Virus record (IMG/VR): IMGVR_UViG_3300010371_000029
Coordinates: 62,001 to 126,000 of that record
From: a virus
DNA length: 64,000 nucleotides
Direction: 5' to 3' (one strand)
Below, one piece after another: positions 1 through 64,000 of this stretch; within the stretch, counting starts at the first letter, position 1, and the number at the start of each line of letters is the position of its first letter. The notes beneath the pieces are model-generated. The model was not told the DNA's origin. It did no database searches and worked only from the letters and a program-made list of their open reading frames with translations. The position numbers were made by a program, and so were the translations under genes.

Positions 1-935
1 TTTTCTTCTATAGATTTTCTAGCAGCCACACCTAAACGTAATGCTAATTGTTTATCTCTTCTTAATAATTTAATATATTCAACAGCCTTTTCTGGTTGTT
101 CTGGTGGGTACATTAGTCCATTAACTTCGTGTTCTAATATCTCTGGAACAGCACAAGTATTTGTACTCACACAAGCACACCCGGCAGACATTGCTTCAAA
201 AAGTGCCATAGGAACAGGCGAAATTAGACTTGTATTTAAAAATATTAAACTTTCACCATACGTTGTAGCAAGTTCTTCTGTGTTTTTAGCTGGATTTGAA
301 ATCCCAGGATTAGTACCCAATAAAATACTTTTAATACCATTTCGTAATAATCTTGAATGTATTTCTTTCCATAATGTAAAACCAACTTGCCAATCTCTAG
401 AGGCCATATCATTACAAACCGCTAATACATGGTCTTGTTTATCTTTTGGTATAAACATTTTATGGTCTATACCATGATGAATAACAAAACAGTTTTCTTT
501 ATTTTCTGCTAACCAGCCTTTTCTACTACTTTCTGTAATAAAAATATTTATATCCCCGACCATTTTAGAAGCATTTTCAACCTGTTTTTTACTCCAAAAA
601 GGAGGAGGTTGAAGGTGTTCTAGAGTTATTAATGGACAATGAAAATTGGCCGCTAAACTTGAAGATAATTGAAAATGAGCACCTTTACTTTGGGAAAAAA
701 TAAAATCAAAATCAATATCAATAGGAATATCATTTGGTAAAATTGTGTGATTTGGAGGGATTGGTGCAAATTTAGTGTTCCATTTTTTAATACCTTCTCC
801 TTGTACCATATAAAAATTATGACCAGTAAGGTCTAATTGGCTTTGGTATCTTTCATGGGTTGGGAAGGTCAATATGTTATAAGGGCCATTTCCTCTATAA
901 ACTTGACGGAAAATGCCGGATAGTCTAGTGGGCAT
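1..935 (-). CDS. GT-B glycosyltransferase (GT4-like), 3' end cut by window
   Basis: The frame is open from an ATG at 935 to the left edge, about 311 codons. Near the visible C-terminal end is the GT4 donor-binding pattern: ALFEAMSAGCACVSTNTCAVPE followed shortly by NGLMYPP. An earlier stretch (FVIHHGIDHKMF) matches the start of the second Rossmann domain. It probably transfers a sugar from a nucleotide sugar in the host cytoplasm. Two more GT4-type genes follow upstream (1185-2294 and 2961-5759), so this is a glycosyltransferase cluster. The stop codon lies outside the window. Confidence 0.85.
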   Translation of the reverse strand, partial: MPTRLSGIFRQVYRGNGPYNILTFPTHERYQSQLDLTGHNFYMVQGEGIKKWNTKFAPIPPNHTILPNDIPIDIDFDFIFSQSKGAHFQLSSSLAANFHCPLITLEHLQPPPFWSKKQVENASKMVGDINIFITESSRKGWLAENKENCFVIHHGIDHKMFIPKDKQDHVLAVCNDMASRDWQVGFTLWKEIHSRLLRNGIKSILLGTNPGISNPAKNTEELATTYGESLIFLNTSLISPVPMALFEAMSAGCACVSTNTCAVPEILEHEVNGLMYPPEQPEKAVEYIKLLRRDKQLALRLGVAARKSIEE

Positions 936-1195
936 TACTTAAAATCATCCTTTTGATTTAACGTAAGGAGACGTTTCATATCTTTTGTAAATCGGGTAAA
1001 ATCTGGGTTCTTACCGAACATAGTTATATGTCCACGGTGAAATTTCCCAAAAATAAATCTTCTTCTGACAAAACAGCGTCTAATTTCCAAAGAATAGTAT
1101 GGGGCGACTTGTAATAATATATTAAGATTTTCTACAGCTTCTTCTTCGGTGCCTACAAAATCTATCTTACATAAACCCAATTGTCTAAACCGCAA
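935..1195 (-). CDS. hypothetical protein, short
   Basis: The frame stays open upstream to 1333, but that part lies antiphase inside the glycosyltransferase at 1185-2294, so a TTG at 1195 or 1180 is a likelier start and gives about 80-86 residues. The product is basic (RRCFVRRRFIFGKFHRGH) with an N-terminal acidic helix (GTEEEAVENLNILLQ). No family is recognised. It sits between two glycosyltransferases in the same operon. The start is uncertain because no good ribosome binding site is visible. Confidence 0.5.
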   Translation of the reverse strand: MRFRQLGLCKIDFVGTEEEAVENLNILLQVAPYYSLEIRRCFVRRRFIFGKFHRGHITMFGKNPDFTRFTKDMKRLLTLNQKDDFK

Positions 1196-2294
1196 GAGCG
1201 GCGGCAATAAGCTCACCAACGGGTCTATAATCAAAAGCTTTGGCACGTTCAACAGACGCCTGAGACATTGTATCATATTTTTCCCCATAATCGTAAATTT
1301 CCCGCATAAATGACTTAAGCCATGAAATATCAATTGAATCCCACTCCTCTCTTGCAGTCATTAAGTCGCCGAAAGTATCAATACAACCAAACACCGGCTC
1401 TTTTCTTGCAGGGACCAAAAAGCTGGTTTCTTCAGTCATGTAATCTAAAAACCCTGTTCCTTTAGTAGCAATAGTAGGTTTACCCATAGCCATAGCTTCA
1501 AAAGCTGGGATACACCAAGCCTCCCCATAGGAGGGCATGACAAAACAATCACAGGTTGCGTGCAACCTCAAAATATCGGCGTCTGAAAGACGCTGTGTTA
1601 TTATTACCTCTTTAGCATAACTATCTATGGGTCGCAGCTTAAGACCTTCCTTGACAGAACGACAGAAATTTCGTATAATATCGGCGGATTCTTGCTTTGA
1701 TTTGCCGGGAATGTTTGACTTAATAACTAGGGAAACGGGTTCATGGGGTTCAAAGGTAGAATGAAATGCTTTAAGAAGTGCCCCAAGATTCTTTCGACGA
1801 ACAAATTCTCCAATAAAGTAGAACTTAAAAGTTCCCGCTATTTCTGGGATATGAAACGGTTCATACTTCTTTTGGTATGTGGTTATATCGAAACAATGGG
1901 GGATTACTCTTATTGGTACGTTAACCCCACTATTTTCGGCTACATTAGCACTTTGCCAATTAAACACCCACGCTTCATCTAAAGTATTTAACCGTTCGAC
2001 CCAAGAGGTAGTGACAAAATTACTACTCTCTGAGGCAAACATGCAAATATTTTTAGCTGGACCGGCATAGTAAGAATAATGAGGCAATATATGCTGAATA
2101 ATATGGGTACAGCCCTGTGGACTCTTTTTCTCTAATTCCTCAATACGGGCCGGAACCTCGTACTTGTTAGAATTCAACCTAATGGGCCGGTGAACCACGT
2201 CTAGGCCGATATGGTCCATAGCTAATATATAATTTTGGGCCGCTTTGCCCCATCCGGTTCCGTCGCCGGTTACACCGCAGTATAAGATTTTCAA
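1185..2294 (-). CDS. GT-B glycosyltransferase (GT4-like)
   Basis: The 369-residue protein has the GT4 layout: an N-terminal Rossmann half beginning KILYCGVTGDGTGWGKAA, a linker with FYFIGEFVRRKNLGALLKAF, and a C-terminal donor site (FVMPSYGEAWCIPAFEAMAMGKP). It is a probable cytoplasmic nucleotide-sugar glycosyltransferase; acceptor unknown. The start is TTG at 2294 inside a TTGA overlap with the lipoprotein gene before it. The ribosome binding site AGGAG is part of a perfect hairpin directly before this TTG (separate entry). Confidence 0.88.
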   Translation of the reverse strand: MKILYCGVTGDGTGWGKAAQNYILAMDHIGLDVVHRPIRLNSNKYEVPARIEELEKKSPQGCTHIIQHILPHYSYYAGPAKNICMFASESSNFVTTSWVERLNTLDEAWVFNWQSANVAENSGVNVPIRVIPHCFDITTYQKKYEPFHIPEIAGTFKFYFIGEFVRRKNLGALLKAFHSTFEPHEPVSLVIKSNIPGKSKQESADIIRNFCRSVKEGLKLRPIDSYAKEVIITQRLSDADILRLHATCDCFVMPSYGEAWCIPAFEAMAMGKPTIATKGTGFLDYMTEETSFLVPARKEPVFGCIDTFGDLMTAREEWDSIDISWLKSFMREIYDYGEKYDTMSQASVERAKAFDYRPVGELIAAALAV

Positions 2295-2536
2295 GGAGCG
2301 GTGCTCCTATACATAATTTCTTTATTAATACTATGTTCTTCTTTTAATAGTTGTTCAAAATCAATTTTAGACGGTTCTGAAAACTTGTATATTAAGTCAC
2401 CCTTTTTAATATAAACCCTACCCTCACCTTTTGACTGAATAACCCCATCAAACGGAATCTCGCAATACTCTTCAGTTGTATATTCAACCTTAACACAACC
2501 ACAAAACAAAATTAGAAAGATTGTACACAATTTCAT
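2291..2536 (-). CDS. small putative lipoprotein
   Basis: An 81-residue protein begins with a short lysine-headed hydrophobic stretch and a plausible lipobox (LILFCGC), so it is likely lipid-anchored in the host envelope after signal peptidase II cleavage. The mature part is acidic with a KKGDLIYKF segment. No family is recognised. It overlaps both neighbours by 4 bases (ATGA upstream, TTGA downstream), so it is translationally coupled. Confidence 0.65.
   Translation of the reverse strand: MKLCTIFLILFCGCVKVEYTTEEYCEIPFDGVIQSKGEGRVYIKKGDLIYKFSEPSKIDFEQLLKEEHSINKEIMYRSTAP
2294..2308 (-). promoter_or_regulatory. Shine-Dalgarno hairpin before a TTG start
   Basis: On the coding strand AGGAGC-ACC-GCTCCT is a perfect 6-bp stem with a 3-base loop, and the TTG start begins at its last base. 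The AGGAG that should bind 16S rRNA is paired in the stem. The same arrangement precedes other genes here (34551, 38187, 45953, 63901). Control of translation is inferred. Confidence 0.55.
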
Positions 2537-2700
2537 TTAATTGGCTCCGCATAGTGTAAAGTAACATCCTTATGATTGCCATAGATAATCTCGGCGCGGC
2601 TCATATCAAACGAAACCCCCTTCTTTTGAAGATAATCCGCAAATGCCTCTCTCACTTCTTCCAATTTAAGATTAACTTTTTTATGATTAAGTGTTTCCAT
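2533..2700 (-). CDS. hypothetical protein, 55 aa
   Basis: A compact ORF runs from ATG at 2700 to TGA at 2533, overlapping both neighbours (ATGA at its end, 14 bases at its start). It begins METLNHKKVNLKLEE and is mostly amphipathic helix followed by a short beta-like end. No family is recognised. The evidence is its exact fit in the overlap chain. Confidence 0.6.
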   Translation of the reverse strand: METLNHKKVNLKLEEVREAFADYLQKKGVSFDMSRAEIIYGNHKDVTLHYAEPIK

Positions 2701-2968
2701 TTTTCTCTTTACCTATCTTTTCATTGATTTGACGTTCTAACGCTTCCACGTCTGTTTCTTTACGTTTTCCATAAACGGTAAACCCGGCGAAATCTATAAC
2801 TTTGCGGTCAACAATCGGTTCCTCTATTGAAATATCGCTATAAACCCCATCGTAAGTGGCCCGAATGTGTTCTAAATTTTCTATCACATGGTCCAAACTT
2901 CCTAAAAGGTCCGATATCTTAAGCTCTGTAAGTTTCTCTTTAATTTCTAATTTCTTTTTTCTAGCCAT
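2687..2968 (-). CDS. hypothetical protein, 93 aa, helical
   Basis: The protein has a lysine-rich N-terminus (MARKKKLEIKEKL), a predicted helical middle (LGSLDHVIENLEHIRATYDG) and an acidic C-terminal helix. It overlaps the intein-bearing glycosyltransferase before it by 8 bases. No recognisable domain; perhaps a small accessory protein. Confidence 0.65.
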   Translation of the reverse strand: MARKKKLEIKEKLTELKISDLLGSLDHVIENLEHIRATYDGVYSDISIEEPIVDRKVIDFAGFTVYGKRKETDVEALERQINEKIGKEKNGNT

Positions 2969-5759
2969 ATATATATTCTAAATCTCGTTTCTCTTTTGTA
3001 GAGCACCGCAGGTTTTCCCAGTGGTTCAAGGCTTGGTTAAGGGACAAACAATAATCTACGACGGTTTGCCGATTAAACGGTTGACCTTTATTAAAACCTT
3101 CTACCCAAGTTCCATAGTTCAAATTTTTAATTAACTGCAAAGTTAAATGGGTATAAACCTTATCCTGAAGTCCCCATATGTTAGCTACGCACCATTGAAC
3201 GAATTGGGCATTATTCAGTCCTGGTGGAACGTTTAAGTTAGGAGTAAAGTTTCGTCGGGGGGAATACCACGTTTCTTTATGGTTCGGCACATCCAAGCTA
3301 TCGAAGTAATCTTCCCATTTTTTAGCCGTTTTATCATAGGTGTAATGTTCCAACGCGCCGGCACGGGAGGCTAGACCCATCTTTGCGCGTTCTTCGGGGG
3401 CTAGATTGAAGAATTGATAAAGCATCTGTACGAATGCTTCATTGTCTGGAAGAGCCCGCATACACCCAGTTTCAGCTTCTTTAAAATAACGTTGCACTGG
3501 AATAGACCACCCATTAACTTTTCTTATTACGTCCGACATTGCTGAATAATTTACTGACATAACGGGTACAGCACATCCAGCGGCCTCTACCTGCGGAATT
3601 CCAAAACCTTCTCCAATGCTATATTGAATATACACATCAAATATATTCATTACTTTTGCGAGAGTTTCCCTGTCTACACCATTATTAACATTTGGCATAT
3701 GAACAGTATTATGCTTACAACGTGGACAAATAGCTTGGGAATCTAGAAAGAATGAAGGAAATACAAATTTACAATTAGTACATGTATAGGTAAAGAGAGT
3801 TTTCGCCCCAACTCCATATTCTTGAATTAATGAACAAAGGTCCCAGCCAACATCGGGGTAACTGGTATGAATATAAAGATAGGTTTTATCAACTAAATCT
3901 TGTCGCCCTAATTCTTTGCAAGTTTGAAGATACTTAGAGAAGCTCTCTATCAGGTCTGGATATAATTTTCTTTTTTGGTTACGCATGACCGTTCCAATAA
4001 TGAAAAGGTCATTCTTAATACCAAATGAGCGACGAAGAGCTTCTTTATCCTGGACCGGTTTAAATATCTCGGTTTCAATCCCAGGCGGGAAAGAACCAAT
4101 TACATTAATATTACCATTACCATCTTTTCTTAATACGTCCGCCCCCCAATCGGTATATGAAGCACATCCATCTAATGTGGAATATGTTTGTAACCATTCG
4201 GTTGCTTGTGGGATAGAATCTACCGTTGGCATCCAAATAAATTTATAGAACGGTCTATATGGAGATTGTGCCCACATACAATCCATCCACCAATCGCGAA
4301 TTGAACAATTATGTACATTTGCATGCTCCAAAACATAACTATTATCTTCTTCAACTTCTATATTATATATTAAACCTTTGTAATCATAATGAAATACCTT
4401 TTCCACAGACGCTAATATTTGATTATTAACGTAATGTGTTTTTCTAGCTCTACGTTTAGATACATAAACTTTCTGAAATCTTTCAAATTCATATTTATTG
4501 CAAACTTTATGTAACTCTTCAGCAGAAGAACCATATCCCTCTACATCAAAAATGTCTCCGTTATTTAATTTGTTTTTTCTGTATTGTATGTTAGTAGGTA
4601 TACCTATACTACCACATAGTAATCTAAAACCGTTTGCAATTTTACGTTTTGCACTACAAAAAGAAACAGTATTATTTTTATAACAACCGTCAGTTCTTAC
4701 TGAACCGCTAATAAAACCACGTTTAACACTTTCATTTGAAATCCAAATTTCTTTGGGAATATTTCCATTACACCAATTTTTTAAGAATTCTGCTAACAAG
4801 CTAGAATTTACATTAACTTGTATAGCAAATCTATCCTTTACTGGATATGCACAACCAACTAAATTTAAATATGATTCAAATAAATTTAAAGCATCTTCTG
4901 CAAATCTTTGTTCTGTGCCATTAAAAGTTATTCCAACTCCTGAATTACTTATATGTCCATCGCCAAATATATAACCCAAAAGTCTAGCAAAATTTTCGTC
5001 TAAAACAATATATTTAAAAATAGGATTACAATTCTTGTTTGGATTAGAACAAATTAAACCATCTTTTTCTATATAATTACTAACATAACTGGAAATATGA
5101 ATAATCTGTTCAAAATCACTTGGTTCATTATTAGGAGGACTTAAACAAATTAAGTCACCCTTTTTTATTTGAGAAATAGGGACAAAAGTTGGTTCGACAG
5201 CATTGTAAATTTTTCTTATACTCTTTTTTTGATTTGTTTGTCGAAGTTTCTTGTGAATTTGTATTGGATGATTACCAGTTAATCTAAGTGAATTTTTACA
5301 TCCATGAAATTTTACTCCGTACATTAATCCTTCAAAATAATTTCTATAAGTAGCGTTTACTCTTCTAAATCTTCCTTTGTGAGTTAAAACAAAATCTCCA
5401 ACTACTATTTCTTCAATTTTTTTATATCCATTTATTGTTAATACCATTTGCCCAGGAGGAGAACATACAACATCTGGCTTAAAGTTTAAACAAGCTTGTT
5501 CAAATTTATGCTTCCCAAATTGATTCTGTATGTCGCTATTGTAAACCTTATTCTCTTCTTCATTTTTGGGAAGAACTCCATAAAATTTCCAAGGTAACAT
5601 ACTAACTCTAGGGTCATTGTCGGAACCATAGGAGCCCAATTCTGCCAACTCGTATTTTCCTGTTTCATAGAGGCGCTTCATTACCTCCATTCCGAAAACA
5701 GAAAAACCTGTATTAAGGAAACTAGCTTCATTAACTAAGAGAATACGCTTTTTATTCAT
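2961..5759 (-). CDS. GT-B glycosyltransferase interrupted by an intein
   Basis: The 932-residue ORF encodes a GT4-like enzyme of about 546 residues after removal of an intein (residues about 99-484). The extein N-terminus is a Rossmann half (KKRILLVNEASFLNTGFSV). The C-terminal part carries GTVMRNQKRK and the donor motif YSIGEGFGIPQVEAAGCAVP. A zinc-ribbon insert sits between them (CTNC and CPRC, 17 residues apart). Spliced exteins join as FKPDVV-CSIRDWW. Start ATG at 5759 overlaps the sigma factor stop by 8 bases. The acceptor is unknown. Confidence 0.9.
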   Translation of the reverse strand: MNKKRILLVNEASFLNTGFSVFGMEVMKRLYETGKYELAELGSYGSDNDPRVSMLPWKFYGVLPKNEEENKVYNSDIQNQFGKHKFEQACLNFKPDVVCSPPGQMVLTINGYKKIEEIVVGDFVLTHKGRFRRVNATYRNYFEGLMYGVKFHGCKNSLRLTGNHPIQIHKKLRQTNQKKSIRKIYNAVEPTFVPISQIKKGDLICLSPPNNEPSDFEQIIHISSYVSNYIEKDGLICSNPNKNCNPIFKYIVLDENFARLLGYIFGDGHISNSGVGITFNGTEQRFAEDALNLFESYLNLVGCAYPVKDRFAIQVNVNSSLLAEFLKNWCNGNIPKEIWISNESVKRGFISGSVRTDGCYKNNTVSFCSAKRKIANGFRLLCGSIGIPTNIQYRKNKLNNGDIFDVEGYGSSAEELHKVCNKYEFERFQKVYVSKRRARKTHYVNNQILASVEKVFHYDYKGLIYNIEVEEDNSYVLEHANVHNCSIRDWWMDCMWAQSPYRPFYKFIWMPTVDSIPQATEWLQTYSTLDGCASYTDWGADVLRKDGNGNINVIGSFPPGIETEIFKPVQDKEALRRSFGIKNDLFIIGTVMRNQKRKLYPDLIESFSKYLQTCKELGRQDLVDKTYLYIHTSYPDVGWDLCSLIQEYGVGAKTLFTYTCTNCKFVFPSFFLDSQAICPRCKHNTVHMPNVNNGVDRETLAKVMNIFDVYIQYSIGEGFGIPQVEAAGCAVPVMSVNYSAMSDVIRKVNGWSIPVQRYFKEAETGCMRALPDNEAFVQMLYQFFNLAPEERAKMGLASRAGALEHYTYDKTAKKWEDYFDSLDVPNHKETWYSPRRNFTPNLNVPPGLNNAQFVQWCVANIWGLQDKVYTHLTLQLIKNLNYGTWVEGFNKGQPFNRQTVVDYCLSLNQALNHWENLRCSTKEKRDLEYIYG
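4308..5465 (-). mobile_element. intein with LAGLIDADG endonuclease in glycosyltransferase
   Basis: The intein starts at Cys99 (CSPPGQMVLTINGYKKIEEI) and ends HANVHN before Cys485 of the C-extein, about 386 residues. The splice junctions are canonical: Cys1, the block B motif TGNHPIQIH, penultimate His, terminal Asn and a Cys nucleophile. The middle holds two LAGLIDADG-type motifs (LLGYIFGDGHIS and RGFISGSVRTDG), so it is probably a homing endonuclease. Splicing and homing are inferred from the motifs. Confidence 0.92.
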
Positions 5760-6210
5760 AGTAGCGACTTAATTTATTTATCGCGGCTTTAAGGATTTTT
5801 GAAACTTTTTTGCGGCTGAAACCAACATTTTCCGCAATTTCATTAAGGGCACAGCCCTCAGTAAACCGTAATATGATAATTCTGTTTTCAGTCTCACTTA
5901 GAACGCCAATTAGATTTAATGGAGGTTGTTCGACTAAAGTAAATGAACGTTGTACTTCAAATTTCTTTTTTACTTCTTTCTTAAGGGTCCTACCTATACA
6001 AATACTGGCATATGCGGCCCACTCAACCTGCCTATTCGGGTTGAAAGACCTAATCGCCAAAAGTAGCGCGATAGCCCCGACTTGGCACATGTCTTCAAAG
6101 GAACACGATGTTCCACCAAACTTCTTAGCTTGAGTCACGACTAACCCAAAATTCTCCTCCAAAAGTCGTGACTCAAGCCGAAGCTCTTCTTTAGACGGCT
6201 GCCGCTTCAC
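5752..6210 (-). CDS. RNA polymerase sigma factor, sigma-70 family, short
   Basis: The 152-residue protein has a region 2-like segment (VGAIALLLAIRSFNPN followed by WAAYASICIGRTLKKEV) and a C-terminal region 4 helix-turn-helix (TEGCALNEIAENVGFSRKKVSKILK). Regions 1.1 and 3 are missing, as in many phage and ECF-size sigma factors. It probably redirects host RNA polymerase to phage promoters. The start is GTG at 6210, overlapping ssb by 20 bases. Its target promoter is unknown. Confidence 0.85.
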   Translation of the reverse strand: MKRQPSKEELRLESRLLEENFGLVVTQAKKFGGTSCSFEDMCQVGAIALLLAIRSFNPNRQVEWAAYASICIGRTLKKEVKKKFEVQRSFTLVEQPPLNLIGVLSETENRIIILRFTEGCALNEIAENVGFSRKKVSKILKAAINKLSRYYE

Positions 6211-6541
6211 GCTCTACCGTAGGGAGCTTTTGAAACGTTCCTACCCGCAACTTCAGCCGGCTATACTTGACCCCATTCTTCTCCCAGCTTTCCGTCTTAA
6301 ACCGACCCTTAACCATAATCCTATCCCCCTTATTAAACTGTTCGGCAATGGCTTCCGCACCGGAGTCCCACGCCTCACATTCAATAAAAGCCGCCTCATT
6401 CATCCCTTCGCTTGATTTACTATTAATTCTGGTATTAATTACCATACAAAAATCTACAACAGACGTACCGGAAGGCAATTTGCGAAGTTCGGGCGCACGG
6501 ACAATGTTTCCGACACCATAAAAATCATTAACACTCGCCAT
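6191..6541 (-). CDS. ssb: single-stranded DNA-binding protein
   Basis: The 116-residue protein matches the bacterial SSB OB fold: N-terminal MASVNDFYGVGNIVRAPELR, then FIECEAWDSGAEAIAEQFNKGDRIMVKGR and SWEKNGVKYSRLKL. It coats single-stranded DNA at the fork. The usual acidic C-terminal tip (DDDIPF-like) that recruits host proteins is absent; it ends EREAAAV. This suggests it does not use the host SSB interactome. It lies between the sigma factor and the polymerase module. Confidence 0.92.
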   Translation of the reverse strand: MASVNDFYGVGNIVRAPELRKLPSGTSVVDFCMVINTRINSKSSEGMNEAAFIECEAWDSGAEAIAEQFNKGDRIMVKGRFKTESWEKNGVKYSRLKLRVGTFQKLPTVEREAAAV

Positions 6542-6542
6542 A

Positions 6543-7064
6543 TTATTCTCCAGCTACAATTTCTAAGTTATAAAGCATTCCATATCCTACCTCTACCTTT
6601 TCTTTTGCGGCTAATCTCAAAAAATCAGGGGGAAAATTTTCAGATTTTGCTTGTACGAATATATTATTCAATACAGTTTCTTTATTAAAATCTTCCTCTT
6701 CTCGCGGTGGAGACAAGGGTAATCGACCTACTTCCTCGTTTTTATGATTGTAATAAAAAATAAATCGGGGCGAGTAGTTAATTTTTTTACAAAGTTTTTC
6801 AATGTGGCATTGAATTACGGGCCGCACCGAATAAAATGGACAAACTACAAAGGACGGGTCTTCACAAGTTACATCTCCTATAAAAAAGCCAGGGTCACCA
6901 GTAATCTCTAAGTCAGTATGGTCAATCACGGTATAATTAAAGAATGACTCTGAAAACTTATCATTTTTGGGTAATCTAAGACTAATATAATCCGGTTCTT
7001 CTTCTTTTACAATTACCCGATAGTCATGCTTTGTAAGAAGTTCTCTGACCTTCTGGTCAATCAC
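6543..7064 (-). CDS. hypothetical protein, 173 aa
   Basis: The frame is open to 7190, but a GTG at 7064 is preferred. It has AGGTGG 7 bases upstream and makes a GTGA overlap with the end of the polymerase C-terminal gene. The product starts VIDQKVRELLTKHDYRVI and has Cys-containing mid-region segments (VTCEDPSFVVCPF). No family is recognised. Its place between dnaE and ssb suggests a replication-linked role. Confidence 0.75.
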   Translation of the reverse strand: MIDQKVRELLTKHDYRVIVKEEEPDYISLRLPKNDKFSESFFNYTVIDHTDLEITGDPGFFIGDVTCEDPSFVVCPFYSVRPVIQCHIEKLCKKINYSPRFIFYYNHKNEEVGRLPLSPPREEEDFNKETVLNNIFVQAKSENFPPDFLRLAAKEKVEVGYGMLYNLEIVAGE

Positions 7065-8626
7065 AGTTGAACCACCTTGTTTATTATGAACGAATCTTTC
7101 TTTGAATCTTTGACACCAGCCAATAATACTGTGTTGCCTTCGTACAATAAGTTGCCGAATTCCGAATATTCGTTGCACCATAAAACACAATTTCTATAAG
7201 AGCCGTTAATGTCGCTAATTTCTACAAACCCCATTAACCGCCCCTTATTCTCACCTTTTTTAACCGGATATGTTCTCAATGTATCAATATTACAAGCTAC
7301 TACCAAATTCATCTTACTTGGTGAAGCATCTATATCGGAAACTAAATGTGTGGCTGCGCTTATATCACAGGATTCCACCGCACTTACAGTAACCGGAACC
7401 CCTAATAATTGTTTTTCAGATTGGGCCATCATTAAAGGGTTATCATCAAGGGACATGGGTGGGCATCTTAACGTATTGGCTAAATCCATCAAAATTTTAA
7501 CTCTGTTCTTCGTGGCCGCGCCGCCGCCCTCTTTTTTGGGGGCCGCACACTGTTCTATAAGGTCGGCCAAGTTACTATTTTCTTTTAATTTTGTTTTTAC
7601 GAAACCTACTTCTTTCTCTGTTAAACTATTAAGTTTACTTAACTCAAATTCCATCCTCTTTCGCGATATACCTAAATAATCTAAGGACCCAGATTCTATA
7701 AGTCCTAACGCAATATCAACACTAACATTGTAGAGTAGATTGAACAAAACATCAATCCAGTCTTTAAAATCTCTTAATAATTCTACCAACTTCTCAGTTG
7801 CTCGTCCGCCCATTCCTTTAATGTTTCCGAGCCCAAAGTACACAACCCCGTTGATAACGTCAAAATCCAGATTACCCTTTCTTAGGTCCGGTCCTCTTAC
7901 TTCAATCCCCATACTCTTACAATTATAGACTAATTCGTTAACTTCCTCAAGGGGTCTTTGCTTCTCGCGGGCCATTTTTAACCAAGATTTGGCCCATGGT
8001 AATGGAAAATGTACTTTTATAAAAGCAGAAAAATATGATTCCAGCCCGTAACCGATAGCGTGGGCTTTATTGAATGAATATCGTTGCGATTTCTCAATCC
8101 AAGAGAAAATCTCGGCGGCTATCTCTGGTGAAACAATTTTGGCTTTGGCTGCCCCTTCTATAAAATCCTTCTTACAAGACGCCATTAAATCGGCTAATTT
8201 CTTTCCCATAGCCTTTCTTAAATTATCAGCTTGTACAAGATTAAATCCAGCTAAATCTTGCGCTATTCTCATCGCCTGCTCCTGGTATACCAGGATAGAG
8301 TTCGTGGGTTCAAGAATAGGGCGAAGTGCTTCGTGAATGTAAGAGGGTTGTTCTTCACCCCGTTTAACTTTTACATACTTATCCGCCATACCGCTTTCAA
8401 GACAGCCGGGGCGAAGTATACTTATTAGTGCTGCAAGTTCTTCAAGACACCTAGGACTACTTCGTTTAGCCCAGGTCATTCCAAGAGGCTTTTCTAATTG
8501 AAATACACCTTTTGTATTTCCAACACAGATTAGGTCCCATGTCGCTGGACAATTAAGGTAAACTTTCTTAATATCGAAATGGCCTTCTTCGTAGAAACAG
8601 CCACAATCAAACGATATAAATCTCAT
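7061..8626 (-). CDS. dnaE: DNA polymerase III alpha subunit, C-terminal half (split gene)
   Basis: The 521-residue protein begins where the 11064-12833 gene stops. It carries GVFQLEKPLGM, ISILRPG, the fingers motifs YQEQAMRIAQDLAGF and RKAMGKK, YSFNKAHAIGYG, and an OB-fold C-terminus (GFVEISDINGSYRNCVLW). It lacks the PHP domain and the three catalytic aspartates, which are in the other half, so the two products must assemble for activity. The ATG at 8626 lies inside the HNH gene by 20 bases. No intein halves are visible at either edge. Confidence 0.93.
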   Translation of the reverse strand: MRFISFDCGCFYEEGHFDIKKVYLNCPATWDLICVGNTKGVFQLEKPLGMTWAKRSSPRCLEELAALISILRPGCLESGMADKYVKVKRGEEQPSYIHEALRPILEPTNSILVYQEQAMRIAQDLAGFNLVQADNLRKAMGKKLADLMASCKKDFIEGAAKAKIVSPEIAAEIFSWIEKSQRYSFNKAHAIGYGLESYFSAFIKVHFPLPWAKSWLKMAREKQRPLEEVNELVYNCKSMGIEVRGPDLRKGNLDFDVINGVVYFGLGNIKGMGGRATEKLVELLRDFKDWIDVLFNLLYNVSVDIALGLIESGSLDYLGISRKRMEFELSKLNSLTEKEVGFVKTKLKENSNLADLIEQCAAPKKEGGGAATKNRVKILMDLANTLRCPPMSLDDNPLMMAQSEKQLLGVPVTVSAVESCDISAATHLVSDIDASPSKMNLVVACNIDTLRTYPVKKGENKGRLMGFVEISDINGSYRNCVLWCNEYSEFGNLLYEGNTVLLAGVKDSKKDSFIINKVVQL

Positions 8627-9602
8627 TAATACAATCTCTATTTACTTTAAATTTTCCTGGCTCTAATTCTTTTGATTCTAAAGAAGACGGTATTTTAGAT
8701 ATATCAATTACATTATTTTCGGCTATTAATTTACAAAAAGCTAAAAAAATATCTTGAGGTAAACACCCCTTAATTCTATTTACTGTTTTATGAAGCCATT
8801 GCACATTTCCCTCCTCATAATCAGAAAAACTACTTATCCTATCTAAAGAAGCAGTTCCATGATATGAATTCTTGTTAAGTCTTCCTTTCCTTTTAGAAAT
8901 TTCTATAGGAAGACCACTAAGAGCACATTTTCTATCTTGTTTTAAAAATAATTCCCAAACATATTCTGGAGTTATTGTAAAAGATAATCCTCTTCTCTTA
9001 GCCATATCTCTAATAATATGCCAGAAGGTAACCCCTATTTCTTCATATCCTCTCCAAGTAATATACTGTTCGTTAACAATATTTAAATCACACCCACAAG
9101 ATGTTAATATTTTATTTTTTAAAGCTATATCCGCTATATCAACATAATTACCACAAACACATTTACAAAGCCAAAACATTTTTGGGTAAACAACACTTCC
9201 ACCATTTTTATCGACAACTGTAAGTTTTCCAAATTGTTGGTTTCTAAAATCAGTATATGGTTCCTTAATTTTTTTACGTTTTTTAATGCCGGCTTTATCT
9301 ATCGCTCGATATATTACTCTCTTACTAAGATTTAAAGCTTTTCCTATTTCTGCTGCTGACATCTTCATATCTACATACATTTCTTGTATTTTTTCTGGAG
9401 ATGCTATTAAAAAAGCTTCATTAAGTTTATTTTTCCTTTGTTCTTGTCGTAAAATATGAATTCCAAATTTTCTTAAATTCCTATGAATAAAACCGTGATT
9501 TCTTCCTATAGAATGAGCTATTTCTTCGACAGTTTTTTCATGAACTAAGTATTGCTCTTTTAACCATTCTTCATTTTTACCTAAATCATCAGAAAAATAC
9601 AT
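8607..9602 (-). CDS. HNH-type homing endonuclease, free-standing
   Basis: The 331-residue protein begins with helix-turn-helix-like segments (EEIAHSIGRNHGFIHRNLRKFG, SAAEIGKALNLSKRVIYRAI). A zinc-binding stretch follows (CKCVCGNYVDI ... SCGCD), then an HNH-like core (QDRKCALSGLPI, TASLDRISS, NVQWLHKTVNRIKG). This domain set is typical of mobile phage endonucleases. It lies inside the split polymerase region and overlaps the C-terminal polymerase gene. It has its own leader with TAGGAG before the ATG. Its core is nearly identical at DNA level to the HNH gene at 21124. Confidence 0.9.
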   Translation of the reverse strand: MYFSDDLGKNEEWLKEQYLVHEKTVEEIAHSIGRNHGFIHRNLRKFGIHILRQEQRKNKLNEAFLIASPEKIQEMYVDMKMSAAEIGKALNLSKRVIYRAIDKAGIKKRKKIKEPYTDFRNQQFGKLTVVDKNGGSVVYPKMFWLCKCVCGNYVDIADIALKNKILTSCGCDLNIVNEQYITWRGYEEIGVTFWHIIRDMAKRRGLSFTITPEYVWELFLKQDRKCALSGLPIEISKRKGRLNKNSYHGTASLDRISSFSDYEEGNVQWLHKTVNRIKGCLPQDIFLAFCKLIAENNVIDISKIPSSLESKELEPGKFKVNRDCINEIYIV

Positions 9603-9612
9603 TGTTTTCTCC

Positions 9613-9640
9613 TATAGTATAAATCATATTTTGTACTATA
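9613..9640 (-). promoter_or_regulatory. inverted repeat in leader of HNH gene
   Basis: On the minus strand TATAGTA and TACTATA flank 14 bases directly before the TAGGAG ribosome binding site of the endonuclease gene. The 59-base intergenic region holds little else. It may be an operator or an RNA hairpin limiting endonuclease expression; a similar AATAGTG/CACTATT repeat precedes the endonuclease at 46038. Confidence 0.35.
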
Positions 9641-9661
9641 AGAGTATACACTTTAAGTAAA

Positions 9662-10294
9662 CTAACTATTAAAATTTATTTTTGGTTGTATTTTACGAGC
9701 GATTGTTAGGAATTTAATTAAAATCTGAGCCGTTATTTTTACATCTACCAACGCATCATGCAAATTACCTATTGATTCTATTTTCATATAATCCTTTAAT
9801 GTGCCAAGTTTTAGATTCGGTACTGCTTTAGAATTTTCAAAGAAATAATTAGCCAAAAACAAAGTGTCATAAGGTATGAAGTAGAATAAAGCGGCCTCTC
9901 CCCTTTCCTTGTTCCAAGGCCCATATTTCTGACACATTTTGTTTATAAATTTACTGTCAAAGTTTACAATATTGTGCCCCGCTGGAATTGGACGGGTCCA
10001 GGCTTGCCCCGGCTTGTAATTAAAACGTTCTACGTATAGGGCGAAGTCTGCCCAAACTGTTTGAGGTAATGGTGCTGTTGAAAGCTTCTCTAATGAATGC
10101 CCGTTTATCTCTAAGGCTTTAGGGTCGGCGGTCTCAGGCGTTAAAGGACGAATTAAAGAATTGAATTCAGAGTTAGGAATAATTGTAAGATTCTTAGAAT
10201 TGATTGCTACTGCGGCGATTTGAACTATTTCGTGTTTTTCATGGTCCAGACCGCTTGTTTCCACATCGTAGCACACGATTGTATTGTAATTCAT
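9662..10294 (-). CDS. DnaQ-like 3'-5' exonuclease (DEDDh)
   Basis: A 210-residue protein with the exonuclease motifs in order: Exo I CYDVETSG, Exo II AGHNIVNFDSKF, and Exo III NLHDALVDVKIT with the DEDDh histidine. It probably proofreads for the split polymerase III alpha subunit, since it lies between the two halves. Start ATG at 10294 overlaps the small ORF before it by 4 bases. Confidence 0.9.
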   Translation of the reverse strand: MNYNTIVCYDVETSGLDHEKHEIVQIAAVAINSKNLTIIPNSEFNSLIRPLTPETADPKALEINGHSLEKLSTAPLPQTVWADFALYVERFNYKPGQAWTRPIPAGHNIVNFDSKFINKMCQKYGPWNKERGEAALFYFIPYDTLFLANYFFENSKAVPNLKLGTLKDYMKIESIGNLHDALVDVKITAQILIKFLTIARKIQPKINFNS

Positions 10295-10542
10295 TTTTCC
10301 TCAGGAAATATGTCGATTGGCCCGTTGTATTCATGACATTTATTCTCCCAATGTATTATTGTGTCTTCAATTGTAGCTTGAAAAGAGTTATTAAAATAAT
10401 TTTTTGAACCTATTAAAATTACATCATATTTTACTAATTTTTTCTCCTTATCTATAGAAAGAACACGAAATATATAGAAACTATCTTGGAAATATTTAGG
10501 AAAAGGCCATTTAGACCGTGTGATTTTTAGAAGTCGCTGCAT
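10291..10542 (-). CDS. LLKITR-tag family small protein (1)
   Basis: The 83-residue protein begins MQRLLKITRSKWPFPKYF, the M-x-x-LL(K/R)(I/L)TR signature shared by nine genes here. The rest has beta-rich segments (FYIFRVLSIDKEKKLVKYD) and ends with a helix and NGPIDIFPEE, closely resembling the next gene (TGPLDVF). It is one of three tandem copies between the polymerase halves, next to the exonuclease. Function unknown. Confidence 0.75.
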   Translation of the reverse strand: MQRLLKITRSKWPFPKYFQDSFYIFRVLSIDKEKKLVKYDVILIGSKNYFNNSFQATIEDTIIHWENKCHEYNGPIDIFPEEK

Positions 10543-10833
10543 TTAGAATCTTTCAATTCTAGTATAATTCTTCTGTGCTTCTTTATAACTACTCCCAAAA
10601 ACATCTAAAGGACCGGTATATTCGTTATATTCCTTTCCCCATCTTGCCTCAAATATGTCTATCCTGTCTCTAAAGCCCGAACAGTAATAACCTTTAGCTC
10701 TCCAAGGAGTTCTTTTATACATACCGTCGTAATAAATCATTCCGTCTTTACGGAACAATATTCTAAAGATGAAGTCGCTAGACTCAAAATATGTGGGCAA
10801 CTTAAAACGGGTTATTCGTAGTAGTTGATTCAT
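10543..10833 (-). CDS. LLKITR-tag family small protein (2)
   Basis: A 96-residue paralogue beginning MNQLLRITRFKLPTYFE. It shares with its neighbours a strand-rich middle (FIFRILFRKDGMIYYDG), a helix (FRDRIDIFEARWGKEYNEY) and the TGPLDVF ending. It overlaps the copy before it by 31 bases and is followed by the third at one base spacing. Codons for the tag differ from the other copies (CTACTACGAATAACCCGT), so the tag is kept at protein level. Function unknown. Confidence 0.75.
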   Translation of the reverse strand: MNQLLRITRFKLPTYFESSDFIFRILFRKDGMIYYDGMYKRTPWRAKGYYCSGFRDRIDIFEARWGKEYNEYTGPLDVFGSSYKEAQKNYTRIERF

Positions 10834-11080
10834 CGGGAAAATTTGGTATTTCGTTTGGTGGGCAGTCTTTTATTCCGTAATAACTATTATCATTATATAA
10901 GTTTAAAAAGGTAGATAATCTATCTTCCCAATTTGTAGGACAAGGTTTATTTTCTTTTATATAAAATACATTATAATAAACAACTCCGTCTATTATATCA
11001 TTAATACGATAATAGCATTGGCTACATTTCAAATATTTAGGGAGAATTTGAGTTCTCGTTAATTTAAGTAATGCCTGCAT
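10802..11080 (-). CDS. LLKITR-tag family small protein (3)
   Basis: A 92-residue paralogue beginning MQALLKLTRTQILPKYL, with CYYRINDIIDGVVYYNVFY and a C-terminal helix (WEDRLSTFLNLYND). Its ATG lies 17 bases inside the end of the N-terminal polymerase gene, so it starts exactly where that half polymerase stops. No known domain is recognised. Confidence 0.72.
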   Translation of the reverse strand: MQALLKLTRTQILPKYLKCSQCYYRINDIIDGVVYYNVFYIKENKPCPTNWEDRLSTFLNLYNDNSYYGIKDCPPNEIPNFPDESTTTNNPF

Positions 11081-12833
11081 TGACCATCTCGCTCGCCATT
11101 TGAATTTTATCTAAAATAGCAACTCCAAGCACATCAAATTTTACTAAACCCGCCGCCTCGCCGGAGGATAAATCATATCCGCAAATCATTTCGCCCGTTC
11201 GTTCATCCAAAATCATAGGGGCGACTGTATCAAGAGGTTCCGAAGATATGACCAAACCACACGCATGTCGGCTTTTATTAACGAGGGTTCCTTCAAGGGC
11301 TATAGCTTGTTTGAAGTAATCGGCGTATTCCCCGACTATATCATTTCCTTCTAATTGGGCCAATCCCTCAAAATCCTCTGGTTTATGTTCTAAGCACCAC
11401 CGTATAATGGAGGAATCCCCGGTTTCTTCCTCCATTTCTTGCAAGTCGCCCATTATACGTTGTTCGTCTGGGATGCCACGGGTTAAATTATTAATCTCCT
11501 CGAATGATAAGGCACCATAAGCGCGAATTACCGCTTTTAGGGCGGACCTTCCTTGTAATCGTCCGAACGTTACTATTTGTGATACTTTATCCCTACCATA
11601 TTTAGTGCGAATATATTCAATAACGCTGTCGCGTCCAGATACCGGAAAATCAGTATCTATATCGGGGAGTGCAACTCTATCTTTCGTGTTACGCCCCGCG
11701 TTATAGAACCTCTCAAAATATAGACCGTACTCGATAGGGTCGCAACTAGTAATACCTATTAAATAAGCAGTGAGACACCCACTAACACTACCTCTACCCA
11801 CCCCAGGAAGTTGCCCCTGAGATTCGGCATATCGTATGTAATCTTCCACAATTAAGAAATAATCTGCCAGCCCAGCATTCTCAAAAACTTCAAGTTCGTG
11901 CTTAATTCTTTCTACATATTCTCCCTCTTTTTCTACAGATATTATCCCTTTTATTTTATTTCTCCAACCCGCCCGGCATAATTCCCTAAGTTGTTCATTA
12001 GGTTCGGCCACCGGAAATTTGGGCAACAACGTTTTACTAAGAATGGAAAAGGTTTCACAGCGGTCAGCTATTTGGGCCGCGCCGGCTATTTCTTGTTCTG
12101 ATAGAACTTTCCTTACCTCATCTTCTCCCCGGAAATGATTGGTTCCTTTAGGAACCTTATCTATCGTCACACCTAAATCATTAGCAAGTATTACTCGATG
12201 GTTTATATCATCTTCTGGTTCGCAGTATAGACAATTAAACAGTCCCACGGTTTGTAATTTAAGTTCAGAGGCGGTTTCCCGCATTATATCAGCGGTAAGC
12301 TCACAATCGCCGTCTACCCCCAGATAGAACCTGTCCCCAAAAATATCCCGAAATAGATTACTTTCTTTAATTAAATCTTCTTTAAAATCCGATTTTAAAG
12401 CTTGTTTAAGACTCCAGGGGTCCGAACCGTAATACGGTCCATCGAATAGGATAGCTCCTATGGAACTATCTCGGTATCCATTTATACAAATCAACCCTTT
12501 GGAATAGTTAGAAAGAATTTCATGTGTAGCTTGCGGCTCTTTCTTAAAATTCTCAGGTTTATTACTTTGGGATACAATTTTTAATAAATTTTTGAACCCG
12601 GCAAGTGTACTCGCCAATAATAGTACGGTGGGACCTCCCATTAGGGCTTGTTCCAACCCAAAGATTGGCTTAACCCCCTTTTTCTGCGCCGACTGATAGA
12701 ATTCTACCGCCCCTGATAGTGAGTTTAAATCGGTTAGAGCGACAGTTTCGCCCTTTTCAATTAGGGCATCTGGTGGACTTAGACCATAATTCAAACTGTA
12801 GAAAGAATGGTTACGTAGGTTTATAAACTTCAT
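11064..12833 (-). CDS. dnaE: DNA polymerase III alpha subunit, N-terminal half (split gene)
   Basis: The 589-residue product starts at ATG 12833 (MKFINLRNHSFYSL), the usual PHP-domain start of DnaE. It contains GVGRGSVSG, the catalytic pair in LPDIDTDFP, and the third aspartate in LVKFDVLG, and stops about 20 residues later. The PHP motif is degenerate (RNHS instead of HxHS). The fingers and OB domain are in the gene at 7061. The break lies in a linker of the normal protein, so the pieces could form one enzyme. Between them lie three LLKITR genes, the exonuclease and an HNH gene. Confidence 0.93.
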   Translation of the reverse strand: MKFINLRNHSFYSLNYGLSPPDALIEKGETVALTDLNSLSGAVEFYQSAQKKGVKPIFGLEQALMGGPTVLLLASTLAGFKNLLKIVSQSNKPENFKKEPQATHEILSNYSKGLICINGYRDSSIGAILFDGPYYGSDPWSLKQALKSDFKEDLIKESNLFRDIFGDRFYLGVDGDCELTADIMRETASELKLQTVGLFNCLYCEPEDDINHRVILANDLGVTIDKVPKGTNHFRGEDEVRKVLSEQEIAGAAQIADRCETFSILSKTLLPKFPVAEPNEQLRELCRAGWRNKIKGIISVEKEGEYVERIKHELEVFENAGLADYFLIVEDYIRYAESQGQLPGVGRGSVSGCLTAYLIGITSCDPIEYGLYFERFYNAGRNTKDRVALPDIDTDFPVSGRDSVIEYIRTKYGRDKVSQIVTFGRLQGRSALKAVIRAYGALSFEEINNLTRGIPDEQRIMGDLQEMEEETGDSSIIRWCLEHKPEDFEGLAQLEGNDIVGEYADYFKQAIALEGTLVNKSRHACGLVISSEPLDTVAPMILDERTGEMICGYDLSSGEAAGLVKFDVLGVAILDKIQMASEMVNAGIT

Positions 12834-12916
12834 TTTTGTCCACTTATCATCCAGCACCAAGCCACAGTCGCGCAAATAACGGCTACAGCAGCAAACACAC
12901 ATTCAGGTGTATTCAT
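12830..12916 (-). CDS. tiny membrane peptide, 28 aa
   Basis: An ORF from ATG at 12916 to TGA at 12830 encodes MNTPECVFAAVAVICATVAW plus eight residues, a single hydrophobic helix. It overlaps the gene before it (CTATGA) and the polymerase start after it (ATGA), the coupling style used throughout the window. That fit is the main evidence. Function unknown. Confidence 0.45.
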   Translation of the reverse strand: MNTPECVFAAVAVICATVAWCWMISGQK

Positions 12917-13110
12917 AGATTCTCTATATCCACGATAAGTTGTTTGAACATATTTTTAATATTAGTGAACATATCCGGTATTATATTTTCTATCCCCTGA
13001 ATCTTTTGTTTAATTTTATTCTTAATTTGTAGAATTTTCTTTTTTGCTAGATAGATAGCGCCTCCTCCACCAATTACTATTCCTAGAAAAAAAGCGAGTA
13101 TCGCTAACAT
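12913..13110 (-). CDS. small membrane-anchored protein
   Basis: The 65-residue protein has an N-terminal transmembrane helix with a glycine run (LAFFLGIVIGGGGAIYLAKKK) and a basic amphipathic tail (ILQIKNKIKQKIQG). The topology is likely tail-in-cytoplasm. It overlaps the macrodomain gene by 7 bases. No family recognised. Confidence 0.6.
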   Translation of the reverse strand: MLAILAFFLGIVIGGGGAIYLAKKKILQIKNKIKQKIQGIENIIPDMFTNIKNMFKQLIVDIENL

Positions 13111-13586
13111 GCTTTCGCCACCTTTTTGTTAATTACTATAAATCTATCATCAAAGACTTGGTTTAATTCTGGTCCTATATCTTTCCAGTCTAATCCTCCT
13201 AAACCACAACCAAGTCTAGGTAACAAAATTCTGGTCCACTGAAGAACATTGGCCACTCCCACTAATTGACGGGCCATATCTAATATTAAACCGGGCGAAC
13301 TAGGCTTGCGCCAATCGTACTTAGTGGGGAAACCAACGACATAGGGGGAATGCTCTCCTAGTAAATCGGTAAATTTATTAACTAAAATAGTGGGGACTTT
13401 GAGTTTTTGAATAGCCGCGCCCCACACTAGGTCAATATCTTTAATAGCCGTTTTAAAATCTAGGGCTAATCCGGCCCCCATTACTAATCTACCGTCAGAT
13501 TTAACTATTAAATTAATGGGACAGACCAGTGCATTGTTTCTAGAATCCGCCCCTTCAATCCAAATATTACCTTCTTGCTCTAACAT
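13104..13586 (-). CDS. macrodomain protein (ADP-ribose binding)
   Basis: The 160-residue protein spans one macrodomain. It has the nucleotide-binding loop VMGAGLALDFK near residue 35, an internal VVGFPTKYDW, and the conserved LLPRLGCGLGGLDW, as in Poa1p/ALC1-type domains. Such proteins bind or hydrolyse ADP-ribose derivatives. In a phage this could erase ADP-ribosylation imposed by a host defence or process NAD-derived signals, but that is inference. Confidence 0.85.
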   Translation of the reverse strand: MLEQEGNIWIEGADSRNNALVCPINLIVKSDGRLVMGAGLALDFKTAIKDIDLVWGAAIQKLKVPTILVNKFTDLLGEHSPYVVGFPTKYDWRKPSSPGLILDMARQLVGVANVLQWTRILLPRLGCGLGGLDWKDIGPELNQVFDDRFIVINKKVAKAC

Positions 13587-13603
13587 AATTTTCCTATTTA
13601 GTT

Positions 13604-14149
13604 TTATCTAAACTGCTGTGTCCAAAAACCACTATAGCCACCAACACCAATTCGAGTAAAGTTAGGGTTTAATAGATTAGCCCTATGTCCCGGCGAATTA
13701 TACCACGTCCTCGTGACGTTTTCCGGGTTTGGCTGTCCTTGTGCAATATTTTCTCCAGCCCATCCTCCCGTTCCCCCATGCCTAAAACCGTAAACGTGTC
13801 TCATATTATAACAGTGGCGATTAGCGGTAATCTGTAGGGCTCGGTCTGGAATAAGTGGTCGTAACCCATGCAACGCGCGGTAAAAATTGGCCCATCGAAC
13901 CATTTGAACTTCTTCGTGAGTATAAAAGGACCAACATACTATAGGATTCTTTATTACTCCGCCTTCTTGGTAGTCCCCACTTACATTAACTTGTTCGCCC
14001 CAAAGCTCTTCTAGACTCTTTTGTGGTATATCGAGTTTATACGAACCAACATTATCAACTTTAAGTCGCGGGCCGTCAGTGTCTTTATAAAGTGTTCCAC
14101 TCTGAGAAAACGGTACGGTTAAAGCGATAATTAAAAGCAATACTTGCAT
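13604..14149 (-). CDS. secreted CAP-domain (SCP/PR-1-like) protein
   Basis: A 181-residue protein with a signal peptide (MQVLLLIIALTVPFSQS) and a CAP domain: MVRWANFYRALHGL, CYNMRHVYGFRHGG, WAGENIAQG and WYNSPGHRANLLNPNFTRIGVG. These are the usual CAP signatures with putative metal-binding histidines. It is exported; the role of CAP proteins in phages is unknown. Possibly it is a cell-envelope or virion factor. Confidence 0.85.
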   Translation of the reverse strand: MQVLLLIIALTVPFSQSGTLYKDTDGPRLKVDNVGSYKLDIPQKSLEELWGEQVNVSGDYQEGGVIKNPIVCWSFYTHEEVQMVRWANFYRALHGLRPLIPDRALQITANRHCYNMRHVYGFRHGGTGGWAGENIAQGQPNPENVTRTWYNSPGHRANLLNPNFTRIGVGGYSGFWTQQFR

Positions 14150-14159
14150 TATTTACTCC

Positions 14160-14423
14160 TTACTTAGATACAGTTTCCTTAACTTCTTCAGCTTTGCTCT
14201 TGTATAGATATTCCGGTATGTCCAGTTCTACAAACTCGGAAAAATCGTCGTGGTCGTAATATTGAGCCGCGCCCAATACTTGAATGTTCTTAAATTTAGT
14301 TCCGTCAAACCAAGCAATATGGGGCGTTCCATCGGCAGGCCCAAGTCCCTTTCCTTCCTTAACATAGACGTAATAGGGGCCTTCGCGAAGAGTCAAACCG
14401 TTTCCAAGGTCAACAGTATTCAT
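14160..14423 (-). CDS. hypothetical protein, 87 aa
   Basis: The start is taken at ATG 14423, which forms an ATGA overlap with the LLKITR gene before it; an earlier in-frame ATG at 14441 lies inside that gene. The product is acidic and beta-rich (LTLREGPYYVYVKEGKG, HIAWFDGTKFKNI), with an acidic C-terminal helix. No family is recognised. Confidence 0.65.
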   Translation of the reverse strand: MNTVDLGNGLTLREGPYYVYVKEGKGLGPADGTPHIAWFDGTKFKNIQVLGAAQYYDHDDFSEFVELDIPEYLYKSKAEEVKETVSK

Positions 14424-14629
14424 ATCCAATAATCTCCACATTCTAAACCTTTAGTAATAACATAAATTGAGTAATCAGTAGTATAAACTGTCCCACTCCA
14501 TTTTGATAATAATCTACATTTAACATAACCTCCTTTAAATTCAATAATCGTAATATAATAATATTGAGATTCAAAATTAAGAGGAATTTCATTCTCGGAT
14601 GGTCTAGTTATCCTTAATAATTCTAACAT
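14420..14629 (-). CDS. LLKITR-tag family small protein (4)
   Basis: A 69-residue protein beginning MLELLRITRPSENEIPLNF, followed by alternating strands (YYYITIIEFKGGYVKCRLL). It is the shortest copy and lacks the C-terminal helix of the others. It lies 3 bases after the Dam-type methyltransferase gene. Function unknown. Confidence 0.72.
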   Translation of the reverse strand: MLELLRITRPSENEIPLNFESQYYYITIIEFKGGYVKCRLLSKWSGTVYTTDYSIYVITKGLECGDYWI

Positions 14630-14632
14630 GTT

Positions 14633-15436
14633 CTAGAACTCATAGTTTGCCCATACAGCTTCTAATCGCCTTTGTTTAGTAGAACCGGTAGCTGAATTAT
14701 TCGGCAACTCGAATACTCGTTGAGGCTTACCGTATAGAGCCTCGTAAAGTTCGCTCTGATAACCACTTAGGAGAAATCTCCCTCTAATTTTTCCTAAAAC
14801 GTCCGCAAGGACTTCATGCTCCTCTTTAGTCATTTCATGTCTATAGACCTTACGGGCACCCTTGGCCCTAGTTTCTGGGAGGTAGGGCGGGTCAATATAA
14901 TAAAAAACGTTTTCGGCGTCGTATTTTTGAATAATATCGGTCGCTAAATCGTGTTCGATTTGAATGGTTCTGAACCGTTCTATTACTTTGGGGAGGTTCT
15001 CATCAATACTGGAAAGCCAGCCAGAAACAACGTCGGCCATGCCCGCGCGAGAGCGTTGAAGAGAATAGGACCAGGATTCGCCCATTCCTGAGATTGATTG
15101 TCTAAATTCAACATATGTGCTTACAGCACGTTCAATAGTATTAGATTTTTCAGATTCCTTAGCATCTTCAAAAATTTTTTCCGAATAGAGTGTTAAACTG
15201 AGTTGACGGGTAAATTCCTGAGGTTCACATTTAAGAACTGTGAATAACTCAAACAATCGTTCGTCAATATCATTATAAACTTCGAGTCTAGACGGCTCTT
15301 TGTTTAACAGGACAGAACCCGCCCCACCATAGGGCTCCACGTAAATTTCTGTGGCCCCAATTAGGGGTAGAAGGTGTTTGACCATGTAGTATTTTCCGCC
15401 AAACAGCTTGAATGGCGGCCGTATCCTTGTGCTCAT
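14633..15436 (-). CDS. D12-class adenine-N6 DNA methyltransferase (Dam-like)
   Basis: The 267-residue protein has the D12-class motifs: motif X/I region PPFKLFGGKYYMVKHLLPLI, IYVEPYGGAGSVLLNK, and the catalytic FYYIDPPY near residue 190. It transfers a methyl group from SAM to adenine N6; target site unknown. It is full length and uninterrupted, unlike the second D12 enzyme at 17778, which holds an intein at the same catalytic motif. Confidence 0.92.
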   Translation of the reverse strand: MSTRIRPPFKLFGGKYYMVKHLLPLIGATEIYVEPYGGAGSVLLNKEPSRLEVYNDIDERLFELFTVLKCEPQEFTRQLSLTLYSEKIFEDAKESEKSNTIERAVSTYVEFRQSISGMGESWSYSLQRSRAGMADVVSGWLSSIDENLPKVIERFRTIQIEHDLATDIIQKYDAENVFYYIDPPYLPETRAKGARKVYRHEMTKEEHEVLADVLGKIRGRFLLSGYQSELYEALYGKPQRVFELPNNSATGSTKQRRLEAVWANYEF

Positions 15437-15498
15437 ACATACATAATAGAGCTAGATGGGGACTTTATCAAGTTGCTTTCAGCAACCTAGAAAGATTT

Positions 15499-16413
15499 TT
15501 AAATCGCGTCTTCGTTACGGGACCGAAAGTATTCCCGAAGCTCGTCTCGAAGCTTAATCTTATTAAGAGTAAGTTGATATAAACCTTGACTATCTTTCTT
15601 TATATCCGTATGTGGATTGAATTGGTTATCCACCAAAATTTGCCAGCGAGTTCTATAGCCCCTCGCAGCTTTTGGGCCATGCCACCGATGTAGAAGAGAG
15701 CCCGGCACATATCCTATATTTTTCTTTAACTCTAAAGCATGTTCCTGCCAAACGTGGAGCGTCTTTTTATACTCTAGAGTACATCCTTTATGATAAGAGG
15801 ATTCCACTTGGCCAATTAAAGCCCGGCTTATATGATGGTCCCCCGCCCCAAGAATTGCCCAATCAATCAGGCCGCCCATAGTTTCCCAGGCCCTTCTAGT
15901 ACAGGCCCAGGCATACCCAGGATGCCAAAAATGACCCCCATAGTAACCAGACGGCATTTCCTTTCTACCATTAACATAACTTGCGGCGAATCCTTGGGCT
16001 TTGCCAATAATCTTGCTATCGCGCGGAGGAGCTAGGTCATAAGCGTCCTCGAACATTTGGACCACATCATAATGTTGTAACTGGTGAAGGGTTTCTTTAA
16101 CCCAATCGTGTCGGGTAAATGAAACGTCAGCATCAATCCAGGCCACATATTTCCAATCGCTCGGGAGTCTAGCGACTCCTAGATTTATCATGTTTTCCTT
16201 GTGCCATAATTCCGTAGAACTAAATAACTGTAAATGCTTAGGATTAGTTCTAACTGTTACTTCATGTGGGCGGTCTCCAAAGGCCATTTCAACTGTATAA
16301 AGGTCCCCACCCGAATTAAGTACATACGGCTCAAATTCCCGATAAAGTTCATATCGAGAACGATAGCGGTTAGTATTAGATATAGCGGTTACTACGTGTA
16401 GAGTTTCATTCAT
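15499..16413 (-). CDS. GT-A fold glycosyltransferase
   Basis: A 304-residue protein with the GT-A metal site YVAWIDADVSF near residue 95, followed by a catalytic-domain stretch (GHFWHPGYAWACTRRAWETMGG, LGAGDHHISRAL). It is probably a soluble nucleotide-sugar transferase; acceptor unknown. A GTTGC-TTTCA-GCAAC hairpin lies just after its stop (about 15473-15487). It overlaps the next upstream gene by 8 bases. Confidence 0.8.
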   Translation of the reverse strand: MNETLHVVTAISNTNRYRSRYELYREFEPYVLNSGGDLYTVEMAFGDRPHEVTVRTNPKHLQLFSSTELWHKENMINLGVARLPSDWKYVAWIDADVSFTRHDWVKETLHQLQHYDVVQMFEDAYDLAPPRDSKIIGKAQGFAASYVNGRKEMPSGYYGGHFWHPGYAWACTRRAWETMGGLIDWAILGAGDHHISRALIGQVESSYHKGCTLEYKKTLHVWQEHALELKKNIGYVPGSLLHRWHGPKAARGYRTRWQILVDNQFNPHTDIKKDSQGLYQLTLNKIKLRDELREYFRSRNEDAI

Positions 16414-16798
16414 TAGCGGGCTCGAATTTCTCTTTTAATTCTTTAAATAATTTACGTTCAGCTTTCTTTCTTTTTTCTTCAGCCTTTTCTTGCTTTTTCT
16501 TTTCAGCTTCCGCCCGCTTTTGAATTCTCTCTTGTTTTTTAATTTCTTCTTGTTTCGCTAATTCTATAGCTTCTTTAATACCAACTTTAATTGTTTTTCT
16601 TGACTCGATAGCTAAAACTAATTTTGTATCATACCTATGATTATTTTGTTCTTCAACCCATTTCTTTAAAATATCCAACTCTTCTTTGGTTACTTCTTCA
16701 AATAATGATATTGTATCTTCAGGATAAAAATATTTTATATCCGAATAATCATCACTACCTGTATCCTGTCCATATATTTCTATAAGTTTAGCTCTCAT
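16406..16798 (-). CDS. hypothetical protein with charged coiled coil
   Basis: The first 60 of 130 residues are acidic (GSDDYSDIKYFYPEDTISLF). The C-terminal half is a long Lys/Glu/Arg/Ala coiled coil (RIQKRAEAEKKKQEKAEEKR). No enzyme motif. It lies directly after the P-loop kinase gene. Confidence 0.65.
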   Translation of the reverse strand: MRAKLIEIYGQDTGSDDYSDIKYFYPEDTISLFEEVTKEELDILKKWVEEQNNHRYDTKLVLAIESRKTIKVGIKEAIELAKQEEIKKQERIQKRAEAEKKKQEKAEEKRKKAERKLFKELKEKFEPANE

Positions 16799-16799
16799 A

Positions 16800-17279
16800 T
16801 CATTCCTTATTACTTAATACACTAGGAAATATATCTTTTATGTTAGTTTCCGCGAAAAATGGAAATTCGCCCGGATAATCTTCCCAGATTCGTAGAATTT
16901 GTTCAATTAAATGTTTTTTAACCCCATGAAGGTTTAATTCAGCTAATTTATCAGGGTTGCGGGACCATAAGCTGTTAGCTTTTAAAACCAAATAAGGAAG
17001 ATTTAATTCTTTAGCAATTTCGACGTATTCATTAACATGGGCCACTGTTTCAAACACGTCGGGAACTATAACTCGTTTGCCTAAAAGGAGATAGTTCTTT
17101 ACTAAGGCTTTTGCCCAATGGTGGGATTCCTTATCAAGACCACCGAAATATTTATATGTACCTCCTATTGACCAAAAGTCATCAATTTCTACTATAACAT
17201 CGGCATAACCGGCAGCTATCATTCCACGAGCAATTGTGGACTTCCCGGCTCCTGGGGGAGACCTTATGATTATAAGCAT
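16800..17279 (-). CDS. P-loop kinase (AAA_33 / polynucleotide-kinase-like)
   Basis: The 159-residue protein begins with Walker A RSPPGAGKSTIARGM and has VEIDDFW after the first repeat, the usual arrangement in small nucleotide or polynucleotide kinases of the NEDD4BP2/AAA_33 type. A lid-like region follows (LYL VLKANSLWSRN). Substrate unknown; nucleic-acid end phosphorylation is possible. It overlaps the methyltransferase before it by 10 bases. Confidence 0.75.
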   Translation of the reverse strand: MLIIIRSPPGAGKSTIARGMIAAGYADVIVEIDDFWSIGGTYKYFGGLDKESHHWAKALVKNYLLLGKRVIVPDVFETVAHVNEYVEIAKELNLPYLVLKANSLWSRNPDKLAELNLHGVKKHLIEQILRIWEDYPGEFPFFAETNIKDIFPSVLSNKE

Positions 17280-17788
17280 ACTATAACTTTACCTAATCTA
17301 CTAAAATTATCTCTAAATCTATCTGGCCTATTTCCCCAATATATAAATGCACAAGCCATAGGAGCACCTTTTTTAACTATTTCTCCGTTATAATAAAATT
17401 TAATCCTAGGTGTTCTAATAAAACATATAGCCGCCGCCGAATAAAATATTATTTCCCAATGTTTTGTATTAGTGGCAACTGGTATAAGTGCTATAACTTC
17501 TGAACCTGTATTATTAGCCTCTAAACATTTATTAATCCAATCCTTAATAGTGGTTTTATCTAAATTCCGCCCATATGGGGGGTTAACGAATATGGTCCGC
17601 GCAAAAGACCAATCTTTATTTAAACCATTATTTTCTTTATTAAAATGAAAGGTTGCTGGGACCGTTGAATAGTCGTTTGAGCAAGGGTCCAAGTCTATAT
17701 AACCAAATACATTTAGGATTAATTTTATATATTCTGGAGGAGTATTCCAATCCTTATTTTTAGAGACTGATTCTCTATTAATTGTCAT
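17270..17788 (-). CDS. phage DNA N6-adenine methyltransferase (Phage_Dam family)
   Basis: A 172-residue protein with the PF05869-type layout: WNTPPEYIKLI, IDLDPCSNDYSTVP, FVNPPYGRN (catalytic NPPY) and LIPVATNTKHW. It methylates adenine N6 in DNA using SAM. Its family differs from the two D12 enzymes nearby, so three adenine methyltransferases lie within 5 kb. Confidence 0.9.
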   Translation of the reverse strand: MTINRESVSKNKDWNTPPEYIKLILNVFGYIDLDPCSNDYSTVPATFHFNKENNGLNKDWSFARTIFVNPPYGRNLDKTTIKDWINKCLEANNTGSEVIALIPVATNTKHWEIIFYSAAAICFIRTPRIKFYYNGEIVKKGAPMACAFIYWGNRPDRFRDNFSRLGKVIVCL

Positions 17789-19565
17789 AAATAAACAGTC
17801 TCTCTATTCCTTCCTTTGACCCCGTATCCTTTGTTAGACTGCTCGTAACTCGCTTCTCCCAAACACACTTAAAGTCGCTAGGAGCCACATATTCGCTCAC
17901 GAATACGTTCGCTTTGCAAGCAACTTTTCTTGTCCATTCCCAAAATTCGTCGGAGTTGAATCCACCTTTATAAGGGGTTGTACCTCTGTAAGGAGGGTCA
18001 CAATTATGAACCAAAATATTGCTAACATTAAACAAATCATCTTTATCTACGTCTAAATCAAAAACTTCTCCTTCATAAGGAATTTCATTTATACCTCTAA
18101 TTCTTGTTAAGATATGGTTATTTATTATCCGACGAGAACTTCTAAATTTAATTGCTGGAACTTCATATCCTAATTTTATTATATCTTCAGATGCAAAATA
18201 AATATCAAAAATTCTTCCCGCTCTTCTTTTTATAGATGGTTTAAGACCACATCTTAGTGCAATAGTATACATTTGTTCAGCTAATTTAGGACTTACTGTG
18301 CTTCCACATAATTTAGCTCTATTCCTTTCATATATTTCTAAACCTCCATCCCCCCTTAACCATCCTTTAAGGATTTCTATTTGATAATTTATTGGAAATG
18401 TCAATATATTATCATTTAGAGCTTTAAAATGTGCTGTACCAGTTATATAATCGTATAAAAATTTGGCGGCAACGGTAGAGTGTAATCTAACTTGAGCAAC
18501 AGATTGCCAAGGCATTTCTTTAACAATAGCTTCTACGCCAAACGCAGTTTTTATACAATGACAAGCATCTGCTACCCATGTATCTAATTCATCCATACAA
18601 AAACTTAGTAATATAGAATTTGGTATTCCATTAGCAAATTGTGAATGCCCCTCCGCTAAATAATAACCAAAAAATCTAAATAATTCACTGCAAATGTTTA
18701 ATATTGGATATTTTTGTATGAAAGGTGAATAATATTCTTTATTAATTTCCAAATCTACAGGATTTTCAATTCCTCCTAACGGAATTAAAACATAATCTCC
18801 TATTTTTAAATCACTAGCTCGGGTTGCTTTTTTCATGCTCCATAAATCTTCATTTGTTCTAAAATCTTGTCTTTTTTCAATATTTCTGCCGGGTATAGAA
18901 ATAATTCTATGTTCTGGAGTAACTTCTATTTTATCTATAAGCCCTTGAATCTTTAATGATAATAAATTCCCTCTATATATTTTAGACATTTTATTTAAAA
19001 CACGTCTACCTCCGTGAAGAACATCATTTATCTGTATGTCTTTAATTTCTTTAAATTTTTCATCAATAGTTTTTATTTTAGCGTTGGGTGGTAAGCAATA
19101 ACAAAGTGACCCTGTGGGAATCGGGAGGGACTTATAATCGTAATTAGTGAAAAATACATCTGTCAAATTGGGCACTTGAGCCATAATATTTCTATAGGCT
19201 TCCGCCCCGTAATTTCGCTTTCCTTGTCCATCACGGGCATATCCGCTCCACCACTTGCCGGAATAGCTTAGATTAAAACCCGTATACCCAATTTCAGCGG
19301 CCGAATAACATTCTTGATTATAATGGATATTATTATATTCTTCTTCACTAACCTCTTCTGGGGGAACCCATCCTCCTTGGAGCGCTTTCCACATTTCAAT
19401 TAAATGAAAATGTTTATCGTTACCAATCCTAGGACCTTTAACCTTATCAATCATATTCGCGCCGCCCACGAATGGCTCGACCCACAACTGGCCTTCTTTT
19501 CTATATGGGTCTATGACCGCAAGAATTTCTTTTGCATGACGAGCTTTGGAACCTTGATACTTCAT
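17778..19565 (-). CDS. D12-class adenine methyltransferase interrupted by an intein
   Basis: The start is ATG 19565 (MKYQGSKARHAKEILAVI), the typical D12 beginning, in an ATGA overlap with the gene before; an upstream start at 19598 adds 11 residues. Motif I is WVEPFVGGANMID. An intein of 365 residues splits the protein directly before the catalytic DPPY: the spliced exteins read GSLCY-CDPPYRGTTPY. Without splicing the catalytic site cannot form, so activity depends on protein splicing. Confidence 0.92.
   Translation of the reverse strand: MKYQGSKARHAKEILAVIDPYRKEGQLWVEPFVGGANMIDKVKGPRIGNDKHFHLIEMWKALQGGWVPPEEVSEEEYNNIHYNQECYSAAEIGYTGFNLSYSGKWWSGYARDGQGKRNYGAEAYRNIMAQVPNLTDVFFTNYDYKSLPIPTGSLCYCLPPNAKIKTIDEKFKEIKDIQINDVLHGGRRVLNKMSKIYRGNLLSLKIQGLIDKIEVTPEHRIISIPGRNIEKRQDFRTNEDLWSMKKATRASDLKIGDYVLIPLGGIENPVDLEINKEYYSPFIQKYPILNICSELFRFFGYYLAEGHSQFANGIPNSILLSFCMDELDTWVADACHCIKTAFGVEAIVKEMPWQSVAQVRLHSTVAAKFLYDYITGTAHFKALNDNILTFPINYQIEILKGWLRGDGGLEIYERNRAKLCGSTVSPKLAEQMYTIALRCGLKPSIKRRAGRIFDIYFASEDIIKLGYEVPAIKFRSSRRIINNHILTRIRGINEIPYEGEVFDLDVDKDDLFNVSNILVHNCDPPYRGTTPYKGGFNSDEFWEWTRKVACKANVFVSEYVAPSDFKCVWEKRVTSSLTKDTGSKEGIERLFIYDN
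18003..19097 (-). mobile_element. intein with LAGLIDADG endonuclease in D12 methyltransferase
   Basis: It begins CLPPNAKIKTIDEKFKEI and ends NILVHN before the Cys of CDPPY, about 365 residues. Block B is VTPEHRIISI. LAGLIDADG-like motifs are FRFFGYYLAEGHS and LKGWLRGDGGL. All splicing residues are present (Cys1, His, Asn, Cys+1). The insertion at the catalytic motif is typical of an intein that is hard to delete imprecisely. Confidence 0.92.
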
Positions 19566-19759
19566 GGAGAAACATCCATGTCCCGCGAAGAATTCCAAAT
19601 TTCACGCCCGCTTGGATTTTTAATTATCACCATAGCGGTCCAACCATGCTTTTTAAAAACATTTTTAGCGGCGGTTAATGCTTCATCTAGACCAAAATGT
19701 TGACTATCTTCATAATACGTAGCATCCTGAAAGGCAACTATTACTTTAAAACTTCCCAT
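19562..19759 (-). CDS. hypothetical protein, 65 aa
   Basis: The start is placed at ATG 19759 (MGSFKVIVAFQDATYYED); the frame is open 12 bases further. It resembles a small alpha/beta fold (ALTAAKNVFKKHGWTAMVII). It ends in an ATGA overlap with the intein-bearing methyltransferase and overlaps the Nudix gene by 14 bases. Family unknown. Confidence 0.65.
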   Translation of the reverse strand: MGSFKVIVAFQDATYYEDSQHFGLDEALTAAKNVFKKHGWTAMVIIKNPSGREIWNSSRDMDVSP

Positions 19760-20147
19760 TGAAGCCCTCATTAAATAAAATCTGCAAACTCGGCATTAAT
19801 TTTAAATCCTTTGTTATTCTGACCCATTCCCAGGGTTTATGTTTATCGGGCTCTAAATTTTCGGGCTCATCCATTGATTCGCCCAAATATAAAAATACTA
19901 TATAATGATATCTTTTACCTATAACCTCAACATGTCTCAAAAATCTAGTCCGCGTTGTATGCATTCCAGCTTCTTCAAAAAGTTCTCGTTCCGCACAATC
20001 AATAGTTAATTCTCCATCTTCTAATTTACCACCCGGCGTATCATAGGAGCCTTTGAAGGCTCCATTAAGTTTCTTTCCTAAAAGATAGCGAGTTTCTGAC
20101 CCAAATTTTCTACCTATAAGCATAGCGGAAACGATTATTGGTTTCAT
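19746..20147 (-). CDS. Nudix hydrolase
   Basis: The 133-residue protein carries the Nudix box GGKLEDGELTIDCAERELFEEAG (G-x5-E-x7-REL-x-EE-x-G). It hydrolyses nucleoside diphosphates linked to a second group; substrate unknown. Candidates are oxidised nucleotides, ADP-ribose or capped RNA. Its one-base join to the nuclease gene suggests coupling. Confidence 0.9.
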   Translation of the reverse strand: MKPIIVSAMLIGRKFGSETRYLLGKKLNGAFKGSYDTPGGKLEDGELTIDCAERELFEEAGMHTTRTRFLRHVEVIGKRYHYIVFLYLGESMDEPENLEPDKHKPWEWVRITKDLKLMPSLQILFNEGFNGKF

Positions 20148-21127
20148 TATGTTCCTGGGGCTTTATATGTGCTAAACGCACCGTTAGAATATTTTTCGGT
20201 GGTTTTTTGTATTCCAATTTGATAGATTTCTTTTTTCATAAATTCACAAATAGTCAAATCTGACCCAGGTTGTTTATTCATTCCATATGCACATAACTTG
20301 TTACACCAGAACCCTTTATTTAACTGTGGGCGGATTGTATTTTTTACTTTTTCAAAGTTTTCTCTAATCATTTCCTTAGTTTTAATAATATCTTCCGGCT
20401 CAAAACAAATAGTAAAAGCCTTACCCAATCTAATATAAAATATACTTATCAAAATTCTTTTATATTCTGGTAGAATTTCGGATAGTGCTAAGTAGTAAAG
20501 TCTCAATTGAATATCTTCATTACGAAAATAATCATAATCTTTTACTTTTTTAGTAGGCCAAACCGTGAGGTATCCCCCGGTTTTATAATCAACAAGGTGG
20601 AGGACCCCCATTTGTGGGGATTCTAGGAAGTCGATTGTTCCCTTTAACCTTAAATTGCCCTTTAGAACTTCATCTTTATATTTAAACTCATAAGCCGCCC
20701 ACCTATCGGATAATTCTATGTCGAACGGCTTTTCAACAGAAACAACGTTTGAAGTTAGTGGATTGAACTCTCCGTCATTAAATTCTATAGCTTTTCTAAC
20801 TAAATCTAGACATTCTTCTTTATCTTCATCGGTCCATTTGAATCTATATCTAGGTTCATAATAATCTATAGCGGCTTTAATTGTTTTTTCGGGCGTTCCA
20901 TCTTTAATTTTCCACTTACTGCCAACCTCATCCTCAAAAAATTTTTCCTTATTTTGTTCTGCTAGTTTACGTAACCCTAGTAGCTGTAAGGACTTATGTA
21001 CCGCCGTGCCCTTTAGGGCCTTAAAATTGTCCCCACTTGACATTCCCAAATTATAGGTAATATAATATTGCTGCTCACAATAGGAAAGGTTATTTAAGCT
21101 ACTAGAGCGAAAATATGTAATAATCAA
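20147..21127 (-). CDS. Cas4/RecB-like PD-(D/E)XK nuclease with probable Fe-S cluster
   Basis: The protein (about 326 residues) has the nuclease core GTIDFLE, LVDYKTGG and the QxxxY-like EDIQLRLYYLAL. An N-terminal Cys (LSYCEQQYYITY) and three C-terminal Cys (WCNKLCAYG and TICEF) match the 4Fe-4S ligand pattern of Cas4/AddB nucleases. It is likely a DNA exonuclease or recombination factor. The start is either GTG 21139 or, preferred, TTG 21127, which makes a TTGA overlap with the HNH gene stop. Confidence 0.85.
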   Translation of the reverse strand: MIITYFRSSSLNNLSYCEQQYYITYNLGMSSGDNFKALKGTAVHKSLQLLGLRKLAEQNKEKFFEDEVGSKWKIKDGTPEKTIKAAIDYYEPRYRFKWTDEDKEECLDLVRKAIEFNDGEFNPLTSNVVSVEKPFDIELSDRWAAYEFKYKDEVLKGNLRLKGTIDFLESPQMGVLHLVDYKTGGYLTVWPTKKVKDYDYFRNEDIQLRLYYLALSEILPEYKRILISIFYIRLGKAFTICFEPEDIIKTKEMIRENFEKVKNTIRPQLNKGFWCNKLCAYGMNKQPGSDLTICEFMKKEIYQIGIQKTTEKYSNGAFSTYKAPGT

Positions 21128-21711
21128 CTCGACCACCACGATGAAAATATAGATTGATTACCTCTTATATACCTCGCTCGCGTTTGACACCAAAAATCAA
21201 AAACTTTATCGGAATGTTTTAATTTCATTAAATTTATAGTTTTATGGGTCCATCTAACATTTTCTGGAAAATATCCTTTTGAACTATCAATTCTATCTAA
21301 TGAAGCAGTTCCTTTACTACGTTCTCCTTGTTTTGGGAATTTAATTGGAACTCCAGTTAAAGCACATTTCCTATCTTGTTTTAAAAATAATTCCCATAAA
21401 AACTCTATAGTTAAATTAAATTCTAGATTACTATGTCTAGCTCTAGCTATTATTTTTCCAAATTGGATACCACTTATTTCACCATAGCCTTTTCTTCTTT
21501 TTTTAGCCGCTTTTATTAAATGTTCTGGATTAGAAGTTAATAAACTTGTACCTATACCATATATTTTTAAATCTTTACCAAATTTCTTAAGATAATAACT
21601 AATAACTGTATGACTATTTAAGCTATTTTCCCTGGCAATTTGAGCCATACTTTTACCAAGCTCTACATACTCTTTATACAAAAATTCTTTAGTTAGTTCT
21701 TTTGCGTTCAT
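21124..21711 (-). CDS. HNH-type homing endonuclease, free-standing
   Basis: A 195-residue protein from ATG 21711 (ATGA overlap with the kinase). It has an N-terminal helix-turn-helix (GKSMAQIARENSLNSHTVISYY) and an HNH-like core (QDRKCALTGVPI, TASLDRIDSSKGY, NVRWTHKTINLMK). DNA of the core is nearly identical to that of the HNH gene at 8607 over about 36 bases. It sits between kinase and nuclease genes with overlaps at both ends, so it is neatly integrated into the operon. Confidence 0.88.
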   Translation of the reverse strand: MNAKELTKEFLYKEYVELGKSMAQIARENSLNSHTVISYYLKKFGKDLKIYGIGTSLLTSNPEHLIKAAKKRRKGYGEISGIQFGKIIARARHSNLEFNLTIEFLWELFLKQDRKCALTGVPIKFPKQGERSKGTASLDRIDSSKGYFPENVRWTHKTINLMKLKHSDKVFDFWCQTRARYIRGNQSIFSSWWSS

Positions 21712-22496
21712 GTTATATTTACAGGACCAGTAATCCATCCCCACTGTCTTAAAATATCGAACATTACTAACTGCTGAGTTTTTTCGTCCATATTAGAATT
21801 GTCAATTATTGCGTCAAAATTAGACTGGTTAAAATTTTCTTCCAATAAAGCTGTTTCAGATTTATGCTTTGGTTGGCCAATGGAACGAGTTAATTTTATT
21901 ACTTTTCCGCCGATTTTTTTAATACCAAGAACTTCATTATCAAATCTGCAATCTGTTATAACCGCAAATTTATTAGGATAGGTATATATTTCATTCACAA
22001 GGGCATCTACCCAACAATTAGTAGAAATTTTTCTACAAATATCAGTACCAAACGATTGGAGTAATTGTCTTATTGTAATATTATCAGTATTTTTAGATTC
22101 AGGATTTTCTTTTTTATGAATAGTAAAACATTCTTTTGGCAAATTAGACCATGTTATATCAAGAATTGTATTTTTATCTTCATCTGTCCCATTTAATAGC
22201 TTAATTGAAACATTAAAAACTTTAGATATAAATTCTTTTAATGGTTGAGCAAAATTATATATTCTACAAAGCGGCCATATTTTTTCTATATTTAAATCGT
22301 TATATTCCATTGGGTCATATATTTGTTCTTTGTAAGAATCTTCATCTTCTACTGGAACAATAAGTTCTGAGTTTACAACTTTCCAACATGGAATCAAATT
22401 ATTAGCCGACATTGTATATCCAAAAATATGCTTTCCTAAGGTAGTTTTGCCAGATTGGCGTTGACCAGCAATTGCTAAAATTCTAGTTTCAGTCAT
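21708..22496 (-). CDS. deoxynucleoside monophosphate kinase (T4 gp1-like)
   Basis: The 262-residue protein starts with Walker A GQRQSGKTTLGKHIFGY and has IRQLLQSFGTDICRK, AVITDCRFDNEVLGI and IIKLTR-like elements, which are characteristic of the phage dNMP kinase family. It phosphorylates dNMPs (including dTMP/dGMP in T4) to feed phage DNA synthesis. It lies between primase/helicase and nuclease genes. Confidence 0.85.
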   Translation of the reverse strand: MTETRILAIAGQRQSGKTTLGKHIFGYTMSANNLIPCWKVVNSELIVPVEDEDSYKEQIYDPMEYNDLNIEKIWPLCRIYNFAQPLKEFISKVFNVSIKLLNGTDEDKNTILDITWSNLPKECFTIHKKENPESKNTDNITIRQLLQSFGTDICRKISTNCWVDALVNEIYTYPNKFAVITDCRFDNEVLGIKKIGGKVIKLTRSIGQPKHKSETALLEENFNQSNFDAIIDNSNMDEKTQQLVMFDILRQWGWITGPVNIT

Positions 22497-22511
22497 TTAA
22501 TTCTTTCTTTA

Positions 22512-22730
22512 TTAGAATGTCCATTCATCTACGTCTAATTTAATAGCCAACCAACCGGTAGGGACAATAGCTTTGGTCCCATCTTTAAGGTTCAATCTAT
22601 GGGTGCCACTAGCTGAAACCGCAATTTCCACCACATCGTTAAATATTAATACGCAATCTTTATAAATATACTTCCTTTCACGTTCTGGCGGATTTAACTT
22701 TAAAAATTCGGGAAGTTTCTTTTCTGACAT
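22512..22730 (-). CDS. hypothetical protein, 72 aa
   Basis: The start is ATG 22730 with AAGGAG 6 bases upstream; the frame is open 7 codons further into the primase gene. The protein looks like a small beta-barrel (VEIAVSASGTHRLNLKDGTKAIV). It lies between primase and dNMP kinase. Function unknown. Confidence 0.7.
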   Translation of the reverse strand: MSEKKLPEFLKLNPPERERKYIYKDCVLIFNDVVEIAVSASGTHRLNLKDGTKAIVPTGWLAIKLDVDEWTF

Positions 22731-22740
22731 AAATTTCTCC

Positions 22741-23748
22741 TTAATAAACATAATTCGATAATTCTTCTTTAATAACGCTTACTGGCATCGCCCCAATATC
22801 CGGCCCGGTAAAATCTGGTGTCAAAACTCTAAAGGACCTGGACAATTCTTCTTTAATCTTATTAGTAGCATTGAGCCCAGCTTCATCTCTATCCATTAAC
22901 AGGATTACTTCCGTTACCCCTAAGCCCGCTATAAGGGCTCTCTGAGCATCTGAGAGGTCACAGCCCATAATTCCCACTGTAGTATTCAATCCGGCTTCAC
23001 AAGCCCTCAGAACGTTTCCTGAGCCCTCTACGAGGGTAATAGAGCTAGTTCTTTCAATATAGGGCCGCGCCCTCCATAATCCAAATAGATAATTACTCTT
23101 ATTAAACCCAAAAGAATTCTTCCACTTTGAACAGTTAACCTTTTCTTCCGGGGTTTGGGGACATTTCCTACTAGGATGATGGTAAAATGAACAACCTTTA
23201 CACCTTTCCCATAAGGACCGCCCCATATAACCTATAACACCCCTTTCATTAAAGTAAGGCACTATAGCGCGGTGGGTGGTATCCCCGATTCTAAAGTCTT
23301 GAAGTATCTGTGGGGAAAATCCACGATTTATAAAATAACGAGACGGAACGTTATAGTTAAGGGTGAATAATCTCTCAGTAGAGGCCGGCTCCTTGAATAT
23401 ACTTAACCTTTTCTCTAATTTATTCCTTTCTACATTAACCTCCGGTTCTTCAATCAGTTTGCCGCCCAAGAAGTCCAGGGCGAAACGTTCCGCCTCCTTC
23501 TGATTTATCCTCTTAACACCTTGAATTAAACCTAATCCCATTAATGGGAATGACTTATGACAATTCCGAGTAAAACATTTCCAACTAGAATTTTCAAGAA
23601 TACTCCACCCATTAGGGTTATTACCATCATGTATTGGACAACAACCGGCCCATCCCTTTCTAGTGCGATAATATTCAATCCCTAAATGGTCTAATAATTC
23701 TTCAAGTCTGGGAATCAAACTTTTATTTATCTTAAACTGTAAGGTCAT
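22741..23748 (-). CDS. dnaG: DNA primase (DnaG-like) with CHC2 zinc finger and Toprim
   Basis: The 335-residue protein has an N-terminal zinc site (CCPIHDG at 36-42, WKCFTRNCHKS at 57-65), RFRIGDT, and a Toprim domain (ITLVEGSGNVLRACEAG and LLMDRDEAG). It makes primers for the fork. A second Cys cluster lies between the domains near residues 185-207 (CKGCSFYHH, KCPQ, NCSKW), which is unusual. It lacks the helicase-binding C-terminal domain of bacterial DnaG. It overlaps the helicase gene by 17 bases. Confidence 0.9.
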   Translation of the reverse strand: MTLQFKINKSLIPRLEELLDHLGIEYYRTRKGWAGCCPIHDGNNPNGWSILENSSWKCFTRNCHKSFPLMGLGLIQGVKRINQKEAERFALDFLGGKLIEEPEVNVERNKLEKRLSIFKEPASTERLFTLNYNVPSRYFINRGFSPQILQDFRIGDTTHRAIVPYFNERGVIGYMGRSLWERCKGCSFYHHPSRKCPQTPEEKVNCSKWKNSFGFNKSNYLFGLWRARPYIERTSSITLVEGSGNVLRACEAGLNTTVGIMGCDLSDAQRALIAGLGVTEVILLMDRDEAGLNATNKIKEELSRSFRVLTPDFTGPDIGAMPVSVIKEELSNYVY

Positions 23749-25156
23749 TCTCGGTTAAATTTTCAATTAAAATTGGAGGATTTTTCTTAACAGTCTCTCG
23801 ATTTGTACGAATTTCTGTTAATTTAGCTATTTCTCCTTGAAGGTTACAATGTATAAAGTCGGTATCATCAACATCAGGGGCGAACCGACTAAACAGGGGT
23901 TTAATCTTCCTATTACCATTTTGGGGGCCTTCCTCGGCAATCTCCTCAGGGGTTTTCTTTTGCAGGTAAGAAACAGATGAGGCTAACCAAGACAGTCTAT
24001 CAGATGCGGCTATTAACTCTTCCCTATTAAGTTGTGACATACAAAGACATGCTAAATCCAACTCAATCATAGTATCCACAAGGGCGGTAACCATGAAACC
24101 AAGTTTTTGATATTCGGACACATTAGAATTAAGTTTGGAGTCATTCAAAACTTTAATGTAATCAAGAATAACTACTGCTGGTTTGTCTCTAGCGTTCTTA
24201 GCGGCCCACCTACGAATAATTGCTATTACTTCATCCCATTCTCGCCCAGCAATATTAATATAGTCGAGTGGATATGCTTTTATCCTTTTAGCAGACTCGA
24301 CTACCTCACGAGATTTTACTGGGTCTGCTGCAAATTTACCCGTTTCTATGTCATAAATCGTTACCCCACTTTGATTTGCGTAAATTCTATCAAGTTGAAG
24401 CTCATTATTTAACTCGGTATCAAGTAACAAAACGTTTATACCCTGTTCGGCAATACTTAGGGCGGCTTGAGTGGCGAATATGCTTTTCCCCACCTTTGGG
24501 CGGGCACCAACTAGATTGACTGTCTTTTTCCTTAACCCTCCCCCGATATATTTGTCATATCGTTTGAAACCTGTAGATATACCCACATACTCGCGTGGGT
24601 TCTCAGCAAGAAACTTTAGATAGGCTTCGCCATCAAATGTAAGTGAAACTGGAGTATCCTTGGAATCATCCACAATTTTATTAGCTAAACCAAACACCGG
24701 TGTCTCGATTAGAGACATTATTTGGGAGATTGACTCATCCCCTTTAATAGCAAGAATGTCCTTTCTAGCTTCGTCAAGTTCGCCCACTATAAGCCGAGCT
24801 ACTTCAAACCGTTTTACTGTTTTAGCAAACTTTAAAACATTGGCTAAGGAAACTCTAGTATCCAAAACGTTTTTCAAATGTTCAAGGTCTGCCTTCTTCT
24901 CGAAAGCCTTTTCTAGACTCAAACGGGAAATAGTTTGAATTACAAGAGGAGCTTCAATTTGGGCACTTTTGTTCTCCTGAAAGATATGGCCGAATATACG
25001 ATAAATAGCTTGGTTAGTAGGGTCCGAAAAAGAGCGGACCCTTAAAAGCCCGTCGATAAGGCAAAAACTTTCATATCCATGTGTTGCTATACTTCCTAAA
25101 ACTGAGCGTTCTGCTGGGGTATCGCACAGACTCTTAGTCATGTTGAACTTGTTCAA
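23732..25156 (-). CDS. dnaB: replicative DNA helicase (DnaB-like)
   Basis: A 474-residue hexameric-helicase homologue. The N-terminal domain opens CDTPAERSVLGSIATHG. The ATPase domain has Walker A GARPKVGKS (about 217-225), Walker B VVILDYIKVL and MSQLNREE. It unwinds DNA at the fork with the adjacent primase. The start is TTG 25156 (TTGA overlap) or ATG 25141; a perfect GTTGAAC-AA-GTTCAAC inverted repeat lies between them, so the choice is open. Confidence 0.93.
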   Translation of the reverse strand: MNKFNMTKSLCDTPAERSVLGSIATHGYESFCLIDGLLRVRSFSDPTNQAIYRIFGHIFQENKSAQIEAPLVIQTISRLSLEKAFEKKADLEHLKNVLDTRVSLANVLKFAKTVKRFEVARLIVGELDEARKDILAIKGDESISQIMSLIETPVFGLANKIVDDSKDTPVSLTFDGEAYLKFLAENPREYVGISTGFKRYDKYIGGGLRKKTVNLVGARPKVGKSIFATQAALSIAEQGINVLLLDTELNNELQLDRIYANQSGVTIYDIETGKFAADPVKSREVVESAKRIKAYPLDYINIAGREWDEVIAIIRRWAAKNARDKPAVVILDYIKVLNDSKLNSNVSEYQKLGFMVTALVDTMIELDLACLCMSQLNREELIAASDRLSWLASSVSYLQKKTPEEIAEEGPQNGNRKIKPLFSRFAPDVDDTDFIHCNLQGEIAKLTEIRTNRETVKKNPPILIENLTENDLTV

Positions 25157-25157
25157 C
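25142..25157 (-). promoter_or_regulatory. inverted repeat at helicase start
   Basis: On the coding strand GTTGAAC-AA-GTTCAAC directly precedes ATG 25141 and contains the TTG 25156. A hairpin here would bring the upstream GTAGG close to ATG 25141, as known for T4 gene 38. That is inference; an operator is the alternative. Confidence 0.35.
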
Positions 25158-25272
25158 CTACATTTTCGTTAGTTAACCCACTTTGCCCATTATCAACCTT
25201 CATATTATTTTCTTCTAAGACTTCTGCTTCATCTTCTTCTTCATTTTCATCTTTTTCTTTATCGTCTATCAT
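25153..25272 (-). CDS. acidic peptide, 39 aa
   Basis: ATG 25272 to TGA 25153 encodes a strongly acidic peptide (MIDDKEKDENEEEDEAEV). It ends in a TTGA overlap with the helicase start. Low complexity makes the call uncertain; the coupling junction supports it. It could be a DNA-mimic-like peptide, but nothing in the sequence proves this. Confidence 0.4.
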   Translation of the reverse strand: MIDDKEKDENEEEDEAEVLEENNMKVDNGQSGLTNENVG

Positions 25273-25320
25273 AATCTAATTTCTTTCTTTGGTAGGTGAA
25301 TTTTATATTTTTCCATAATT

Positions 25321-25407
25321 TTAATATTGGTTCCAGGGCCAGTTATGAATAATTAGGCCAACGATAGCCGAAACTATAATAATTAAAACTACAAGTTTAA
25401 TATTAAT
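25321..25407 (-). CDS. tiny membrane peptide with ATT start, 28 aa
   Basis: The frame has no ATG, GTG or TTG start. ATT at 25407 lies 7 bases after a strong AAAGGGG and gives MNIKLVVLIIIVSAIVGLII plus HNWPWNQY, a clean single transmembrane helix. The initiation at ATT is inferred. No homologue is recognised. Confidence 0.4.
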   Translation of the reverse strand: MNIKLVVLIIIVSAIVGLIIHNWPWNQY

Positions 25408-25419
25408 GAGAATACCCCT

Positions 25420-25581
25420 TTAATTATCCTTTCTAGCATTTTGTAGCAACAAAATTTGGTTCTTCAAAATCTGTTTCAAATAAACACTAAACCTAACATG
25501 TTCCGTTCTGGGGTGTGCGAGTACCGCCGAGTTCTTGATTGCTTTGGTAATTCGTTCTTTGCGGGAAAGTCTAATGTGCAT
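25420..25581 (-). CDS. small basic protein, 53 aa
   Basis: ATG 25581 with AAAAGGAG 8 bases upstream. The product is basic and helical (MHIRLSRKERITKAIKNSA ... LQNARKDN). It may bind nucleic acid, judging by charge only. It lies in the 430-base region between the helicase leader and the 25595 gene. Confidence 0.55.
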   Translation of the reverse strand: MHIRLSRKERITKAIKNSAVLAHPRTEHVRFSVYLKQILKNQILLLQNARKDN

Positions 25582-25594
25582 AAATGCACTCCTT

Positions 25595-25822
25595 TTAATG
25601 AATTGTTATACTTATTCCTAACTCTTTTGCGATTGCTAGCAATCGCTGACGCTTCTCTTCTAACTCACAATCCGGCTGACCCGTTTTCTTATCATATTCT
25701 TTAGCTTTTTCATAAATTCTATAGAAATCTTCAATATCAGTACCGGTAACAGTTTTACCCTCTTCTAGTCGTTTCATCCATCCTTCTGAATAGGAATCCA
25801 TTATGAAAGAAACTGCGCACAT
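25595..25822 (-). CDS. hypothetical protein, 75 aa
   Basis: The start is ATG 25822 in a TAATG overlap with the gene before; the frame is open to 25861. The product (MCAVSFIMDSYSEGWMKRLE ...) ends with a basic helix (EEKRQRLLAIAKELG). No family recognised. Confidence 0.6.
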   Translation of the reverse strand: MCAVSFIMDSYSEGWMKRLEEGKTVTGTDIEDFYRIYEKAKEYDKKTGQPDCELEEKRQRLLAIAKELGISITIH

Positions 25823-26421
25823 TAGGCTAAACCTCTCCGCGCGCTGGCGCAGCCATTGCAAACATATGTTCCGTCACTTTTAGTAATATGGGCCGGATTA
25901 GTCATAAAATCTCGCCCACAACCTGTACAATTTACCTTAACTTCCTTAAACTCCGGTCTATCCCGCGCTACTGGCTTTTCTTTATAGAGTTTCTTATCCC
26001 GTTCCTTACTGTACCCCCCGCTCTCTTCGCCTTCCTTGGGTCCTAAGGTAACAAACCCAAAATCGCGGGTATACTTCTTGGGGGGATTTCTATTAGGACC
26101 AACAGAAACCTTTATAGAGTCTTCAGGAACAACTTCTTCAATCCCATCTTCTTGGTCATCTTCGGACTCTTGGTCCGAATTTTCTTGTTCTTCGTCATCC
26201 TCTGTAAAGTCTCCAAAACTCCCAGTTTCGTCCTTTCGGGCTAGACTTAGTAAATAAGAACCAGCGCGTTCAAAGATAATTTCATCGGGTACTTCTGCTA
26301 CGACAGCGGACATTTTTACCTTCTTTCCTGTTAAACCTTGATAAGCTTCACAAACCAACTCCCAGTTACATTTCTGAATACCCTCCTTAAGAAGGGTTAT
26401 AGGACTCTTTATTTTTGCCAT
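25822..26421 (-). CDS. acidic protein with C-terminal zinc ribbon
   Basis: The 199-residue protein has an N-terminal helical domain, a highly acidic linker (residues about 70-95, EDDEEQENSDQESEDDQEDG) and a C-terminal CTGCGRDF ... CNGC zinc ribbon. Domain order suggests a nucleic-acid-binding adaptor. It lies between helicase and recombination genes. Function unknown. Confidence 0.7.
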   Translation of the reverse strand: MAKIKSPITLLKEGIQKCNWELVCEAYQGLTGKKVKMSAVVAEVPDEIIFERAGSYLLSLARKDETGSFGDFTEDDEEQENSDQESEDDQEDGIEEVVPEDSIKVSVGPNRNPPKKYTRDFGFVTLGPKEGEESGGYSKERDKKLYKEKPVARDRPEFKEVKVNCTGCGRDFMTNPAHITKSDGTYVCNGCASARRGLA

Positions 26422-26873
26422 CGTTTTGTTTCCTGAAGGGCTAATAGACTTTTAGTCATTGATTCCACCCTAGCCGGCAGATAGGATAGGGCCGCTATAT
26501 GGGCCTGCGCGTCACGTATAGCGTTAAATAACATAACGGCCACAGAATTATCTCTAATTGCTATCATTTTCCGCTCATCAAAGGAATAGGCCGTAATTTC
26601 AACCATCCGGGGGGCTATGATATATTTAAGATACTCGTCGCACTTTTTTATAAGAGCTTCGTGTTTATTTAACTCTTGCTGTAAATAAAGAGAGTATTTA
26701 GATAGTTCAAAAGCATATTCCCCACAACTTTCTGGAGAAAGCCGCCTTAAATCATTAGATTCTAAACCTAGAATCTCATCAATTGATTTACCTATACTTA
26801 CCCTATCTAGACTTAAACCTTTATAATAAGAAAGCAAGGTTTCTCGAAACTTTTGAATTTCCTCAGTTGTCAT
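26409..26873 (-). CDS. hypothetical protein, 154 aa, helical
   Basis: Almost all helix, with coiled-coil-like stretches (YSLYLQQELNKHEALIKKCDEYL) and no catalytic motif. It overlaps both neighbours by about 12 bases and lies between a nuclease and a zinc-ribbon protein near recA, so a recombination role is possible. Confidence 0.68.
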   Translation of the reverse strand: MTTEEIQKFRETLLSYYKGLSLDRVSIGKSIDEILGLESNDLRRLSPESCGEYAFELSKYSLYLQQELNKHEALIKKCDEYLKYIIAPRMVEITAYSFDERKMIAIRDNSVAVMLFNAIRDAQAHIAALSYLPARVESMTKSLLALQETKRWQK

Positions 26874-27264
26874 ATGCGGCTCTAATGATTTGTTGCCAGT
26901 TTTCTTCCTGGTCCCAGGGCAAAATTGCTAATTTAATCCCATTAAGTTCGCAAAGTCTTTTCTTTTCAGAATCTCGTTTAAGGGAAGCCCGGAAGCCCCC
27001 CATATTTCCATGAAAACGTTCACAGTACACGAAATGTTGCTGTCCGTGAACTTCAACGCCAAGCCGTTCGGACGGCAAGAAAAAGTCAAGGTAAAGAGAA
27101 GTAGAAGCACCCGGCAAGTGTACTTCTTCAGCCGCTATGCAGAAAGGAAAGAGACGTTTTAGTAACGTCCTGCAAATGATATGTGGGCGGCTTTTTAATC
27201 GTTCAAGGTTTGTTTTAGGAAGGGACAACCGATATTCGCGGCCATCTAAACCTTTAAATTTTAT
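26863..27264 (-). CDS. Vsr/DUF559-like PD-(D/E)XK endonuclease, probable ATA start
   Basis: The core LYLDFFLPSERLGVEVHGQQHF, then LKRDSEKKRLCELNGIKL, is that of small Vsr/DUF559-type nucleases (D, E-x-Q catalytic pattern). A TTG start at 27228 gives 121 residues. The frame upstream encodes KFKGLDGREYRLSLPKT, which resembles the N-terminus of related phage nucleases as I recall them. The only start there is ATA 27264 with GAGAGG 6 bases upstream. Likely role: DNA nicking in recombination or repair. Confidence 0.75.
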   Translation of the reverse strand: MKFKGLDGREYRLSLPKTNLERLKSRPHIICRTLLKRLFPFCIAAEEVHLPGASTSLYLDFFLPSERLGVEVHGQQHFVYCERFHGNMGGFRASLKRDSEKKRLCELNGIKLAILPWDQEENWQQIIRAAYDN

Positions 27265-27481
27265 GAGGGGCCTCTCTATTTAACCATTCTATAAATTTAT
27301 CTAAATACTCCCAACTTTCTGGTTGCCCCTCTGGTACAGAAAAAGATTTATGATGATTATATCCATATACAACATTATCTTTTATTCTAGTTATAGTTAC
27401 AAAATCTACACCTGTTTTAAAAACATATGTACCAATTAAATCAGAATAATTTGGTCTAGTTATTTTGAGTAAATTATACAT
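27254..27481 (-). CDS. LLKITR-tag family small protein (5)
   Basis: A 75-residue protein beginning MYNLLKITRPNYSDLIGTY. The body (VFKTGVDFVTITRIKDNVVYGY) matches the next copy (LIGTY/IIGTY and VVYGY/RIYGF), so these two are recent tandem paralogues. It ends with a helix (WEYLDKFIEWLN). It lies between the Vsr-like nuclease and recA. Function unknown. Confidence 0.75.
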   Translation of the reverse strand: MYNLLKITRPNYSDLIGTYVFKTGVDFVTITRIKDNVVYGYNHHKSFSVPEGQPESWEYLDKFIEWLNREAPHKI

Positions 27482-27702
27482 TAACTAATTTTCCAAATTC
27501 TACCACTTTTTAAAAGTCTGTGAAATTCTTCTAAAGTGGCCGACCTTTTTAAATCTGGACTGTTACTATGAAATCCATAAATTCTTTCATTATCTACGTT
27601 TTGAATAATTAGGTCCACGCCATATAATGCAAGTAGATTTGACCGATAAGTCCCAATAATTGAATCCCTAGGATTCCTAGTTAATTTTAATAAGGCGTTC
27701 AT
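27481..27702 (-). CDS. LLKITR-tag family small protein (6)
   Basis: A 73-residue paralogue starting MNALLKLTRNPRDSIIGTY, with VDLIIQNVDNERIYGFH and a C-terminal helix (LEEFHRLLKSG). It shares one base with its neighbour and overlaps recA by 4 bases, so it is co-translated with recA. Function unknown. Confidence 0.75.
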   Translation of the reverse strand: MNALLKLTRNPRDSIIGTYRSNLLALYGVDLIIQNVDNERIYGFHSNSPDLKRSATLEEFHRLLKSGRIWKIS

Positions 27703-28748
27703 TTAAATAAACTCAACAACTTTCCATAAATTATATCGGTTTCATCCGGGTTTTCTTTAAGATAAATGCGGAACTTTTCTTCGCCCTGAAACTTCTGCTC
27801 AACGCCAGCGGCGTCTTTGTGTTTGAACCATGCCCCACTTAATTCCACCACCCCATATTCTTTGGCACACCCTATAATCTCACTAATCGTATCCACACCT
27901 TCACCGTACCGAATTATCATTTCGGGCTTTTGGAAAGGAGGGCCTAGGGAACAACAGTGAACTTCCCAATGAACCCTTTGACCTATAGGGGCTTCCCCCT
28001 CTTTTTTAGAGATTTTTTCCATATAGGTGGCTTCAAGCTTAGTATCGGCTTGGTAAGCTATGGCAAAGCCTCCCTTCTCTGTTCTAGTTTTCCCCTTACC
28101 TGATGGATTTCCCATCATTTGGGTAATAGCTACTACGAAATTTTTATTTACCGGGAGTATCTGGGCAACTTCCTGGCAAAATTTGCTTAAGAGCGAATTA
28201 ACCTCGGCTCGTCGTCCAGCTTCCCCAAAGTCAGACTTTTCCCCAGTTGACCTAGGTGTGAGCATGGGTATGGAATCTATAATTAATACGCAACCGTGGT
28301 CATTCTTTAAAAAATCCAATCCCATCCCTAAGTAATCTTCGGCATAATAAATTACTGGTTCGCCATTAGGAAATTCTTCAGTGGGGGGGAGCTTGTGGGA
28401 ACGAATTAAGTGAAATTTATCAAAATCAAATCCCGCCCAATCTAAATTCTTCTTAGAAATTCTTCCTTCCACGTCAATGTAATAAATGGTCCGCCCACCA
28501 TATTCGGGCTTTTGGCAATTTGCGGCGAACTTTAGCGCTAAGGTACTTTTGCCCATCTTGGGCATACCGGTTAAAGTAATCCAAGAGCCTTCTTGCGCGC
28601 CTCCATATATTGATATATCAATAGCTGGAGTCATAGGTACAATCATAGGGGGCGATTCCATCACCTTGCGAGGGTCAGTAAAAACGCCGGTCCCATATTT
28701 TTTTAGGATTGACTTATGAGCTTCTTCAGAAAGGGATTTCTGTATCAT
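27699..28748 (-). CDS. recA: RecA/UvsX-like recombinase
   Basis: The start is taken at ATG 28748 (MIQKSLSEEAHKSILKKYG), which leaves a 23-base overlap; the frame is open to 28799. Walker A GMPKMGKSTLALK, Walker B CVLIIDSIPML, and the RecA-type loop VVAITQMMGNPSGKG are present. It catalyses strand exchange in phage recombination and replication. LLKITR-tag genes flank it on both sides. Confidence 0.9.
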   Translation of the reverse strand: MIQKSLSEEAHKSILKKYGTGVFTDPRKVMESPPMIVPMTPAIDISIYGGAQEGSWITLTGMPKMGKSTLALKFAANCQKPEYGGRTIYYIDVEGRISKKNLDWAGFDFDKFHLIRSHKLPPTEEFPNGEPVIYYAEDYLGMGLDFLKNDHGCVLIIDSIPMLTPRSTGEKSDFGEAGRRAEVNSLLSKFCQEVAQILPVNKNFVVAITQMMGNPSGKGKTRTEKGGFAIAYQADTKLEATYMEKISKKEGEAPIGQRVHWEVHCCSLGPPFQKPEMIIRYGEGVDTISEIIGCAKEYGVVELSGAWFKHKDAAGVEQKFQGEEKFRIYLKENPDETDIIYGKLLSLFK

Positions 28749-28986
28749 CTGGAACCGATTTGTTATATAATCTTTTTGGTAATTCAAAATAAGGTCCAAA
28801 TATTTCAGAACTAAAATCTTCTAAACAAAAAAATCTATGTGAACCATCAATAGTTAATAAAACAGTGAAATCTTCAATATTTATATCTTCCACAGTATAA
28901 ATATACTCTTGTCTATAAATAGAATCACCAATTTGGACAGGAAAATCAAGTTTGGGCGGTCTAGTAATTTTTAACAATTCTTTCAT
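28726..28986 (-). CDS. LLKITR-tag family small protein (7)
   Basis: The 86-residue protein begins MKELLKITRPPKLDFPVQI, then has strand-rich segments (IGDSIYRQEYIYTVEDI, FTVLLTIDGSHRFFCL). It precedes recA and overlaps it. It is most like copy 8 in the IG(D/T) stretch after the tag. Function unknown. Confidence 0.75.
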   Translation of the reverse strand: MKELLKITRPPKLDFPVQIGDSIYRQEYIYTVEDINIEDFTVLLTIDGSHRFFCLEDFSSEIFGPYFELPKRLYNKSVPDDTEIPF

Positions 28987-29384
28987 AAATCTAAAGACTT
29001 TTTCCCAAAAGTTGGTCTAGGTGGTTCTACCTGAGGTAAGGAAATTTCTGTAGTTTCAATATTATTTTCTTTACATATTAAATACTTACGTAGTTGTGGA
29101 TTTTTAAGAGAAAACAATTTAACTCGGGCGGTTATACATGATTTAATCCCATTAATTAGGGTCGAAGACTCATATTTTTTTAATAGACGGTCGGCCAAAG
29201 TTTTCTGATAAACAAAAGTTTTAGTCCATTTGGGGCTCTGCCAAAATTTGGTGGGCAACCTTTCATTCCTATGGGCGGCCACACATTCACATACTAATTC
29301 GGCCGCATATTGGGAGGGGGTTACAAAGGTGTCGGGAGAATAACGGGACTTGTATTTAGAAAGTTCAGAACGTTCATTTGCCAT
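28983..29384 (-). CDS. hypothetical protein, 133 aa
   Basis: A basic protein (MANERSELSKYKSRYSPDTF; SPKWTKTFVYQKTLADRLLKKY) with no motif recognised. It overlaps its neighbours by 1-4 bases. A nucleic-acid role is possible from charge and its position beside recA. Confidence 0.65.
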   Translation of the reverse strand: MANERSELSKYKSRYSPDTFVTPSQYAAELVCECVAAHRNERLPTKFWQSPKWTKTFVYQKTLADRLLKKYESSTLINGIKSCITARVKLFSLKNPQLRKYLICKENNIETTEISLPQVEPPRPTFGKKSLDL

Positions 29385-29593
29385 TAGTTCAACTCAGCTT
29401 CATCTTTTAGTTCATTTTCTCTAAATTTAAGTATTAAATGTCCAATTTCAATTAATAATTCTAAGGGAGCAATTTCAGCCATTGCTTCAATAAATGAACG
29501 TAAGAAAACTTCTCCAAATCTATCCCTATTTTTAGCGTCTTCCAAATATTTTTTAAAATCATTAAGATTTCTTAGAGATTCATAATCTGACAA
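29384..29593 (-). CDS. hypothetical protein, 69 aa
   Basis: A small acidic helical protein (NDFKKYLEDAKNRDRFGEVF, EIAPLELLIEIGHLILKF). It overlaps the genes on both sides. No family recognised. Confidence 0.6.
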   Translation of the reverse strand: MSDYESLRNLNDFKKYLEDAKNRDRFGEVFLRSFIEAMAEIAPLELLIEIGHLILKFRENELKDEAELN

Positions 29594-29990
29594 TTAAGTT
29601 TTCCTTACATTCTTCCATAGACCTTTTAGTGGTCTCTACCACTATTAATTCAGGGACCCGATAAAACTCAATGGAGATTTCATTTCCTTCTAAAGTACCG
29701 ACCCCCCATCTGTGGACCGTATTTATCGGACTAGCTAAGATAGAGTAGGTGAACCAATAGCCCGCTGACGCGGGCAAATTTATAATATGGGACCTAAATT
29801 GGAGTTTAAAAGATTCAATATATAGAGTGTTTAGTTCACAATATTCTTTTAATCTTACCCAAGAATTCCTAGGATTAATACCTGGGATATTATCATTTCT
29901 AAAAACTACCTGTCCATTAGATAGTCTAGCCACCCATCGCAAATCTTCTAAATATGGATTTTTGGCATCTGTACAAATTAATTTACACAT
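29580..29990 (-). CDS. hypothetical protein, 136 aa
   Basis: A beta-rich protein (RWVARLSNGQVVFRNDN, YIESFKLQFRSHIINLP, GYWFTYSILASPI). It looks like a conserved small phage protein, but I cannot name the family. It overlaps the next upstream gene by 13 bases. Confidence 0.68.
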   Translation of the reverse strand: MCKLICTDAKNPYLEDLRWVARLSNGQVVFRNDNIPGINPRNSWVRLKEYCELNTLYIESFKLQFRSHIINLPASAGYWFTYSILASPINTVHRWGVGTLEGNEISIEFYRVPELIVVETTKRSMEECKENLIVRL

Positions 29991-30292
29991 TTAGTGGTGC
30001 AATTCTTAATCCTATCTGTGGGTTCGCCCTGATTTACATGAAGAACCTTACGAGCATCATCAATTTCGGCCGATTTAGCCTCAGTCATTACAACATACCC
30101 TTTACCAGTTTCGGGCTTGGGTTGCTCCGAAACTTTAGGAAGGGTGTCATAAAACGCCCGCACTTGCTTTTGGCTTCGGCTTAATTGGTCCGCCACAGCC
30201 GGAAGCATTCGTTCCAAAGCGTTCCCGTTCAAGTGTGCCAATTCGTTCTGAATCACTTCCTTTTCTTTCTTACTTAATTGTCCGCGCTTCAT
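29978..30292 (-). CDS. hypothetical protein, 104 aa, helical
   Basis: A basic, helical protein (MKRGQLSKKEKEVIQNELA, MLPAVADQLSRSQKQVRAFYD), which may include a helix-turn-helix in its first 50 residues. No family recognised. Confidence 0.65.
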   Translation of the reverse strand: MKRGQLSKKEKEVIQNELAHLNGNALERMLPAVADQLSRSQKQVRAFYDTLPKVSEQPKPETGKGYVVMTEAKSAEIDDARKVLHVNQGEPTDRIKNCTTKCVN

Positions 30293-30639
30293 TACATTCT
30301 CCTATTTGCTTGGTTATAATAGGCAACATTACCAGTTTTAATAAACGACATATAAAGGTCGAACGTATCCTTATCAACCTTCACATACTCATAATAGCCT
30401 CGCCGACTCGAAACATCAACCGCATTTAAACCTTTGTCATTAACTCCGTTTGGATTGTATAAATTTCCCTTCTGGGAACCCATCGTACTTGCTTTAATAA
30501 AATAATTAGATAGATTACTATATTTTTCTACCTTGCAAAGGGCTTTATCGTCCTTAGATGCTACCACCTGTCCGCCCCAAACGTATTCGAGGATAGTCGT
30601 TGTTTCTTTTAAATCTCCCACCCCAAACGTCTCATTCAT
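30292..30639 (-). CDS. hypothetical protein, 115 aa
   Basis: The start is ATG 30639 (MNETFGVGDLKETTTILEYV), giving an 8-base overlap with the zinc-ribbon gene; the frame is open to 30702 within that gene. It contains WGGQVVASKDDKALCKVEK and a positively charged centre. No family recognised. Confidence 0.65.
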   Translation of the reverse strand: MNETFGVGDLKETTTILEYVWGGQVVASKDDKALCKVEKYSNLSNYFIKASTMGSQKGNLYNPNGVNDKGLNAVDVSSRRGYYEYVKVDKDTFDLYMSFIKTGNVAYYNQANRRM

Positions 30640-30937
30640 ATATCTTTTCTCCCTTAACTGCCGTAACTTGTATTCTATTCTCAGTAGAGTCAATACTATC
30701 AATAGCCGTAAAGGCCGTGCAACCTAGATGGAACGTCCCCTTAATTATTTTCTCGAAAGAACTATCACCACAGTATGGGCAATTACATTTTGCTATAGTC
30801 TCAACCTTATTTTGCGGGCCAGTTATGAAGAAATCTACAAGTGGACAGCCGCAATTTGAACATTCTAGTATTACGTGCCCCCCATCAGAAATATTTGGGT
30901 TGGGGTCGCGGATACGCTCGTCAGAAGAAAGTTTCAT
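30632..30937 (-). CDS. zinc-ribbon protein, 101 aa
   Basis: Two Cys clusters (CSNCGC and CNCPYCG) form a zinc ribbon in the first half, followed by a beta-rich tail (TENRIQVTAVKGEKI). Likely a nucleic-acid or protein adaptor. It overlaps the LLKITR gene before it by 4 bases. Confidence 0.68.
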   Translation of the reverse strand: MKLSSDERIRDPNPNISDGGHVILECSNCGCPLVDFFITGPQNKVETIAKCNCPYCGDSSFEKIIKGTFHLGCTAFTAIDSIDSTENRIQVTAVKGEKIYE

Positions 30938-31215
30938 ATAATATCGCCTTTAAAGACTTCTGGATAAAGTTTATATAACGGTAAACCGTCTTTTTGTAAG
31001 CCAAAATAACAAATATATATACTAATTCTATCACTAACACCTTTTATATTATCATATATTAATGCATCTAATACCTTATTGGTTCTTCTAATATATATAG
31101 CAGAATCTACATAATAATCTATATGAGAATAAGCTTCTAGGAAAACTTGTGTTCCTATTTGAAGAGGTAATCCTAAAAATTTATCTGGACGAGTTATTTT
31201 TAATAACTGTTTCAT
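30934..31215 (-). CDS. LLKITR-tag family small protein (8)
   Basis: A 93-residue protein beginning MKQLLKITRPDKFLGLPLQI, with strand-rich segments (IDYYVDSAIYIRRTNKVL) and a helix-like SDRISIYICYFG. It overlaps its neighbours by 4 bases at both ends. Function unknown. Confidence 0.75.
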   Translation of the reverse strand: MKQLLKITRPDKFLGLPLQIGTQVFLEAYSHIDYYVDSAIYIRRTNKVLDALIYDNIKGVSDRISIYICYFGLQKDGLPLYKLYPEVFKGDII

Positions 31216-31442
31216 TTTAAATCCTGGCGGGCTCGCCGGCCATCCTTAGGGCCACCAGTCTTCTTTTTAAGGGCATCTAGGGCTTCTCCCGCTAACAACC
31301 GGGCCGACTCTAAACTAAATGTTTCTATGTGAAACTGCTGCATCGGAATAGATTCGACCGAATCCCCATACTCCCCCCCCGGCAGCCCCTTGAATATTTG
31401 GGCGTGAACTTGAATTATAACAAGATGTTTTACGTCTGCCAT
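31212..31442 (-). CDS. hypothetical protein, 76 aa
   Basis: A small alpha/beta protein (MADVKHLVIIQVHAQIFKG) with a C-terminal basic tail (KKKTGGPKDGRRARQDL). AAGGAG lies well upstream of the ATG. No family recognised. Confidence 0.62.
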   Translation of the reverse strand: MADVKHLVIIQVHAQIFKGLPGGEYGDSVESIPMQQFHIETFSLESARLLAGEALDALKKKTGGPKDGRRARQDLK

Positions 31443-31458
31443 GTTCTATATTATCTCC

Positions 31459-31737
31459 TTATCCTTTATTTCTTCGTGGGCAGCCGTAAACCAATAAAGC
31501 ACGTATAGCTATAGCCGACACTTTTCTTAATACGTCTCTAGCCTGTAAATCGGAAGGATTATCAGTCCAAGCTTCTTGAGCCCTTCGTGTATAAACCCCC
31601 AAAGTGACTAATTGTCCTTCAACCCCATAATCTTCCTTATCAGCCCGGCCAATTTCAGATAACTTGGAAATATAATCAAGTTCTTCATCAATCGCTGATA
31701 TAACTTCTGGAGTAAGTTTTAGCTCTACATTTTTCAT
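31459..31737 (-). CDS. conserved phage hypothetical protein, 92 aa
   Basis: A helical protein (LTPEVISAIDEELDYISKLS) ending with VLRKVSAIAIRALLVYGCPRR. This C-terminal pattern is common in small uncharacterised phage proteins (LRKVAA-A-R----HG-P-R type). Function unknown. Confidence 0.65.
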   Translation of the reverse strand: MKNVELKLTPEVISAIDEELDYISKLSEIGRADKEDYGVEGQLVTLGVYTRRAQEAWTDNPSDLQARDVLRKVSAIAIRALLVYGCPRRNKG

Positions 31738-32135
31738 ACTATTTTTCCTTCATGGACATATTTTTGTTTCTGCTCCGGGCTCATTCCAGCTATTTTCTTT
31801 AAACGTTTAATCTTTTCTTTACCTAGAGGAGCCTCCTTTTTTAGCCGCCGCATACCGGGCGGCAATTTACTTGACGACTTTTTAATTCGTTTTTCCGCAT
31901 CCTGTCTAATCTTCTCCTCTAAACCATATCGACCCAATTTTTTAGTGTTCTCCTCTGCTAATTTACCCACTGTGGTAGGATTTCCATTAATAATGATGCC
32001 CACCCCCGAGTAAACCCGGAATAAAGTATTTTTACCACAACCGGGGCATTTTTTGAGGGGTTTATAATCCGCAATAGACGAAACTTGTTCCAATTGGTGC
32101 TTACACGCACCACATTCATATTCATATCGAGGAAT
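31734..32135 (-). CDS. FmdB-like zinc-ribbon protein, probable ATT start
   Basis: The first NTG start in frame is TTG 32093, but the codons before it encode PRYEYECGACKHQLE, exactly the FmdB-type N-terminus (M-P-x-Y-E-Y-x-C-x-x-C). The only start there is ATT 32135, with AAGGAG 8 bases upstream, giving 133 residues. The ribbon is completed by KKCPGCG. A basic C-terminal region follows (IKKSSSKLPPGMRRLKKEA). Its role in phage regulation is unknown. Confidence 0.78.
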   Translation of the reverse strand: MPRYEYECGACKHQLEQVSSIADYKPLKKCPGCGKNTLFRVYSGVGIIINGNPTTVGKLAEENTKKLGRYGLEEKIRQDAEKRIKKSSSKLPPGMRRLKKEAPLGKEKIKRLKKIAGMSPEQKQKYVHEGKIV

Positions 32136-32147
32136 ATATCACACTCC

Positions 32148-32591
32148 TTAAAGAGGCCCACTCCAGGGACCCTGTGGATAATTTCTTATTAATTCGTAAC
32201 GATTTTCTATAAAAACTTCATTTCGGTTCAAAACCTGGCATCTTATACCATTTCGTCTTAGCCACATAGTTAAGTCTAATCTGCCAAAAATTCTAAAACT
32301 ACGGCCCTGATGCCTTGTGGCTAATTTAAGTAAGGCCCACTTCTTAAATATATGGTGGTAATCGCGCAAACGCGAACCACAGTATGTTTGAAGATAATAA
32401 CTATCCTGACTTCCTCTTACAACTTGAACAAAGTTCAAATAACGTTGTCTTATTCTGAAAGAGTTAGTATCAGGGTCATCCTGTAAGGTAAATAGATAAT
32501 CGCCCACATGAATATTAGTTTGGGGATATCTATAGAAATTTGGAAAATCAAGTTCAATGGGTGGTCTAGTAATCCTAAGCAAAGCTTGCAA
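32148..32591 (-). CDS. LLKITR-tag family protein (9), longest copy
   Basis: The start is TTG 32591, with GGAG upstream, inside the end of the transferase gene before it. The product begins MQALLRITRPPIELDFPNF and is 147 residues, longer than other copies. It has IHVGDYLFTLQDDPDTNSF and a basic C-terminal half (SRLRDYHHIFKKWALLKLA). Function unknown. Confidence 0.75.
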   Translation of the reverse strand: MQALLRITRPPIELDFPNFYRYPQTNIHVGDYLFTLQDDPDTNSFRIRQRYLNFVQVVRGSQDSYYLQTYCGSRLRDYHHIFKKWALLKLATRHQGRSFRIFGRLDLTMWLRRNGIRCQVLNRNEVFIENRYELIRNYPQGPWSGPL

Positions 32592-33498
32592 TTCGGTTTC
32601 TCCAATATGAAAGAGTGGTCCTAGTTAAATCCCAACGCTGGGAGCGTATATATTCTAATTGTTCCTTTAGAAAGTCAAACGTAATATTGAATAGGTTCGC
32701 TACCCGAACCATAGGTAGGTCCTGAAAGGACCGGGTGACTAGATTGTCTTCCACTATAGGTATAACACCGCGATAAAGGCACTCGGCCGTCCTGTAGCAG
32801 TCGATTCCGTTACCGTTTGGACATAAACAGAAAATATGAGAATCTAATTCTTTAAGATATTCTTCAAAAGGTAGATTTGATTCCGGCCTACAAGTAACCC
32901 AAGTGTGCCGCGCGGCCATATAGAACTTTTTCAGTTGTACACGGGGCACTGTATAATTTTGGTGATTTATATAGAGCCAGGAATCACGTTCTTGTTTTGG
33001 AAAGTTAAGTAGCGTAGCCGCTGTATTTTCAGCTATTCCGAAAGGAATCGTTTCAATCTTAGGGTGTTCCACTAAGGAATTAACCATGAACCACTTTTTA
33101 ACACTTCCGGGGATTTCGGGAAAAGTAGCGAAGGTCCATGACCAACATTTAAGAGAATATCTATCGTTTATATCACAACGTTCTCTATAGCAACGGGCGT
33201 GCTGGTGAAAATCATCATATCCTAGACCACGATAATCCAACATTCCTAACCAACGTTGCATATCCGCCCAAACAGGCTGTTCTTGCTGATAAGCCAACCC
33301 TATATCAGAACTCGCGGACACAATTGTATATTTATTGGGCGGTTCACTCTTTATTAATTCAAAAAACGGTTTAATATGTTCTGCTGGTACGTAACATAAC
33401 GTCTCTTTAGGAAATGGGTTACCAGTTTCCCACATGAGCGGACACAATTTTCTATAAGAGCTACATTCGATTATATCAGCGACGCTTAATTTATCCAT
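32575..33498 (-). CDS. exostosin-like glycosyltransferase
   Basis: A 307-residue protein with the GT47/exostosin-like donor stretch CLCPNGNGIDCYRTAECLYRGVIPIVED near residue 230, preceded by IPFGIAENT and AARHTWVTCRPESNLPFEEYL. Such enzymes transfer sugars to glycans. The start overlaps a tiny upstream ORF. Substrate unknown. Confidence 0.75.
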   Translation of the reverse strand: MDKLSVADIIECSSYRKLCPLMWETGNPFPKETLCYVPAEHIKPFFELIKSEPPNKYTIVSASSDIGLAYQQEQPVWADMQRWLGMLDYRGLGYDDFHQHARCYRERCDINDRYSLKCWSWTFATFPEIPGSVKKWFMVNSLVEHPKIETIPFGIAENTAATLLNFPKQERDSWLYINHQNYTVPRVQLKKFYMAARHTWVTCRPESNLPFEEYLKELDSHIFCLCPNGNGIDCYRTAECLYRGVIPIVEDNLVTRSFQDLPMVRVANLFNITFDFLKEQLEYIRSQRWDLTRTTLSYWRNRIASFA

Positions 33499-33569
33499 AT
33501 TGTTCCGTTTGGTCCAGGACCTATGTAAATATCAAACTTATCTTTCCTAATGTTAACAACTTTAGTCAT
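33486..33569 (-). CDS. tiny ORF resembling the N-terminus of DUF4326
   Basis: A 27-residue ORF (MTKVVNIRKDKFDIYIGPGP plus seven) overlaps the lipoprotein gene before it (ATGACTAA) and the transferase after it. VVNIRKDKFDIYIG resembles the first strand of DUF4326 proteins. It may be a remnant of one or a real peptide. Confidence 0.35.
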   Translation of the reverse strand: MTKVVNIRKDKFDIYIGPGPNGTIWIN

Positions 33570-33786
33570 TTCTGTCTTCAATTAAATTTTCTCTAATAAT
33601 ATCACAATGTAACACACCCAATTCATCAAAATAATTTACCCAATAAGCCCCACTACAACCACTAGTTTCATATCCAATTACCGCTTTTCGCCCCATTATA
33701 GAAACCTTTTGTCCTGATTTAAATTTTGATGGTGTATTATCACAACCAAAAATAAAACAACATACTAATAAGATAAAAATTTTCAT
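33562..33786 (-). CDS. small putative lipoprotein
   Basis: A 74-residue protein with a lysine, a hydrophobic run and a lipobox-like end (LLVCCFIFGC). The mature domain (KFKSGQKVSIMGRKAVIGYE) resembles a small SH3-like barrel. Export and lipidation are inferred. Confidence 0.65.
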   Translation of the reverse strand: MKIFILLVCCFIFGCDNTPSKFKSGQKVSIMGRKAVIGYETSGCSGAYWVNYFDELGVLHCDIIRENLIEDRND

Positions 33787-34112
33787 CTATTATCTCCGCT
33801 TCCTTTTAAGACTCCCCTAGCCTTGCGGCTTTCCAATTTTTCAATATTTATTTGAATTATCTCTTCCAGTGTATATCCCAATTCAAAAGCTAGCATAGCC
33901 AAATACCAAGTTACATCGGACAACTCAGCAGCTATAGCTTTTTTGTAATCATCTGTTAAAATATTATTATGGTCACGAATCAATTTCTTAAACTTTTCCA
34001 TTACCTCGCCGGTTTCCCCACCTAATCCTAGGAGGGGGTAGGTAGCATTTCGTCCAATATTAGGATAACGAGCCGTAGTCTTTGCCCACTCTTGATAATC
34101 GTTAAATTCCAT
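33783..34112 (-). CDS. MazG-like nucleotide pyrophosphohydrolase
   Basis: A 109-residue MazG/dUTPase-like all-alpha NTP pyrophosphohydrolase: YPLLGLGGETGEVMEKFKKL contains the E-x-x-E metal pair, and AAELSDVTWYLAMLA contains the E-x-x-D pair. It hydrolyses (d)NTPs or alarmone-like nucleotides. It lies near ribonucleotide reductase in the operon. Confidence 0.85.
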   Translation of the reverse strand: MEFNDYQEWAKTTARYPNIGRNATYPLLGLGGETGEVMEKFKKLIRDHNNILTDDYKKAIAAELSDVTWYLAMLAFELGYTLEEIIQINIEKLESRKARGVLKGSGDNR

Positions 34113-34115
34113 TTA

Positions 34116-34388
34116 TTATGCCCTCATATTTTTTATAAAATAATCACAATCTTCTTCGGTAAAAGGTCCTTCTCTACGCTCACTTAATAATCTTCTTATT
34201 TTGGGTTTTGAATCCTTCTTAATTTTAACCCATCTCAAATAATAATAAAAATCATCTGAATTTTTACAAACTGCCACGGCCCAATAAATCTGGCTGCGTT
34301 TAATACGCATTTCACGACGATAGTTTATAATACAAAATATAAATATAATAAAAGTACAAATAGCTGAAAGTGTATATATAAATTCCAT
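34116..34388 (-). CDS. small membrane protein
   Basis: A 90-residue protein with an N-terminal transmembrane helix (LSAICTFIIFIFCIINYRRE) and a basic cytoplasmic part (KKDSKPKIRRLLSERR). No family recognised. Confidence 0.6.
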   Translation of the reverse strand: MEFIYTLSAICTFIIFIFCIINYRREMRIKRSQIYWAVAVCKNSDDFYYYLRWVKIKKDSKPKIRRLLSERREGPFTEEDCDYFIKNMRA

Positions 34389-34389
34389 A

Positions 34390-34551
34390 TTAATGAGGAG
34401 GTAAATAGGAAAGTCCTGTAAGAATTAAGCCAAATGTACAAAAAAGTAAAGGTATAATAACACGCGCGGGAAATTCATTTTCATGAAAAACTAATCCAAG
34501 CTGGAAAACTAAAATTACGAAGACGATAGCTAAGAAGATGGTAGGAATCAT
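34390..34551 (-). CDS. membrane protein, 53 aa, two helices
   Basis: ATG 34551 to TAA 34390 encodes MIPTIFLAIVFVILVFQLGL, a polar turn with ENEFPAR and a second hydrophobic helix. The ribosome binding site AAAGGA is in a hairpin directly before the ATG. It lies right after the reductase gene. Function unknown. Confidence 0.55.
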   Translation of the reverse strand: MIPTIFLAIVFVILVFQLGLVFHENEFPARVIIPLLFCTFGLILTGLSYLPPH

Positions 34552-34565
34552 AAGGACAAGTCCTT
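34552..34565 (-). promoter_or_regulatory. Shine-Dalgarno hairpin before ATG 34551
   Basis: On the coding strand AAGGA-CTTG-TCCTT forms a 5-bp stem with a 4-base loop, and ATG follows at once. The Shine-Dalgarno bases are paired. Same architecture as at 2294, 38187, 45953 and 63901. Confidence 0.55.
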
Positions 34566-34576
34566 TCTAAAATAGA

Positions 34577-37500
34577 CTACCCGCACTTACTAAATCCACA
34601 TTGGTTGCATCTAAAACACCCCTCACTAAATACTAAAGAATCCGTCTTACACTCGGGACATTCGGTTCCAACTACTTTAGTGTTGTCTGGAACATAGTTC
34701 TTTAACGCGCGGGCTACTGCTTTACTGAATGATTGAAGGTGGCCCTTAGTTTTGAGTAACTGTGCAACAATAAATGAAATGTCCGCCCCGTGTCTTAAGC
34801 CCGTACTGATTAAGCGTGTAATAGCCTCCTCGTCATTTAGACAGAATTGACTCACATTTTCCAATACATAATCGCCCGATATTAGATTATAGTGTCCCCT
34901 CTTAACTTTCTCAACCGTTCCTGAGGTAATTCGTTTCGGAATTTTAATATCTTTATCATATACGGCTAGGACTTCGTAAGGAAGACCATTAAGCTTGCCC
35001 ACTATAACAGTAAACCAAAATCCTACCACTGATAGGTGGTGTACGTCACACTCTAAGACCTTAGGGCGCTTGGGGGCATCTACCTTAGAGATAGATTTAG
35101 GTTTGGTTTCCTTGTCAATAAGTACGCCGGTTCTAGAGTTTTTACGATAAACAGTTATACCTTTACAACCAAGTTTCCATGCAGCTTCATATATTTCCTT
35201 AACCTTTTCGACTGTAACATCTTCTGGTAAATTTATTGTGGAGGAGCATGAATGGTCAAGGTGTTTGGTTGCTGTAGCTTGTAATAGCACTCTATTTTGC
35301 CAATCTAAATCTTCTGCACAAGCACTCCACCAAGGAGATTGCTCTATATTATTATTACCAGAAATTTCCTTCCATAATTTAACAGAAGGATGATAAACAT
35401 CAAATTCTTCCCATTTATCTCCCGTACTATCTATAAAATCTACTTTACTATTACTTTCATTATGCGTAATCTTACGTCGTCTTTTATAAGAGAGCATGAA
35501 TGCAGGTTCAATTCCAGAAGTCGTACCAAAAACCTCTTTGTCTTGTATTTTTCCTACATTAGCCAAGTTACTTACCGTTCCAGCCGGGGAAGTAGTGAGA
35601 AGTGCTATATTTCGTCGCCCATATTTTTGCATATCTTCATATAATCTATTTCCATCAATATTAAGTCCACCAAAATCAAGTTTTTCATATTTTATCCTAT
35701 TTAGGAATAGATTGTCTTTTTCACTATTCTTATCCCATACAGAAAATGGGCCTAATTCTTCTGCCATATCAACAGATGAACGATAAGCACCAAATTTCAA
35801 GGTTTTATAAATTTTATCTACAAGTTCAATAGATTCATTTGAACCATATTTCATATTCAAAGCGGCAATAGTATCGCCTAACGCAGTTATTCCAGTACCG
35901 GTTCTACGCCCGTTTTCACAAACCCACTTAATCTTTTCCCAAAGTCTATATTCATAAAACTTAACTTCCTCAGGCTCTTCATCTGTTTTAATTTTATTTA
36001 AGATACGTTCAATACATTCTGTCTCCAAATCCACAATATTATCCATTGTTCTTTGAGCAATTTGAGCGTGATTATAAAAAAGTTCAAAATCGAAATATGA
36101 ATTATCCGTAAAAGGATTTTTAACGTAACTTAAAGTATTAAGAAGAAGTAATCGACAAGCATCTGTTTCACCCATTGTAATTTCTGAACAATTTGAAATA
36201 TTTAGACCGTCAGACCAATAAGTATTTGAAATATTATCTACTTCAATTTCAACAGTTTCTTGTACGCCAACAAAGTTTTTCTCTATAATATCATAACTAA
36301 TTTTATCTTTTTTACTAGATTTTTTATTGTTGATATAACCTTCTAATTTAATATTTTTATATTTTTGTATGTATCCTATTAATTTAAAGAAAACTGGAGC
36401 ATCTTTAGTTATATTTAAAGTATAAGTTCTTTTACAAAGATAAGTACCATTAGAAAATTTAGATTCAAAAGGTCCGTTCACTGTAACGTAAGATTTAATA
36501 CCAATAGAGGATAACATTATTTGAACATCATCTACAATTTTACGAGAAGAAGCACATAAAGTAGCTCTCCCATCAACTACAGAACCATTAGCGCTATATA
36601 AACCGCGTAAAAAACTTCTTAATATATAAGGTTCAGCAAATTTATATCTAGCTGGAATAAATCTATCAAAAGTTTTAGGTAATTCTTCTGGAGTTATTGT
36701 AGTATGAATTTCATAAGCTGTATCTGCTAACCCAGGTCTTTTTTTCTTAATTAACGGTGCGACTAATTCGTCTGTAAGATAATCATAATCATCAGTACCT
36801 ATACATAAATAAACTAAATTATTAGAACATTTATGTTTTGAACCGTCCCCTATAACTAATCCATCCATAACAGCTTGAGCATCAAAGCCATTATTTTTAC
36901 ATTCATAACCCCTAAGAATATCTATTGTATCTGTCTCAGCTATATATTTTTTTGTTCCATTAGAAACAATAGTATGTTGTTCAGTGCCATTAAAACAACC
37001 AGAAGAAGTTCTAAAACAAAATATTTCATTATAACCAGTATATTCTTTTCTGATTACTTTCGTCCAACCATTTTCCGACCAAATTTCTTGTCCAACTTGG
37101 ACGGAATCAATAGGAAGCAATCCTTTTTTAGTTAAAACTGTTGCCCATTTTGCTTGGCATGGATTACAGCTAGCAATCTTAAATCGTTCATAATGTTCAG
37201 AAGGTGCTTCTCTTTTAATATTATCCCAGAAAATCAAGCCCGGTTCACCTGTATTATGGGCACATTTTACAATTTCGTTCCAAATTTCATTAGCGTCAAC
37301 TAATTTAGAAATCTTAGGAGTAGAAGAATCTACAGGCCATCTAAGTTCATATTTTTCTTTATTCTCTACCGCTTTGAGAAATTCATCTGTTAAACGAATA
37401 GAAATATTAGCGCCAGTAACTTTAGTTAAGTCTTGTTTAATTTGTGCAAATGTTAAAACTTCTGGATGATGACAACTTATAGTAATCATCGTAGCGCCTC

Positions 37501-38041
37501 TTCGGTTTGCCTGACCGACTTCTCTAGTAGAATTAGAGAATCGCTCCATGAACGGGCCTATACCTGTAGAGGTTTGTGAGGAATTTTGTGTTATTGCTCC
37601 TGCCGGTCTAATCTTAGAAATATCTATACCGGTGCCCCCACGTCTCTTAGCGACCGCTGTTAACTGTTGGTCAGTTAAATGAATTCCTGGGTAACTATCC
37701 AAAGGGGATTCTAAAACGTAGCAATTACTCAGTGTCACATATCGTTCATTACCCACCCCATAAAGTACAGACCCCTGAGGAATAAGAAATTTAAAATCGT
37801 CAAGATAAAAATAAATTTCATCTTCAGTCATAGGGTCTTTGAACTTAGATGATTCAATTCTAGCTAGTTCTTTAGCTAGTCTCCTGAACATGTCTTTAGG
37901 GGTCAACTCTAAATATTCATTGTTATTATTACTTAAAGCATATTTTCCAGTGAAAATTTTAGCCGCAAGCTCTTCTCCACCAAAATATTCTAACGAAGCT
38001 TTATAAACCTCGTCATAACTGTAAATTTTAGACACCCGCAC
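34577..38041 (-). CDS. nrdJ: class II (B12-dependent) ribonucleotide reductase with intein
   Basis: The 1154-residue ORF encodes a reductase of about 831 residues plus a 323-residue intein. Reductase motifs: GVGNERYVTLSNCYVL, RRGGTGIDISKIRP, NPC-SEI, the radical-loop region TTSPAGTVSNLANVGKIQ, and SCSSTINLPEDVT. The C-terminal CPECKTDSLVFSEGCFRCNQCG zinc ribbon is typical of NrdJ. It reduces ribonucleotides without oxygen using adenosylcobalamin. Two GTG starts (38041, 38035) are possible. The intein interrupts the NPC-SE site. Confidence 0.94.
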   Translation of the reverse strand: MRVSKIYSYDEVYKASLEYFGGEELAAKIFTGKYALSNNNNEYLELTPKDMFRRLAKELARIESSKFKDPMTEDEIYFYLDDFKFLIPQGSVLYGVGNERYVTLSNCYVLESPLDSYPGIHLTDQQLTAVAKRRGGTGIDISKIRPAGAITQNSSQTSTGIGPFMERFSNSTREVGQANRRGATMITISCHHPEVLTFAQIKQDLTKVTGANISIRLTDEFLKAVENKEKYELRWPVDSSTPKISKLVDANEIWNEIVKCAHNTGEPGLIFWDNIKREAPSEHYERFKIASCNPCQAKWATVLTKKGLLPIDSVQVGQEIWSENGWTKVIRKEYTGYNEIFCFRTSSGCFNGTEQHTIVSNGTKKYIAETDTIDILRGYECKNNGFDAQAVMDGLVIGDGSKHKCSNNLVYLCIGTDDYDYLTDELVAPLIKKKRPGLADTAYEIHTTITPEELPKTFDRFIPARYKFAEPYILRSFLRGLYSANGSVVDGRATLCASSRKIVDDVQIMLSSIGIKSYVTVNGPFESKFSNGTYLCKRTYTLNITKDAPVFFKLIGYIQKYKNIKLEGYINNKKSSKKDKISYDIIEKNFVGVQETVEIEVDNISNTYWSDGLNISNCSEITMGETDACRLLLLNTLSYVKNPFTDNSYFDFELFYNHAQIAQRTMDNIVDLETECIERILNKIKTDEEPEEVKFYEYRLWEKIKWVCENGRRTGTGITALGDTIAALNMKYGSNESIELVDKIYKTLKFGAYRSSVDMAEELGPFSVWDKNSEKDNLFLNRIKYEKLDFGGLNIDGNRLYEDMQKYGRRNIALLTTSPAGTVSNLANVGKIQDKEVFGTTSGIEPAFMLSYKRRRKITHNESNSKVDFIDSTGDKWEEFDVYHPSVKLWKEISGNNNIEQSPWWSACAEDLDWQNRVLLQATATKHLDHSCSSTINLPEDVTVEKVKEIYEAAWKLGCKGITVYRKNSRTGVLIDKETKPKSISKVDAPKRPKVLECDVHHLSVVGFWFTVIVGKLNGLPYEVLAVYDKDIKIPKRITSGTVEKVKRGHYNLISGDYVLENVSQFCLNDEEAITRLISTGLRHGADISFIVAQLLKTKGHLQSFSKAVARALKNYVPDNTKVVGTECPECKTDSLVFSEGCFRCNQCGFSKCG
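36191..37159 (-). mobile_element. intein with LAGLIDADG endonuclease in ribonucleotide reductase
   Basis: It starts at Cys295 (CQAKWATVLTKKGLLPIDSV) and ends GLNISN before Cys618 (CSEITMG). Block B is GTEQHTIV. Candidate LAGLIDADG motifs are VMDGLVIGDGS and RSFLRGLYSANGS; the latter lacks the acidic residue, so the endonuclease may be degenerate. The penultimate residue is Ser rather than the usual His. Removal restores the conserved NPCSE. Confidence 0.9.
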
Positions 38042-38043
38042 CC

Positions 38044-38187
38044 CTACTTAGACTTTTGATTATTAGTTTTAGCCCGCTTCTTCTTCTTTTTAACTACTAC
38101 CGCCTTGGTCCGTTCATAGAAAGCAGCCAATTCGCCCGCTGTCTCGAACTTTCCATATTTACCGTTAACTACAATCTCGAAGCTCAC
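38044..38187 (-). CDS. small basic protein, 47 aa
   Basis: GTG 38187 to TAG 38044 encodes MSFEIVVNGKYGKFETAGEL and a lysine/arginine-rich tail (VVVKKKKKRAKTNNQKSK). AAGGAGG lies 9 bases upstream, inside a hairpin. Directly before nrdJ. It may bind nucleic acids. Confidence 0.6.
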   Translation of the reverse strand: MSFEIVVNGKYGKFETAGELAAFYERTKAVVVKKKKKRAKTNNQKSK

Positions 38188-38200
38188 GAGGCTGCGCCTC
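38188..38200 (-). promoter_or_regulatory. Shine-Dalgarno hairpin before GTG 38187
   Basis: On the coding strand GAGGC-GCA-GCCTC forms a perfect 5-bp stem that includes most of AAGGAGG, followed by GTGAGCTT. It is nearly identical to the element at 45954 (GAGGC-GTCA-GCCTC, then ATGAGCTT). Confidence 0.6.
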
Positions 38201-38215
38201 CTTATTAAATAGTTA

Positions 38216-38665
38216 CTATTCCTTTACCTTCGTGGCATATCCGCCACGAACCATTTCTTCCGAAACATTCTTTTTATTAACAAAAACATATCCCAATATT
38301 CGCCCAAATGTCATTATATGTGACAAGTCTTGTTTCTTATCGGCGGGAATATATAAAACGCAATCGTTTCGATTACCTATAATTTTAACCAATGCTTCCT
38401 TTGCCTTAACCCCTTCCTCAGTATTAAGTTCGGCCGCCCAACAATCCAAAAGCCGCACATGAATTTTCTTTGTAATTTCAACTATTACAGTATCCCCGTC
38501 GTGAATATCTACAATTTTAGCTTCAGTCGTCCAGCCAACGGGGAGTTGTGGCATTCCATAACTAACTGCTACACAAATCAAAACAGAGCAAAATATTAAT
38601 ATAATTGGAAAATTAATCGAATATTTTTGAATAAATTTTCTTAACCCATTCATGCTTAACGTCAT
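38216..38665 (-). CDS. staphylococcal-nuclease-like protein with membrane anchor
   Basis: The start is ATG 38665 with GGAGG 9 bases upstream; the frame is open to 38686. After one transmembrane helix (NFPIILIFCSVLICVAVSYG) comes an SNase (thermonuclease) domain: IVDIHDGDTVIVEI, VRLLDCWAAELNTEEG and YVFVNKKNVSEEMVRGGYA. Likely an exported nuclease or nuclease-like protein. In the usual RLxGIDAPE motif, the Ala-Pro-Glu is Ala-Ala-Glu here. Confidence 0.8.
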   Translation of the reverse strand: MTLSMNGLRKFIQKYSINFPIILIFCSVLICVAVSYGMPQLPVGWTTEAKIVDIHDGDTVIVEITKKIHVRLLDCWAAELNTEEGVKAKEALVKIIGNRNDCVLYIPADKKQDLSHIMTFGRILGYVFVNKKNVSEEMVRGGYATKVKE

Positions 38666-38837
38666 ATTCTTTAGCCTCCATTTCAAATTTCATTAATCCT
38701 TGTAGAGTGTTAATATAGGTGGACATTTCGCCAGGATTCATAGCGTCCATATACTGCATGTGTCGTAATAAACCCTTACGTAGATTAACCACAGTTTCAC
38801 ACCAATTGTCCTGCTCAACAGACGAAACTTCATCCAT
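38613..38837 (-). CDS. hypothetical protein, 74 aa
   Basis: A helical acidic protein (MDEVSSVEQDNWCETVVNLR). It overlaps the SNase-like gene by 53 bases. A hairpin-rich intergenic stretch precedes it. No family recognised. Confidence 0.6.
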   Translation of the reverse strand: MDEVSSVEQDNWCETVVNLRKGLLRHMQYMDAMNPGEMSTYINTLQGLMKFEMEAKEYDVKHEWVKKIYSKIFD

Positions 38838-38886
38838 AGAATAATCCAGTTAAAGGAAAATTGACAAGCCAGAGAGGCGTCAAAAT

Positions 38887-38936
38887 GGGTCAGAAGGACC
38901 CGCAAGAGAGGGCTAAAGCCCTAATAAAGTTACAAA
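38887..38936. other. two hairpins in a noncoding stretch
   Basis: In the 38838-38945 intergenic region are GGGTC-AGAAG-GACCC (38887-38901) and AGGGC-TAAA-GCCCT (38909-38922). Together with the terminator-like hairpin at 38937-38965 they make three stems in a row. They could be transcript-processing sites or a structured leader of the 38613-38837 gene. No promoter is convincing here. Confidence 0.4.
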
Positions 38937-38965
38937 ACTTCTAAGTCACTTGTGACTTTTGAAGT
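38937..38965 (-). terminator. long hairpin, possible terminator
   Basis: ACTTCTAAGTCAC-TT-GTGACTTTTGAAGT is a near-perfect 12-13 bp inverted repeat overlapping the stop codon of the 38946-39080 gene. On the minus strand it is followed by TTTTG. Short U-run, so only a fair terminator; both directions possible. Confidence 0.5.
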
Positions 38966-39080
38966 ATTCTATTTCTCTTAATCTCTTTTCAGCGGCGGCT
39001 TTGCTGCCGTATGGGCCACCTAACTTTTTAGACCCATCTTCACTGTAAACATAGTAACTACTACCCTCTTTTTTAATCAT
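38946..39080 (-). CDS. small conserved phage protein (KLGGPY-EYFK motif)
   Basis: From ATG 39080 it encodes 44 residues, MIKKEGSSYYVYSEDGSKKL, then GGPYGSKAAAEKRLREIEYFKSHK. This GGPY-x-(S/T)K-x-x-AE-x-RL-x-x-(V/I)E-YFK motif is common in phage proteins, often at the end of a larger head protein. An in-frame extension with 22 more residues is possible from ATT 39146 (GAGAG upstream). No good ribosome binding site for the ATG. Confidence 0.6.
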   Translation of the reverse strand: MIKKEGSSYYVYSEDGSKKLGGPYGSKAAAEKRLREIEYFKSHK

Positions 39081-39127
39081 GGCGGTTGCCGATGAAAGCT
39101 GATTTAGATTATTAGCAACTTCTTTTA

Positions 39128-39742
39128 TTAACTTCTTTTTAATAATATTTCTCTCGCATTTTGAGGTATTTCAGTGGTAAGTGGCCCGAATTCCCATTGT
39201 TGTCGCCCCTCGGCGACATTCCAATCTTCATATGGAAGTGCCGCGCACTTCCTAATTACTGTGATATTTGAATCTGCAACATTTGTTTGTATATTACCGA
39301 TAGTTCTAGCATTTTCACTAAAGAATCTAGCTACGTCCTTAACATGTTCCAATTTACGAGTGTCATGAAATAATAAATTACCGCCCTCTGCCAAAAGACC
39401 CCAAGCTAATTGGGCAAACTGTAACCTATAGAAAGGGTCACCATCGTTAAAAATTAGGTCATAAACAGGAGGGATGGTTTTAAATACACCTTTATTTTTA
39501 AGAAACTGAAAGAAATCGTGGTACTCTATAGTATCGGGAATGCCTAATAAGGCAAAGTTGTTTATAGTGCGGCGAATCCATTCTTTAGAGGAATCTACTG
39601 AAACTACTTTTACGGAAGCGTAGCTTCCGAAGATTTGGGTGGAAGCCCCAACCCCAAATTCAAGTATACCCACAGTAGCTTTGCTGGCAAAATCCGCCAA
39701 AACGGCAGCGTCCGCTCTCGATAAGTCGCCGATATAAATCAA
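39128..39742 (-). CDS. SAM-dependent methyltransferase-like protein
   Basis: A 204-residue class I methyltransferase fold: ILEFGVGASTQIFG (motif I), VVSVDSSKEWIR (motif II), YDLIFNDGDPFYRLQ and GGNLLFHDTRKLEHV. TTG start at 39742 with AAAGG upstream. Substrate unknown; related proteins in phages act on sugars or small molecules. Confidence 0.75.
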   Translation of the reverse strand: MIYIGDLSRADAAVLADFASKATVGILEFGVGASTQIFGSYASVKVVSVDSSKEWIRRTINNFALLGIPDTIEYHDFFQFLKNKGVFKTIPPVYDLIFNDGDPFYRLQFAQLAWGLLAEGGNLLFHDTRKLEHVKDVARFFSENARTIGNIQTNVADSNITVIRKCAALPYEDWNVAEGRQQWEFGPLTTEIPQNAREILLKRS

Positions 39743-39757
39743 AGATAAAACCTTTCT

Positions 39758-40051
39758 TTATCTTGCTAACGTGTACACGCTATTATCTTCTTTTATTTGT
39801 CCAGCTTGAACCAATATAAAGGCGGCTTCGCAGTATTCAGAAGGGGTATTGTAATTTATTATATAATAAGACCCAAAAGGTTTTAAATGTTTCAAAATTT
39901 CTCTTTCGGCCCATTTTAATTCCGAAAGTTTATATTCATAAGCTCTCTGGGCAAATTCATGGTTCATCTCAATAACTAAATCTTTTTTAACACTTCCGCG
40001 TCCAATAACAGGAATCAATAATGCTATTATAACTAGAACTATTTTTCGCAT
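39758..40051 (-). CDS. secreted small protein, paralogue of 40572-40883
   Basis: A 97-residue protein with signal peptide (MRKIVLVIIALLIPVIG) and a helical mature part (FAQRAYEYKLSELKWAEREI, then ILVQAGQIKEDNSVYTL). It resembles the product of 40572-40883 (AYEEKIKFLESEERMML, ILVKTGYIKENGEFWKL). Likely exported to the periplasm. Function unknown. Confidence 0.68.
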   Translation of the reverse strand: MRKIVLVIIALLIPVIGRGSVKKDLVIEMNHEFAQRAYEYKLSELKWAEREILKHLKPFGSYYIINYNTPSEYCEAAFILVQAGQIKEDNSVYTLAR

Positions 40052-40599
40052 TTTTGTATTAGCCCGAAACCCCCGTAATTTGTTGGATTATTACAGACAG
40101 TAAGATAAGAAGCTGTATATCGTCTTAGGAACTCATTGATATCATTCATAACCGGCGGATAATTAATGTCGTGACAAAGAATATAACCTTTATTGGTTAA
40201 TCTGGTCCAGGCCCCCAATAGGTCTCTATATAAAGAATTGTGGTTACCGTCGATAAAAATAAAATCATAAGGTCTATCAGGTATGTCATGTGGGGAGGAC
40301 CCCACTATTAAGGAAAAATTTTCGTATTTGTCTAAATGATTCGTAGGAATCGGTTGAGGGTCTAATGATGTAAGTTGTCCGCCCACAGTTTTAAGAGCAT
40401 ACAGTATTATAGCCGCGCTTCCACCAAACTTAAACCCAATTTCAAGAATATTCTTAGGTTTTAGAGCAAAAATCAAAGAATAAAGAAAAAGTTGTTCAAT
40501 ATGGGACATTTGACAATGGGGGCCACTACCAATAAGGTTCAATCCAGTCCCAATGGAGGTTTGCATTAAACTTAATGATTCTTTTTGTTTAACTTCCAA
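40039..40599 (-). CDS. SAM methyltransferase, family 24-like
   Basis: A 186-residue class I methyltransferase: ILEIGFKFGGSAAIIL (motif I), LTSLDPQ, YDFIFIDGNHNSLY and KGYILCHDINYPPV. This is the Methyltransf_24 layout, often involved in sugar or phenolic O-methylation. TTG start at 40599. It lies between two paralogous secreted proteins. Confidence 0.8.
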   Translation of the reverse strand: MEVKQKESLSLMQTSIGTGLNLIGSGPHCQMSHIEQLFLYSLIFALKPKNILEIGFKFGGSAAIILYALKTVGGQLTSLDPQPIPTNHLDKYENFSLIVGSSPHDIPDRPYDFIFIDGNHNSLYRDLLGAWTRLTNKGYILCHDINYPPVMNDINEFLRRYTASYLTVCNNPTNYGGFGLIQKCEK

Positions 40600-40883
40600 A
40601 ATTCACCGTTTTCCTTGATATAACCTGTCTTAACTAATATATCTAAAACTTCCTGTTGTCCTTGACAATTCCAGTGCCACTTTGGAACTTCATAGTCCTT
40701 TAACATTAAAAGCATCATTCTCTCTTCAGATTCTAGAAATTTAATCTTTTCCTCATAAGCTGTTTCCGCCGCCTTTTGATTGGCCAGCCATAAAGGATTT
40801 TGGTCTGTAATAGCTAAGAGTAGAAAAGTAGACAAAAACATAAAAATCCATGCCGTCAAACCTATAATGATTAATCTTTTCAT
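40572..40883 (-). CDS. membrane-anchored small protein, paralogue of 39758-40051
   Basis: The 103-residue protein has an N-terminal transmembrane segment (IIIGLTAWIFMFLSTFLLLA) and a helical domain like that of 39758-40051. It follows a strong terminator, so it may start a new transcription unit, or be reached by read-through. Confidence 0.65.
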   Translation of the reverse strand: MKRLIIIGLTAWIFMFLSTFLLLAITDQNPLWLANQKAAETAYEEKIKFLESEERMMLLMLKDYEVPKWHWNCQGQQEVLDILVKTGYIKENGEFWKLNKKNH

Positions 40884-40894
40884 AATTTATCTCA

Positions 40895-40930
40895 TTAAAA
40901 AAGCCCGAACACGCAACGGCGTGCCGGGCT
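40895..40930 (-). terminator. rho-independent terminator
   Basis: On the minus strand a strong GC-rich hairpin AGCCCGGCACGC-CGTT-GCGTGTTCGGGCT is followed by TTTTTTA. It lies after the 40962-41246 gene and ends the transcription unit running from above 42 kb. Confidence 0.85.
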
Positions 40931-40961
40931 CAAGAGTATACACCAAACAAAGCTTAAAAAG

Positions 40962-41246
40962 CTATCTTATTCCGTGTTGTCTATTCCAACTTGGAGCGTG
41001 CATATTCAGCGGTTGCCCCGGAACAGGAGGGGTAATAGAACTTGACCCTACCTTTCTTCCATACCGGTCAAAATACGTGGTTGTATAGGGTTGGACCACC
41101 GCGCGACCCATATAAGTTCCCCTATAGTTGTAATTGTAAACCTGGGGTGTAGTGGGATACCGCCCATAGGGGTATTGCGCCACCGTAACGGAAGAGAGAC
41201 AAAGGAAGAACACCACCGCACATGTAATTTTTTCTAATTTACTCAT
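40962..41246 (-). CDS. secreted Tyr/Pro-rich protein
   Basis: Start ATG 41246 (ATGAGTAA overlap). It has a signal peptide (KITCAVVFFLCLSSVTVAQ) and a mature part rich in Tyr, Gly and Pro (YPYGRYPTTPQVYNYNYRG, TYFDRYGRKVGSS). Likely an envelope or extracellular protein. No family recognised. Confidence 0.65.
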   Translation of the reverse strand: MSKLEKITCAVVFFLCLSSVTVAQYPYGRYPTTPQVYNYNYRGTYMGRAVVQPYTTTYFDRYGRKVGSSSITPPVPGQPLNMHAPSWNRQHGIR

Positions 41247-41436
41247 GATAATTCTCAACTTTCTTTAATTGTCCATCTTTAATCCAAGCTACGATAACAT
41301 TAGTTCTTTCTGTGTTTTTTATCCAGTCTGTATATGGTCCTTTATAAGAAAATTCACATAATTCTGGACCAACTACGCCAACTTTCCAGAAATAATTTAA
41401 GCTTTTCCAAACGTCCCCCTTTCTTAAAATGTGCAT
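41239..41436 (-). CDS. hypothetical protein, 65 aa
   Basis: ATG 41436 (a TTG 3 bases further up also possible). A small beta-rich protein (ILRKGDVWKSLNYFWKVGVV, TERTNVIVAWIKDGQL). It overlaps the lipoprotein gene before it by 83 bases in another frame, so one of the two may be shorter than drawn. Confidence 0.5.
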   Translation of the reverse strand: MHILRKGDVWKSLNYFWKVGVVGPELCEFSYKGPYTDWIKNTERTNVIVAWIKDGQLKKVENYHE

Positions 41437-41653
41437 CAACTAATTCCAATTCAGATTCATCAACCCAAATATTTAAATCTTTATTTTTAAAATAATATCT
41501 ATAACCTAACCCAGAAAAGGTAGAATACACACTATTCAATTTTCCTTCGTGATTTTGATAAAATCCACTATTAATCCTAACCGTATCATTATAATGGAAT
41601 TTTGGTTGAGAACATCCGGCAATTAAAATTAATGTAGCTAATAAATATTTCAT
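41354..41653 (-). CDS. small putative lipoprotein
   Basis: A 99-residue protein with signal and lipobox-like end (LLATLILIAGCSQ). The mature part is basic and beta-rich (YNDTVRINSGFYQNHEGKL). It overlaps the 41239-41436 gene strongly. Confidence 0.62.
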   Translation of the reverse strand: MKYLLATLILIAGCSQPKFHYNDTVRINSGFYQNHEGKLNSVYSTFSGLGYRYYFKNKDLNIWVDESELELVDAHFKKGGRLEKLKLFLESWRSWSRIM

Positions 41654-41943
41654 TCTCTTTTCCTAGGGTCTTCAAAGACTATACAGTAATGTTTTCTGTC
41701 TAAATCATACCAAAACACATAAACATAGGTTTTCAATTTCTCTCTACAAGTCCCTACACCGACCAAAAACCGCCCATACTGAATTTGCCAACCATACTGA
41801 TATCGTCCACCATGTTCTTCCACGATATATAAATGAAAATTGATGGGTTCTAGTTTATAAACAGTTTCAAATTGATATATACCATGAGGAACAGTATAGT
41901 TTCTCTCACTAAAACTAATCAATAATAACAGTAAAAAACTCAA
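41650..41943 (-). CDS. secreted beta-rich protein, 97 aa
   Basis: It starts with a hydrophobic signal (MSFLLLLLISFSERNYTVPH) followed by alternating aromatic strands (WQIQYGRFLVGVGTC, YVYVFWYDLDRKHY). Export is likely. No family recognised. Confidence 0.62.
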   Translation of the reverse strand: MSFLLLLLISFSERNYTVPHGIYQFETVYKLEPINFHLYIVEEHGGRYQYGWQIQYGRFLVGVGTCREKLKTYVYVFWYDLDRKHYCIVFEDPRKRE

Positions 41944-42131
41944 CGATTTTTCTCTTCAAATTCCCGTTCGGCCTCGCGCCAAAACGTTTCGGCCCACCCA
42001 AAAGGGCTACCTGCCCGCTCCCATTTGTAATAAGCTTCCAAACGGATTATATTGTCGCGCTCTTCCTTAGTAATTATCTTAATCTTATGTTTAACTTTTT
42101 TTCTAACTATTTCTCCAATACCACTAGCCAT
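41940..42131 (-). CDS. DUF2934-like small protein
   Basis: Start ATG 42131 with AGGAG 8 bases upstream. The C-terminal segment IIRLEAYYKWERAGSPFGWA ending TFWREAEREFEE matches the DUF2934 pattern (A-x-x-(L/I)W-x-x-G-x-P-x(5-8)-W-x-x-AE-x-E). The N-terminal half is basic. Function of DUF2934 is unknown. Confidence 0.7.
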   Translation of the reverse strand: MASGIGEIVRKKVKHKIKIITKEERDNIIRLEAYYKWERAGSPFGWAETFWREAEREFEEKNR

Positions 42132-42178
42132 ATTCTCTTCTCCTGTTTGTCGGCTCAACTTAAAACTTCGTATCCTAG

Positions 42179-42248
42179 TGGCCAGGGTAGGATTTGAACC
42201 TACGACACGGTGCGCGACACCTGCTCTACCGGACTGAGCTACCTGGGC
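42179..42248 (-). tRNA. degenerate tRNA or tRNA-like gene
   Basis: The D arm (GCTC-AGTCCGGTA-GAGC), T arm (GTAGG-TTCAAAT-CCTAC) and acceptor strand CCTGGCC-A are canonical. The anticodon arm is too short: GGTG-TCGCG-CACC, or a 3-bp stem with a 7-base loop containing CGC. That is about four bases fewer than the normal 17. The 5' acceptor strand carries an extra or mismatched C. CCA is not encoded. It may be a decayed tRNA (perhaps formerly tRNA-Ala with CGC), a non-decoding tRNA mimic, or a sequence with a small error. Confidence 0.55.
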
Positions 42249-42443
42249 CTAATTTTGTTGTTGAATTGTTAAACCAACTATTCCCATAGCATCAACTATA
42301 CTTTCACGATACCATTTTGATACAAGTCTACCAGTATTATCAAATGCCTCAACCTCAAATGAACCATTTTCGGTTTTACTTGGAGTTACAAGAAAGTTTC
42401 TAATTCTAGAAGCTGTGCTATGCACAGCTATACTTATGTTCAC
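42249..42443 (-). CDS. hypothetical protein, 64 aa
   Basis: GTG start at 42443 with GGAG 8 bases upstream. A small beta-rich protein (FLVTPSKTENGSFEVEAFDN). It lies just upstream of the tRNA-like gene on the same strand. No family recognised. Confidence 0.58.
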   Translation of the reverse strand: MNISIAVHSTASRIRNFLVTPSKTENGSFEVEAFDNTGRLVSKWYRESIVDAMGIVGLTIQQQN

Positions 42444-42474
42444 TATCCTGTCTCCATCCTATCCACTCCACATT

Positions 42475-43080
42475 CTAGCAGGTTTCGCCCGCTTTGTCAA
42501 GGTCTAAGTCGGTTCTCTTTCCAAAAACGCCGCGACTAACAGCCTCTTCAACGGTAGAACAAAATTCATCAATCTCTTTTACGTGCAAATTGCATAAAAG
42601 TTTGCCGGCCTTCACATTTCCCTTTGCCAAAATCATAAACCGCGCGAACTGCTCCTTACCTCCAACAAGTTCGTAGAACTCTATTAATTTTTTATCCGCT
42701 TTAATATTAAAATTTTTAGAATTATGATTGCGAACCAGACGAACAACTCGGTGAATATCGGCAATGGGGGCTTCAAGGTAAGACAATCTAAAATTAGTAA
42801 GGGCCGCCCCTTCGTCTTCGTGCCCCTTCATTGATTTTATCTTACCTACATCGTGGAAAAACGCCGCACAAGCTGTTAAATAATCTCCCCCTAATTCTCT
42901 GACCATATCCACGCATAAAACACTATGTTCCCATAGGTCTACTTTATATCGTTTTCTATCTGGTATGACATTGCGCAGCGCCCAAACTTCTGGAAAATGC
43001 TTCTCCGAGTCGGGAAGACAGAGCCATTCTGACGGTCGAGGGGTTTCTAGTATATATTTAAAGATTTGATAATTAAACAA
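42475..43080 (-). CDS. HD-domain phosphohydrolase
   Basis: A 201-residue HD protein: LWEHSVLCVDMV supplies the first His, AAFFHDVGKIKSMKGHEDEG the HD pair and a further His, and the C-terminal helices complete the fold. HD enzymes cleave phosphomonoesters or nucleotides; here it may act on nucleotides. It overlaps the sulfotransferase gene by 8 bases. Confidence 0.85.
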   Translation of the reverse strand: MFNYQIFKYILETPRPSEWLCLPDSEKHFPEVWALRNVIPDRKRYKVDLWEHSVLCVDMVRELGGDYLTACAAFFHDVGKIKSMKGHEDEGAALTNFRLSYLEAPIADIHRVVRLVRNHNSKNFNIKADKKLIEFYELVGGKEQFARFMILAKGNVKAGKLLCNLHVKEIDEFCSTVEEAVSRGVFGKRTDLDLDKAGETC

Positions 43081-43822
43081 AGAATTCCTCGAATCGGGTC
43101 CCCTTAAAATATTCCACTAATTCTGAATAGTTATAAAGTATGTCTTTTGGTTTAGCGGTGGTAAGTTTACGGAAGGGAATTTCTAAGTCTGCCTGGGGCA
43201 TACCTAAGAAATCTAAACAAACCTTAATAACAGATTTAATATTCTGTTCTATTTCTTCATAAGATATTACTAAATTCTCACTTTGTGCAAACATATATTT
43301 ATAATATTCTACAAGGGAAGCTCTTTGATTAAAGATAGAATTAAGGAAAACCGGTTCAAAATAGATTTTCCTCCACTCGGGGCGCTTTTCTTTGTTTTGG
43401 AGGTGCCACACGCCTGACTGTTGGGCCAACTTCTCTGATATAATTTGTAAAAGTAAGTTCTTTCTATATAAGTGGATTATCTTAATATCTGTACGTGCGG
43501 CTAGATAGGCCCAAGTTGGATTATTATAAGAGACATGCGACTCTCTATGCAATTTAAATCCATTGAAACCTTCATATACTTTATTGATTAAAGGAATAAA
43601 ATTTAGTGTTTGGTCTAATGTATTTTTAAGGTGGGGCCTTGGTGTTACAAAATTATATAAATTATAAAATATATCTTGTCTTATTTTTAATACAGTTTCG
43701 TCTGGATTATTATCAAATAGTTCTGTCAGAACCTTTAGGGCCGGATGTTTGTTTAGAGTTTCACAGATTACTGTGCCACCAGTGCGCACGTCTCCGACTA
43801 GAAGAAATTTAGGGCTAGCCAT
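43073..43822 (-). CDS. sulfotransferase-like protein
   Basis: The 249-residue protein has the PAPS 5'-phosphosulfate loop FLLVGDVRTGGTVICETL and the 3'-phosphate-binding segment IKIIHLYRKNLLLQ. It likely sulfates a carbohydrate or other small acceptor. It is flanked by glycosyltransferases, supporting glycan modification. Confidence 0.78.
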   Translation of the reverse strand: MASPKFLLVGDVRTGGTVICETLNKHPALKVLTELFDNNPDETVLKIRQDIFYNLYNFVTPRPHLKNTLDQTLNFIPLINKVYEGFNGFKLHRESHVSYNNPTWAYLAARTDIKIIHLYRKNLLLQIISEKLAQQSGVWHLQNKEKRPEWRKIYFEPVFLNSIFNQRASLVEYYKYMFAQSENLVISYEEIEQNIKSVIKVCLDFLGMPQADLEIPFRKLTTAKPKDILYNYSELVEYFKGTRFEEFFV

Positions 43823-44673
43823 TCTGTCGATTCCGCCAAATCATGTTGATATTTTTCCACATAGAAGTGTAAGAGTGGGTCTTGTCTTTTATATAGGTTA
43901 AGTAAGCCTTTAGTGAAATGAACAAATACTATGGGCCAAATTCCATTAATTAATACCTTGCCATCTATCAAACTTCGCTTATTTTCTCGCCAATTCCAAA
44001 TGGCACAATTCAAACCTCGGTGTGGACTCACTTTTAACCAATCTCCAAACCAAATGTGAGTTTGGTCAAGCCATTTTTGGTCAGCGCGTAATCCCTGTTC
44101 TCTAGAATGTATACATGCAAAGTGACATAGTTTTTTCCACCATTCCAGAAATGGTATTCCATCCTTATTTACTCCTATAAACCCACCATTATAAATTCCA
44201 TCATTGGCGGTTGCAAGAACCTCAAGATGCGCGAATTTATCAAAATAAGGGTCGCTAGTTCTCCAATGGGGGGTAAGCAGAATATTATAATCTTTAAGGT
44301 CCTCAAATAGGAATTCTATACTTTCAAAACAGGCTATATCTGAGTCAAAGTAGAGGCAACGTTGTATTCTTGTATTATTTAACAAAAATTCTAAAAAGCA
44401 TGGTTTTAAAGCCCATCGCAAATAATCATTTTGGCCCTTATATTTTTCACAAATCTCTAATGTTATTTTATCTTTTAAATCTTTAAGACTGAAAGCATGA
44501 ATAGCTTTATTATTTTGGGCGAATACTATATTTACTTTATCTATCTCATCTTCTGTAGCGTCAACTATTAATAATCTGTAGCTATAATGTCCAAATTGGT
44601 CTATTGAGTTAAAGAGAGTTAACGCATAATTTAAATGGTCCAAAGTAATAATAGTACACGCGGCATTAGTCAT
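43798..44673 (-). CDS. GT8-like glycosyltransferase
   Basis: A 291-residue GT-A enzyme with the DxD motif CLYFDSDIACFESI near residue 110, YNGGFIGVNKDG and LRADQKWLDQT. These match GT8 family layout. It overlaps both neighbours (8 and 25 bases). The acceptor is unknown. Confidence 0.8.
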   Translation of the reverse strand: MTNAACTIITLDHLNYALTLFNSIDQFGHYSYRLLIVDATEDEIDKVNIVFAQNNKAIHAFSLKDLKDKITLEICEKYKGQNDYLRWALKPCFLEFLLNNTRIQRCLYFDSDIACFESIEFLFEDLKDYNILLTPHWRTSDPYFDKFAHLEVLATANDGIYNGGFIGVNKDGIPFLEWWKKLCHFACIHSREQGLRADQKWLDQTHIWFGDWLKVSPHRGLNCAIWNWRENKRSLIDGKVLINGIWPIVFVHFTKGLLNLYKRQDPLLHFYVEKYQHDLAESTEWLALNFF

Positions 44674-45337
44674 AAAAAGTTTTTCTAGCTATTTCCCGCT
44701 TCAAAAAATGGTTATGTTCGTTTTCTAAACTAAATTTTCCCTTAGGGAGTTCAGCAATCCTACCCGCGAAGAGAGAGGGGACCCAATGTGGCAAATCTAT
44801 AGAATTTGATGGGCCGAAGGTCCTTTTCCTAAGTTTCGCCGATATATATAAATCGTCTTGTTGGTCGCTACATGTAGGAATAGTTCGTAAATCCGCCGTG
44901 CGGACACACATTAACCGTCCTTTAACTATGTCCACTCGAACATCTCGGCTACCAGAAGCGACGTGTTCACACTCTATATAGGATTTACCTCTAACTAATT
45001 TAACCCCAAATGCCCCCGCTGCTGTTCGGGGTTCTTGTCTATCCATAAAATCCACTAGCTGAGCTAGTGTATTATGATTAAGGAGGCACAGGTCGTCATC
45101 ATGTACCAAGCAGTAGTCCGTATTGGCCATTGTTGGCATAAACCACCGGGGCGGACAGGCTACGTTCTTACTAGACTTCACCACCCAATCTATCGGAGAA
45201 TGCATTAACTCTCTAGAATTAGCATTATCCCATAAAAAAATTGTGGGGCGCGCGGTTTGACGTTTTAAACAATCAATTATTATGGGAATATTTTTAGGTC
45301 TAGCCCAGTTTAATAAGATAACAGTAATTCTAGACAT
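44666..45337 (-). CDS. GT2-like glycosyltransferase
   Basis: A 223-residue GT-A protein starting with ITVILLNWARPKNIPIIIDCL, the GT2 N-terminal strand, and with the metal motif CLVHDDDLCLL near residue 80. It is short for GT2. It lies between a tiny membrane ORF and the GT8-like gene. Confidence 0.78.
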   Translation of the reverse strand: MSRITVILLNWARPKNIPIIIDCLKRQTARPTIFLWDNANSRELMHSPIDWVVKSSKNVACPPRWFMPTMANTDYCLVHDDDLCLLNHNTLAQLVDFMDRQEPRTAAGAFGVKLVRGKSYIECEHVASGSRDVRVDIVKGRLMCVRTADLRTIPTCSDQQDDLYISAKLRKRTFGPSNSIDLPHWVPSLFAGRIAELPKGKFSLENEHNHFLKREIARKTFYD

Positions 45338-45423
45338 TTGGATGCTGCATTATAATGTGATAACACACCTAAAGTCAAAATTAATAAAACAATTATTATT
45401 ATTAATTTATCTACTAATTTCAC
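45310..45423 (-). CDS. tiny membrane peptide, 37 aa
   Basis: GTG 45423 (GTGA overlap with the gene before) to TAA 45310 encodes MKLVDKLIIIIVLLILTLGV and a short polar tail. A single membrane helix. It overlaps the GT2-like gene start by 28 bases. Function unknown. Confidence 0.42.
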   Translation of the reverse strand: MKLVDKLIIIIVLLILTLGVLSHYNAASKCLELLLSY

Positions 45424-45953
45424 TTATAGATTATTCCAATAGGTTTCTTGGCTCGTTTATATACTCTGAGACCGTTTACAGTCTCCCATTTATAATGCCG
45501 GGCGAGCCATCTATCCACGTCTCGAATGCGACTATTCATATGGGCGCGGTCTATAGAAATAGGGAACATTCTAGAAAGAATTATATTACAAAATATCCGC
45601 TCAAAATTATAAGGATATTCGGGCTCGTAATGAATGGCGGCTAGCTTAAGATAGGTTCCATCACTTTCAAAACTAAGTGACTGAAACTTTTCATTATAAA
45701 TGTCGTTGACTTCATCATATGTTAAATATAATTCTGCCGAAACATTGTATATATTATCTTCTACTAATTGCGGTACAAATTCCTGTATATTTTTTCTATT
45801 ATTATATTTATAAAATCCGTCATCAAAACACAAAGTTGCTTTTATACCTTCAAACCAAATATTAAAATATTTAGTACCAGTAACTTTCCTTACTGAAATG
45901 GGTACGCCAGCATGTTCCAATTTATATGTAAGGGAAATGAGGGAAAAGCTCAT
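45420..45953 (-). CDS. hypothetical protein, 177 aa
   Basis: An alpha/beta protein (VTGTKYFNIWFEGIKATLCF, YNNRKNIQEFVPQLVEDNIY). I recognise no family. Its AAGGAGG ribosome binding site lies in a hairpin 10 bases before ATG 45953. The plus-strand homing endonuclease begins 84 bases upstream of it. Confidence 0.68.
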   Translation of the reverse strand: MSFSLISLTYKLEHAGVPISVRKVTGTKYFNIWFEGIKATLCFDDGFYKYNNRKNIQEFVPQLVEDNIYNVSAELYLTYDEVNDIYNEKFQSLSFESDGTYLKLAAIHYEPEYPYNFERIFCNIILSRMFPISIDRAHMNSRIRDVDRWLARHYKWETVNGLRVYKRAKKPIGIIYK

Positions 45954-45967
45954 GAGGCTGACGCCTC
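45954..45967 (-). promoter_or_regulatory. Shine-Dalgarno hairpin before ATG 45953
   Basis: On the coding strand GAGGC-GTCA-GCCTC, a 5-bp stem with a 4-base loop, covers most of AAGGAGG and is followed by ATGAGCTT. Almost the same cassette as at 38188. Confidence 0.6.
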
Positions 45968-45988
45968 CTTTAAAATTTCTTGTTTTAT

Positions 45989-46018
45989 AATAGTGGTGTA
46001 TTTATATATGACACTATT
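45989..46018 (+). promoter_or_regulatory. inverted repeat upstream of plus-strand endonuclease gene
   Basis: AATAGTG and CACTATT flank 16 AT-rich bases, 19 bases before ATG 46038. The left arm overlaps a perfect TATAAT (45986-45991), without a good -35 box. It could be an operator on the endonuclease promoter, or an RNA hairpin. Confidence 0.4.
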
Positions 46019-46037
46019 CATAATAATAGGGAATTAT

Positions 46038-46721
46038 ATGAAAAAGAAATATTTTATTGATACAAATCAGTTTATTAATTTAAAACTAAAAGAAGCGGCA
46101 TATTTTTTGGGATACTTTTGGGCAGATGGTTATTTAGGAACAAGTAAAATGTATACTTTAAATTTACAAATTTTGTTATCAGATTTTAAAGCTGTAGAAC
46201 CAGTTTTCGATATACTTGGTACTTGGGGGAAATTTTTTCGTCAACCAAAAAACAGACAAAAACAAGGGATATATTATGTTTCAAACAAATTATTAAAAGA
46301 ATTCTTATTAACAAAAAATTACGGAAATCGTAATCTTGGACCAATATTAGATTTTATACCAAAACATTTATTAAAATACTGGTATCGAGGCTATTTGGAT
46401 GGGGATGGAAATATTTATATAAAGAATAGCACTGTTCAATTATGTTTTGCAAGTTCGTTAAATCAAAACTGGGATTTTATTGAAATATTAGCAAAACAAT
46501 TAGAAGTTTTTCATTACAAAGTAAATAGATATATTAGACCTAATGGTAATAAATTTTCTACTATAAGAACGTCTAGCCGACCAGACACCTTAAAAATTCT
46601 CAATTATATATATGAAAATTATGACGGGATTGGTTTATCTAGAAAATATGAAAAATATATTCAAATTTATAATAAAATTCCATTAAAAACTGGTCCAAAA
46701 CCAAAATTAGTTATAATTTAA
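46038..46721 (+). CDS. LAGLIDADG homing endonuclease, free-standing
   Basis: The only supported plus-strand gene. ATG 46038 (AGGG upstream) gives 227 residues with two LAGLIDADG motifs (AAYFLGYFWADGYLG and YWYRGYLDGDGNIYI), so it can act as a monomer. Codons are more AT-rich than neighbours. Its end overlaps the convergent phosphoesterase gene by 11 bases. It probably homes into this intergenic site. Confidence 0.9.
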   Translation: MKKKYFIDTNQFINLKLKEAAYFLGYFWADGYLGTSKMYTLNLQILLSDFKAVEPVFDILGTWGKFFRQPKNRQKQGIYYVSNKLLKEFLLTKNYGNRNLGPILDFIPKHLLKYWYRGYLDGDGNIYIKNSTVQLCFASSLNQNWDFIEILAKQLEVFHYKVNRYIRPNGNKFSTIRTSSRPDTLKILNYIYENYDGIGLSRKYEKYIQIYNKIPLKTGPKPKLVII

Positions 46722-47223
46722 AGAAACTCTGAAAACAAACTGGTTTATAATCAACATATTCCATAGCTAAAAGTTTATGCCTAGTATTATCATAAAATTC
46801 TAAAATTTCTTTTTCCCACCTTTCTTTCGGATTATTGTGAGTGTGGCCGTGGCCATTGAATTTAACATCGGGACGTAATCTAATATCAGTAGGTTTATGC
46901 GATAAAAGAATATTACCAATCATTAAATTGTCACAAACAAAACTAAAACCTCTCCTACAATACCAACTGTCAGTCTCTTTATCATGATTTCCTCGGACTA
47001 GAATTTTAGTCCCAGGAAAAGAATCCATTACAGATTTAAGTCGGTCATGATGTTTAAATATAACGTCCCCAAGATGGATTAAAGTATCCTGGGGTTGAAT
47101 GTAATATTTACAGTTAGCGATGATTCTATCTGTGAAATCTTTTGGTCTTCCACCCCAATCACAAATATTTTCTTGCCATAGATGCCAGTCACTTGAAACC
47201 CACACAACACGCTGTCTAGTCAT
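46711..47223 (-). CDS. metallophosphoesterase
   Basis: A 170-residue calcineurin-like phosphoesterase with all metal motifs: VSSDWHLWQ (D-x-H), LIHLGDVIF (GD), VRGNHDKE (GNHD), ILLSHKP and FNGHGHTHN (GHxH). Small members hydrolyse cyclic nucleotides or phosphodiesters. Substrate unknown; a role against nucleotide signals is possible but not shown. Confidence 0.88.
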   Translation of the reverse strand: MTRQRVVWVSSDWHLWQENICDWGGRPKDFTDRIIANCKYYIQPQDTLIHLGDVIFKHHDRLKSVMDSFPGTKILVRGNHDKETDSWYCRRGFSFVCDNLMIGNILLSHKPTDIRLRPDVKFNGHGHTHNNPKERWEKEILEFYDNTRHKLLAMEYVDYKPVCFQSFFKL

Positions 47224-47224
47224 G

Positions 47225-47377
47225 TTACCACCAAGTTCTACATAAATTACAAACTCGCCCGGTGTTAGTTTCTCTATATTTCATCATAGATTTACATTTT
47301 GGGCAAGTAACCGGTTCCCAAAATAAAGAAATAAATTTAATTAAAACTAATAGTGATATAATTTTAAATAATATCAT
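47225..47377 (-). CDS. membrane-anchored zinc-ribbon peptide, 50 aa
   Basis: ATG 47377 (ATGA overlap with the gene before) encodes one membrane helix (KIISLLVLIKFISLFW) followed by CPKC and CNLC, a zinc-ribbon-like pair 16 residues apart. Unusual topology for a zinc ribbon. Function unknown. Confidence 0.5.
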   Translation of the reverse strand: MILFKIISLLVLIKFISLFWEPVTCPKCKSMMKYRETNTGRVCNLCRTWW

Positions 47378-47601
47378 TGTTTAAATTCTTCGGCAGGCAA
47401 AACAATTGACCCACAATTTCCATTAACTAAAACTCTGTAAGCAGGAAACGGTCCATCAATAATTTGACAGGGGCCATATCTAGAATTAACAATTTGATTA
47501 GGTTCTAAAGTATTGCTAATTTCATTAATTAGACTTTTAAACGCGAAAAAGTCAACTACGAAAATTATACCGACAGCAACGTATCCTAATAAATTTCCCA
47601 C
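47374..47601 (-). CDS. small membrane protein, 75 aa
   Basis: One N-terminal transmembrane helix (LLGYVAVGIIFVVDFFAF) followed by a small strand-rich domain (GPCQIIDGPFPAYRVLVNGN). No family recognised. Confidence 0.6.
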   Translation of the reverse strand: MGNLLGYVAVGIIFVVDFFAFKSLINEISNTLEPNQIVNSRYGPCQIIDGPFPAYRVLVNGNCGSIVLPAEEFKQ

Positions 47602-47612
47602 GTTAAATCTCC

Positions 47613-47888
47613 TTACTTCCAGCTATCTGGAAGTTTATAACCCTTACGTTCAGCAATCTTCTTAATACGGGCCTTAATAGAGCCTTGTTTATCTTTAGGG
47701 GCGCGACCTATAAGTTTGGCTGCCGAATCTAATTCACTTTGAGAACGAATAGGATACTTTTTCTCTTCTGGCCACCCGAAATCCTCTTCAGGAATACTTT
47801 CACGTTCTTTTTTACTAATATATCCCAATGTTGGAGCAACATTACTAATAATTTCTCTTACTTGGTTTAAAATCTTACCCATAGCCAT
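47613..47888 (-). CDS. DUF6582-like protein
   Basis: The 91-residue protein contains IPEEDFGWPEEKKYPIRSQS then LDSAAKLIGRAP and KARIKKIAERKGYKLPDSW, the pattern of DUF6582-type small phage proteins (DFA-P-E-KYPI ... AR--L). Often fused to head proteins in other phages. Exact role unknown. Confidence 0.68.
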   Translation of the reverse strand: MAMGKILNQVREIISNVAPTLGYISKKERESIPEEDFGWPEEKKYPIRSQSELDSAAKLIGRAPKDKQGSIKARIKKIAERKGYKLPDSWK

Positions 47889-48495
47889 ATTCTTTCTTTA
47901 ATTTAAGGAATTGTTCTGTAAACTCAAAATCAGGGAGGTCTTGAATTTGAACGTTAGTTTGACGACGGACACTATTATATTTATTAAATGTGAATACCTT
48001 TTCAGTTGAAATCCCAATTTTGCGTAGTAAACTGAATGGTCCATCTTCTACACGAAACAAAATAGCTCCTTGGACTGGTATATTTCTTTCTATCAACTTA
48101 TTCCAAAGGACATAAAATGCTACAGTTTTCTTTAAATCTGAATCCAAACTTCGTATTTCTGGTAGGTGTCTATATGCAAAATTTCTATATTCTGCCGACA
48201 CTTCCGCCGAAAATAAATTAATACTGAGTATCGAGTTAATTACTTGAATAGGGTCCCGAACTAAATGAATAATTCTACTATGTTTAAAACAATCCCACCC
48301 TAAGCGGGGTGCGGCTAGCCAACTAGAAACCGCCTCGAAATTACTATTCTCTAATAAATGTTTTACTTGATAATCACTCCACGGACCAAATACTTCTTCA
48401 TGCCCACACTTAACCCCTGCATAATTGAGCACCCTGGAAGCAAAACCGGTCCCACATCGCCCCGTTCCGGTAAAAACGAAACGGAAGTTAGTCAT
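47875..48495 (-). CDS. sulfotransferase-like protein
   Basis: A 206-residue protein with 5'-phosphosulfate loop FVFTGTGRCGTGFASRVL and 3'-phosphate segment SRIIHLVRDPIQVINSIL, the sulfotransferase signature. It likely acts on a glycan. It is the second such gene here; the two are not closely similar. Confidence 0.8.
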   Translation of the reverse strand: MTNFRFVFTGTGRCGTGFASRVLNYAGVKCGHEEVFGPWSDYQVKHLLENSNFEAVSSWLAAPRLGWDCFKHSRIIHLVRDPIQVINSILSINLFSAEVSAEYRNFAYRHLPEIRSLDSDLKKTVAFYVLWNKLIERNIPVQGAILFRVEDGPFSLLRKIGISTEKVFTFNKYNSVRRQTNVQIQDLPDFEFTEQFLKLKKEYGYG

Positions 48496-48781
48496 CTATT
48501 CCCATTAACTCCTTCATCTTTTCATCGTGATTGAAAATAATCTCTTTCCAAATCCCGGTTAACAATTTTCCAGTAACAAATGCTATATCTTTCTTATTTT
48601 TTATACCAGCAATATCTTTAAAATAAACCTGTAGTATATAATTAATTGCATGAAGGGCACAAAGCTTAGCTCTTTTAAACACAATAACAGCGCGACGTTC
48701 TATACCAACTTTCTTACATTCTAAGCAAAACCCCACAATTTTATCTTCATCGTTGGGGATTTCTTCGGGTTCAGATAGCAT
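48488..48781 (-). CDS. hypothetical protein, 97 aa
   Basis: It starts acidic and has an early CLECKK pair and later CALH, a possible zinc site, then helices (AINYILQVYFKDIAGI). It overlaps the deaminase gene by 11 bases. No family recognised. Confidence 0.62.
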   Translation of the reverse strand: MLSEPEEIPNDEDKIVGFCLECKKVGIERRAVIVFKRAKLCALHAINYILQVYFKDIAGIKNKKDIAFVTGKLLTGIWKEIIFNHDEKMKELMGIDD

Positions 48782-49481
48782 TTGGGTTAATAAGGATAAG
48801 TTTAACTTTACTTTTATTTAAGAGCCACCTATTAAAACCGTTATCATAGGCAGATGCATAATCTTTATTGCCATACTTCTTATCTAAACAGTACAAATAT
48901 CCTATCTTCGCATTAATTATAGCTTTACAACAATCCCAACAAGGGACTCCGCAAAAGCACAACATTGCGTATCCATTTAAAGACTCTGTAGAATTATAAA
49001 TTGAATTCTTTTCTGCGTGTTCACAACTACAAAGTTCGTTCCGTGTTCCTGAAGGAGCCCCGACTATTCTACGTGGACATATTCCACACTGCATAAAACA
49101 ATGAGCAAAGTGTTCTGCGCTTTCAATAGCCACAGGTCTAGTGGGCACGTTTATAGGTTCTTTATTAATAGTTTTTTCAATAAAACCAATTCTATTTCTA
49201 TAATCGTTACAATCTTTTAAATATTTATCCTCGATATTCTTATTTATATAATGCTTCTCTTCTATTGTTAATTGCGGCCAAACAACTTCTTTTAAGTAAG
49301 TGTAATCATTCGTGTGTGGCGTTCCGGCTGGCGCTCCGTTATATCCAGTAGAAACAATTCTATTATTCACCGGGTCTACTATAATCGCCCCAATCTGCCT
49401 CGAATAACATGGATTCTGGTCCTCCCCCACTAGTTTTGCTATTCTTAGATACTTTTTTATGAACTTTTCGGACAGAACCAT
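48771..49481 (-). CDS. dCMP deaminase
   Basis: The 236-residue protein has IAKLVGEDQNPCYSRQIGAIIVD, the zinc/catalytic CSCEHAEKNSIYN (H-A-E) and FCGVPCWDCCKAIIN (PC-x-x-C). It deaminates dCMP to dUMP for dTTP synthesis. A long insert (about residues 55-125) carries extra Cys residues (FMQCGICPRR). The first 119 bases overlap another ORF. Confidence 0.9.
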   Translation of the reverse strand: MVLSEKFIKKYLRIAKLVGEDQNPCYSRQIGAIIVDPVNNRIVSTGYNGAPAGTPHTNDYTYLKEVVWPQLTIEEKHYINKNIEDKYLKDCNDYRNRIGFIEKTINKEPINVPTRPVAIESAEHFAHCFMQCGICPRRIVGAPSGTRNELCSCEHAEKNSIYNSTESLNGYAMLCFCGVPCWDCCKAIINAKIGYLYCLDKKYGNKDYASAYDNGFNRWLLNKSKVKLILINPNAI

Positions 49482-49557
49482 CTTTATTTCTTTTACGTCT
49501 AAGTTCTCGAAAGTTAAATTTCTTGCCCTTGTCGGGGCCTCTGAAAGTACGACCCAT
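49363..49557 (-). CDS. small basic protein overlapping dCMP deaminase
   Basis: A 64-residue Arg/Lys/Gly-rich protein (MGRTFRGPDKGKKFNFRELR, RKVHKKVSKNSKTSGGG). The last 119 bases lie antiphase in the deaminase start, which is well supported by homology. The N-terminal 25 residues are outside it. Basic composition favours a real gene; the ribosome binding site is poor. Confidence 0.42.
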   Translation of the reverse strand: MGRTFRGPDKGKKFNFRELRRKRNKDGSVRKVHKKVSKNSKTSGGGPESMLFEADWGDYSRPGE

Positions 49558-49561
49558 AAGG

Positions 49562-49654
49562 CTACGAATTTTTCCTAAAAATTACTTTATACTGACAAAT
49601 CAAATTACATGTAGCCAATAAAAGAAAAGTATAAAATATAATATCTTTTAACAT
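49562..49654 (-). CDS. tiny membrane or secreted peptide, 30 aa
   Basis: ATG 49654 to TAG 49562 encodes MLKDIIFYTFLLLATCNLIC plus ten residues, one hydrophobic helix with a basic end. It fills the gap between two genes. Low confidence because of length. Confidence 0.4.
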   Translation of the reverse strand: MLKDIIFYTFLLLATCNLICQYKVIFRKNS

Positions 49655-49656
49655 AA

Positions 49657-50340
49657 TTAATGTTTTAAAAATACAAGGTCAGTTTTTTGTTTCCCGAAGC
49701 AATAACCGCACGTTTCACAATCCTTTATTTTACCCGCTTCTTCTGGACAAATCAATGCCTTTCTATTATCAGGCCCTATATACCAGCTATCGTTCATTCT
49801 AATGAGCCTTTTATCACCTTCAATCCAGGCGCGACGGAACGTCGCAGGGGGTAATTCTTCTATTGAAGGGTCTAAAGAAGCAAAAATAGTTACATTAGGT
49901 AATAAGTTAAGAGAAAGTAATAAATCTACATATTCGGGCAAACGCCAAGAGCGAGTATATCCCCAAAAGGTAGTATCTTTTTCTCTATTGCATAACTCAA
50001 TCCATGATTGAACATATTCGGGACTATCAAAATCACCCGATACATGTATTCTAACTATCTTAGCAGTTTTAGGTAATATTGGTAACTGTGCGCCGGCAAC
50101 AGTATTTTCAGTCCATAAATCCCAAATAGGTTTGTTTTGTATAAGTCTCATTGCCCAACAATATTTAATACATTCTGTAGCCCCTGGACAGCTTGGGCCG
50201 GGCAGCTTACTATAAGTGAATACATTAGGCCCTAACTTACTATTTCCTCGTCCATAGGGCGATAGGGAGGCTCTACGGTCCTCTATAAGATAAGTTGTAA
50301 GGTCTTCTTTAGAGACCGAATATTTTGAAGCTTCCGTCAT
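49657..50340 (-). CDS. phage Gp88-like protein
   Basis: The 227-residue protein has GNSKLGPNVFTYSKLPGPSC, CIKYCWAMR, VRIHVSGDFDSPEYVQSW, FWGYTRSWR and a C-terminal cluster CETCGYCFGK. This resembles the phage gene product 88 family with conserved Cys (possible metal or Fe-S ligands). Its biochemical role is unknown. Confidence 0.7.
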   Translation of the reverse strand: MTEASKYSVSKEDLTTYLIEDRRASLSPYGRGNSKLGPNVFTYSKLPGPSCPGATECIKYCWAMRLIQNKPIWDLWTENTVAGAQLPILPKTAKIVRIHVSGDFDSPEYVQSWIELCNREKDTTFWGYTRSWRLPEYVDLLLSLNLLPNVTIFASLDPSIEELPPATFRRAWIEGDKRLIRMNDSWYIGPDNRKALICPEEAGKIKDCETCGYCFGKQKTDLVFLKH

Positions 50341-50942
50341 TTTACTAGGGTAAACAGATACGAAAGCAGCGCACTACGAGAGATATCAGATGGTTCAGTA
50401 TAAGAATCTGCTAGATTGGGTACTAAATCATACCCCGTTGCTCTGAATGCATAACTTACCATACTTGAACAAACCAATCCTTTTATTTTAGTTAAATCAT
50501 CATAATTAGCCTGATAACATAATCTAAACCCAGCAAGGTGGGTAAGCCCCATCCAGAAAATAGATTTATACGAATATGGGCGACCCGTTAGTTCTCTGGC
50601 CGTATTTGTAACAACCTCTGGTTGTAGGTTGATAGTCCTACCATCCAGACAGTTACGGTCGTATATTACATTATAGGGTGTGGGGCGATAAACGTCAATG
50701 CAACCAGAACGTTGCCTGACTTGTTCTTCTAAAGAAACGGCGCGACCACCGCGAAATTCCCGAAACTCAATACATTCGGGAGTAGCCCCATGAAGGGAGG
50801 CTATGGCGCAATGAGAATAACGGCCCCTGCCAGCCAGCTTAACGAATGGGGAAAAGATTCGGCGGTCTCGAAAGAGAAGAACGTCTGCTTCTCGGATTAA
50901 AGATTTAGCGTCTCTGAATCTTATGTGGCTTTTAAGATACAA
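50337..50942 (-). CDS. permuted NlpC/P60-like (YiiX/YaeF-type) protein
   Basis: The 201-residue protein has ADVLLFRDRRIFSPFVKLAG, then GRYSHCAIAS (His first) and later KIKGLVCSSMVSYAFRATGY (Cys second), the circularly permuted papain-like order of the YiiX/LRAT-like group. It probably hydrolyses peptide, amide or ester bonds in the envelope. No signal peptide is seen. Confidence 0.78.
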   Translation of the reverse strand: MYLKSHIRFRDAKSLIREADVLLFRDRRIFSPFVKLAGRGRYSHCAIASLHGATPECIEFREFRGGRAVSLEEQVRQRSGCIDVYRPTPYNVIYDRNCLDGRTINLQPEVVTNTARELTGRPYSYKSIFWMGLTHLAGFRLCYQANYDDLTKIKGLVCSSMVSYAFRATGYDLVPNLADSYTEPSDISRSALLSYLFTLVK

Positions 50943-51283
50943 GAGAGATTTTCCTTAGATTGTTCTTTAGTTACTTCAAATAGCGAGTCATAAATCATCT
51001 CGCCGTATTGGTCATAAGTTTCCCCATCTACGTGGTTTTTAATTACGCGATGGACGGCTCGACTGTGAAAATATGACAATCTAGGTGGTATATCGGGTAA
51101 TTCAGAAGCTTTCTTATTTCGACAATAACTAATTATTTCAACTATATCAACAATAATACCTAAAATAGTAGCAATAGTAACAATAGAAAGAATAACAAAA
51201 CCAAACTTATTAGGGTCGTCATCAGTATGACCTTTTTGCATTAACCTATCATGGACAAGTATGGCGAAGTCTTCTCTAGTCAT
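50921..51283 (-). CDS. membrane protein, 120 aa
   Basis: One transmembrane stretch (FGFVILSIVTIATILGIIVDIV) separates an N-terminal cytoplasmic helix from a longer C-terminal domain. No family recognised. It overlaps the desaturase-like gene by 8 bases. Confidence 0.6.
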   Translation of the reverse strand: MTREDFAILVHDRLMQKGHTDDDPNKFGFVILSIVTIATILGIIVDIVEIISYCRNKKASELPDIPPRLSYFHSRAVHRVIKNHVDGETYDQYGEMIYDSLFEVTKEQSKENLSCILKAT

Positions 51284-51725
51284 GGAAAACTACCTTTGCT
51301 ATTTGATTTGTGATAAAATTGGACCAGCCATTAATAACTGAGAAATTTCTATTAAATGCACCTGAATGGTGCGAAGCATGAGATTCTGGGGGAATGAAAA
51401 TATAAAATCGCTGTAAAGCGATTATCCATTTTGGAGCAGGATGATGCGTGTAATAATGTGGGATTTGGGAAGCTCCAATAAAAATGCCTAATGGTAAAAG
51501 CCAAGATGTAAGAAAAAAGAATGATAATATAATTAAAGGTACTCCGGCTAATGTCGGATACCAATCAAATGTCATAGTCCAGGGCCGCTCATGATGATTT
51601 CTAAAATCGGCCACCTGGGAAGGAATGTTCCAACCTCTATCTGTTATTATATGATAGAGCGCAGTGATAAAGTCCGCTAAAAAATAGATAAAGACAAGCT
51701 TTATCAATAAGAGGCAAATGTTCAG
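51276..51725 (-). CDS. CarF/TMEM189-like membrane desaturase homologue
   Basis: A polytopic protein with the His clusters of the TMEM189/Kua/CarF family: ALYHIITDRGW, FRNHHERPW, HYYTHHPAPKWI and ESHASHHSGAF, ending with INGWSNF. In animals and myxobacteria these are plasmanylethanolamine desaturases that make plasmalogens. The likely start is CTG 51725 (CTGA overlap, GGAG 7 bases before), giving 149 residues; the frame is open to 51746. It would act in the host membrane. Substrate not known. Confidence 0.8.
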   Translation of the reverse strand: MNICLLLIKLVFIYFLADFITALYHIITDRGWNIPSQVADFRNHHERPWTMTFDWYPTLAGVPLIILSFFFLTSWLLPLGIFIGASQIPHYYTHHPAPKWIIALQRFYIFIPPESHASHHSGAFNRNFSVINGWSNFITNQIAKVVFHD

Positions 51726-52489
51726 GTTTCCATCTCCAAAACCCAAGCGTCATCACATAAATTAGGATTAAGAATATAATTATAAGGAATAGTAAAATTT
51801 CCCTTATCTCCCCATTGTTCACTCCAACTATTTCGACCATTAAATCTTTGAGTTGAATTATTATAACCTGTCAAAACAACACAGTGTCCGCCAAGTAATT
51901 TTTCATTCTTTTTTGGCATTGGCACAATACCAGTTTTAGCTACTTGGTCCGATTCAAAACTTTCATAAACAGAAATACCAATAACTACCGGGAGTTTCTG
52001 AGCTAAAGGAGCTTGAATAGCAGCAAGATTAGTATTATCAACTGAGAGGTATTCAGTAACTATAGTTTTAAGGGCATTTTGGAAAGCTACCTGAGGAGGT
52101 TTTTGGGTAAATTTAGAAATATCATATGGCCAATAGAATTGATTTGGAGCACCGAGTTTATTAAGAACTTTTACACCATCTCTAATCATTGCCCCGGAAT
52201 CTTGATTTACCGTTCCTTCAATATTTCTTTCATTCCAATATATGAAAAGATTAGATGGGCGAAACATCTTAAGCCCTTGTTTTGTAAGGAGATAAGCTAC
52301 TGCCGCACCTAAACCAAAAGAAGTGCATGCTCCTAAATTTCCCTGGTCCCAAACTTGCGGGAACATGGGGGTCAAGTCTATCTTATTAGGAAGTGGTGTA
52401 GCTCTGTTAAGATGATATTGGGCGATGTGGTCTCTGTGGTCGGGAAGACTAGGTTTCCAACCGTATTTTCGATTTCGAGTTGTTAACAT
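51722..52489 (-). CDS. papain-like (C1A) cysteine protease
   Basis: The 255-residue protein has the complete papain triad: VWDQGNLGACTSFG (Gln49, Cys55), LGGHCVVLTGYN (His202) and GRNSWSEQWG (Asn220). There is no signal peptide or propeptide, so it is probably active in the cytoplasm or carried in virions. A second papain-like protein lies at 56636. Confidence 0.9.
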   Translation of the reverse strand: MLTTRNRKYGWKPSLPDHRDHIAQYHLNRATPLPNKIDLTPMFPQVWDQGNLGACTSFGLGAAVAYLLTKQGLKMFRPSNLFIYWNERNIEGTVNQDSGAMIRDGVKVLNKLGAPNQFYWPYDISKFTQKPPQVAFQNALKTIVTEYLSVDNTNLAAIQAPLAQKLPVVIGISVYESFESDQVAKTGIVPMPKKNEKLLGGHCVVLTGYNNSTQRFNGRNSWSEQWGDKGNFTIPYNYILNPNLCDDAWVLEMET

Positions 52490-52501
52490 ATAGACCTTTC
52501 T

Positions 52502-53164
52502 TTAACTGCCGCAGCTAGAACAGCCGCCGCTTCTCATACGAGGGGATGGATGAATAAAGCTATCGCTCTTAGGAGCAAGACTTTGCCCTGGATTAATACC
52601 GGTACAGCCTTTGCTGTCGCAATTGAACCATTTACCATTCTTCCAAGTGAAAACCTTTCCATTGTACTTAAAATGAGTTTGTCCATTTTTAATAAAAACT
52701 TCAAGGTCGGGATAACGCCCAGTACAGTTACAAGTGTCACAATTACAATTACATGTACAATCTTCCTTGCCTGTACAATCAGGACAGGAACATTGACACG
52801 CTTCATTAGAAGCGGTCTTAGGAGGTGCCATAGCCGCCTTTATATCTCCCAACATAGAACGTAGTTCTTTAAATTGTTCTTCAGTAAGCTTCTTAAATTC
52901 AGCCAATTCGTCTTTAGAAGCGGACCTATCGGGCTCACAGTAGGGACAATCTTGCGTAAATAACCCATCTCCACTTCTCAGTTTGCCAGTACCCTTACAG
53001 TAGGGGCATTTAGAACGTTCGTATTTCGCCGGAGTAATTGGGGTAAGAACATCAGATAGAATGATAGATTCAAGGGCAATTTGTGGTTTATAATTAGTGT
53101 GAATGGGCTCCTGAGTTGAGCACCCAATTAAAAAGATAAGGCCGATAGGAATTAGATTTTTCAT
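52502..53164 (-). CDS. Cys-rich lipoprotein with DnaJ-like zinc repeats
   Basis: Start ATG 53164 (ATGA overlap). It has a lipoprotein signal (LIPIGLIFLIGCS). A CPYCKGTGKL ... CPYC pair resembles DnaJ zinc fingers. A dense Cys cluster follows (CQCSCPDCTGKEDCTCNCNC, then DTCNC), and a terminal GGCSSCG. The protein could bind metal outside the membrane, like a metallothionein. Function inferred from composition only. Confidence 0.75.
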   Translation of the reverse strand: MKNLIPIGLIFLIGCSTQEPIHTNYKPQIALESIILSDVLTPITPAKYERSKCPYCKGTGKLRSGDGLFTQDCPYCEPDRSASKDELAEFKKLTEEQFKELRSMLGDIKAAMAPPKTASNEACQCSCPDCTGKEDCTCNCNCDTCNCTGRYPDLEVFIKNGQTHFKYNGKVFTWKNGKWFNCDSKGCTGINPGQSLAPKSDSFIHPSPRMRSGGCSSCGS

Positions 53165-53370
53165 AGAGCATCTCCGGGGATGGGCCAATCTATTACATTA
53201 AAATACGCCACGTCCGTTAGGGCATGTTCCTCGCCCGCTATAATAATATGGTCTGTCATAATATGAGCAGTGTGAAAATTATGTGGGCGACCGTTCAATA
53301 CATCTGAAGTAAGAACGATAGCTGCCCAATTTAAAGTACCACTAGGAACCGGACCTTTTTGCCAGGACAT
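53161..53370 (-). CDS. small protein with WxKGPVP start
   Basis: A 69-residue beta-rich protein: SWQKGPVPSGTLNWAAIVLT, then HIIIAGEEHALTDV. The gene at 56092 carries a similar segment (HWKKGPVPQDTYGAGYIVLA), so they are distant paralogues. Unknown function. Confidence 0.6.
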   Translation of the reverse strand: MSWQKGPVPSGTLNWAAIVLTSDVLNGRPHNFHTAHIMTDHIIIAGEEHALTDVAYFNVIDWPIPGDAL

Positions 53371-53465
53371 TATATTTCTCCTTCTGGATTACTAAAACCT
53401 AAATCGTCGATATCTTCATCACCCCAATTATCTTCTTCATTCAAAAGAGGATTATCGCCGCACAT
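53370..53465 (-). CDS. acidic peptide, 31 aa
   Basis: ATG 53465 to TAA 53370 (TAATG overlap with the next gene) encodes MCGDNPLLNEEDNWGDEDID plus eleven. Very acidic. Supported by the coupling junction only. Confidence 0.38.
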   Translation of the reverse strand: MCGDNPLLNEEDNWGDEDIDDLGFSNPEGEI

Positions 53466-53473
53466 AACGGCCT

Positions 53474-54031
53474 CTAAGTTAAGGATATATACCAACAATC
53501 CTTATATTTTAAAGAAATATCCTCCACTCTAAAGCATTCATTAACAGCTTGAACTAAATCGTGATGATAATCAGTTCTATAATCATGCCCCGCTATAACG
53601 CCGCCCGGTTTTACCTTAGGGAGCCAAGCCTTTATATCCGCTTTTACGGCATCATATCCGTGGTCGGCATCAATAAAGACGAAATCAAGCGAATTATCTT
53701 TATATTTTTTAGAAATTTCAACAGAAGACCCTTTTATAGGATTTATCCAATTAGCTACTGGTGCAATATTTTTTAAAAATTCACCCAAATATTCTTCTCT
53801 TTTATAAAAATTAGCAAATGGACTTCCCTTTTCTAACTCAAACACATCAACCGCGTCAAATTTTATATTTTTACCAGAATTATGAATTTCAACCCCCATA
53901 AAAGCGGCTGAACACCCCAAATAAGACCCAACTTCAACAAAATGGGCTCCGTTTGGAGCCCGTATTACTATATCTTTATACAGTGATTGATAATCAAACC
54001 ACCCAGGGATATTTTTATAAAAGTGTTCCAT
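53474..54031 (-). CDS. SAM methyltransferase, family 24-like
   Basis: A 185-residue class I methyltransferase: FVEVGSYLGCSAAFMG (motif I), FDAVDVFE, LDFVFIDADHGYDAVKAD and PGGVIAGHDYR. Methyltransf_24 type, usually acting on sugars or small molecules. Near glycosyltransferases, so glycan methylation is likely. Confidence 0.82.
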   Translation of the reverse strand: MEHFYKNIPGWFDYQSLYKDIVIRAPNGAHFVEVGSYLGCSAAFMGVEIHNSGKNIKFDAVDVFELEKGSPFANFYKREEYLGEFLKNIAPVANWINPIKGSSVEISKKYKDNSLDFVFIDADHGYDAVKADIKAWLPKVKPGGVIAGHDYRTDYHHDLVQAVNECFRVEDISLKYKDCWYISLT

Positions 54032-54051
54032 TTATAATACACCTAAAACGA

Positions 54052-54771
54052 TTATTTTAGAACGTCACGAAACCTACTTTCTCCATCTGGACAACGAGAT
54101 AAGAAAGTTTGCATTTTATTTTTATTTATATCTCTGTTTTTAATTATTTTCCCATCAATTCGGGGGGTAACTCGCCCAAACCAATTTTCACCGTCCGCCC
54201 CCAAATGAAGAACGTTAAAATTCAATCTTTTATGTTTATCTCTTGTCCATCTGGCCTGAAATTTAGTATCTGAACACCCAACATGCCCATAATCTTTAGA
54301 GTACCAAGGCAATTCGGTTAAAACCGGGTCATCACCATTAAATAATTGAAAATACCCCGGAAATTCGTAACCCTCATCTTTAGGGGGCCATCCCCACCTA
54401 CTAGGATTAGATAGGTCTTTAGTTTCTTTAACTATAATTCTTCGGGGAGCATAAATATTACCTATCTCTATATCCCCAAACTGGATATTATCTGGTAATA
54501 ATATATCGGCATCCAAAAAACAAATCCACCCCGTTCTTCCTATTTTATCTAAAATCTCTTCATAAGCCGCCCCCCGATTGAAGGATGCATCTCTTTCATA
54601 AAAAATATTAGTTTTAAATATCTCAATATTTTTAAAATTAGAAGAAATATCATATGTTTCTTTATCATCGAAATCAGTTATAATAATAACCTTTTCAAAA
54701 GTTTTAGATATATTAGGCAAAGTTATTTCTAATAAGTCGCCAAATCCTACACATGCTATAATTCCTATCAC
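54052..54771 (-). CDS. GT-A glycosyltransferase-like protein
   Basis: A 239-residue protein with DxD-type motif ICFLDADILLP near residue 85 and a C-terminal HLGADGENWFGRVTPRI. The N-terminal strands (IGIIACVGFGDLLEITLPNI) match the N-terminal fragment of the pseudogene at 55772-56087, and the C-terminal part matches its other end. Likely a nucleotide-sugar transferase. Confidence 0.75.
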   Translation of the reverse strand: MIGIIACVGFGDLLEITLPNISKTFEKVIIITDFDDKETYDISSNFKNIEIFKTNIFYERDASFNRGAAYEEILDKIGRTGWICFLDADILLPDNIQFGDIEIGNIYAPRRIIVKETKDLSNPSRWGWPPKDEGYEFPGYFQLFNGDDPVLTELPWYSKDYGHVGCSDTKFQARWTRDKHKRLNFNVLHLGADGENWFGRVTPRIDGKIIKNRDINKNKMQTFLSRCPDGESRFRDVLK

Positions 54772-55775
54772 AGTTTTTCTCCATTAAAATAGACTTCATC
54801 TATATCAAAATTGTCTTCGTATCCTATACAATTAACATCTGGATAAAAAGACTTGATATAATCAGTCCAAAACGCATTATGGTCAATTAATCGTTGATTA
54901 TGTCCAATCCTTGAAATTGGTACTATATATTTACCATGTATATTTTTATCAAAACACATTGAACTTAACATAGCGTATCTATATAACATATTATAACTTA
55001 TTGCTTCTTCATTAATTATTAATATATTATGATTTCTATTAACTGATTCAGCAATTTTAAAAAATCTACATAAATGATGAGTGTTCCATTTGAAACATTT
55101 AATTTCATTGTGGAATCTTATAGAAGCCTCAAGACTCATAGCTTTTGTTCCATCTAAGAAATGTCCATTACCAACTCTTCCTTGAGTGTGGTGTCTAAAT
55201 CTACCAGCTTGTACGGCATCGTTTGTTTGTGGACTTAAAAATAAGGTTTCGTTAATGGTTCCCCAATTAAAAGATAGATTTTCTTCTACTAATCTTTTTT
55301 TATTAAAAACGCCACATAAATCATCTAGAATAGGTATAACTTGCCCATCTAATCTGTAGATATTTCCAGTATTTTCAATGTGTAAGGCAAATAGATTAGG
55401 ATTAAGTTGTTTCTCTAGAAAATCATACCATCCTTTATTTTCTGGGTGGTAAAAAAGGTCTCCGTGTTGTATTAATACCCAATCTTTTATGTCTCCATGT
55501 CTTACAACCCAATCCAGTAATAATAAATGATTAACTGGTTCCATATTAGTTCGATTATCATTACACTTATTCAAATCAATAGGAGCTATAATACATCTAC
55601 ATTTAAATCGTTCCACCGCAATTTGCAGATATTCTTTTACTTCTGGATATAAATCTTCAGATAGTAATAGAGCTATATCAAGCTCATCAGTCCCAGCAGT
55701 TTGACGAATATTACCAAGACAACTATAAATTAGACAGGGAAATCTACCTATAGGTACTATAATAGTAATTTTCAT
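54768..55775 (-). CDS. GT2-like glycosyltransferase
   Basis: Start ATG 55775 (MKITIIVPIGRFPCLIYSCL); the frame is open to 55805 within the pseudogene. GT-A features: the N-terminal strand and an acidic motif (VLIQHGDLFYHPENKGW) in place of a canonical DxD. 335 residues. The substrate is unknown. Confidence 0.7.
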   Translation of the reverse strand: MKITIIVPIGRFPCLIYSCLGNIRQTAGTDELDIALLLSEDLYPEVKEYLQIAVERFKCRCIIAPIDLNKCNDNRTNMEPVNHLLLLDWVVRHGDIKDWVLIQHGDLFYHPENKGWYDFLEKQLNPNLFALHIENTGNIYRLDGQVIPILDDLCGVFNKKRLVEENLSFNWGTINETLFLSPQTNDAVQAGRFRHHTQGRVGNGHFLDGTKAMSLEASIRFHNEIKCFKWNTHHLCRFFKIAESVNRNHNILIINEEAISYNMLYRYAMLSSMCFDKNIHGKYIVPISRIGHNQRLIDHNAFWTDYIKSFYPDVNCIGYEDNFDIDEVYFNGEKL

Positions 55776-56087
55776 TTTAATCTTTCGGAAACTCTTCCAT
55801 TCCAATTAACTCTATCTGGTCCTAAGTGTAATACCTTAAAAGGTAAATGAAGTCTATTGTCGGGATGATATAAATCTAAAAACTTAATATCTGCAATAGA
55901 AACATTTTTATATTTAGAAGGATTCTGTTATATGAACCTTAACATTTGAGTACAAACTACAGAGATGAATTGTCTCGCTATCGCGTGGACAAGTAAGAAC
56001 AATTATTTCATCGAAGTAACGGGCATTGTGGTAGAGCGCCACCCTGAATAAGTCTGCATAGTCTACACAGGCTATAAAAGCACGCAT
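55772..56087 (-). pseudogene. glycosyltransferase remnant (internal deletion, frameshift)
   Basis: An N-terminal piece from ATG 56087 (MRAFIACVDYADLFRVALYH...) stops at TAA 55914. In another frame directly after comes KYKNVSIADIKFLDLYHPDN and HLPFKVLHLGPDRVNWNGRV, stopping at 55772. Both match the ends of the intact gene at 54052 (IACVGFGDLLEI; FNVLHLGADGENWFGRV). The middle with the catalytic motif is missing, so it is a decayed paralogue. Confidence 0.8.
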
Positions 56088-56091
56088 TAGA

Positions 56092-56445
56092 CTAATCGCC
56101 TTCTCTATCCAAAACGGAACGTTCGCGTTCCGTCATGTGTTTTAAACTGTCGTTATAGAAGCTGGCGCTATCTAACGGCATGGAAACTTCCTTAGCCCCC
56201 CACAGTGTAATTACGTGGTCGCCCTCAAATTTAGCGAAAACTTGTTTACCGGCAAACTCTCCATCTGCGAGAACGATATAGCCGGCCCCATAGGTATCTT
56301 GGGGTACTGGCCCCTTTTTCCAATGCGAAGTTTCAATAAGATAAGGTTGAATCAAAAAGAGAAAGGTTACAATGCCGGAATACATTGCGAGCAAAGTGAG
56401 AAGGAAGACGCTACAGAACGATTTGACTTTTTCGTGGAAACTCAT
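56092..56445 (-). CDS. membrane-anchored protein with KKGPVP segment
   Basis: Start ATG 56445 with AGAGAGG upstream. A transmembrane helix (CSVFLLTLLAMYSGIVTFLF) is followed by HWKKGPVPQDTYGAGYIVLA, similar to the protein at 53161. The C-terminal part is charged. No named family. Confidence 0.65.
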   Translation of the reverse strand: MSFHEKVKSFCSVFLLTLLAMYSGIVTFLFLIQPYLIETSHWKKGPVPQDTYGAGYIVLADGEFAGKQVFAKFEGDHVITLWGAKEVSMPLDSASFYNDSLKHMTERERSVLDREGD

Positions 56446-56456
56446 ATAAACCTCTC

Positions 56457-56624
56457 TTAATAATTTTCTACATAATCCATTAGATAACAACTTCTTTTCA
56501 AATCCGGGTAAGCTACTTCAATCATTTTAATTAATTCATTATTAGTGGGCCAATTTTCTCTTAGGGCAAGCCCATGTTGGTAAAGTATTTTTTGACATTC
56601 TTTTTTACTTAAGTTTATAGTCAT
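56457..56624 (-). CDS. hypothetical protein, 55 aa
   Basis: ATG 56624 to TAA 56457 encodes MTINLSKKECQKILYQHGLA plus a helical C-terminal part (NELIKMIEVAYPDLKRSC). It lies directly after the papain-like gene. No family recognised. Confidence 0.55.
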   Translation of the reverse strand: MTINLSKKECQKILYQHGLALRENWPTNNELIKMIEVAYPDLKRSCYLMDYVENY

Positions 56625-56635
56625 GGTCGTAGACC

Positions 56636-58660
56636 TTATAGATAGGCAGCCGAACCGTAATCGGGAAGATTTTGACGTGGAAAACCTTTAACATTAGAAA
56701 AAGCCCAGCAACTTCCGTAGGAAATCATTCTAGCAGCTATATCAGCATGAATTTTAAATGCTCCTTGAGGCATTTCCCATTCACCCATAGGGCCAGAATT
56801 CCATCTGAATCCCCAACTCTGTTGAACTAGAAAATTTGGTTCGCTCTCACGATAATCACAGGCGGTCCATGCCATACAATTATGTGTTGCTACACCTTCT
56901 GCTATATACGAATTAACGTCTGCTACTTCAATATTGTAAACTTCCCCACAATAATTTTCTTTTTCTAAGATTTTAATAGGGTGAGCTAAATAATTCTTAT
57001 AAAAAAATCTAGCTCGTTTAACCTTATTTTCACTCCATTCAACACTCCAAACAGCTTTTGAATTAGGATATGCTTCTCCAGCTTTCCTTTGTTTACAAGA
57101 AATTGTAACATGGTTACCAAAACTAACTAAAATATGAAAAATTTGATAAGCAAGTTTTTTGGAAATAGTATTTATTCTGAATCTATCAGGAGATTTTCTT
57201 ATAAGGCATCCGTCTCCTGCGAAAATCCCATCTATAACAGATTGTAAATCCCAACCATAATAAAGAAATTCTGGAATTTTCTTATTAATTGCTCCAGAAT
57301 TAAACCATTCTCTAAAAGCTCTTGCAACTATAGCAGAATAAACTCTAATCCTTACATAAGTATCATATTCATACAAATATGCCTTAACTCCTAACAATTC
57401 AAACGCTTTCATTGCCCTTTTTATTGTAATATTCTCTTTAATACCAATGGTAAGACTAATTCTATGATTTTTAGTAGAATCGCCATCAGCAATAAATAAT
57501 CCAAATAACCATGCTAATTCAGAATTTGGTTCAGTAATCTTATTAGGTATATTTTTTACGCTTTTACCACCCAAATCAAATTCAGGGAGATGAATTTTTT
57601 CAGAATTTATATTGATTGAAGGAGTTAGAAGGTAATCTCCAATTTGCAAATCTTCAGCTTTAACCCAAAGAGGGGTTTCTTGTATCCAAGTAATTGGTTT
57701 AGAACGAACAGCTAAACCTCCTTCATCAACAAAAATACGTGGCAATTTTACAGATTTTAAAACTTTTCTCAAAATGAGAACTGGATGCTCTACCGTTAAA
57801 GAAAATTTATTTAATCCTTCGCCTTTTATAGAAATTAGCTGACCAATATAATTATGTTTAAATGTTTTAGTTACTTTATGTAATTTACCATCATGACCAA
57901 AAACTTCTTCACCACTTTGAATCTCTTGTATAAAACGATTAGTTATACCAGAAACTAGACAATTTTCTAAATAACAATGTGACCAACTTCCTTGAGGTCT
58001 AGAAAATCCATCTTTATCTCTTACATTACTAAAACCTTGATTACTACATACAGCTAGTCCATATCCATTAGCAATCGCATCTGCCGCCTCATCTAATGAA
58101 CGAACTAAACTTATTGTACCAACCTGATTTTTAATAGCTTCTTCTATAATTTCTCGCGGAATACCTTGAGTACCCCAACGGGTTCCTTTACTAGAATCAT
58201 AAACTGTAAGGTCAACACTACCATATTTCTTTCTAAGTACCACGCCGCCTTTTTGGTGAACAAATTGCGCAGCAGTTACTCCAGCCATGCCTGCGCCACC
58301 ATAACCTCTAGACCCATATATAGCCTCACTTGCCCCTCTTACCAACCAATCCTCAGGAGCACCTTTAATATCTATCTGAACGGCTCTAGAAACATCAACG
58401 GCATTTCTTGTGCCCATGGAGACACAATCGCCGGTGGTCTGGGCTTCAGAGTAAGCATTTTTGTCAAATTTTATAACGCTTTTAAATGGTAGACTAAGTT
58501 TACCTTTAGCACTCCCACTAAGGTCTGGAGCAGCTTCCCCAAATAGTGGCATCGGTAATTCTGAGAGTATTTTATCTGTTTGGTCTTGGTCGAAATGAGA
58601 ACCGGTTAGACCGTTAGAATAAGCGTTCAGCAAATCTTTAGGAGTTTGGAAGTCTGACAT
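56636..58660 (-). CDS. papain-like protein interrupted by an intein
   Basis: The 674-residue ORF encodes a papain-like extein of about 308 residues. Catalytic elements are Gln73 and Cys79 in EAQTTGDCVSMG and His228 in GSWSH. The third triad position reads QQSWG (Gln614) instead of NSWG. The intein begins directly after His228; the joined sequence SHCMAWTACDY aligns with GHCVVLTGYN of the intact papain at 51722. A promoter-like element lies 39 bases before the start. Confidence 0.88.
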   Translation of the reverse strand: MSDFQTPKDLLNAYSNGLTGSHFDQDQTDKILSELPMPLFGEAAPDLSGSAKGKLSLPFKSVIKFDKNAYSEAQTTGDCVSMGTRNAVDVSRAVQIDIKGAPEDWLVRGASEAIYGSRGYGGAGMAGVTAAQFVHQKGGVVLRKKYGSVDLTVYDSSKGTRWGTQGIPREIIEEAIKNQVGTISLVRSLDEAADAIANGYGLAVCSNQGFSNVRDKDGFSRPQGSWSHCYLENCLVSGITNRFIQEIQSGEEVFGHDGKLHKVTKTFKHNYIGQLISIKGEGLNKFSLTVEHPVLILRKVLKSVKLPRIFVDEGGLAVRSKPITWIQETPLWVKAEDLQIGDYLLTPSININSEKIHLPEFDLGGKSVKNIPNKITEPNSELAWLFGLFIADGDSTKNHRISLTIGIKENITIKRAMKAFELLGVKAYLYEYDTYVRIRVYSAIVARAFREWFNSGAINKKIPEFLYYGWDLQSVIDGIFAGDGCLIRKSPDRFRINTISKKLAYQIFHILVSFGNHVTISCKQRKAGEAYPNSKAVWSVEWSENKVKRARFFYKNYLAHPIKILEKENYCGEVYNIEVADVNSYIAEGVATHNCMAWTACDYRESEPNFLVQQSWGFRWNSGPMGEWEMPQGAFKIHADIAARMISYGSCWAFSNVKGFPRQNLPDYGSAAYL
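56879..57976 (-). mobile_element. intein with LAGLIDADG endonuclease in papain-like protein
   Basis: It starts at Cys229 (CYLENCLVSGITNRFIQEIQ) and ends GVATHN before Cys595 (CMAWTA), about 366 residues. Cys234 is an alternative first residue but would leave five extra extein residues. Block B is LTVEHPVLIL. LAGLIDADG motifs are LFGLFIADGDS and VIDGIFAGDGCL. Splicing residues are complete. Confidence 0.9.
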
Positions 58661-58698
58661 GATTTATTTTTTTATTAAGGTGACATATTCCCAAATCC

Positions 58699-58727
58699 TT
58701 TAAAAACAAGAAGTTAAGTGATGTCAA
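58699..58727 (-). promoter_or_regulatory. possible sigma-70-like promoter of papain-intein gene
   Basis: On the minus strand a perfect TTGACA is followed after 17 bases by TTTAAA, 39 bases upstream of the gene start. The -10 match is only fair. It lies in one of the few intergenic gaps (58661-58739). Confidence 0.5.
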
Positions 58728-58739
58728 TAAAGTATAAAA

Positions 58740-59279
58740 TTAACGGGCGGCGTAAGCCGCATATTTGAGGGCGTGAAATAGCTTAAAAAGGTTAGACTTA
58801 TCGTCGGACGTGAGCGTCTTAGCTTGGAGGGGCACCACCGTCATGATGGTCGAATCAACCGCTTTAGCAAGCCCATCGTATTGGCCTTTTAACCCTTCAT
58901 TGCCTAGACAGAGCGCCCCAGCCTCAGAATTATATCGGCGCACATCATCATTAGTTTTTAAATATACTTTATCCATACTGTTAGGGGGGTCAACTAAAAG
59001 AATGTCCGCGAATGCGCCCCAGAAATCCCCAAGGTGGGTACAGTCACTTTCGCGATTTCTAGAAGAGTCCTTCGGACCATTCCGAAGGATTGTGGTAATG
59101 GGGGCAACTAAGTTAGAAAGAGATACAACATTTCCGTTTACGGTTACGCTCCCAGGTTTTTCAACATTTATAACAGGAGTCGGCCCCGGTAGATTTAACC
59201 CGAGTTCTGATTGGTGGGTATAGCCAAACCACGCCAATCCTATAAGAGCAAAGACCTTCCAGTCCAGTTTACTTTGCAT
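58740..59279 (-). CDS. membrane-anchored or secreted protein, 179 aa
   Basis: An N-terminal hydrophobic segment (WKVFALIGLAWFGYTHQ) could be a signal anchor. The remaining domain is mixed (VEKPGSVTVNGNVVSLSNLV, CTHLGDFWGAFADILL). No family recognised. It forms a group with the next two genes, possibly envelope or lysis-related. Confidence 0.65.
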   Translation of the reverse strand: MQSKLDWKVFALIGLAWFGYTHQSELGLNLPGPTPVINVEKPGSVTVNGNVVSLSNLVAPITTILRNGPKDSSRNRESDCTHLGDFWGAFADILLVDPPNSMDKVYLKTNDDVRRYNSEAGALCLGNEGLKGQYDGLAKAVDSTIMTVVPLQAKTLTSDDKSNLFKLFHALKYAAYAAR

Positions 59280-59682
59280 TCTTGGGCTCCTGCTTCAACA
59301 GGAACGGGAAAACCTCATCGAGCTTGTCTTCGGCAGTTGTGCCGGCCAAGCTCTTTTTAAGAATATTAAACTGCTTAACGGCGGTTACCACCTTATCTTC
59401 TTGATTATTGCTACTTTCCAAAAGTAGCGGAAAGACTTCCTCTAACTTTGCTTCTGCTGGAGTACCGGCTAGTGTGGACTTAAATTCATTAAATTCGCGT
59501 ACAGATGCCAGGAGTGGAGCTTCTGGAATGGGCGCGGGAGGAGGACTTTTCTGAGGAAGTTTAATTTTAGCCGCATTCGCGGCAATATAAGAAAATAGCC
59601 ATGTGGCGTGGTCCTTAAAGAGCATCACCACAATAAAGCCGAAAACCCCAAAGAACATGATTTGAGTTGCGTTTAAATTCAT
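59269..59682 (-). CDS. membrane protein with internal repeat
   Basis: After a transmembrane helix (IMFFGVFGFIVVMLF) and a Pro-rich linker (QKSPPPAPIPEAP), two about 30-residue copies follow: VREFNEFKSTLAGTPAEAKL with EEVFPLLLE, and VKQFNILKKSLAGTTAEDKL with DEVFPFLLK. The repeats suggest a recent duplication. Function unknown. Confidence 0.68.
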   Translation of the reverse strand: MNLNATQIMFFGVFGFIVVMLFKDHATWLFSYIAANAAKIKLPQKSPPPAPIPEAPLLASVREFNEFKSTLAGTPAEAKLEEVFPLLLESSNNQEDKVVTAVKQFNILKKSLAGTTAEDKLDEVFPFLLKQEPKNAK

Positions 59683-60032
59683 GAAAGATTTCCTAATACG
59701 GTGGTTATAGTTATATAAAGCTTATTTACCAAAGCCATAAAAGCCGGTTGTACTATAAGATTGACACTAGATTGAAGAAAACTTGGTACATATTTAAGTA
59801 CAATTGGGGAAAGGACTTCCGTATAAAATTGACTAAAAGCGGTAGTAATTAATGCTTGATTTGTGGTGCCGGGCACATTTAAATCTGAGTAAATAGCAAT
59901 AAAACCTTCTACTGCTTGATGAACAATAGATATAAGCCCAACAACACCCAACTTTTTACCTTGGGTTTGAGCCTGGAATTGGGCTATAAGAGCCTGAACT
60001 TGTTGGGCAGCGTCGGAATAAAGGTCACTCAC
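59679..60032 (-). CDS. hydrophobic helical protein, 117 aa
   Basis: GTG start at 60032 with GAGGAAAG upstream. Amphipathic helices rich in Ala, Ile and Val (LGVVGLISIVHQAVEGFIAI, ALVNKLYITITTVLG). It might be membrane-associated or holin-like, but nothing specific shows this. Confidence 0.6.
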   Translation of the reverse strand: MSDLYSDAAQQVQALIAQFQAQTQGKKLGVVGLISIVHQAVEGFIAIYSDLNVPGTTNQALITTAFSQFYTEVLSPIVLKYVPSFLQSSVNLIVQPAFMALVNKLYITITTVLGNLS

Positions 60033-60108
60033 ACTTTCCTCTTTTCTTTTAAAATTGTTTGAACCGAAAGGTTATACACCGGTCTCGCTATCGCTCGACC
60101 TTTTATTT

Positions 60109-60666
60109 TTAGTTTCCAGCTAAGAAAGACTGGTCTAAGAATAGCCACCTAGATGAACATAATCCTTCTATAGAGGGGGATTCATCTACTAATGTTAAAT
60201 ATGATTTTAAATCGTCAAAACTTCCGAACATTGTATTTATATCTCCAAGCGAAAACGCCCAATCTGGTATATTTTCAATACCCTCATTACACACCAACAA
60301 TAAAGGTTTTTTTTGCCTATTACTCGTTATAAGCTCTTCTACAGTACCAAAAACTGAAGCCCCAAGAGGTAAGTAACATATAATAGCGTCTGAAATATCA
60401 CAAAATCTTAAATCAACATTTCTTATTTTACGCATTATATTAGCTAACTCAGAAAAATTTTTCTCCTTTTTTAATATTACACGTCTTTGTCTAGCATCAT
60501 CAGATTCTAATCCTATTGAACATGGTTTATTGAGAGGGTCTATAAATATAGCTCCTCTTTTTTTTAACCAAATTCCCATATCAATTCTCCAATTAGAAGC
60601 GTCATTATTAGACACTCTGTCAATCGGGCCACATCCGTAAAATCGAAAATTTCTTAATCTTCCCAT
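60109..60666 (-). CDS. nucleoside 2-deoxyribosyltransferase-like protein
   Basis: A 185-residue Rossmann-like protein with AIICYLPLGASVFGTVEELI, the pattern of nucleoside deoxyribosyltransferases (a GT-x-x-E substrate site), plus FIDPLNKP near the start. It could process nucleosides or NAD-like compounds. Catalysis is inferred from the motif only. Confidence 0.6.
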   Translation of the reverse strand: MGRLRNFRFYGCGPIDRVSNNDASNWRIDMGIWLKKRGAIFIDPLNKPCSIGLESDDARQRRVILKKEKNFSELANIMRKIRNVDLRFCDISDAIICYLPLGASVFGTVEELITSNRQKKPLLLVCNEGIENIPDWAFSLGDINTMFGSFDDLKSYLTLVDESPSIEGLCSSRWLFLDQSFLAGN

Positions 60667-60670
60667 ATTG

Positions 60671-61579
60671 TTAAACCATAGTTAAAGTTTTCCTTGGCCT
60701 GTTTCTAGATAAATAACCGTTTCCTTCGTGAATTATAATATTAGCATTTAAGTTTGTATTATTCATTCTAATCCTATATTTATCTTGTAAGAATTGGAGG
60801 TTCCATTTTCTTTCTAAATTCCAGTCTGGATTAAATATATTAAGTATGTTTCTTCTTGTTATAAGAGCTTTTTGTCCAGTTATATCAAAATGATAAACAT
60901 TTCTATATTTTTTAATATTTAAATGATTAAGTATGTTATCAGTTATATAATTTAAAAGTTCTTTTATCCATTCCATTAATGCTTTTGTGCCCATAAAACA
61001 CATTCTAAAATGTCCTTTATTATCAATTACTGCACTGCCATCGCCATTAAAATGACCAATACAAAAACTAATTGATTCTTGTAAACTTAATTTAATTGGA
61101 GGTTGTAAAGTAAAAGTTTTATTATCAGTTATATTAAAATTATCACGTAAATTATTAACCCATTGTCTAGAAGATACCATTAATCTCGCCATTTTGGACT
61201 CATTACCATTTTTCCATGTTGAAGCATAATATATTGGTTGAGTTCCTTCAAAATGCTCTCTAAATTTTATTAACACATCTTCATCTCTAATACTAAGACC
61301 CAAATCGACTCTTGGCCAAGGATTTGACGTAATAGCACCGTCAGCACTTAAAAAACCAGCCCAATAGGAATTTACAAGATTAATATCTTCAAAAAAGGCG
61401 TCATTAAAAGAATGAATTCTTCTACATAATCTACTCTTTAAACCTAATTTTTGGACCCTTCCACGAATAGCGTTTTTTGTTCTATTAGGGAGAAGTTCTA
61501 ATATTTTACAAAGTGGTATTTTACCATAAAAACTATGCAATATCTCATCTTCTTTATTTGTCCACACGGTATAAGGCAT
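60671..61579 (-). CDS. LAGLIDADG homing endonuclease with Myb/SANT-like N-terminus
   Basis: The 302-residue protein starts with a SANT/Myb-like helix-turn-helix (WTNKEDEILHSFYGKIPL, RTKNAIRGRVQKLGL), then two LAGLIDADG motifs (NSYWAGFLSADGAI and SFCIGHFNGDGSAV). Free-standing. AAGGAG lies before ATG 61579. It lies between a deoxyribosyltransferase-like gene and a terminator. Confidence 0.88.
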   Translation of the reverse strand: MPYTVWTNKEDEILHSFYGKIPLCKILELLPNRTKNAIRGRVQKLGLKSRLCRRIHSFNDAFFEDINLVNSYWAGFLSADGAITSNPWPRVDLGLSIRDEDVLIKFREHFEGTQPIYYASTWKNGNESKMARLMVSSRQWVNNLRDNFNITDNKTFTLQPPIKLSLQESISFCIGHFNGDGSAVIDNKGHFRMCFMGTKALMEWIKELLNYITDNILNHLNIKKYRNVYHFDITGQKALITRRNILNIFNPDWNLERKWNLQFLQDKYRIRMNNTNLNANIIIHEGNGYLSRNRPRKTLTMV

Positions 61580-61651
61580 ATTTTCTCCTTAATCTATAAA
61601 TATTCTTTTCTATATCATATTAGCCTCCAATTCTATAAACATCAACCCAAT

Positions 61652-61686
61652 AAAAAAGCCTAGCCAAAAATTTTGGCTAGGCTTTA
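61652..61686 (-). terminator. rho-independent terminator
   Basis: AGCCTAGCCAAAA and TTTTGGCTAGGCT form a 13-bp hairpin followed on the minus strand by TTTTTTATT. It ends transcription after the 61712-62251 gene and separates it from the endonuclease gene. Confidence 0.88.
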
Positions 61687-61711
61687 AAATATTCAAATTG
61701 CTTATTAAAGA

Positions 61712-62251
61712 TTAATCTGTAAGTGCCGCCTGTGCTGTTTTAGTAGGCACAAGTGAGCCAGTCATTTGTCTTACATAATTTGGGACCTTCCTAGTCGGGA
61801 AGAATGCCTTACTTCCACCCCCCTGTATAATACCTTGCCAGCTATCAACGGATACACTAGGAGTGGTAAGAAAATTTCCTGTACTGTAGGACCAATCTGC
61901 CTGGGATTGTAAAAGCGACTCAATTCCGGTTACTTTATAGTTTCCGATATCGGTCTCCGGCTGGTTCGCGCCACCTAAAAGGCTAGAACTAATAACTTGA
62001 ATACTGTATTTTCCGGCAACTTGGTTTGCTATGCCCGTGGCATTAGAAACTGTGGCCGTACCTTCTTGAGAGGCTACTTTAACAGTATTACCATAATTTG
62101 CGGTGTGGAAACCTAGAATAGAAGTGCTAGGGACCGAAGTAACGGCGGTAGAAGTTGTGCCACCTAGAACCACTGTAGCACCATTGTCTTGGAAAGAACC
62201 GCCTTTAGTTGTAGTAACGTTGCGCTTAGCGCCGAGAAGCTCTGTAGCCAT
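61712..62251 (-). CDS. possible structural or highly expressed protein, 179 aa
   Basis: A Ser/Thr/Gly-rich protein of 179 residues with no signal peptide (MATELLGAKRNVTTTKGGSF; VSVDSWQGIIQGGGSKAFFP). It has its own good promoter (62293-62321) and terminators on both sides, unlike almost every other gene here. This suggests a separately and strongly transcribed gene, such as a virion protein. No family recognised. Confidence 0.72.
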   Translation of the reverse strand: MATELLGAKRNVTTTKGGSFQDNGATVVLGGTTSTAVTSVPSTSILGFHTANYGNTVKVASQEGTATVSNATGIANQVAGKYSIQVISSSLLGGANQPETDIGNYKVTGIESLLQSQADWSYSTGNFLTTPSVSVDSWQGIIQGGGSKAFFPTRKVPNYVRQMTGSLVPTKTAQAALTD

Positions 62252-62292
62252 TTATAAATAACCTTTTGGTTGGTATGGGTCCTGCCTTCCTT

Positions 62293-62321
62293 ATAATATA
62301 TAGTCGGTGCCTGGGTGTAAA
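62293..62321 (-). promoter_or_regulatory. sigma-70-like promoter of 61712-62251 gene
   Basis: On the minus strand TTTACA is followed after exactly 17 bases by TATTAT. Transcription would start near 62286, with a short leader containing AACC-AAAA-GGTT before the ATG. Confidence 0.7.
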
Positions 62322-62367
62322 TACACAAAAATAATAGTAAATGGGATAATTTTAATGGAAATTTTAA

Positions 62368-62390
62368 TAAAAAAGAGCGGTAAGCCGCCC
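62368..62390 (-). terminator. rho-independent terminator
   Basis: On the minus strand GGGCGG-CTTA-CCGCTC (one G-U pair) is followed by TTTTTTATT. It begins at the stop codon of the 62390-62557 gene and insulates the next promoter. Confidence 0.82.
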
Positions 62391-62557
62391 TAATCCCAAA
62401 TAATTAACTCATCCGGTCTATAGTGGCCCCTATCTATTTCTACTTGAATTTCTCTATCATTGAATTCTAAATCAATATCCCCAATTTCAAGGTCGGGCGA
62501 TATACCCTTTTCTTTAAGAAGGGCATCAACTTTTCGCTTAAATTCATTCCAAGTCAT
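62390..62557 (-). CDS. hypothetical protein, 55 aa
   Basis: ATG 62557 to TAG 62390 encodes MTWNEFKRKVDALLKEKGIS then an acidic strand region (IGDIDLEFNDREIQVEI) and HYRPDELIIWD. Followed directly by a terminator. No family recognised. Confidence 0.62.
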   Translation of the reverse strand: MTWNEFKRKVDALLKEKGISPDLEIGDIDLEFNDREIQVEIDRGHYRPDELIIWD

Positions 62558-62584
62558 GGGTTAACGTCTCCAAAACTAAAGAGT

Positions 62585-62800
62585 TTAATCATTTTTGTGA
62601 CGGTATAAAGGGGGGAATATAGTGAAAAATACTAATATAACAACTACTATTAAAATTGAAGTAATAATAGTGGGACCGTCACCTGAATTATGGAAAGATT
62701 GTGTGGGCGAACTTGAAGAATTATTTGTATCCCAAATTGGGTTCATTGGGTTAAAGGGGCTTAAGGGACTGATAGGGTTAGTGGGGTCTAGTAAATCCAT
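62585..62800 (-). CDS. small membrane protein with Pro/Asn-rich N-terminus
   Basis: The 71-residue protein has a low-complexity N-terminus (DPTNPISPLSPFNPMNPI) and a C-terminal membrane helix (IITSILIVVVILVFFTIF). It belongs to a cluster of small membrane proteins. The plus-strand ORF across it is a shadow. Confidence 0.58.
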   Translation of the reverse strand: MDLLDPTNPISPLSPFNPMNPIWDTNNSSSSPTQSFHNSGDGPTIITSILIVVVILVFFTIFPPLYRHKND

Positions 62801-62812
62801 AAAACTGTACCT

Positions 62813-62905
62813 TTATTGTTTCGCGGCCCAAAATGCTAGAAGAACCGATAATATTATAGTAAAGGCGATTAATATTATTACTACAAATAATTTAACGGTG
62901 AACAT
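62813..62905 (-). CDS. tiny membrane peptide, 30 aa
   Basis: ATG 62905 to TAA 62813 encodes MFTVKLFVVIILIAFTIILS plus ten, one helix. It lies 3 bases after the next peptide gene. Function unknown. Confidence 0.42.
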   Translation of the reverse strand: MFTVKLFVVIILIAFTIILSVLLAFWAAKQ

Positions 62906-62908
62906 CAA

Positions 62909-62983
62909 TTATTGTCCGTGGACAAGGATAGTTAAGAAAGAAAGTATCAGTACAATGGCCGCGAAGACAAGAATATCGCCCAT
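62909..62983 (-). CDS. tiny membrane peptide, 24 aa
   Basis: ATG 62983 with AAGGA upstream to TAA 62909 encodes MGDILVFAAIVLILSFLTIL plus VHGQ, one helix. A second one lies just downstream. Confidence 0.42.
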   Translation of the reverse strand: MGDILVFAAIVLILSFLTILVHGQ

Positions 62984-62994
62984 AGAATTTTTCC

Positions 62995-63237
62995 TTAATT
63001 ATGAGCCCATTCCCGTATATGACGCCCAAAACGTTTCTGGGCGAAAGCTTCATCTCGCCAAACGAACCATAAAGCATAGAAGAAACCGGGAAAATGAAGG
63101 AAAAGTCCTAGGATGAAAGCTATAACAATCTGGGCGGAAGTGCCACCTTTAACGGCTGTAACCGTGGGTGGGCCGACTAATGGGACGAATGCGCCGATAG
63201 ATAGAAGGAGATTCCAGATTAGATAGATTAGGGGCAT
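62995..63237 (-). CDS. membrane protein, YqaE/Pmp3-like
   Basis: An 80-residue protein with two membrane helices (YLIWNLLLSIGAFVPLVG and VIAFILGLFLHFPGFFYALW). The spacing and PG-x-x-(H/Y)A pattern resemble the YqaE/Pmp3 (UPF0057) family. A basic C-terminal tail follows. Tentative family call. Confidence 0.6.
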   Translation of the reverse strand: MPLIYLIWNLLLSIGAFVPLVGPPTVTAVKGGTSAQIVIAFILGLFLHFPGFFYALWFVWRDEAFAQKRFGRHIREWAHN

Positions 63238-63247
63238 AGGGGGCCTT

Positions 63248-63901
63248 TCATTTTTTGCCGAGAATATTTTCTAGAATATTACAATTTTTTAATTTTACAC
63301 CAATCGCGCCAGCCGCTTCAAAAAACTGAACATGTTGGGGGGAATATATCCGTCCCTGTGCTGTTATTTTTAACTTCGATAATCGTGTTAGCGATTCTAT
63401 GAATATAGCGTGTTCTGCTGTATCATCTGTCAGAAACCCAGACCCAGAAACAACTTCGGTAAATTCCAATTCTTCAAGTAGCTCCCTAAGTTGTAATATC
63501 TCAGGGTCATTATAGTTAACATAATCAAAACAAGGTCTAAGCTTAACCCGGTGGTCCGCGCAAATATTTAGGAGAAGCATTAACTCCTCCTTTAAAACTT
63601 TCCAATACTTATTTTTAATGAAATAAGGATTTATAAGGGTTTCAATCATCCCCGCGCCAGATTTAATGGCGTCTAGGACCATGTGCCCCTTAATTTTAGG
63701 AAGGGATACCCCATAAGGGTAGTCTATGATGGAACATAGTTCAAGCTGTTTCTTGTGGGTGACGAGGTAGTCTTTAATTAGACCGATATAGATAGGAAGG
63801 GTAGAAAATCTCGACACCCCGTAATTTATGGCCGCTACTACATTATCTAGGACCCTAATATCTAGGGCATCCCGGTCGTAGAAGGAAAGTTCTATATTCA
63901 G
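63248..63901 (-). CDS. DeoC-like TIM-barrel aldolase homologue, probable CTG start
   Basis: The GTG at 63817 gives 189 residues, but the frame continues upstream to CTG 63901 with GAGGAG 6 bases before it, restoring a barrel start (MNIELSFYDRDALDIRVLDN). It has strands CSIIDYPYGVS, AIKSGAGMIETLINP and LRPCFDYV, resembling deoxyribose-phosphate aldolase. The catalytic Lys of the usual KTSTGF loop is not visible (VVSGSGFLTDD). Role in nucleoside metabolism is likely but unproven. Confidence 0.68.
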   Translation of the reverse strand: MNIELSFYDRDALDIRVLDNVVAAINYGVSRFSTLPIYIGLIKDYLVTHKKQLELCSIIDYPYGVSLPKIKGHMVLDAIKSGAGMIETLINPYFIKNKYWKVLKEELMLLLNICADHRVKLRPCFDYVNYNDPEILQLRELLEELEFTEVVSGSGFLTDDTAEHAIFIESLTRLSKLKITAQGRIYSPQHVQFFEAAGAIGVKLKNCNILENILGKK

Positions 63902-63914
63902 AGGGGGCTCCTCT
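63900..63914 (-). promoter_or_regulatory. Shine-Dalgarno hairpin before CTG start
   Basis: On the coding strand AGAGG-AGCCC-CCTCT is a perfect 5-bp stem. Its right arm runs into the CTG start of the DeoC-like gene, so Shine-Dalgarno and start codon are both partly paired. Confidence 0.5.
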
Positions 63915-63918
63915 TAAA

Positions 63919-63944
63919 AGGATTTTGGGTACTCCAAAAATCCT
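63919..63944 (-). terminator. possible terminator hairpin
   Basis: On the minus strand AGGATTTTTGG-AGTA-CCCAAAATCCT forms a stem with small mismatches followed by TTTTAA. It may end the gene that leaves the right edge. Confidence 0.45.
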
Positions 63945-63953
63945 ATACACCGA

Positions 63954-64000
63954 CTATTGAATTCGTTTAATCATATTGCTATTTAGATATATTTGAAATA
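63954..64000 (-). CDS. C-terminal end of a gene cut by the window
   Basis: A frame entering from the right edge ends ...FQIYLNSNMIKRIQ at TAG 63954. Too short to identify. It is followed by a terminator-like hairpin, which supports a real gene end. Confidence 0.3.
   Translation of the reverse strand, partial: FQIYLNSNMIKRIQ

What the first reader, a model, noticed from the sequence alone, without database searches (positions are those of the whole stretch)
7061..12833. DNA polymerase III alpha split into two genes with five genes between
Seen: the N-terminal gene has the PHP domain and all three catalytic Asp (LPDIDTDFP, LVKFDVLG). The C-terminal gene has the fingers and OB fold. They are 2.4 kb apart, with three LLKITR genes, a DnaQ-like exonuclease and an HNH endonuclease between. 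No intein halves are visible, so this is not the cyanobacterial split-intein DnaE, which breaks at another site. Known precedent: homing endonucleases split nrdA and DNA polymerase genes in T4-like phages. Inference: a mobile insertion split the gene and the halves now assemble.
Basis: partly seen in the sequence, partly recalled or inferred. Interest (0 to 1): 0.75.

Follow-up and report, generated by a model that had tools for sequence, protein, structure and literature searches.

The report
Phage replicase split around its proofreader
In a large group of uncultured phages the gene for the main DNA-copying enzyme has long been cut in two, with the gene for a proofreading exonuclease sitting between the halves; the DNA-cutting gene seen in this window arrived later and is not what made the cut.

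Summary
The split is real. Gene 11064-12902(-) holds PHP, palm and all three catalytic Asp. Gene 7061-8626(-) holds fingers, HhH and OB fold. Together they cover one Pol III alpha chain: E. coli DnaE residues 4-573 and 583-896 by sequence, and the OB region by fold. They are 2.4 kb apart, without intein or detectable intron, and no other A-, B- or C-family polymerase is in the 130-kb phage record. The homing-origin story does not hold. In 149 of 149 IMG/VR relatives with both halves in view (122 distinct), and in 49 of 49 from a second scan (overlapping contigs), dnaE is split at the same linker and a DEDDh DnaQ-like exonuclease gene lies between the halves. The usual order is dnaE-N, a ~59-aa gene, dnaQ, dnaE-C. 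At most 8 of 122 carry an endonuclease there. These sequences form one clade, separate from the intact phage polymerases compared; N, DnaQ and C co-evolve (Mantel r about 0.91) and are under strong purifying selection. The HNH gene (GC3 0.15) and LLKITR genes are later arrivals. Best reading: an ancestral split replicase whose halves reassemble, co-expressed with its proofreader. Assembly is inferred. Split phage Pol III alpha was known; this conserved dnaE-N/dnaQ/dnaE-C cassette was not found described.

The parts
11064..12902 (-). dnaE-N: PHP + palm half of DNA polymerase III alpha (612 aa as listed; likely start Met24 at 12833); catalytic D414, D416, D590
   Evidence: Pfam PHP and DNA_pol3_alpha; aligns to E. 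coli DnaE 4-573; AlphaFold pLDDT 89.7, pTM 0.88; Foldseek best hits are Pol III alpha; Asp in all 122 sequences with the column filled
9662..10294 (-). dnaQ-like DEDDh 3'-5' exonuclease, 210 aa: the conserved gene between the two dnaE halves
   Evidence: RNase_T 5.8e-20; PHROG 192 'DNA polymerase exonuclease subunit'; D10, E12, D113, H179, D184 invariant in 123 sequences; found between the halves in every relative with both halves in view
7061..8626 (-). dnaE-C: fingers + tandem HhH + OB-fold half of DNA polymerase III alpha (521 aa)
   Evidence: DNA_pol3_finger and HHH_6; aligns to E. coli DnaE 583-896; AlphaFold pLDDT 91.3, pTM 0.84; full-length Foldseek match to Pol III alpha plus OB-domain matches
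8607..9602 (-). HNH endonuclease gene (331 aa), a later insertion at the dnaQ/dnaE-C junction; its 3' end overlaps the start of dnaE-C by 20 bp
   Evidence: PHROG endonuclease / HNH matches; GC 0.288 and GC3 0.148 against 0.37-0.42 and 0.35-0.36 for dnaQ and the dnaE halves; absent from this junction in most relatives
10802..11080 (-). LLKITR-family small gene 1; its start overlaps the 3' end of dnaE-N by 17 bp
10543..10833 (-). LLKITR-family small gene 2
10291..10542 (-). LLKITR-family small gene 3; overlaps the dnaQ start by 4 bp
6191..6541 (-). SSB gene downstream in the same replication module; in L379 an SSB-like gene directly follows dnaE-C
   Evidence: PHROG 44 single-strand DNA binding protein; L379 ORF 5290-5676, read by eye

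Best explanation
This is the phage's replicative DNA polymerase, a C-family (Pol III alpha) enzyme permanently encoded as two polypeptides, with its proofreading exonuclease gene between them. The N subunit carries the degenerate PHP domain and the palm with all catalytic Asp. The C subunit carries fingers, HhH and OB fold. The break lies in the linker between the last palm helix and the fingers (E. coli residues about 573-583). The halves most likely bind each other without a covalent link and rebuild one active site, with the adjacent DnaQ-like DEDDh protein proofreading in trans as epsilon does for E. coli alpha. The fission is ancestral to a whole clade of uncultured phages. The HNH endonuclease and the three LLKITR genes entered the cassette later in this lineage. 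Shown: split, domain content, conserved gene order, shared ancestry, purifying selection, co-divergence, predicted folds. Inferred: physical assembly, polymerase activity, proofreading partnership.
For: 149/149 IMG/VR loci with both halves in view (122 distinct) are split here with dnaQ in the gap. A second scan with an N-half DNA motif gave 49/49, partly on the same contigs. The split+dnaQ sequences form one clade (SH-aLRT 100) apart from the intact phage and bacterial-type alphas compared. Catalytic Asp invariant in N, DEDDh invariant in DnaQ. pN/pS 0.03-0.21 for N, Q and C in 14 pairs. Mantel r 0.91-0.92 among N, Q and C distances, permutation maximum 0.12. dnaE-C starts within 60 nt of the dnaQ stop in 108/122, often overlapping. 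No PolA or PolB match in this record or in 15 relatives, and only dnaE-N of this type. Each half models well and matches Pol III alpha. 72 of 73 scorable bacterial dnaE loci are intact at this junction.
Against: No complex was modelled or purified. The window is the longest branch of its clade (1.05), so its exact place is unsure. 81 of 118 clade sequences keep all seven PHP ligand positions tested, so loss of PHP activity and dnaQ are not tightly linked. No clamp-binding motif was recognised and no beta-clamp match was found in this record, so how DnaQ docks is unknown.
Confidence: 0.82

Rival explanations
1. A homing endonuclease inserted into an intact dnaE and split it in this lineage, as proposed by the first reader (mobE/nrdA in Aeh1, seg/gene 43 in T4-like phages).
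For: An HNH gene is in the gap and is compositionally foreign. Endonuclease VII-like or HNH genes recur in the gap in 5 to 8 of 122 relatives. Homing endonucleases are documented as splitting phage genes (PMC2988022, PMC3653736).
Against: At least 114 of 122 relatives carry the same split with no recognised endonuclease. The endonucleases differ in type and side of dnaQ. Splits at the same linker in Fowlmouth, Cuke and phiT1 also lack one. PMC2988022 itself notes that an endonuclease may invade an already split gene.
Confidence: 0.06
2. The ancient fission was itself caused by insertion of dnaQ, perhaps carried in by a now lost endonuclease, into an intact dnaE, rather than by fission first and dnaQ recruitment afterwards.
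For: dnaQ is in the gap in every relative with both halves in view and co-diverges with both halves.
Against: No intact sister with the pre-insertion state was identified; Fowlmouth, Cuke and phiT1 show that splits at this linker can persist without dnaQ.
Confidence: 0.35
3. The 2.4-kb stretch is an intron, or the halves are joined by an intein or trans-splicing, to give one polypeptide.
For: The glycosyltransferase at 2961-5759 in this window carries an intein-like insertion; HNH genes often live in group I introns.
Against: No intron family hit in the region; no Hint or intein motif in either half; the gap in relatives is the constrained dnaQ coding sequence; dnaE-C usually has its own start overlapping the dnaQ stop.
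Confidence: 0.03
4. The pair is a decaying pseudogene and the phage uses a host or other polymerase.
For: The window is divergent and its PHP domain is degenerate (2 of 7 ligand positions).
Against: All palm and exonuclease catalytic residues kept; pN/pS 0.03-0.21 in relatives; primase, DnaB helicase and SSB genes present; no other polymerase found.
Confidence: 0.03

Closest known systems
Split minimal DNA polymerase III alpha of group 2.2 jumbo phages (PMC7824862)
   Same: Phage Pol III alpha encoded as an N-terminal catalytic protein and a separate C-terminal template-binding protein, proposed to reconstitute one enzyme.
   Different: Those are minimal versions without the other Pol III domains, encoded by distantly located genes, accompanying a family B polymerase. 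Here PHP, HhH and OB are kept, the genes are clustered with dnaQ between them, and no PolA or PolB was found.
Two-gene Pol III alpha of actinobacteriophages: Mycobacterium phages Fowlmouth and Cuke; Microbacterium cluster EF (PMC7302621) and FreddieHg
   Same: Two adjacent genes together make one alpha chain; in Fowlmouth and Cuke the break is in the same palm/fingers linker.
   Different: Halves directly adjacent, no dnaQ between; separate branch of the tree. FreddieHg breaks at another place, between PHP and palm.
Rossellomorea phage phiT1 gp20/gp18
   Same: Same linker split, with a small gene (49 aa) between.
   Different: No dnaQ in the gap; groups with other polymerases in the tree.
Split gene 43 (43A/43B, family B) of Aeromonas phages 25 and 44RR, and mobE-split nrdA of Aeh1 (PMC2988022)
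   Same: An essential phage enzyme split into two genes whose products reassemble; 43A/43B co-purify and are active.
   Different: Other polymerase family; lineage-level splits, some caused by homing endonucleases; here the split is clade-wide and precedes the endonuclease.
Cyanobacterial split-intein DnaE
   Same: Pol III alpha encoded in two genes.
   Different: Joined by protein trans-splicing at a different site; no intein here.
PolC of Gram-positive bacteria
   Same: A C-family polymerase with a DEDDh exonuclease physically tied to it.
   Different: In PolC the exonuclease is a domain within the polymerase chain; here it is a separate gene between palm and fingers genes.

Membership tests
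C-family DNA polymerase (DNA polymerase III alpha) | Pol-beta-like palm with three catalytic Asp | tested here: met
   D414, D416, D590; Asp in all 122 clade sequences with the column filled
C-family DNA polymerase (DNA polymerase III alpha) | PHP, fingers, HhH and OB domains present | tested here: met
   Pfam; fold matches to Pol III alpha along both halves; split over two chains
C-family DNA polymerase (DNA polymerase III alpha) | Polymerase activity | not testable with these tools
   Needs purified proteins
DnaE with a metal-binding PHP site | Canonical PHP metal ligands | tested here: not met
   Window keeps 2 of 7 tested positions; 81 of 118 relatives keep 7 of 7
DnaQ-like DEDDh exonuclease (epsilon) | D-x-E, D, H-x4-D motif set | tested here: met
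   D10, E12, D113, H179, D184 invariant in 123 sequences
DnaQ-like DEDDh exonuclease (epsilon) | Binds alpha and the clamp | not testable with these tools
   No complex could be modelled; no clamp motif recognised by eye
Split-intein DnaE (cyanobacteria) | N- and C-intein halves at the break | tested here: not met
   No Hint sequence at either end; FNKAH site intact inside dnaE-C
Intron-interrupted phage gene | Self-splicing intron between the exons | tested here: not met
   No Rfam intron hit at gathering or permissive threshold
Gene split by a homing endonuclease | Split present only where the endonuclease is or was inserted | tested here: not met
   Same split in at least 114 of 122 relatives without a recognised endonuclease
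Split minimal Pol III alpha of jumbo phages (PMC7824862) | Minimal catalytic halves, distant genes, accompanies family B polymerase | tested here: not met
   Full domain set, clustered genes, no PolB or PolA in this record or in 15 relatives

The most novel reading that the evidence does not exclude
The clade uses an obligate three-subunit replicase, palm chain + exonuclease + fingers chain, in which the exonuclease made between the halves helps them assemble. That would be a third way of tying proofreading to a C-family polymerase, besides a separate epsilon bound to alpha and the built-in exonuclease of PolC.
Probability: 0.35. Interest if true: 0.75.

Novelty: new variant of a known kind. 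Interest (0 to 1): 0.62.

Why it matters
Replicative polymerases are among the least tolerant proteins, yet here a clade of uncultured phages has kept its only recognised polymerase in two pieces through deep divergence, always with a proofreader gene between the pieces. It gives a natural, ready-made split Pol III alpha for studying how the palm and fingers come together, shows that this linker breaks repeatedly (at least three groups in the tree), and makes a direct test possible of whether proofreading subunits help polymerase assembly. It also warns that an endonuclease found in a split gene may be a late guest and not the cause.

Tried and rejected
Homing insertion as the cause of the present split (rejected: relatives have the split without endonuclease). 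Group I or II intron (Rfam). Intein halves. Alternative genetic code: the junction genes end in ordinary TAA or TGA codons, not pursued. Conserved 'KRLLQMET' leaders before dnaE-C in some relatives: judged an overlapping-frame reading of the dnaQ end. Single-protein scans of IMG/VR found nothing; only alignment queries worked. The genome-contig scan returned about 31%-identical, chromosomal-type alphas and no member of the clade, so it gave no host. PHP loss as the driver of dnaQ recruitment: not supported, most relatives keep the ligands. A paired N-C complex prediction was not possible with the tool rules.
Full report
On the minus strand the window carries dnaE-N (11064-12902; likely start 12833) with PHP and palm, and dnaE-C (7061-8626) with fingers and HhH. 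By sequence the two align to E. coli DnaE 4-573 and 583-896 without overlap. AlphaFold models of each half, built from alignments of 34 sequences, have mean pLDDT 89.7 and 91.3 and match Pol III alpha best in the PDB. The C half aligns along its full length to alphas with the OB domain, and OB-fold domains appear among weaker hits. There is no visible intein and no detectable intron.

The 130,268-base phage record has one dnaE-N and one dnaE-C, and no family A or B polymerase or beta clamp match. Primase, DnaB-like helicase, UvsX-like recombinase and SSB matches lie in the window. The split pair is therefore probably the replicase. The record may be incomplete.

The decisive evidence is comparative. 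Alignment-based scans of IMG/VR with the N half and with the C half gave 149 loci with both halves in view, 122 after removing repeats. All 149 are split at the same place and all have a match to the window's DnaQ between the halves on the same strand. The median gap is 868 bp. The usual order is dnaE-N, one gene of about 59 aa, dnaQ, dnaE-C. A second scan with a DNA motif of the N half alone, which does not select for the C half or for dnaQ, gave 49 of 49 scorable loci with split and dnaQ between, none intact; many of these are on the same contigs, so the sets overlap. As a contrast, 72 of 73 scorable bacterial loci are intact at this junction, and the one exception is an overlap that looks like a frameshift.

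In a tree of joined N+C sequences the 92 split+dnaQ representatives form one group with support 100, apart from intact phage polymerases and a bacterial-type alpha. Fowlmouth/Cuke and phiT1, also split at this linker but without dnaQ, fall elsewhere, as does FreddieHg, split at another place. The window is the longest branch within its group. This is a quick tree with long branches, so outer joins are unsure. Distances of N, DnaQ and C agree strongly (Mantel r 0.91-0.92, permutation maximum 0.12), and pN/pS in 14 close pairs is 0.03-0.21 for all three. The three palm Asp are present in all 122 sequences with the column filled, and the five DEDDh residues in all 123. In 108 of 122 loci the first start codon of dnaE-C lies within 60 nt of the dnaQ stop, often overlapping it, which suggests translational coupling. 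Fifteen larger relatives have dnaE-N of this kind and no PolA or PolB; one (G007) has two copies, both with the same cassette.

The HNH gene is thus a guest. Its GC3 is 0.15 against 0.35-0.36 for dnaQ and the dnaE halves. In relatives endonucleases appear in 5 loci by tool evidence (L097, L137, L155 by similarity to this HNH gene; L137, L161, L170 by Pfam Endonuclease_7) and in 3 more by eye (L108, L134, L176), on either side of dnaQ. The gap is a recurrent landing place. Homing endonucleases with the Endo VII motif are known (PMC6083498). Invasion of an already split polymerase gene by an endonuclease was raised as a possibility for gene 43 of Aeromonas phage 25 (PMC2988022). Whether a homing event or the arrival of dnaQ caused the original fission is open.

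Mechanism. The most likely working is non-covalent reassembly of palm and fingers chains into one polymerase, with DnaQ proofreading in trans. Assembly, activity and partnership are inferred. The window's PHP keeps only 2 of 7 tested ligand positions, so it is probably not an exonuclease itself, but 81 of 118 relatives keep all 7, so dnaQ does not simply replace PHP.

Known background. Split phage Pol III alpha is not new: a minimal split version with distant genes beside a family B polymerase was described in jumbo phages (PMC7824862), and Microbacterium cluster EF phages have two genes for alpha (PMC7302621). The conserved dnaE-N/dnaQ/dnaE-C cassette as the only recognised replicase of a broad uncultured clade was not found in the papers searched; subscription papers are mostly not held, and named isolates in the phage collection reach only about 31% identity.

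Noticed in passing
window 10291-11080, 14420-14629, 27254-27702, 28726-28986, 30934-31215 (all -), and record positions 2045-6348, 125954-126812: Sixteen small genes (32-97 aa) in the 130-kb record start with M-x-x-L-L-[KR]-[IL]-T-R, conserved at protein level although codons differ, with diverged bodies. Function unknown.
   Followed up: partly
window 2961-5759 (-): Group 1 glycosyltransferase gene carrying an intein-like insertion with LAGLIDADG and splicing-domain matches.
   Followed up: no
window 34577-38041 (-): Ribonucleotide reductase large subunit of 1154 aa with about 300 residues between its two matched parts (aa about 297 to 607); possibly an intein.
   Followed up: no
relatives, between dnaE-N and dnaQ (e.g. 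L031, L048, L124): A conserved gene of about 59 aa with a pattern like VGxxFxxNxxEYxKxxxVRVSCCRSxNA occupies the gap in about half of the relatives; the three LLKITR genes lie at this position in the window.
   Followed up: partly
L038, L039, L067, L070, L078, L079 gaps: A uracil-DNA glycosylase-like gene sits between dnaE-N and dnaQ (Pfam UDG for L039, others by eye).
   Followed up: no
G007 (L081, L379): One 206-kb record carries two copies of the split dnaE/dnaQ cassette.
   Followed up: partly
start of dnaE-C in relatives: 70 of 111 dnaE-C proteins have a CGC motif near the N-terminus, upstream of the part shared with intact alphas; the window has FDCGCFY, modelled with two short strands.
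   Followed up: no
window 13104-13586 and 13604-14149 (-): By eye, a macro-domain-like gene and a CAP/SCP-like gene just upstream of the cassette; not confirmed by a family search.
   Followed up: no

What the first reader, a model, noticed from the sequence alone, without database searches (positions are those of the whole stretch)
10291..32591. A family of nine small proteins sharing an N-terminal M-x-x-LL(K/R)(I/L)TR tag
Seen: genes at 10291, 10543, 10802, 14420, 27254, 27481, 28726, 30934 and 32148 all begin with M-x-x-L-L-(K/R)-(I/L)-T-R, most followed by Pro. The bodies (69-147 aa) diverge but share strand-rich segments and often a C-terminal helix. Codons for the tag differ freely between copies (CTTCTAAAAATCACACGG, CTACTACGAATAACCCGT, TTATTAAAAATAACTCGT), so selection acts on the peptide, not the DNA. 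Inference: the tag is a docking, targeting or processing signal read by one partner, and the bodies are variable effectors. They cluster around DnaE/DnaQ, RecA and a Dam-type methyltransferase. I know of no described family with this tag.
Basis: partly seen in the sequence, partly recalled or inferred. Interest (0 to 1): 0.88.

Follow-up and report, generated by a model that had tools for sequence, protein, structure and literature searches.

The report
Phage protein family sharing N-terminal tag
An uncultivated phage carries about 27 genes or gene remnants for small proteins that all begin with almost the same nine amino acids while the rest of each protein has diverged nearly to noise, which suggests a shared docking or targeting label on a fast-changing set of small barrel-shaped proteins; what the label binds is unknown.

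Summary
All nine genes carry M-x-x-L-L-(K/R)-(I/L)-T-R. The 130-kb phage contig holds 24 coding copies with that pattern (position 4 hydrophobic), a further copy without an ordinary start codon, two with degraded tags, and a pseudogene, all on the minus strand. The tag always sits at the extreme N terminus. Pairwise identity is 78% at tag positions 4-9 and 22% in the bodies (shuffled bodies 20%). Synonymous codons at Leu, Ile and Arg positions are randomised, so the peptide is what is kept. Tag-free bodies still link 15 of 22 into one family. Two structure models show a small beta-rich body with the tag as an unstructured extension; one resembles SH3-like barrels common among small phage proteins. 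At compact junctions of the replication operon, relatives have no such genes, or one untagged 58-60 aa gene instead. No copy was found in 55 related phage records, other collections searched, Pfam, PHROGs or NCBIfam. Best reading: an N-terminal docking motif joined by a linker to a fast-diversifying SH3-like domain. The closest working analogue is the T4 internal proteins with their capsid-targeting sequence; membership is not shown. The partner is unknown.

The parts
10291..10542 (-). tag gene MQRLLKITRS..., 83 aa; DnaE/DnaQ junction
   Evidence: body homologous to 10543 without the tag
10543..10833 (-). tag gene MNQLLRITRF..., 96 aa; DnaE/DnaQ junction
   Evidence: AlphaFold2 model mean pLDDT 72, tag without secondary structure
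10802..11080 (-). tag gene MQALLKLTRT..., 92 aa; DnaE/DnaQ junction
14420..14629 (-). tag gene MLELLRITRP..., 69 aa; inside a 7-kb insertion between DnaE and a PD-(D/E)XK gene that overlap in a relative
27254..27481 (-). tag gene MYNLLKITRP..., 75 aa; downstream of RecA
   Evidence: flanking genes overlap or abut in relatives
27481..27702 (-). tag gene MNALLKLTRN..., 73 aa; downstream of RecA
28726..28986 (-). tag gene MKELLKITRP..., 86 aa; upstream of RecA, C-terminal GPYF motif
30934..31215 (-). tag gene MKQLLKITRP..., 93 aa
32148..32591 (-). tag gene (TTG start) xQALLRITRP..., 147 aa, longest linker
   Evidence: HMM hit E 2.8e-8
9662..10294 (-). DnaQ-like exonuclease gene, syntenic flank
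   Evidence: about 32% identical to relatives' genes
11064..12902 (-). DnaE N-terminal part, syntenic flank
   Evidence: 35-47% identical to relatives' genes over the aligned pieces; long branch in tree
27699..28799 (-). RecA-like gene, syntenic flank
   Evidence: 37-40% identical to relatives' genes

Best explanation
A lineage-specific multigene family of small phage proteins with three parts. (1) A short linear motif at the very N terminus, M-x-x-(L or another hydrophobic)-L-(K/R)-(I/L)-T-R, usually followed by Pro. (2) A linker of about 3-20 residues, often Pro-rich. (3) A small, fast-diverging beta-barrel domain, SH3-like in the better model, often with a C-terminal G-P-x-L motif. Shown: the motif, its position, its peptide-level conservation, the homology of most bodies, and gene gain and decay at gene junctions. 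Inferred: the motif docks every family member onto one common, slowly changing partner while the barrels diversify against changing targets. The likely setting is host take-over or counter-defence, because the genes sit in the minus-strand replication and accessory operons and the family behaves like an arms-race repertoire. Which partner reads the tag is unknown.
For: In 24 of 24 coding copies the start codon stands exactly two residues before position 4; L5, T8 and R9 are invariant and position 4 is always L or another hydrophobic; 19 of 24 have no alternative upstream start. Identity is 78% at tag positions 4-9, 16% at positions 2-3, 22% in the body and 20% for shuffled bodies. Leu, Ile and Arg codons of the tag match genome codon usage, which argues against recent gene conversion and against a DNA site; no flanking DNA motif stands out. 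Tag-free bodies link 15 of 22 copies; an HMM of the family finds 26 places in the contig. Two AlphaFold2 models (mean pLDDT 72 and 78.5) give beta-strands from about residue 14 on, with residues 1-13 without secondary structure and low confidence over residues 1-10. Foldseek with the second model gives SH3, Tudor and KOW-type domains (best E 0.15, probability about 0.9) and many 50-60 aa phage proteins (probability up to 1.00, TM by target up to 0.79). Tag genes lie at junctions where relatives' genes overlap or abut. Truncated copies and a pseudogene show birth and death. No protein outside the family starts with the tag.
Against: No partner, expression or interaction data. Seven of 22 bodies do not link to the rest once the tag is removed, and leave-one-cluster-out body profiles mostly fail, so a tag captured by several unrelated bodies is not excluded for those. 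The family is seen in a single genome, so conservation was measured among paralogues only. Diversification against changing targets is inferred from divergence; dN/dS could not be measured.
Confidence: 0.48

Rival explanations
1. Capsid-targeting: the tag packages each small protein into the prohead, as the roughly 10-residue capsid-targeting sequence of the T4 internal proteins does, and the bodies are injected as anti-restriction or anti-defence proteins.
For: Same architecture: T-even internal proteins are a diverse set with only a conserved targeting sequence in common (PMC3012670); the first 10 residues of IPIII are enough, with positions 4 and 7 most important for targeting (PMC9026906). 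Here positions 4 and 7 are hydrophobic in every copy. A 469-aa protein encoded just upstream of the capsid gene has a charged, repetitive C-terminal half that could be a head-assembly scaffold (by inspection).
Against: The tag lacks the T4 cleavage motif L/I-x-E. pI runs from 4.5 to 10.6 and is not uniformly basic. No structural protein carries the tag. No prohead protease was recognised by Pfam or PHROGs. Genes lie among replication genes, which is not decisive.
Confidence: 0.13
2. N-terminal degron: the tag is read by a host AAA+ protease such as ClpXP, giving early phage proteins short lifetimes, as with lambda O.
For: ClpX reads signals at protein ends and lambda O is recognised through its N terminus (PMC7804408; PMC5415555). 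From memory, one N-terminal ClpX class is polar, T or hydrophobic, hydrophobic, basic, hydrophobic; residues 3-7 here (N/Q/E/S, L, L, K/R, I/L) fit in most copies.
Against: The motif class is loose and was not checked in the source paper. It explains neither invariant T8-R9 nor the frequent Pro10, nor why only this family carries it.
Confidence: 0.1
3. The tag is a structural element: an N-terminal strand that pairs with the barrel of a neighbouring copy, so that family members assemble with each other.
For: Alternating hydrophobic and polar residues L-K-I-T-R suit an edge strand; a shared swapped strand would explain conservation across bodies.
Against: Single-chain models leave the tag without secondary structure; complexes could not be modelled. 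The groove that receives the strand should also be conserved, yet bodies are at 22% identity.
Confidence: 0.15
4. Selfish or neutral gene family: small genes that duplicate into operon junctions, with the tag conserved only for translation or folding in cis.
For: Insertion at junctions relative to relatives, truncated copies and a pseudogene, translational coupling by short overlaps.
Against: Synonymous codons in most tag positions are randomised, no shared flanking DNA, and 22 near-full-length open copies at saturation divergence imply long selection.
Confidence: 0.14

Closest known systems
T-even phage internal proteins (IPI, IPII, IPIII) with the capsid-targeting sequence
   Same: Several small, sequence-diverse phage proteins share only a short N-terminal peptide of about 10 residues; bodies evolve against host defences (PMC3012670, PMC9026906).
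   Different: Different peptide, no L/I-x-E cleavage site, about 27 copies instead of three, apparently SH3-like bodies, packaging not shown.
Small SH3-like phage proteins of 50-60 aa (BFVD hits; the DnaE-DnaQ junction gene of relatives)
   Same: Similar predicted barrel for the BFVD hits; for the junction gene, the same genomic slot.
   Different: The junction genes lack the N-terminal tag and linker; no sequence homology to the tag family was detected.
ClpX N-terminal recognition signals, such as that of lambda O
   Same: Short signal at the N terminus of an early phage protein.
   Different: Tag is longer and stricter (T8-R9, often Pro10); degradation not tested.

Membership tests
T4 internal proteins / capsid-targeting sequence | short conserved N-terminal peptide on sequence-diverse small proteins | tested here: met
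   78% identity at tag positions 4-9 against 22% in bodies
T4 internal proteins / capsid-targeting sequence | cleavage motif L/I-x-E at the end of the targeting peptide | tested here: not met
   positions 8-10 are T, R and mostly P; motif from PMC9026906
T4 internal proteins / capsid-targeting sequence | sequence match to a known phage protein family | tested here: not met
   no Pfam hit above cut-off and no good PHROG hit
T4 internal proteins / capsid-targeting sequence | present inside the virion and injected | not testable with these tools
   needs virion proteomics
SH3-like small beta-barrel | five-stranded barrel with a short 3-10 turn before the last strand | tested here: inconclusive
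   strands and such a turn in the second model, pLDDT 78.5; SH3-like hits, probability about 0.9 but E 0.15 or worse; first model finds nothing
ClpX N-terminal degron | ClpX-dependent degradation through the N terminus | not testable with these tools
   motif resemblance recalled from memory only
Anti-phage defence proteins (PADLOC) | match to a known defence model | tested here: not met
   0 of 22 members match
NCBIfam / PHROGs / Pfam families | match to a curated or clustered family | tested here: not met
   nothing above curated cut-offs; scattered single-member PHROG hits at E 0.006 or worse

The most novel reading that the evidence does not exclude
A modular phage repertoire in which one hub protein recruits about two dozen different SH3-like barrel proteins through one fixed N-terminal peptide, a plug-in scheme for diversifying host-interaction proteins that is unrelated by sequence to the T4 targeting sequence.
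Probability: 0.3. Interest if true: 0.8.

Novelty: new variant of a known kind. Interest (0 to 1): 0.6.

Why it matters
A nine-residue peptide kept across about two dozen paralogues whose bodies have diverged to the noise level is an unusually clean natural signal. If it is a docking or packaging label it names one testable partner and would give a second, independent case of the T4 scheme in which a phage keeps a label fixed and varies the payload. The family is absent from every collection searched, so ordinary annotation misses it.

Tried and rejected
DNA-level explanations: randomised codons at Leu, Ile and Arg positions and no flanking motif. Recent gene conversion of the tag: same codon evidence. 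Relatives elsewhere: DNA patterns of the tag in viral contigs and in bacterial and archaeal genome contigs gave unrelated open frames; the tag-based protein scan found none; one phage-collection tblastn gave one weak hit. The first profile scan of viral contigs failed for lack of conserved stretches. A single weak hit in G009 (E 0.007, contains a stop) and one in G031 (E 7e-4, 28 residues) were not taken as relatives. Homology to the relatives' DnaE-DnaQ junction genes: suspected from position and a similar pattern, but profile comparison gave probability under 1%; the same test also failed between clusters of the family itself, so it is insensitive. Shared N-terminal families as a common trait of this phage group: a search of ten related records found none apart from small families of two or three and low-complexity frames. 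Sliding-clamp peptides were considered and set aside on the motif (from memory). Literature searches found no described family; 'LLKITR' occurred once, in an unrelated proteomics paper.

Full report
What was checked. The nine reported genes are present and all begin with M-x-x-L-L-(K/R)-(I/L)-T-R. The window is bases 62,001-126,000 of a 130,268-bp virus record. A pattern search of the record gave 16 hits on the minus strand, none on the plus strand and none for the reversed pattern. A looser six-frame scan raised the count to 24 coding copies, two of them truncated (38 and 32 aa). Degraded ones are MYRLLKATRP at 874-1089, NNLLKLTRPP at 1082-1351 without an ordinary start codon, MREILKITAE at 126,447-126,701, and a pseudogene at about 59.2 kb that reads MYEMLRITRPKT and then many stops. 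All lie on the minus strand. The copies fall in three regions if the contig ends are neighbours (0.9-6.3 kb with 126-128 kb; 72-77 kb; 89-95 kb). That the ends are neighbours is an assumption.

The tag is a peptide feature. L5, T8 and R9 are invariant in 24 copies, K or R stands at 6, I or L at 7, and position 4 is always hydrophobic; positions 2 and 3 vary; Pro follows in 14. Leu, Ile and Arg codons agree between copies at 0.22-0.33, against 0.24-0.35 expected from the phage's codon usage, so synonymous sites are saturated. Lys is always AAA and Thr mostly ACT, which may reflect a preference near gene starts. The start codon is fixed: 19 of 24 have no other possible start between the previous stop and M1. 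No upstream or downstream DNA word exceeds shuffles in a way that marks a shared site; the commonest downstream words come from the next tag gene.

The bodies. Pairwise identity is 22% on average, 20% when shuffled. Even so, with the tag removed, about two dozen pairs pass a 5% false discovery rate and join 15 of 22 bodies into one group. Body-only profiles made without one cluster recover few members of it. A recurrent G-P-x-L near the C terminus is visible in the alignments. The safest statement is one ancient family for most copies, undecided for seven.

Structure. AlphaFold2 with the family alignment gave mean pLDDT 72 for 10543-10833 and 78.5 for the contig copy 5161-5409. Both show strands only from about residue 14, with the tag lacking secondary structure. 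The second matches SH3, Tudor, PWWP and KOW-type domains at probability about 0.9 but E 0.15 or worse, and many small uncharacterised phage proteins at probability up to 1.00 and target-normalised TM up to 0.79, E 0.025 or worse. I take an SH3-like barrel as likely, not proven.

Genomic setting. The capsid protein has at least 587 relatives in viral contigs, the best at about 70% identity, and none in the phage collection. DnaE sits on a very long branch, so no close relative is sampled. In two relatives the replication genes keep the same order. Where the window has two tag genes between RecA and the next gene, and one on the other side of RecA, the relatives' genes overlap or abut. Where the window has three tag genes between DnaE and DnaQ, both relatives have one 58-60 aa gene; most of 76 further relatives have a similar gene with an S-C-C motif, and some a different 72-96 aa gene. 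The tag genes are therefore additions, or replacements, at gene junctions. Homology between them and the junction genes was not detected.

Distribution. The family profile finds 26 places in this contig and none convincing in 55 related records. Tag patterns in viral and cellular contigs hit only unrelated frames. Records very near the window may be left out by the tools. Ten related phage records, mostly fetched in large part, show no comparable shared N terminus.

How it most likely works. A fixed N-terminal motif, a linker and a varying small barrel read naturally as a docking label on a diversifying set of interaction domains. The closest precedent is the T-even internal proteins, a diverse set that shares only its capsid-targeting sequence (PMC3012670), of which ten residues suffice (PMC9026906). 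The present tag lacks the T4 cleavage motif and the proteins are not uniformly basic, so it is not filed as a member. A degron read by ClpX is a second concrete option (PMC7804408), and a swapped strand a third. None can be decided from sequence. The statement about docking is inference; the conservation pattern is a result.

Novelty. No described family matches and no paper found describes the tag. The scheme of a fixed label on varying small phage proteins has a precedent, so I rate it a new variant of a known kind, with a fair chance that the label's partner makes it something new.

Noticed in passing
L129:15390-15566 (-), L138:10145-10327 (+) and L201-L280 between DnaE and DnaQ: A 56-66 aa gene with a strongly conserved S-C-C-(K/R/Q) motif and a V-G-x-x-F...G-x-E-Y-x-K pattern sits between DnaE and DnaQ in most of 76 relatives; no Pfam match for the two tested. 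A second small family occupies the slot in a sister group (L256, L259, L260, L263, L278-L280).
   Followed up: partly
window 7061-8626, 8607-9602, 11064-12902: DnaE is encoded in two pieces, with DnaQ and a gene resembling an HNH-type endonuclease between them; relatives also keep DnaE in two pieces around DnaQ.
   Followed up: partly
window 2961-5759, 17778-19598, 34577-38041, 56636-58660: Several proteins look interrupted by inteins: a glycosyltransferase, a Dam-type methyltransferase, a ribonucleotide reductase (LAGLIDADG domain found by Pfam) and a cysteine-peptidase-like protein.
   Followed up: partly
L016:7091-8095 (+): Likely major capsid protein with at least 587 relatives in viral contigs at up to about 70% identity and none in the annotated phage collection: a large phage group without sequenced isolates there.
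   Followed up: partly
L015:4011-4712 (-), L015:1344-2048 (-), window 13104-13586 (-): Accessory genes near or between tag genes: a circularly permuted YpsA SLOG-family protein, a haem-dependent oxidative N-demethylase-like protein and a macro domain.
   Followed up: no
window 42179-42248 (-): A tRNA found by Rfam (48 bits) that ARAGORN does not report.
   Followed up: no
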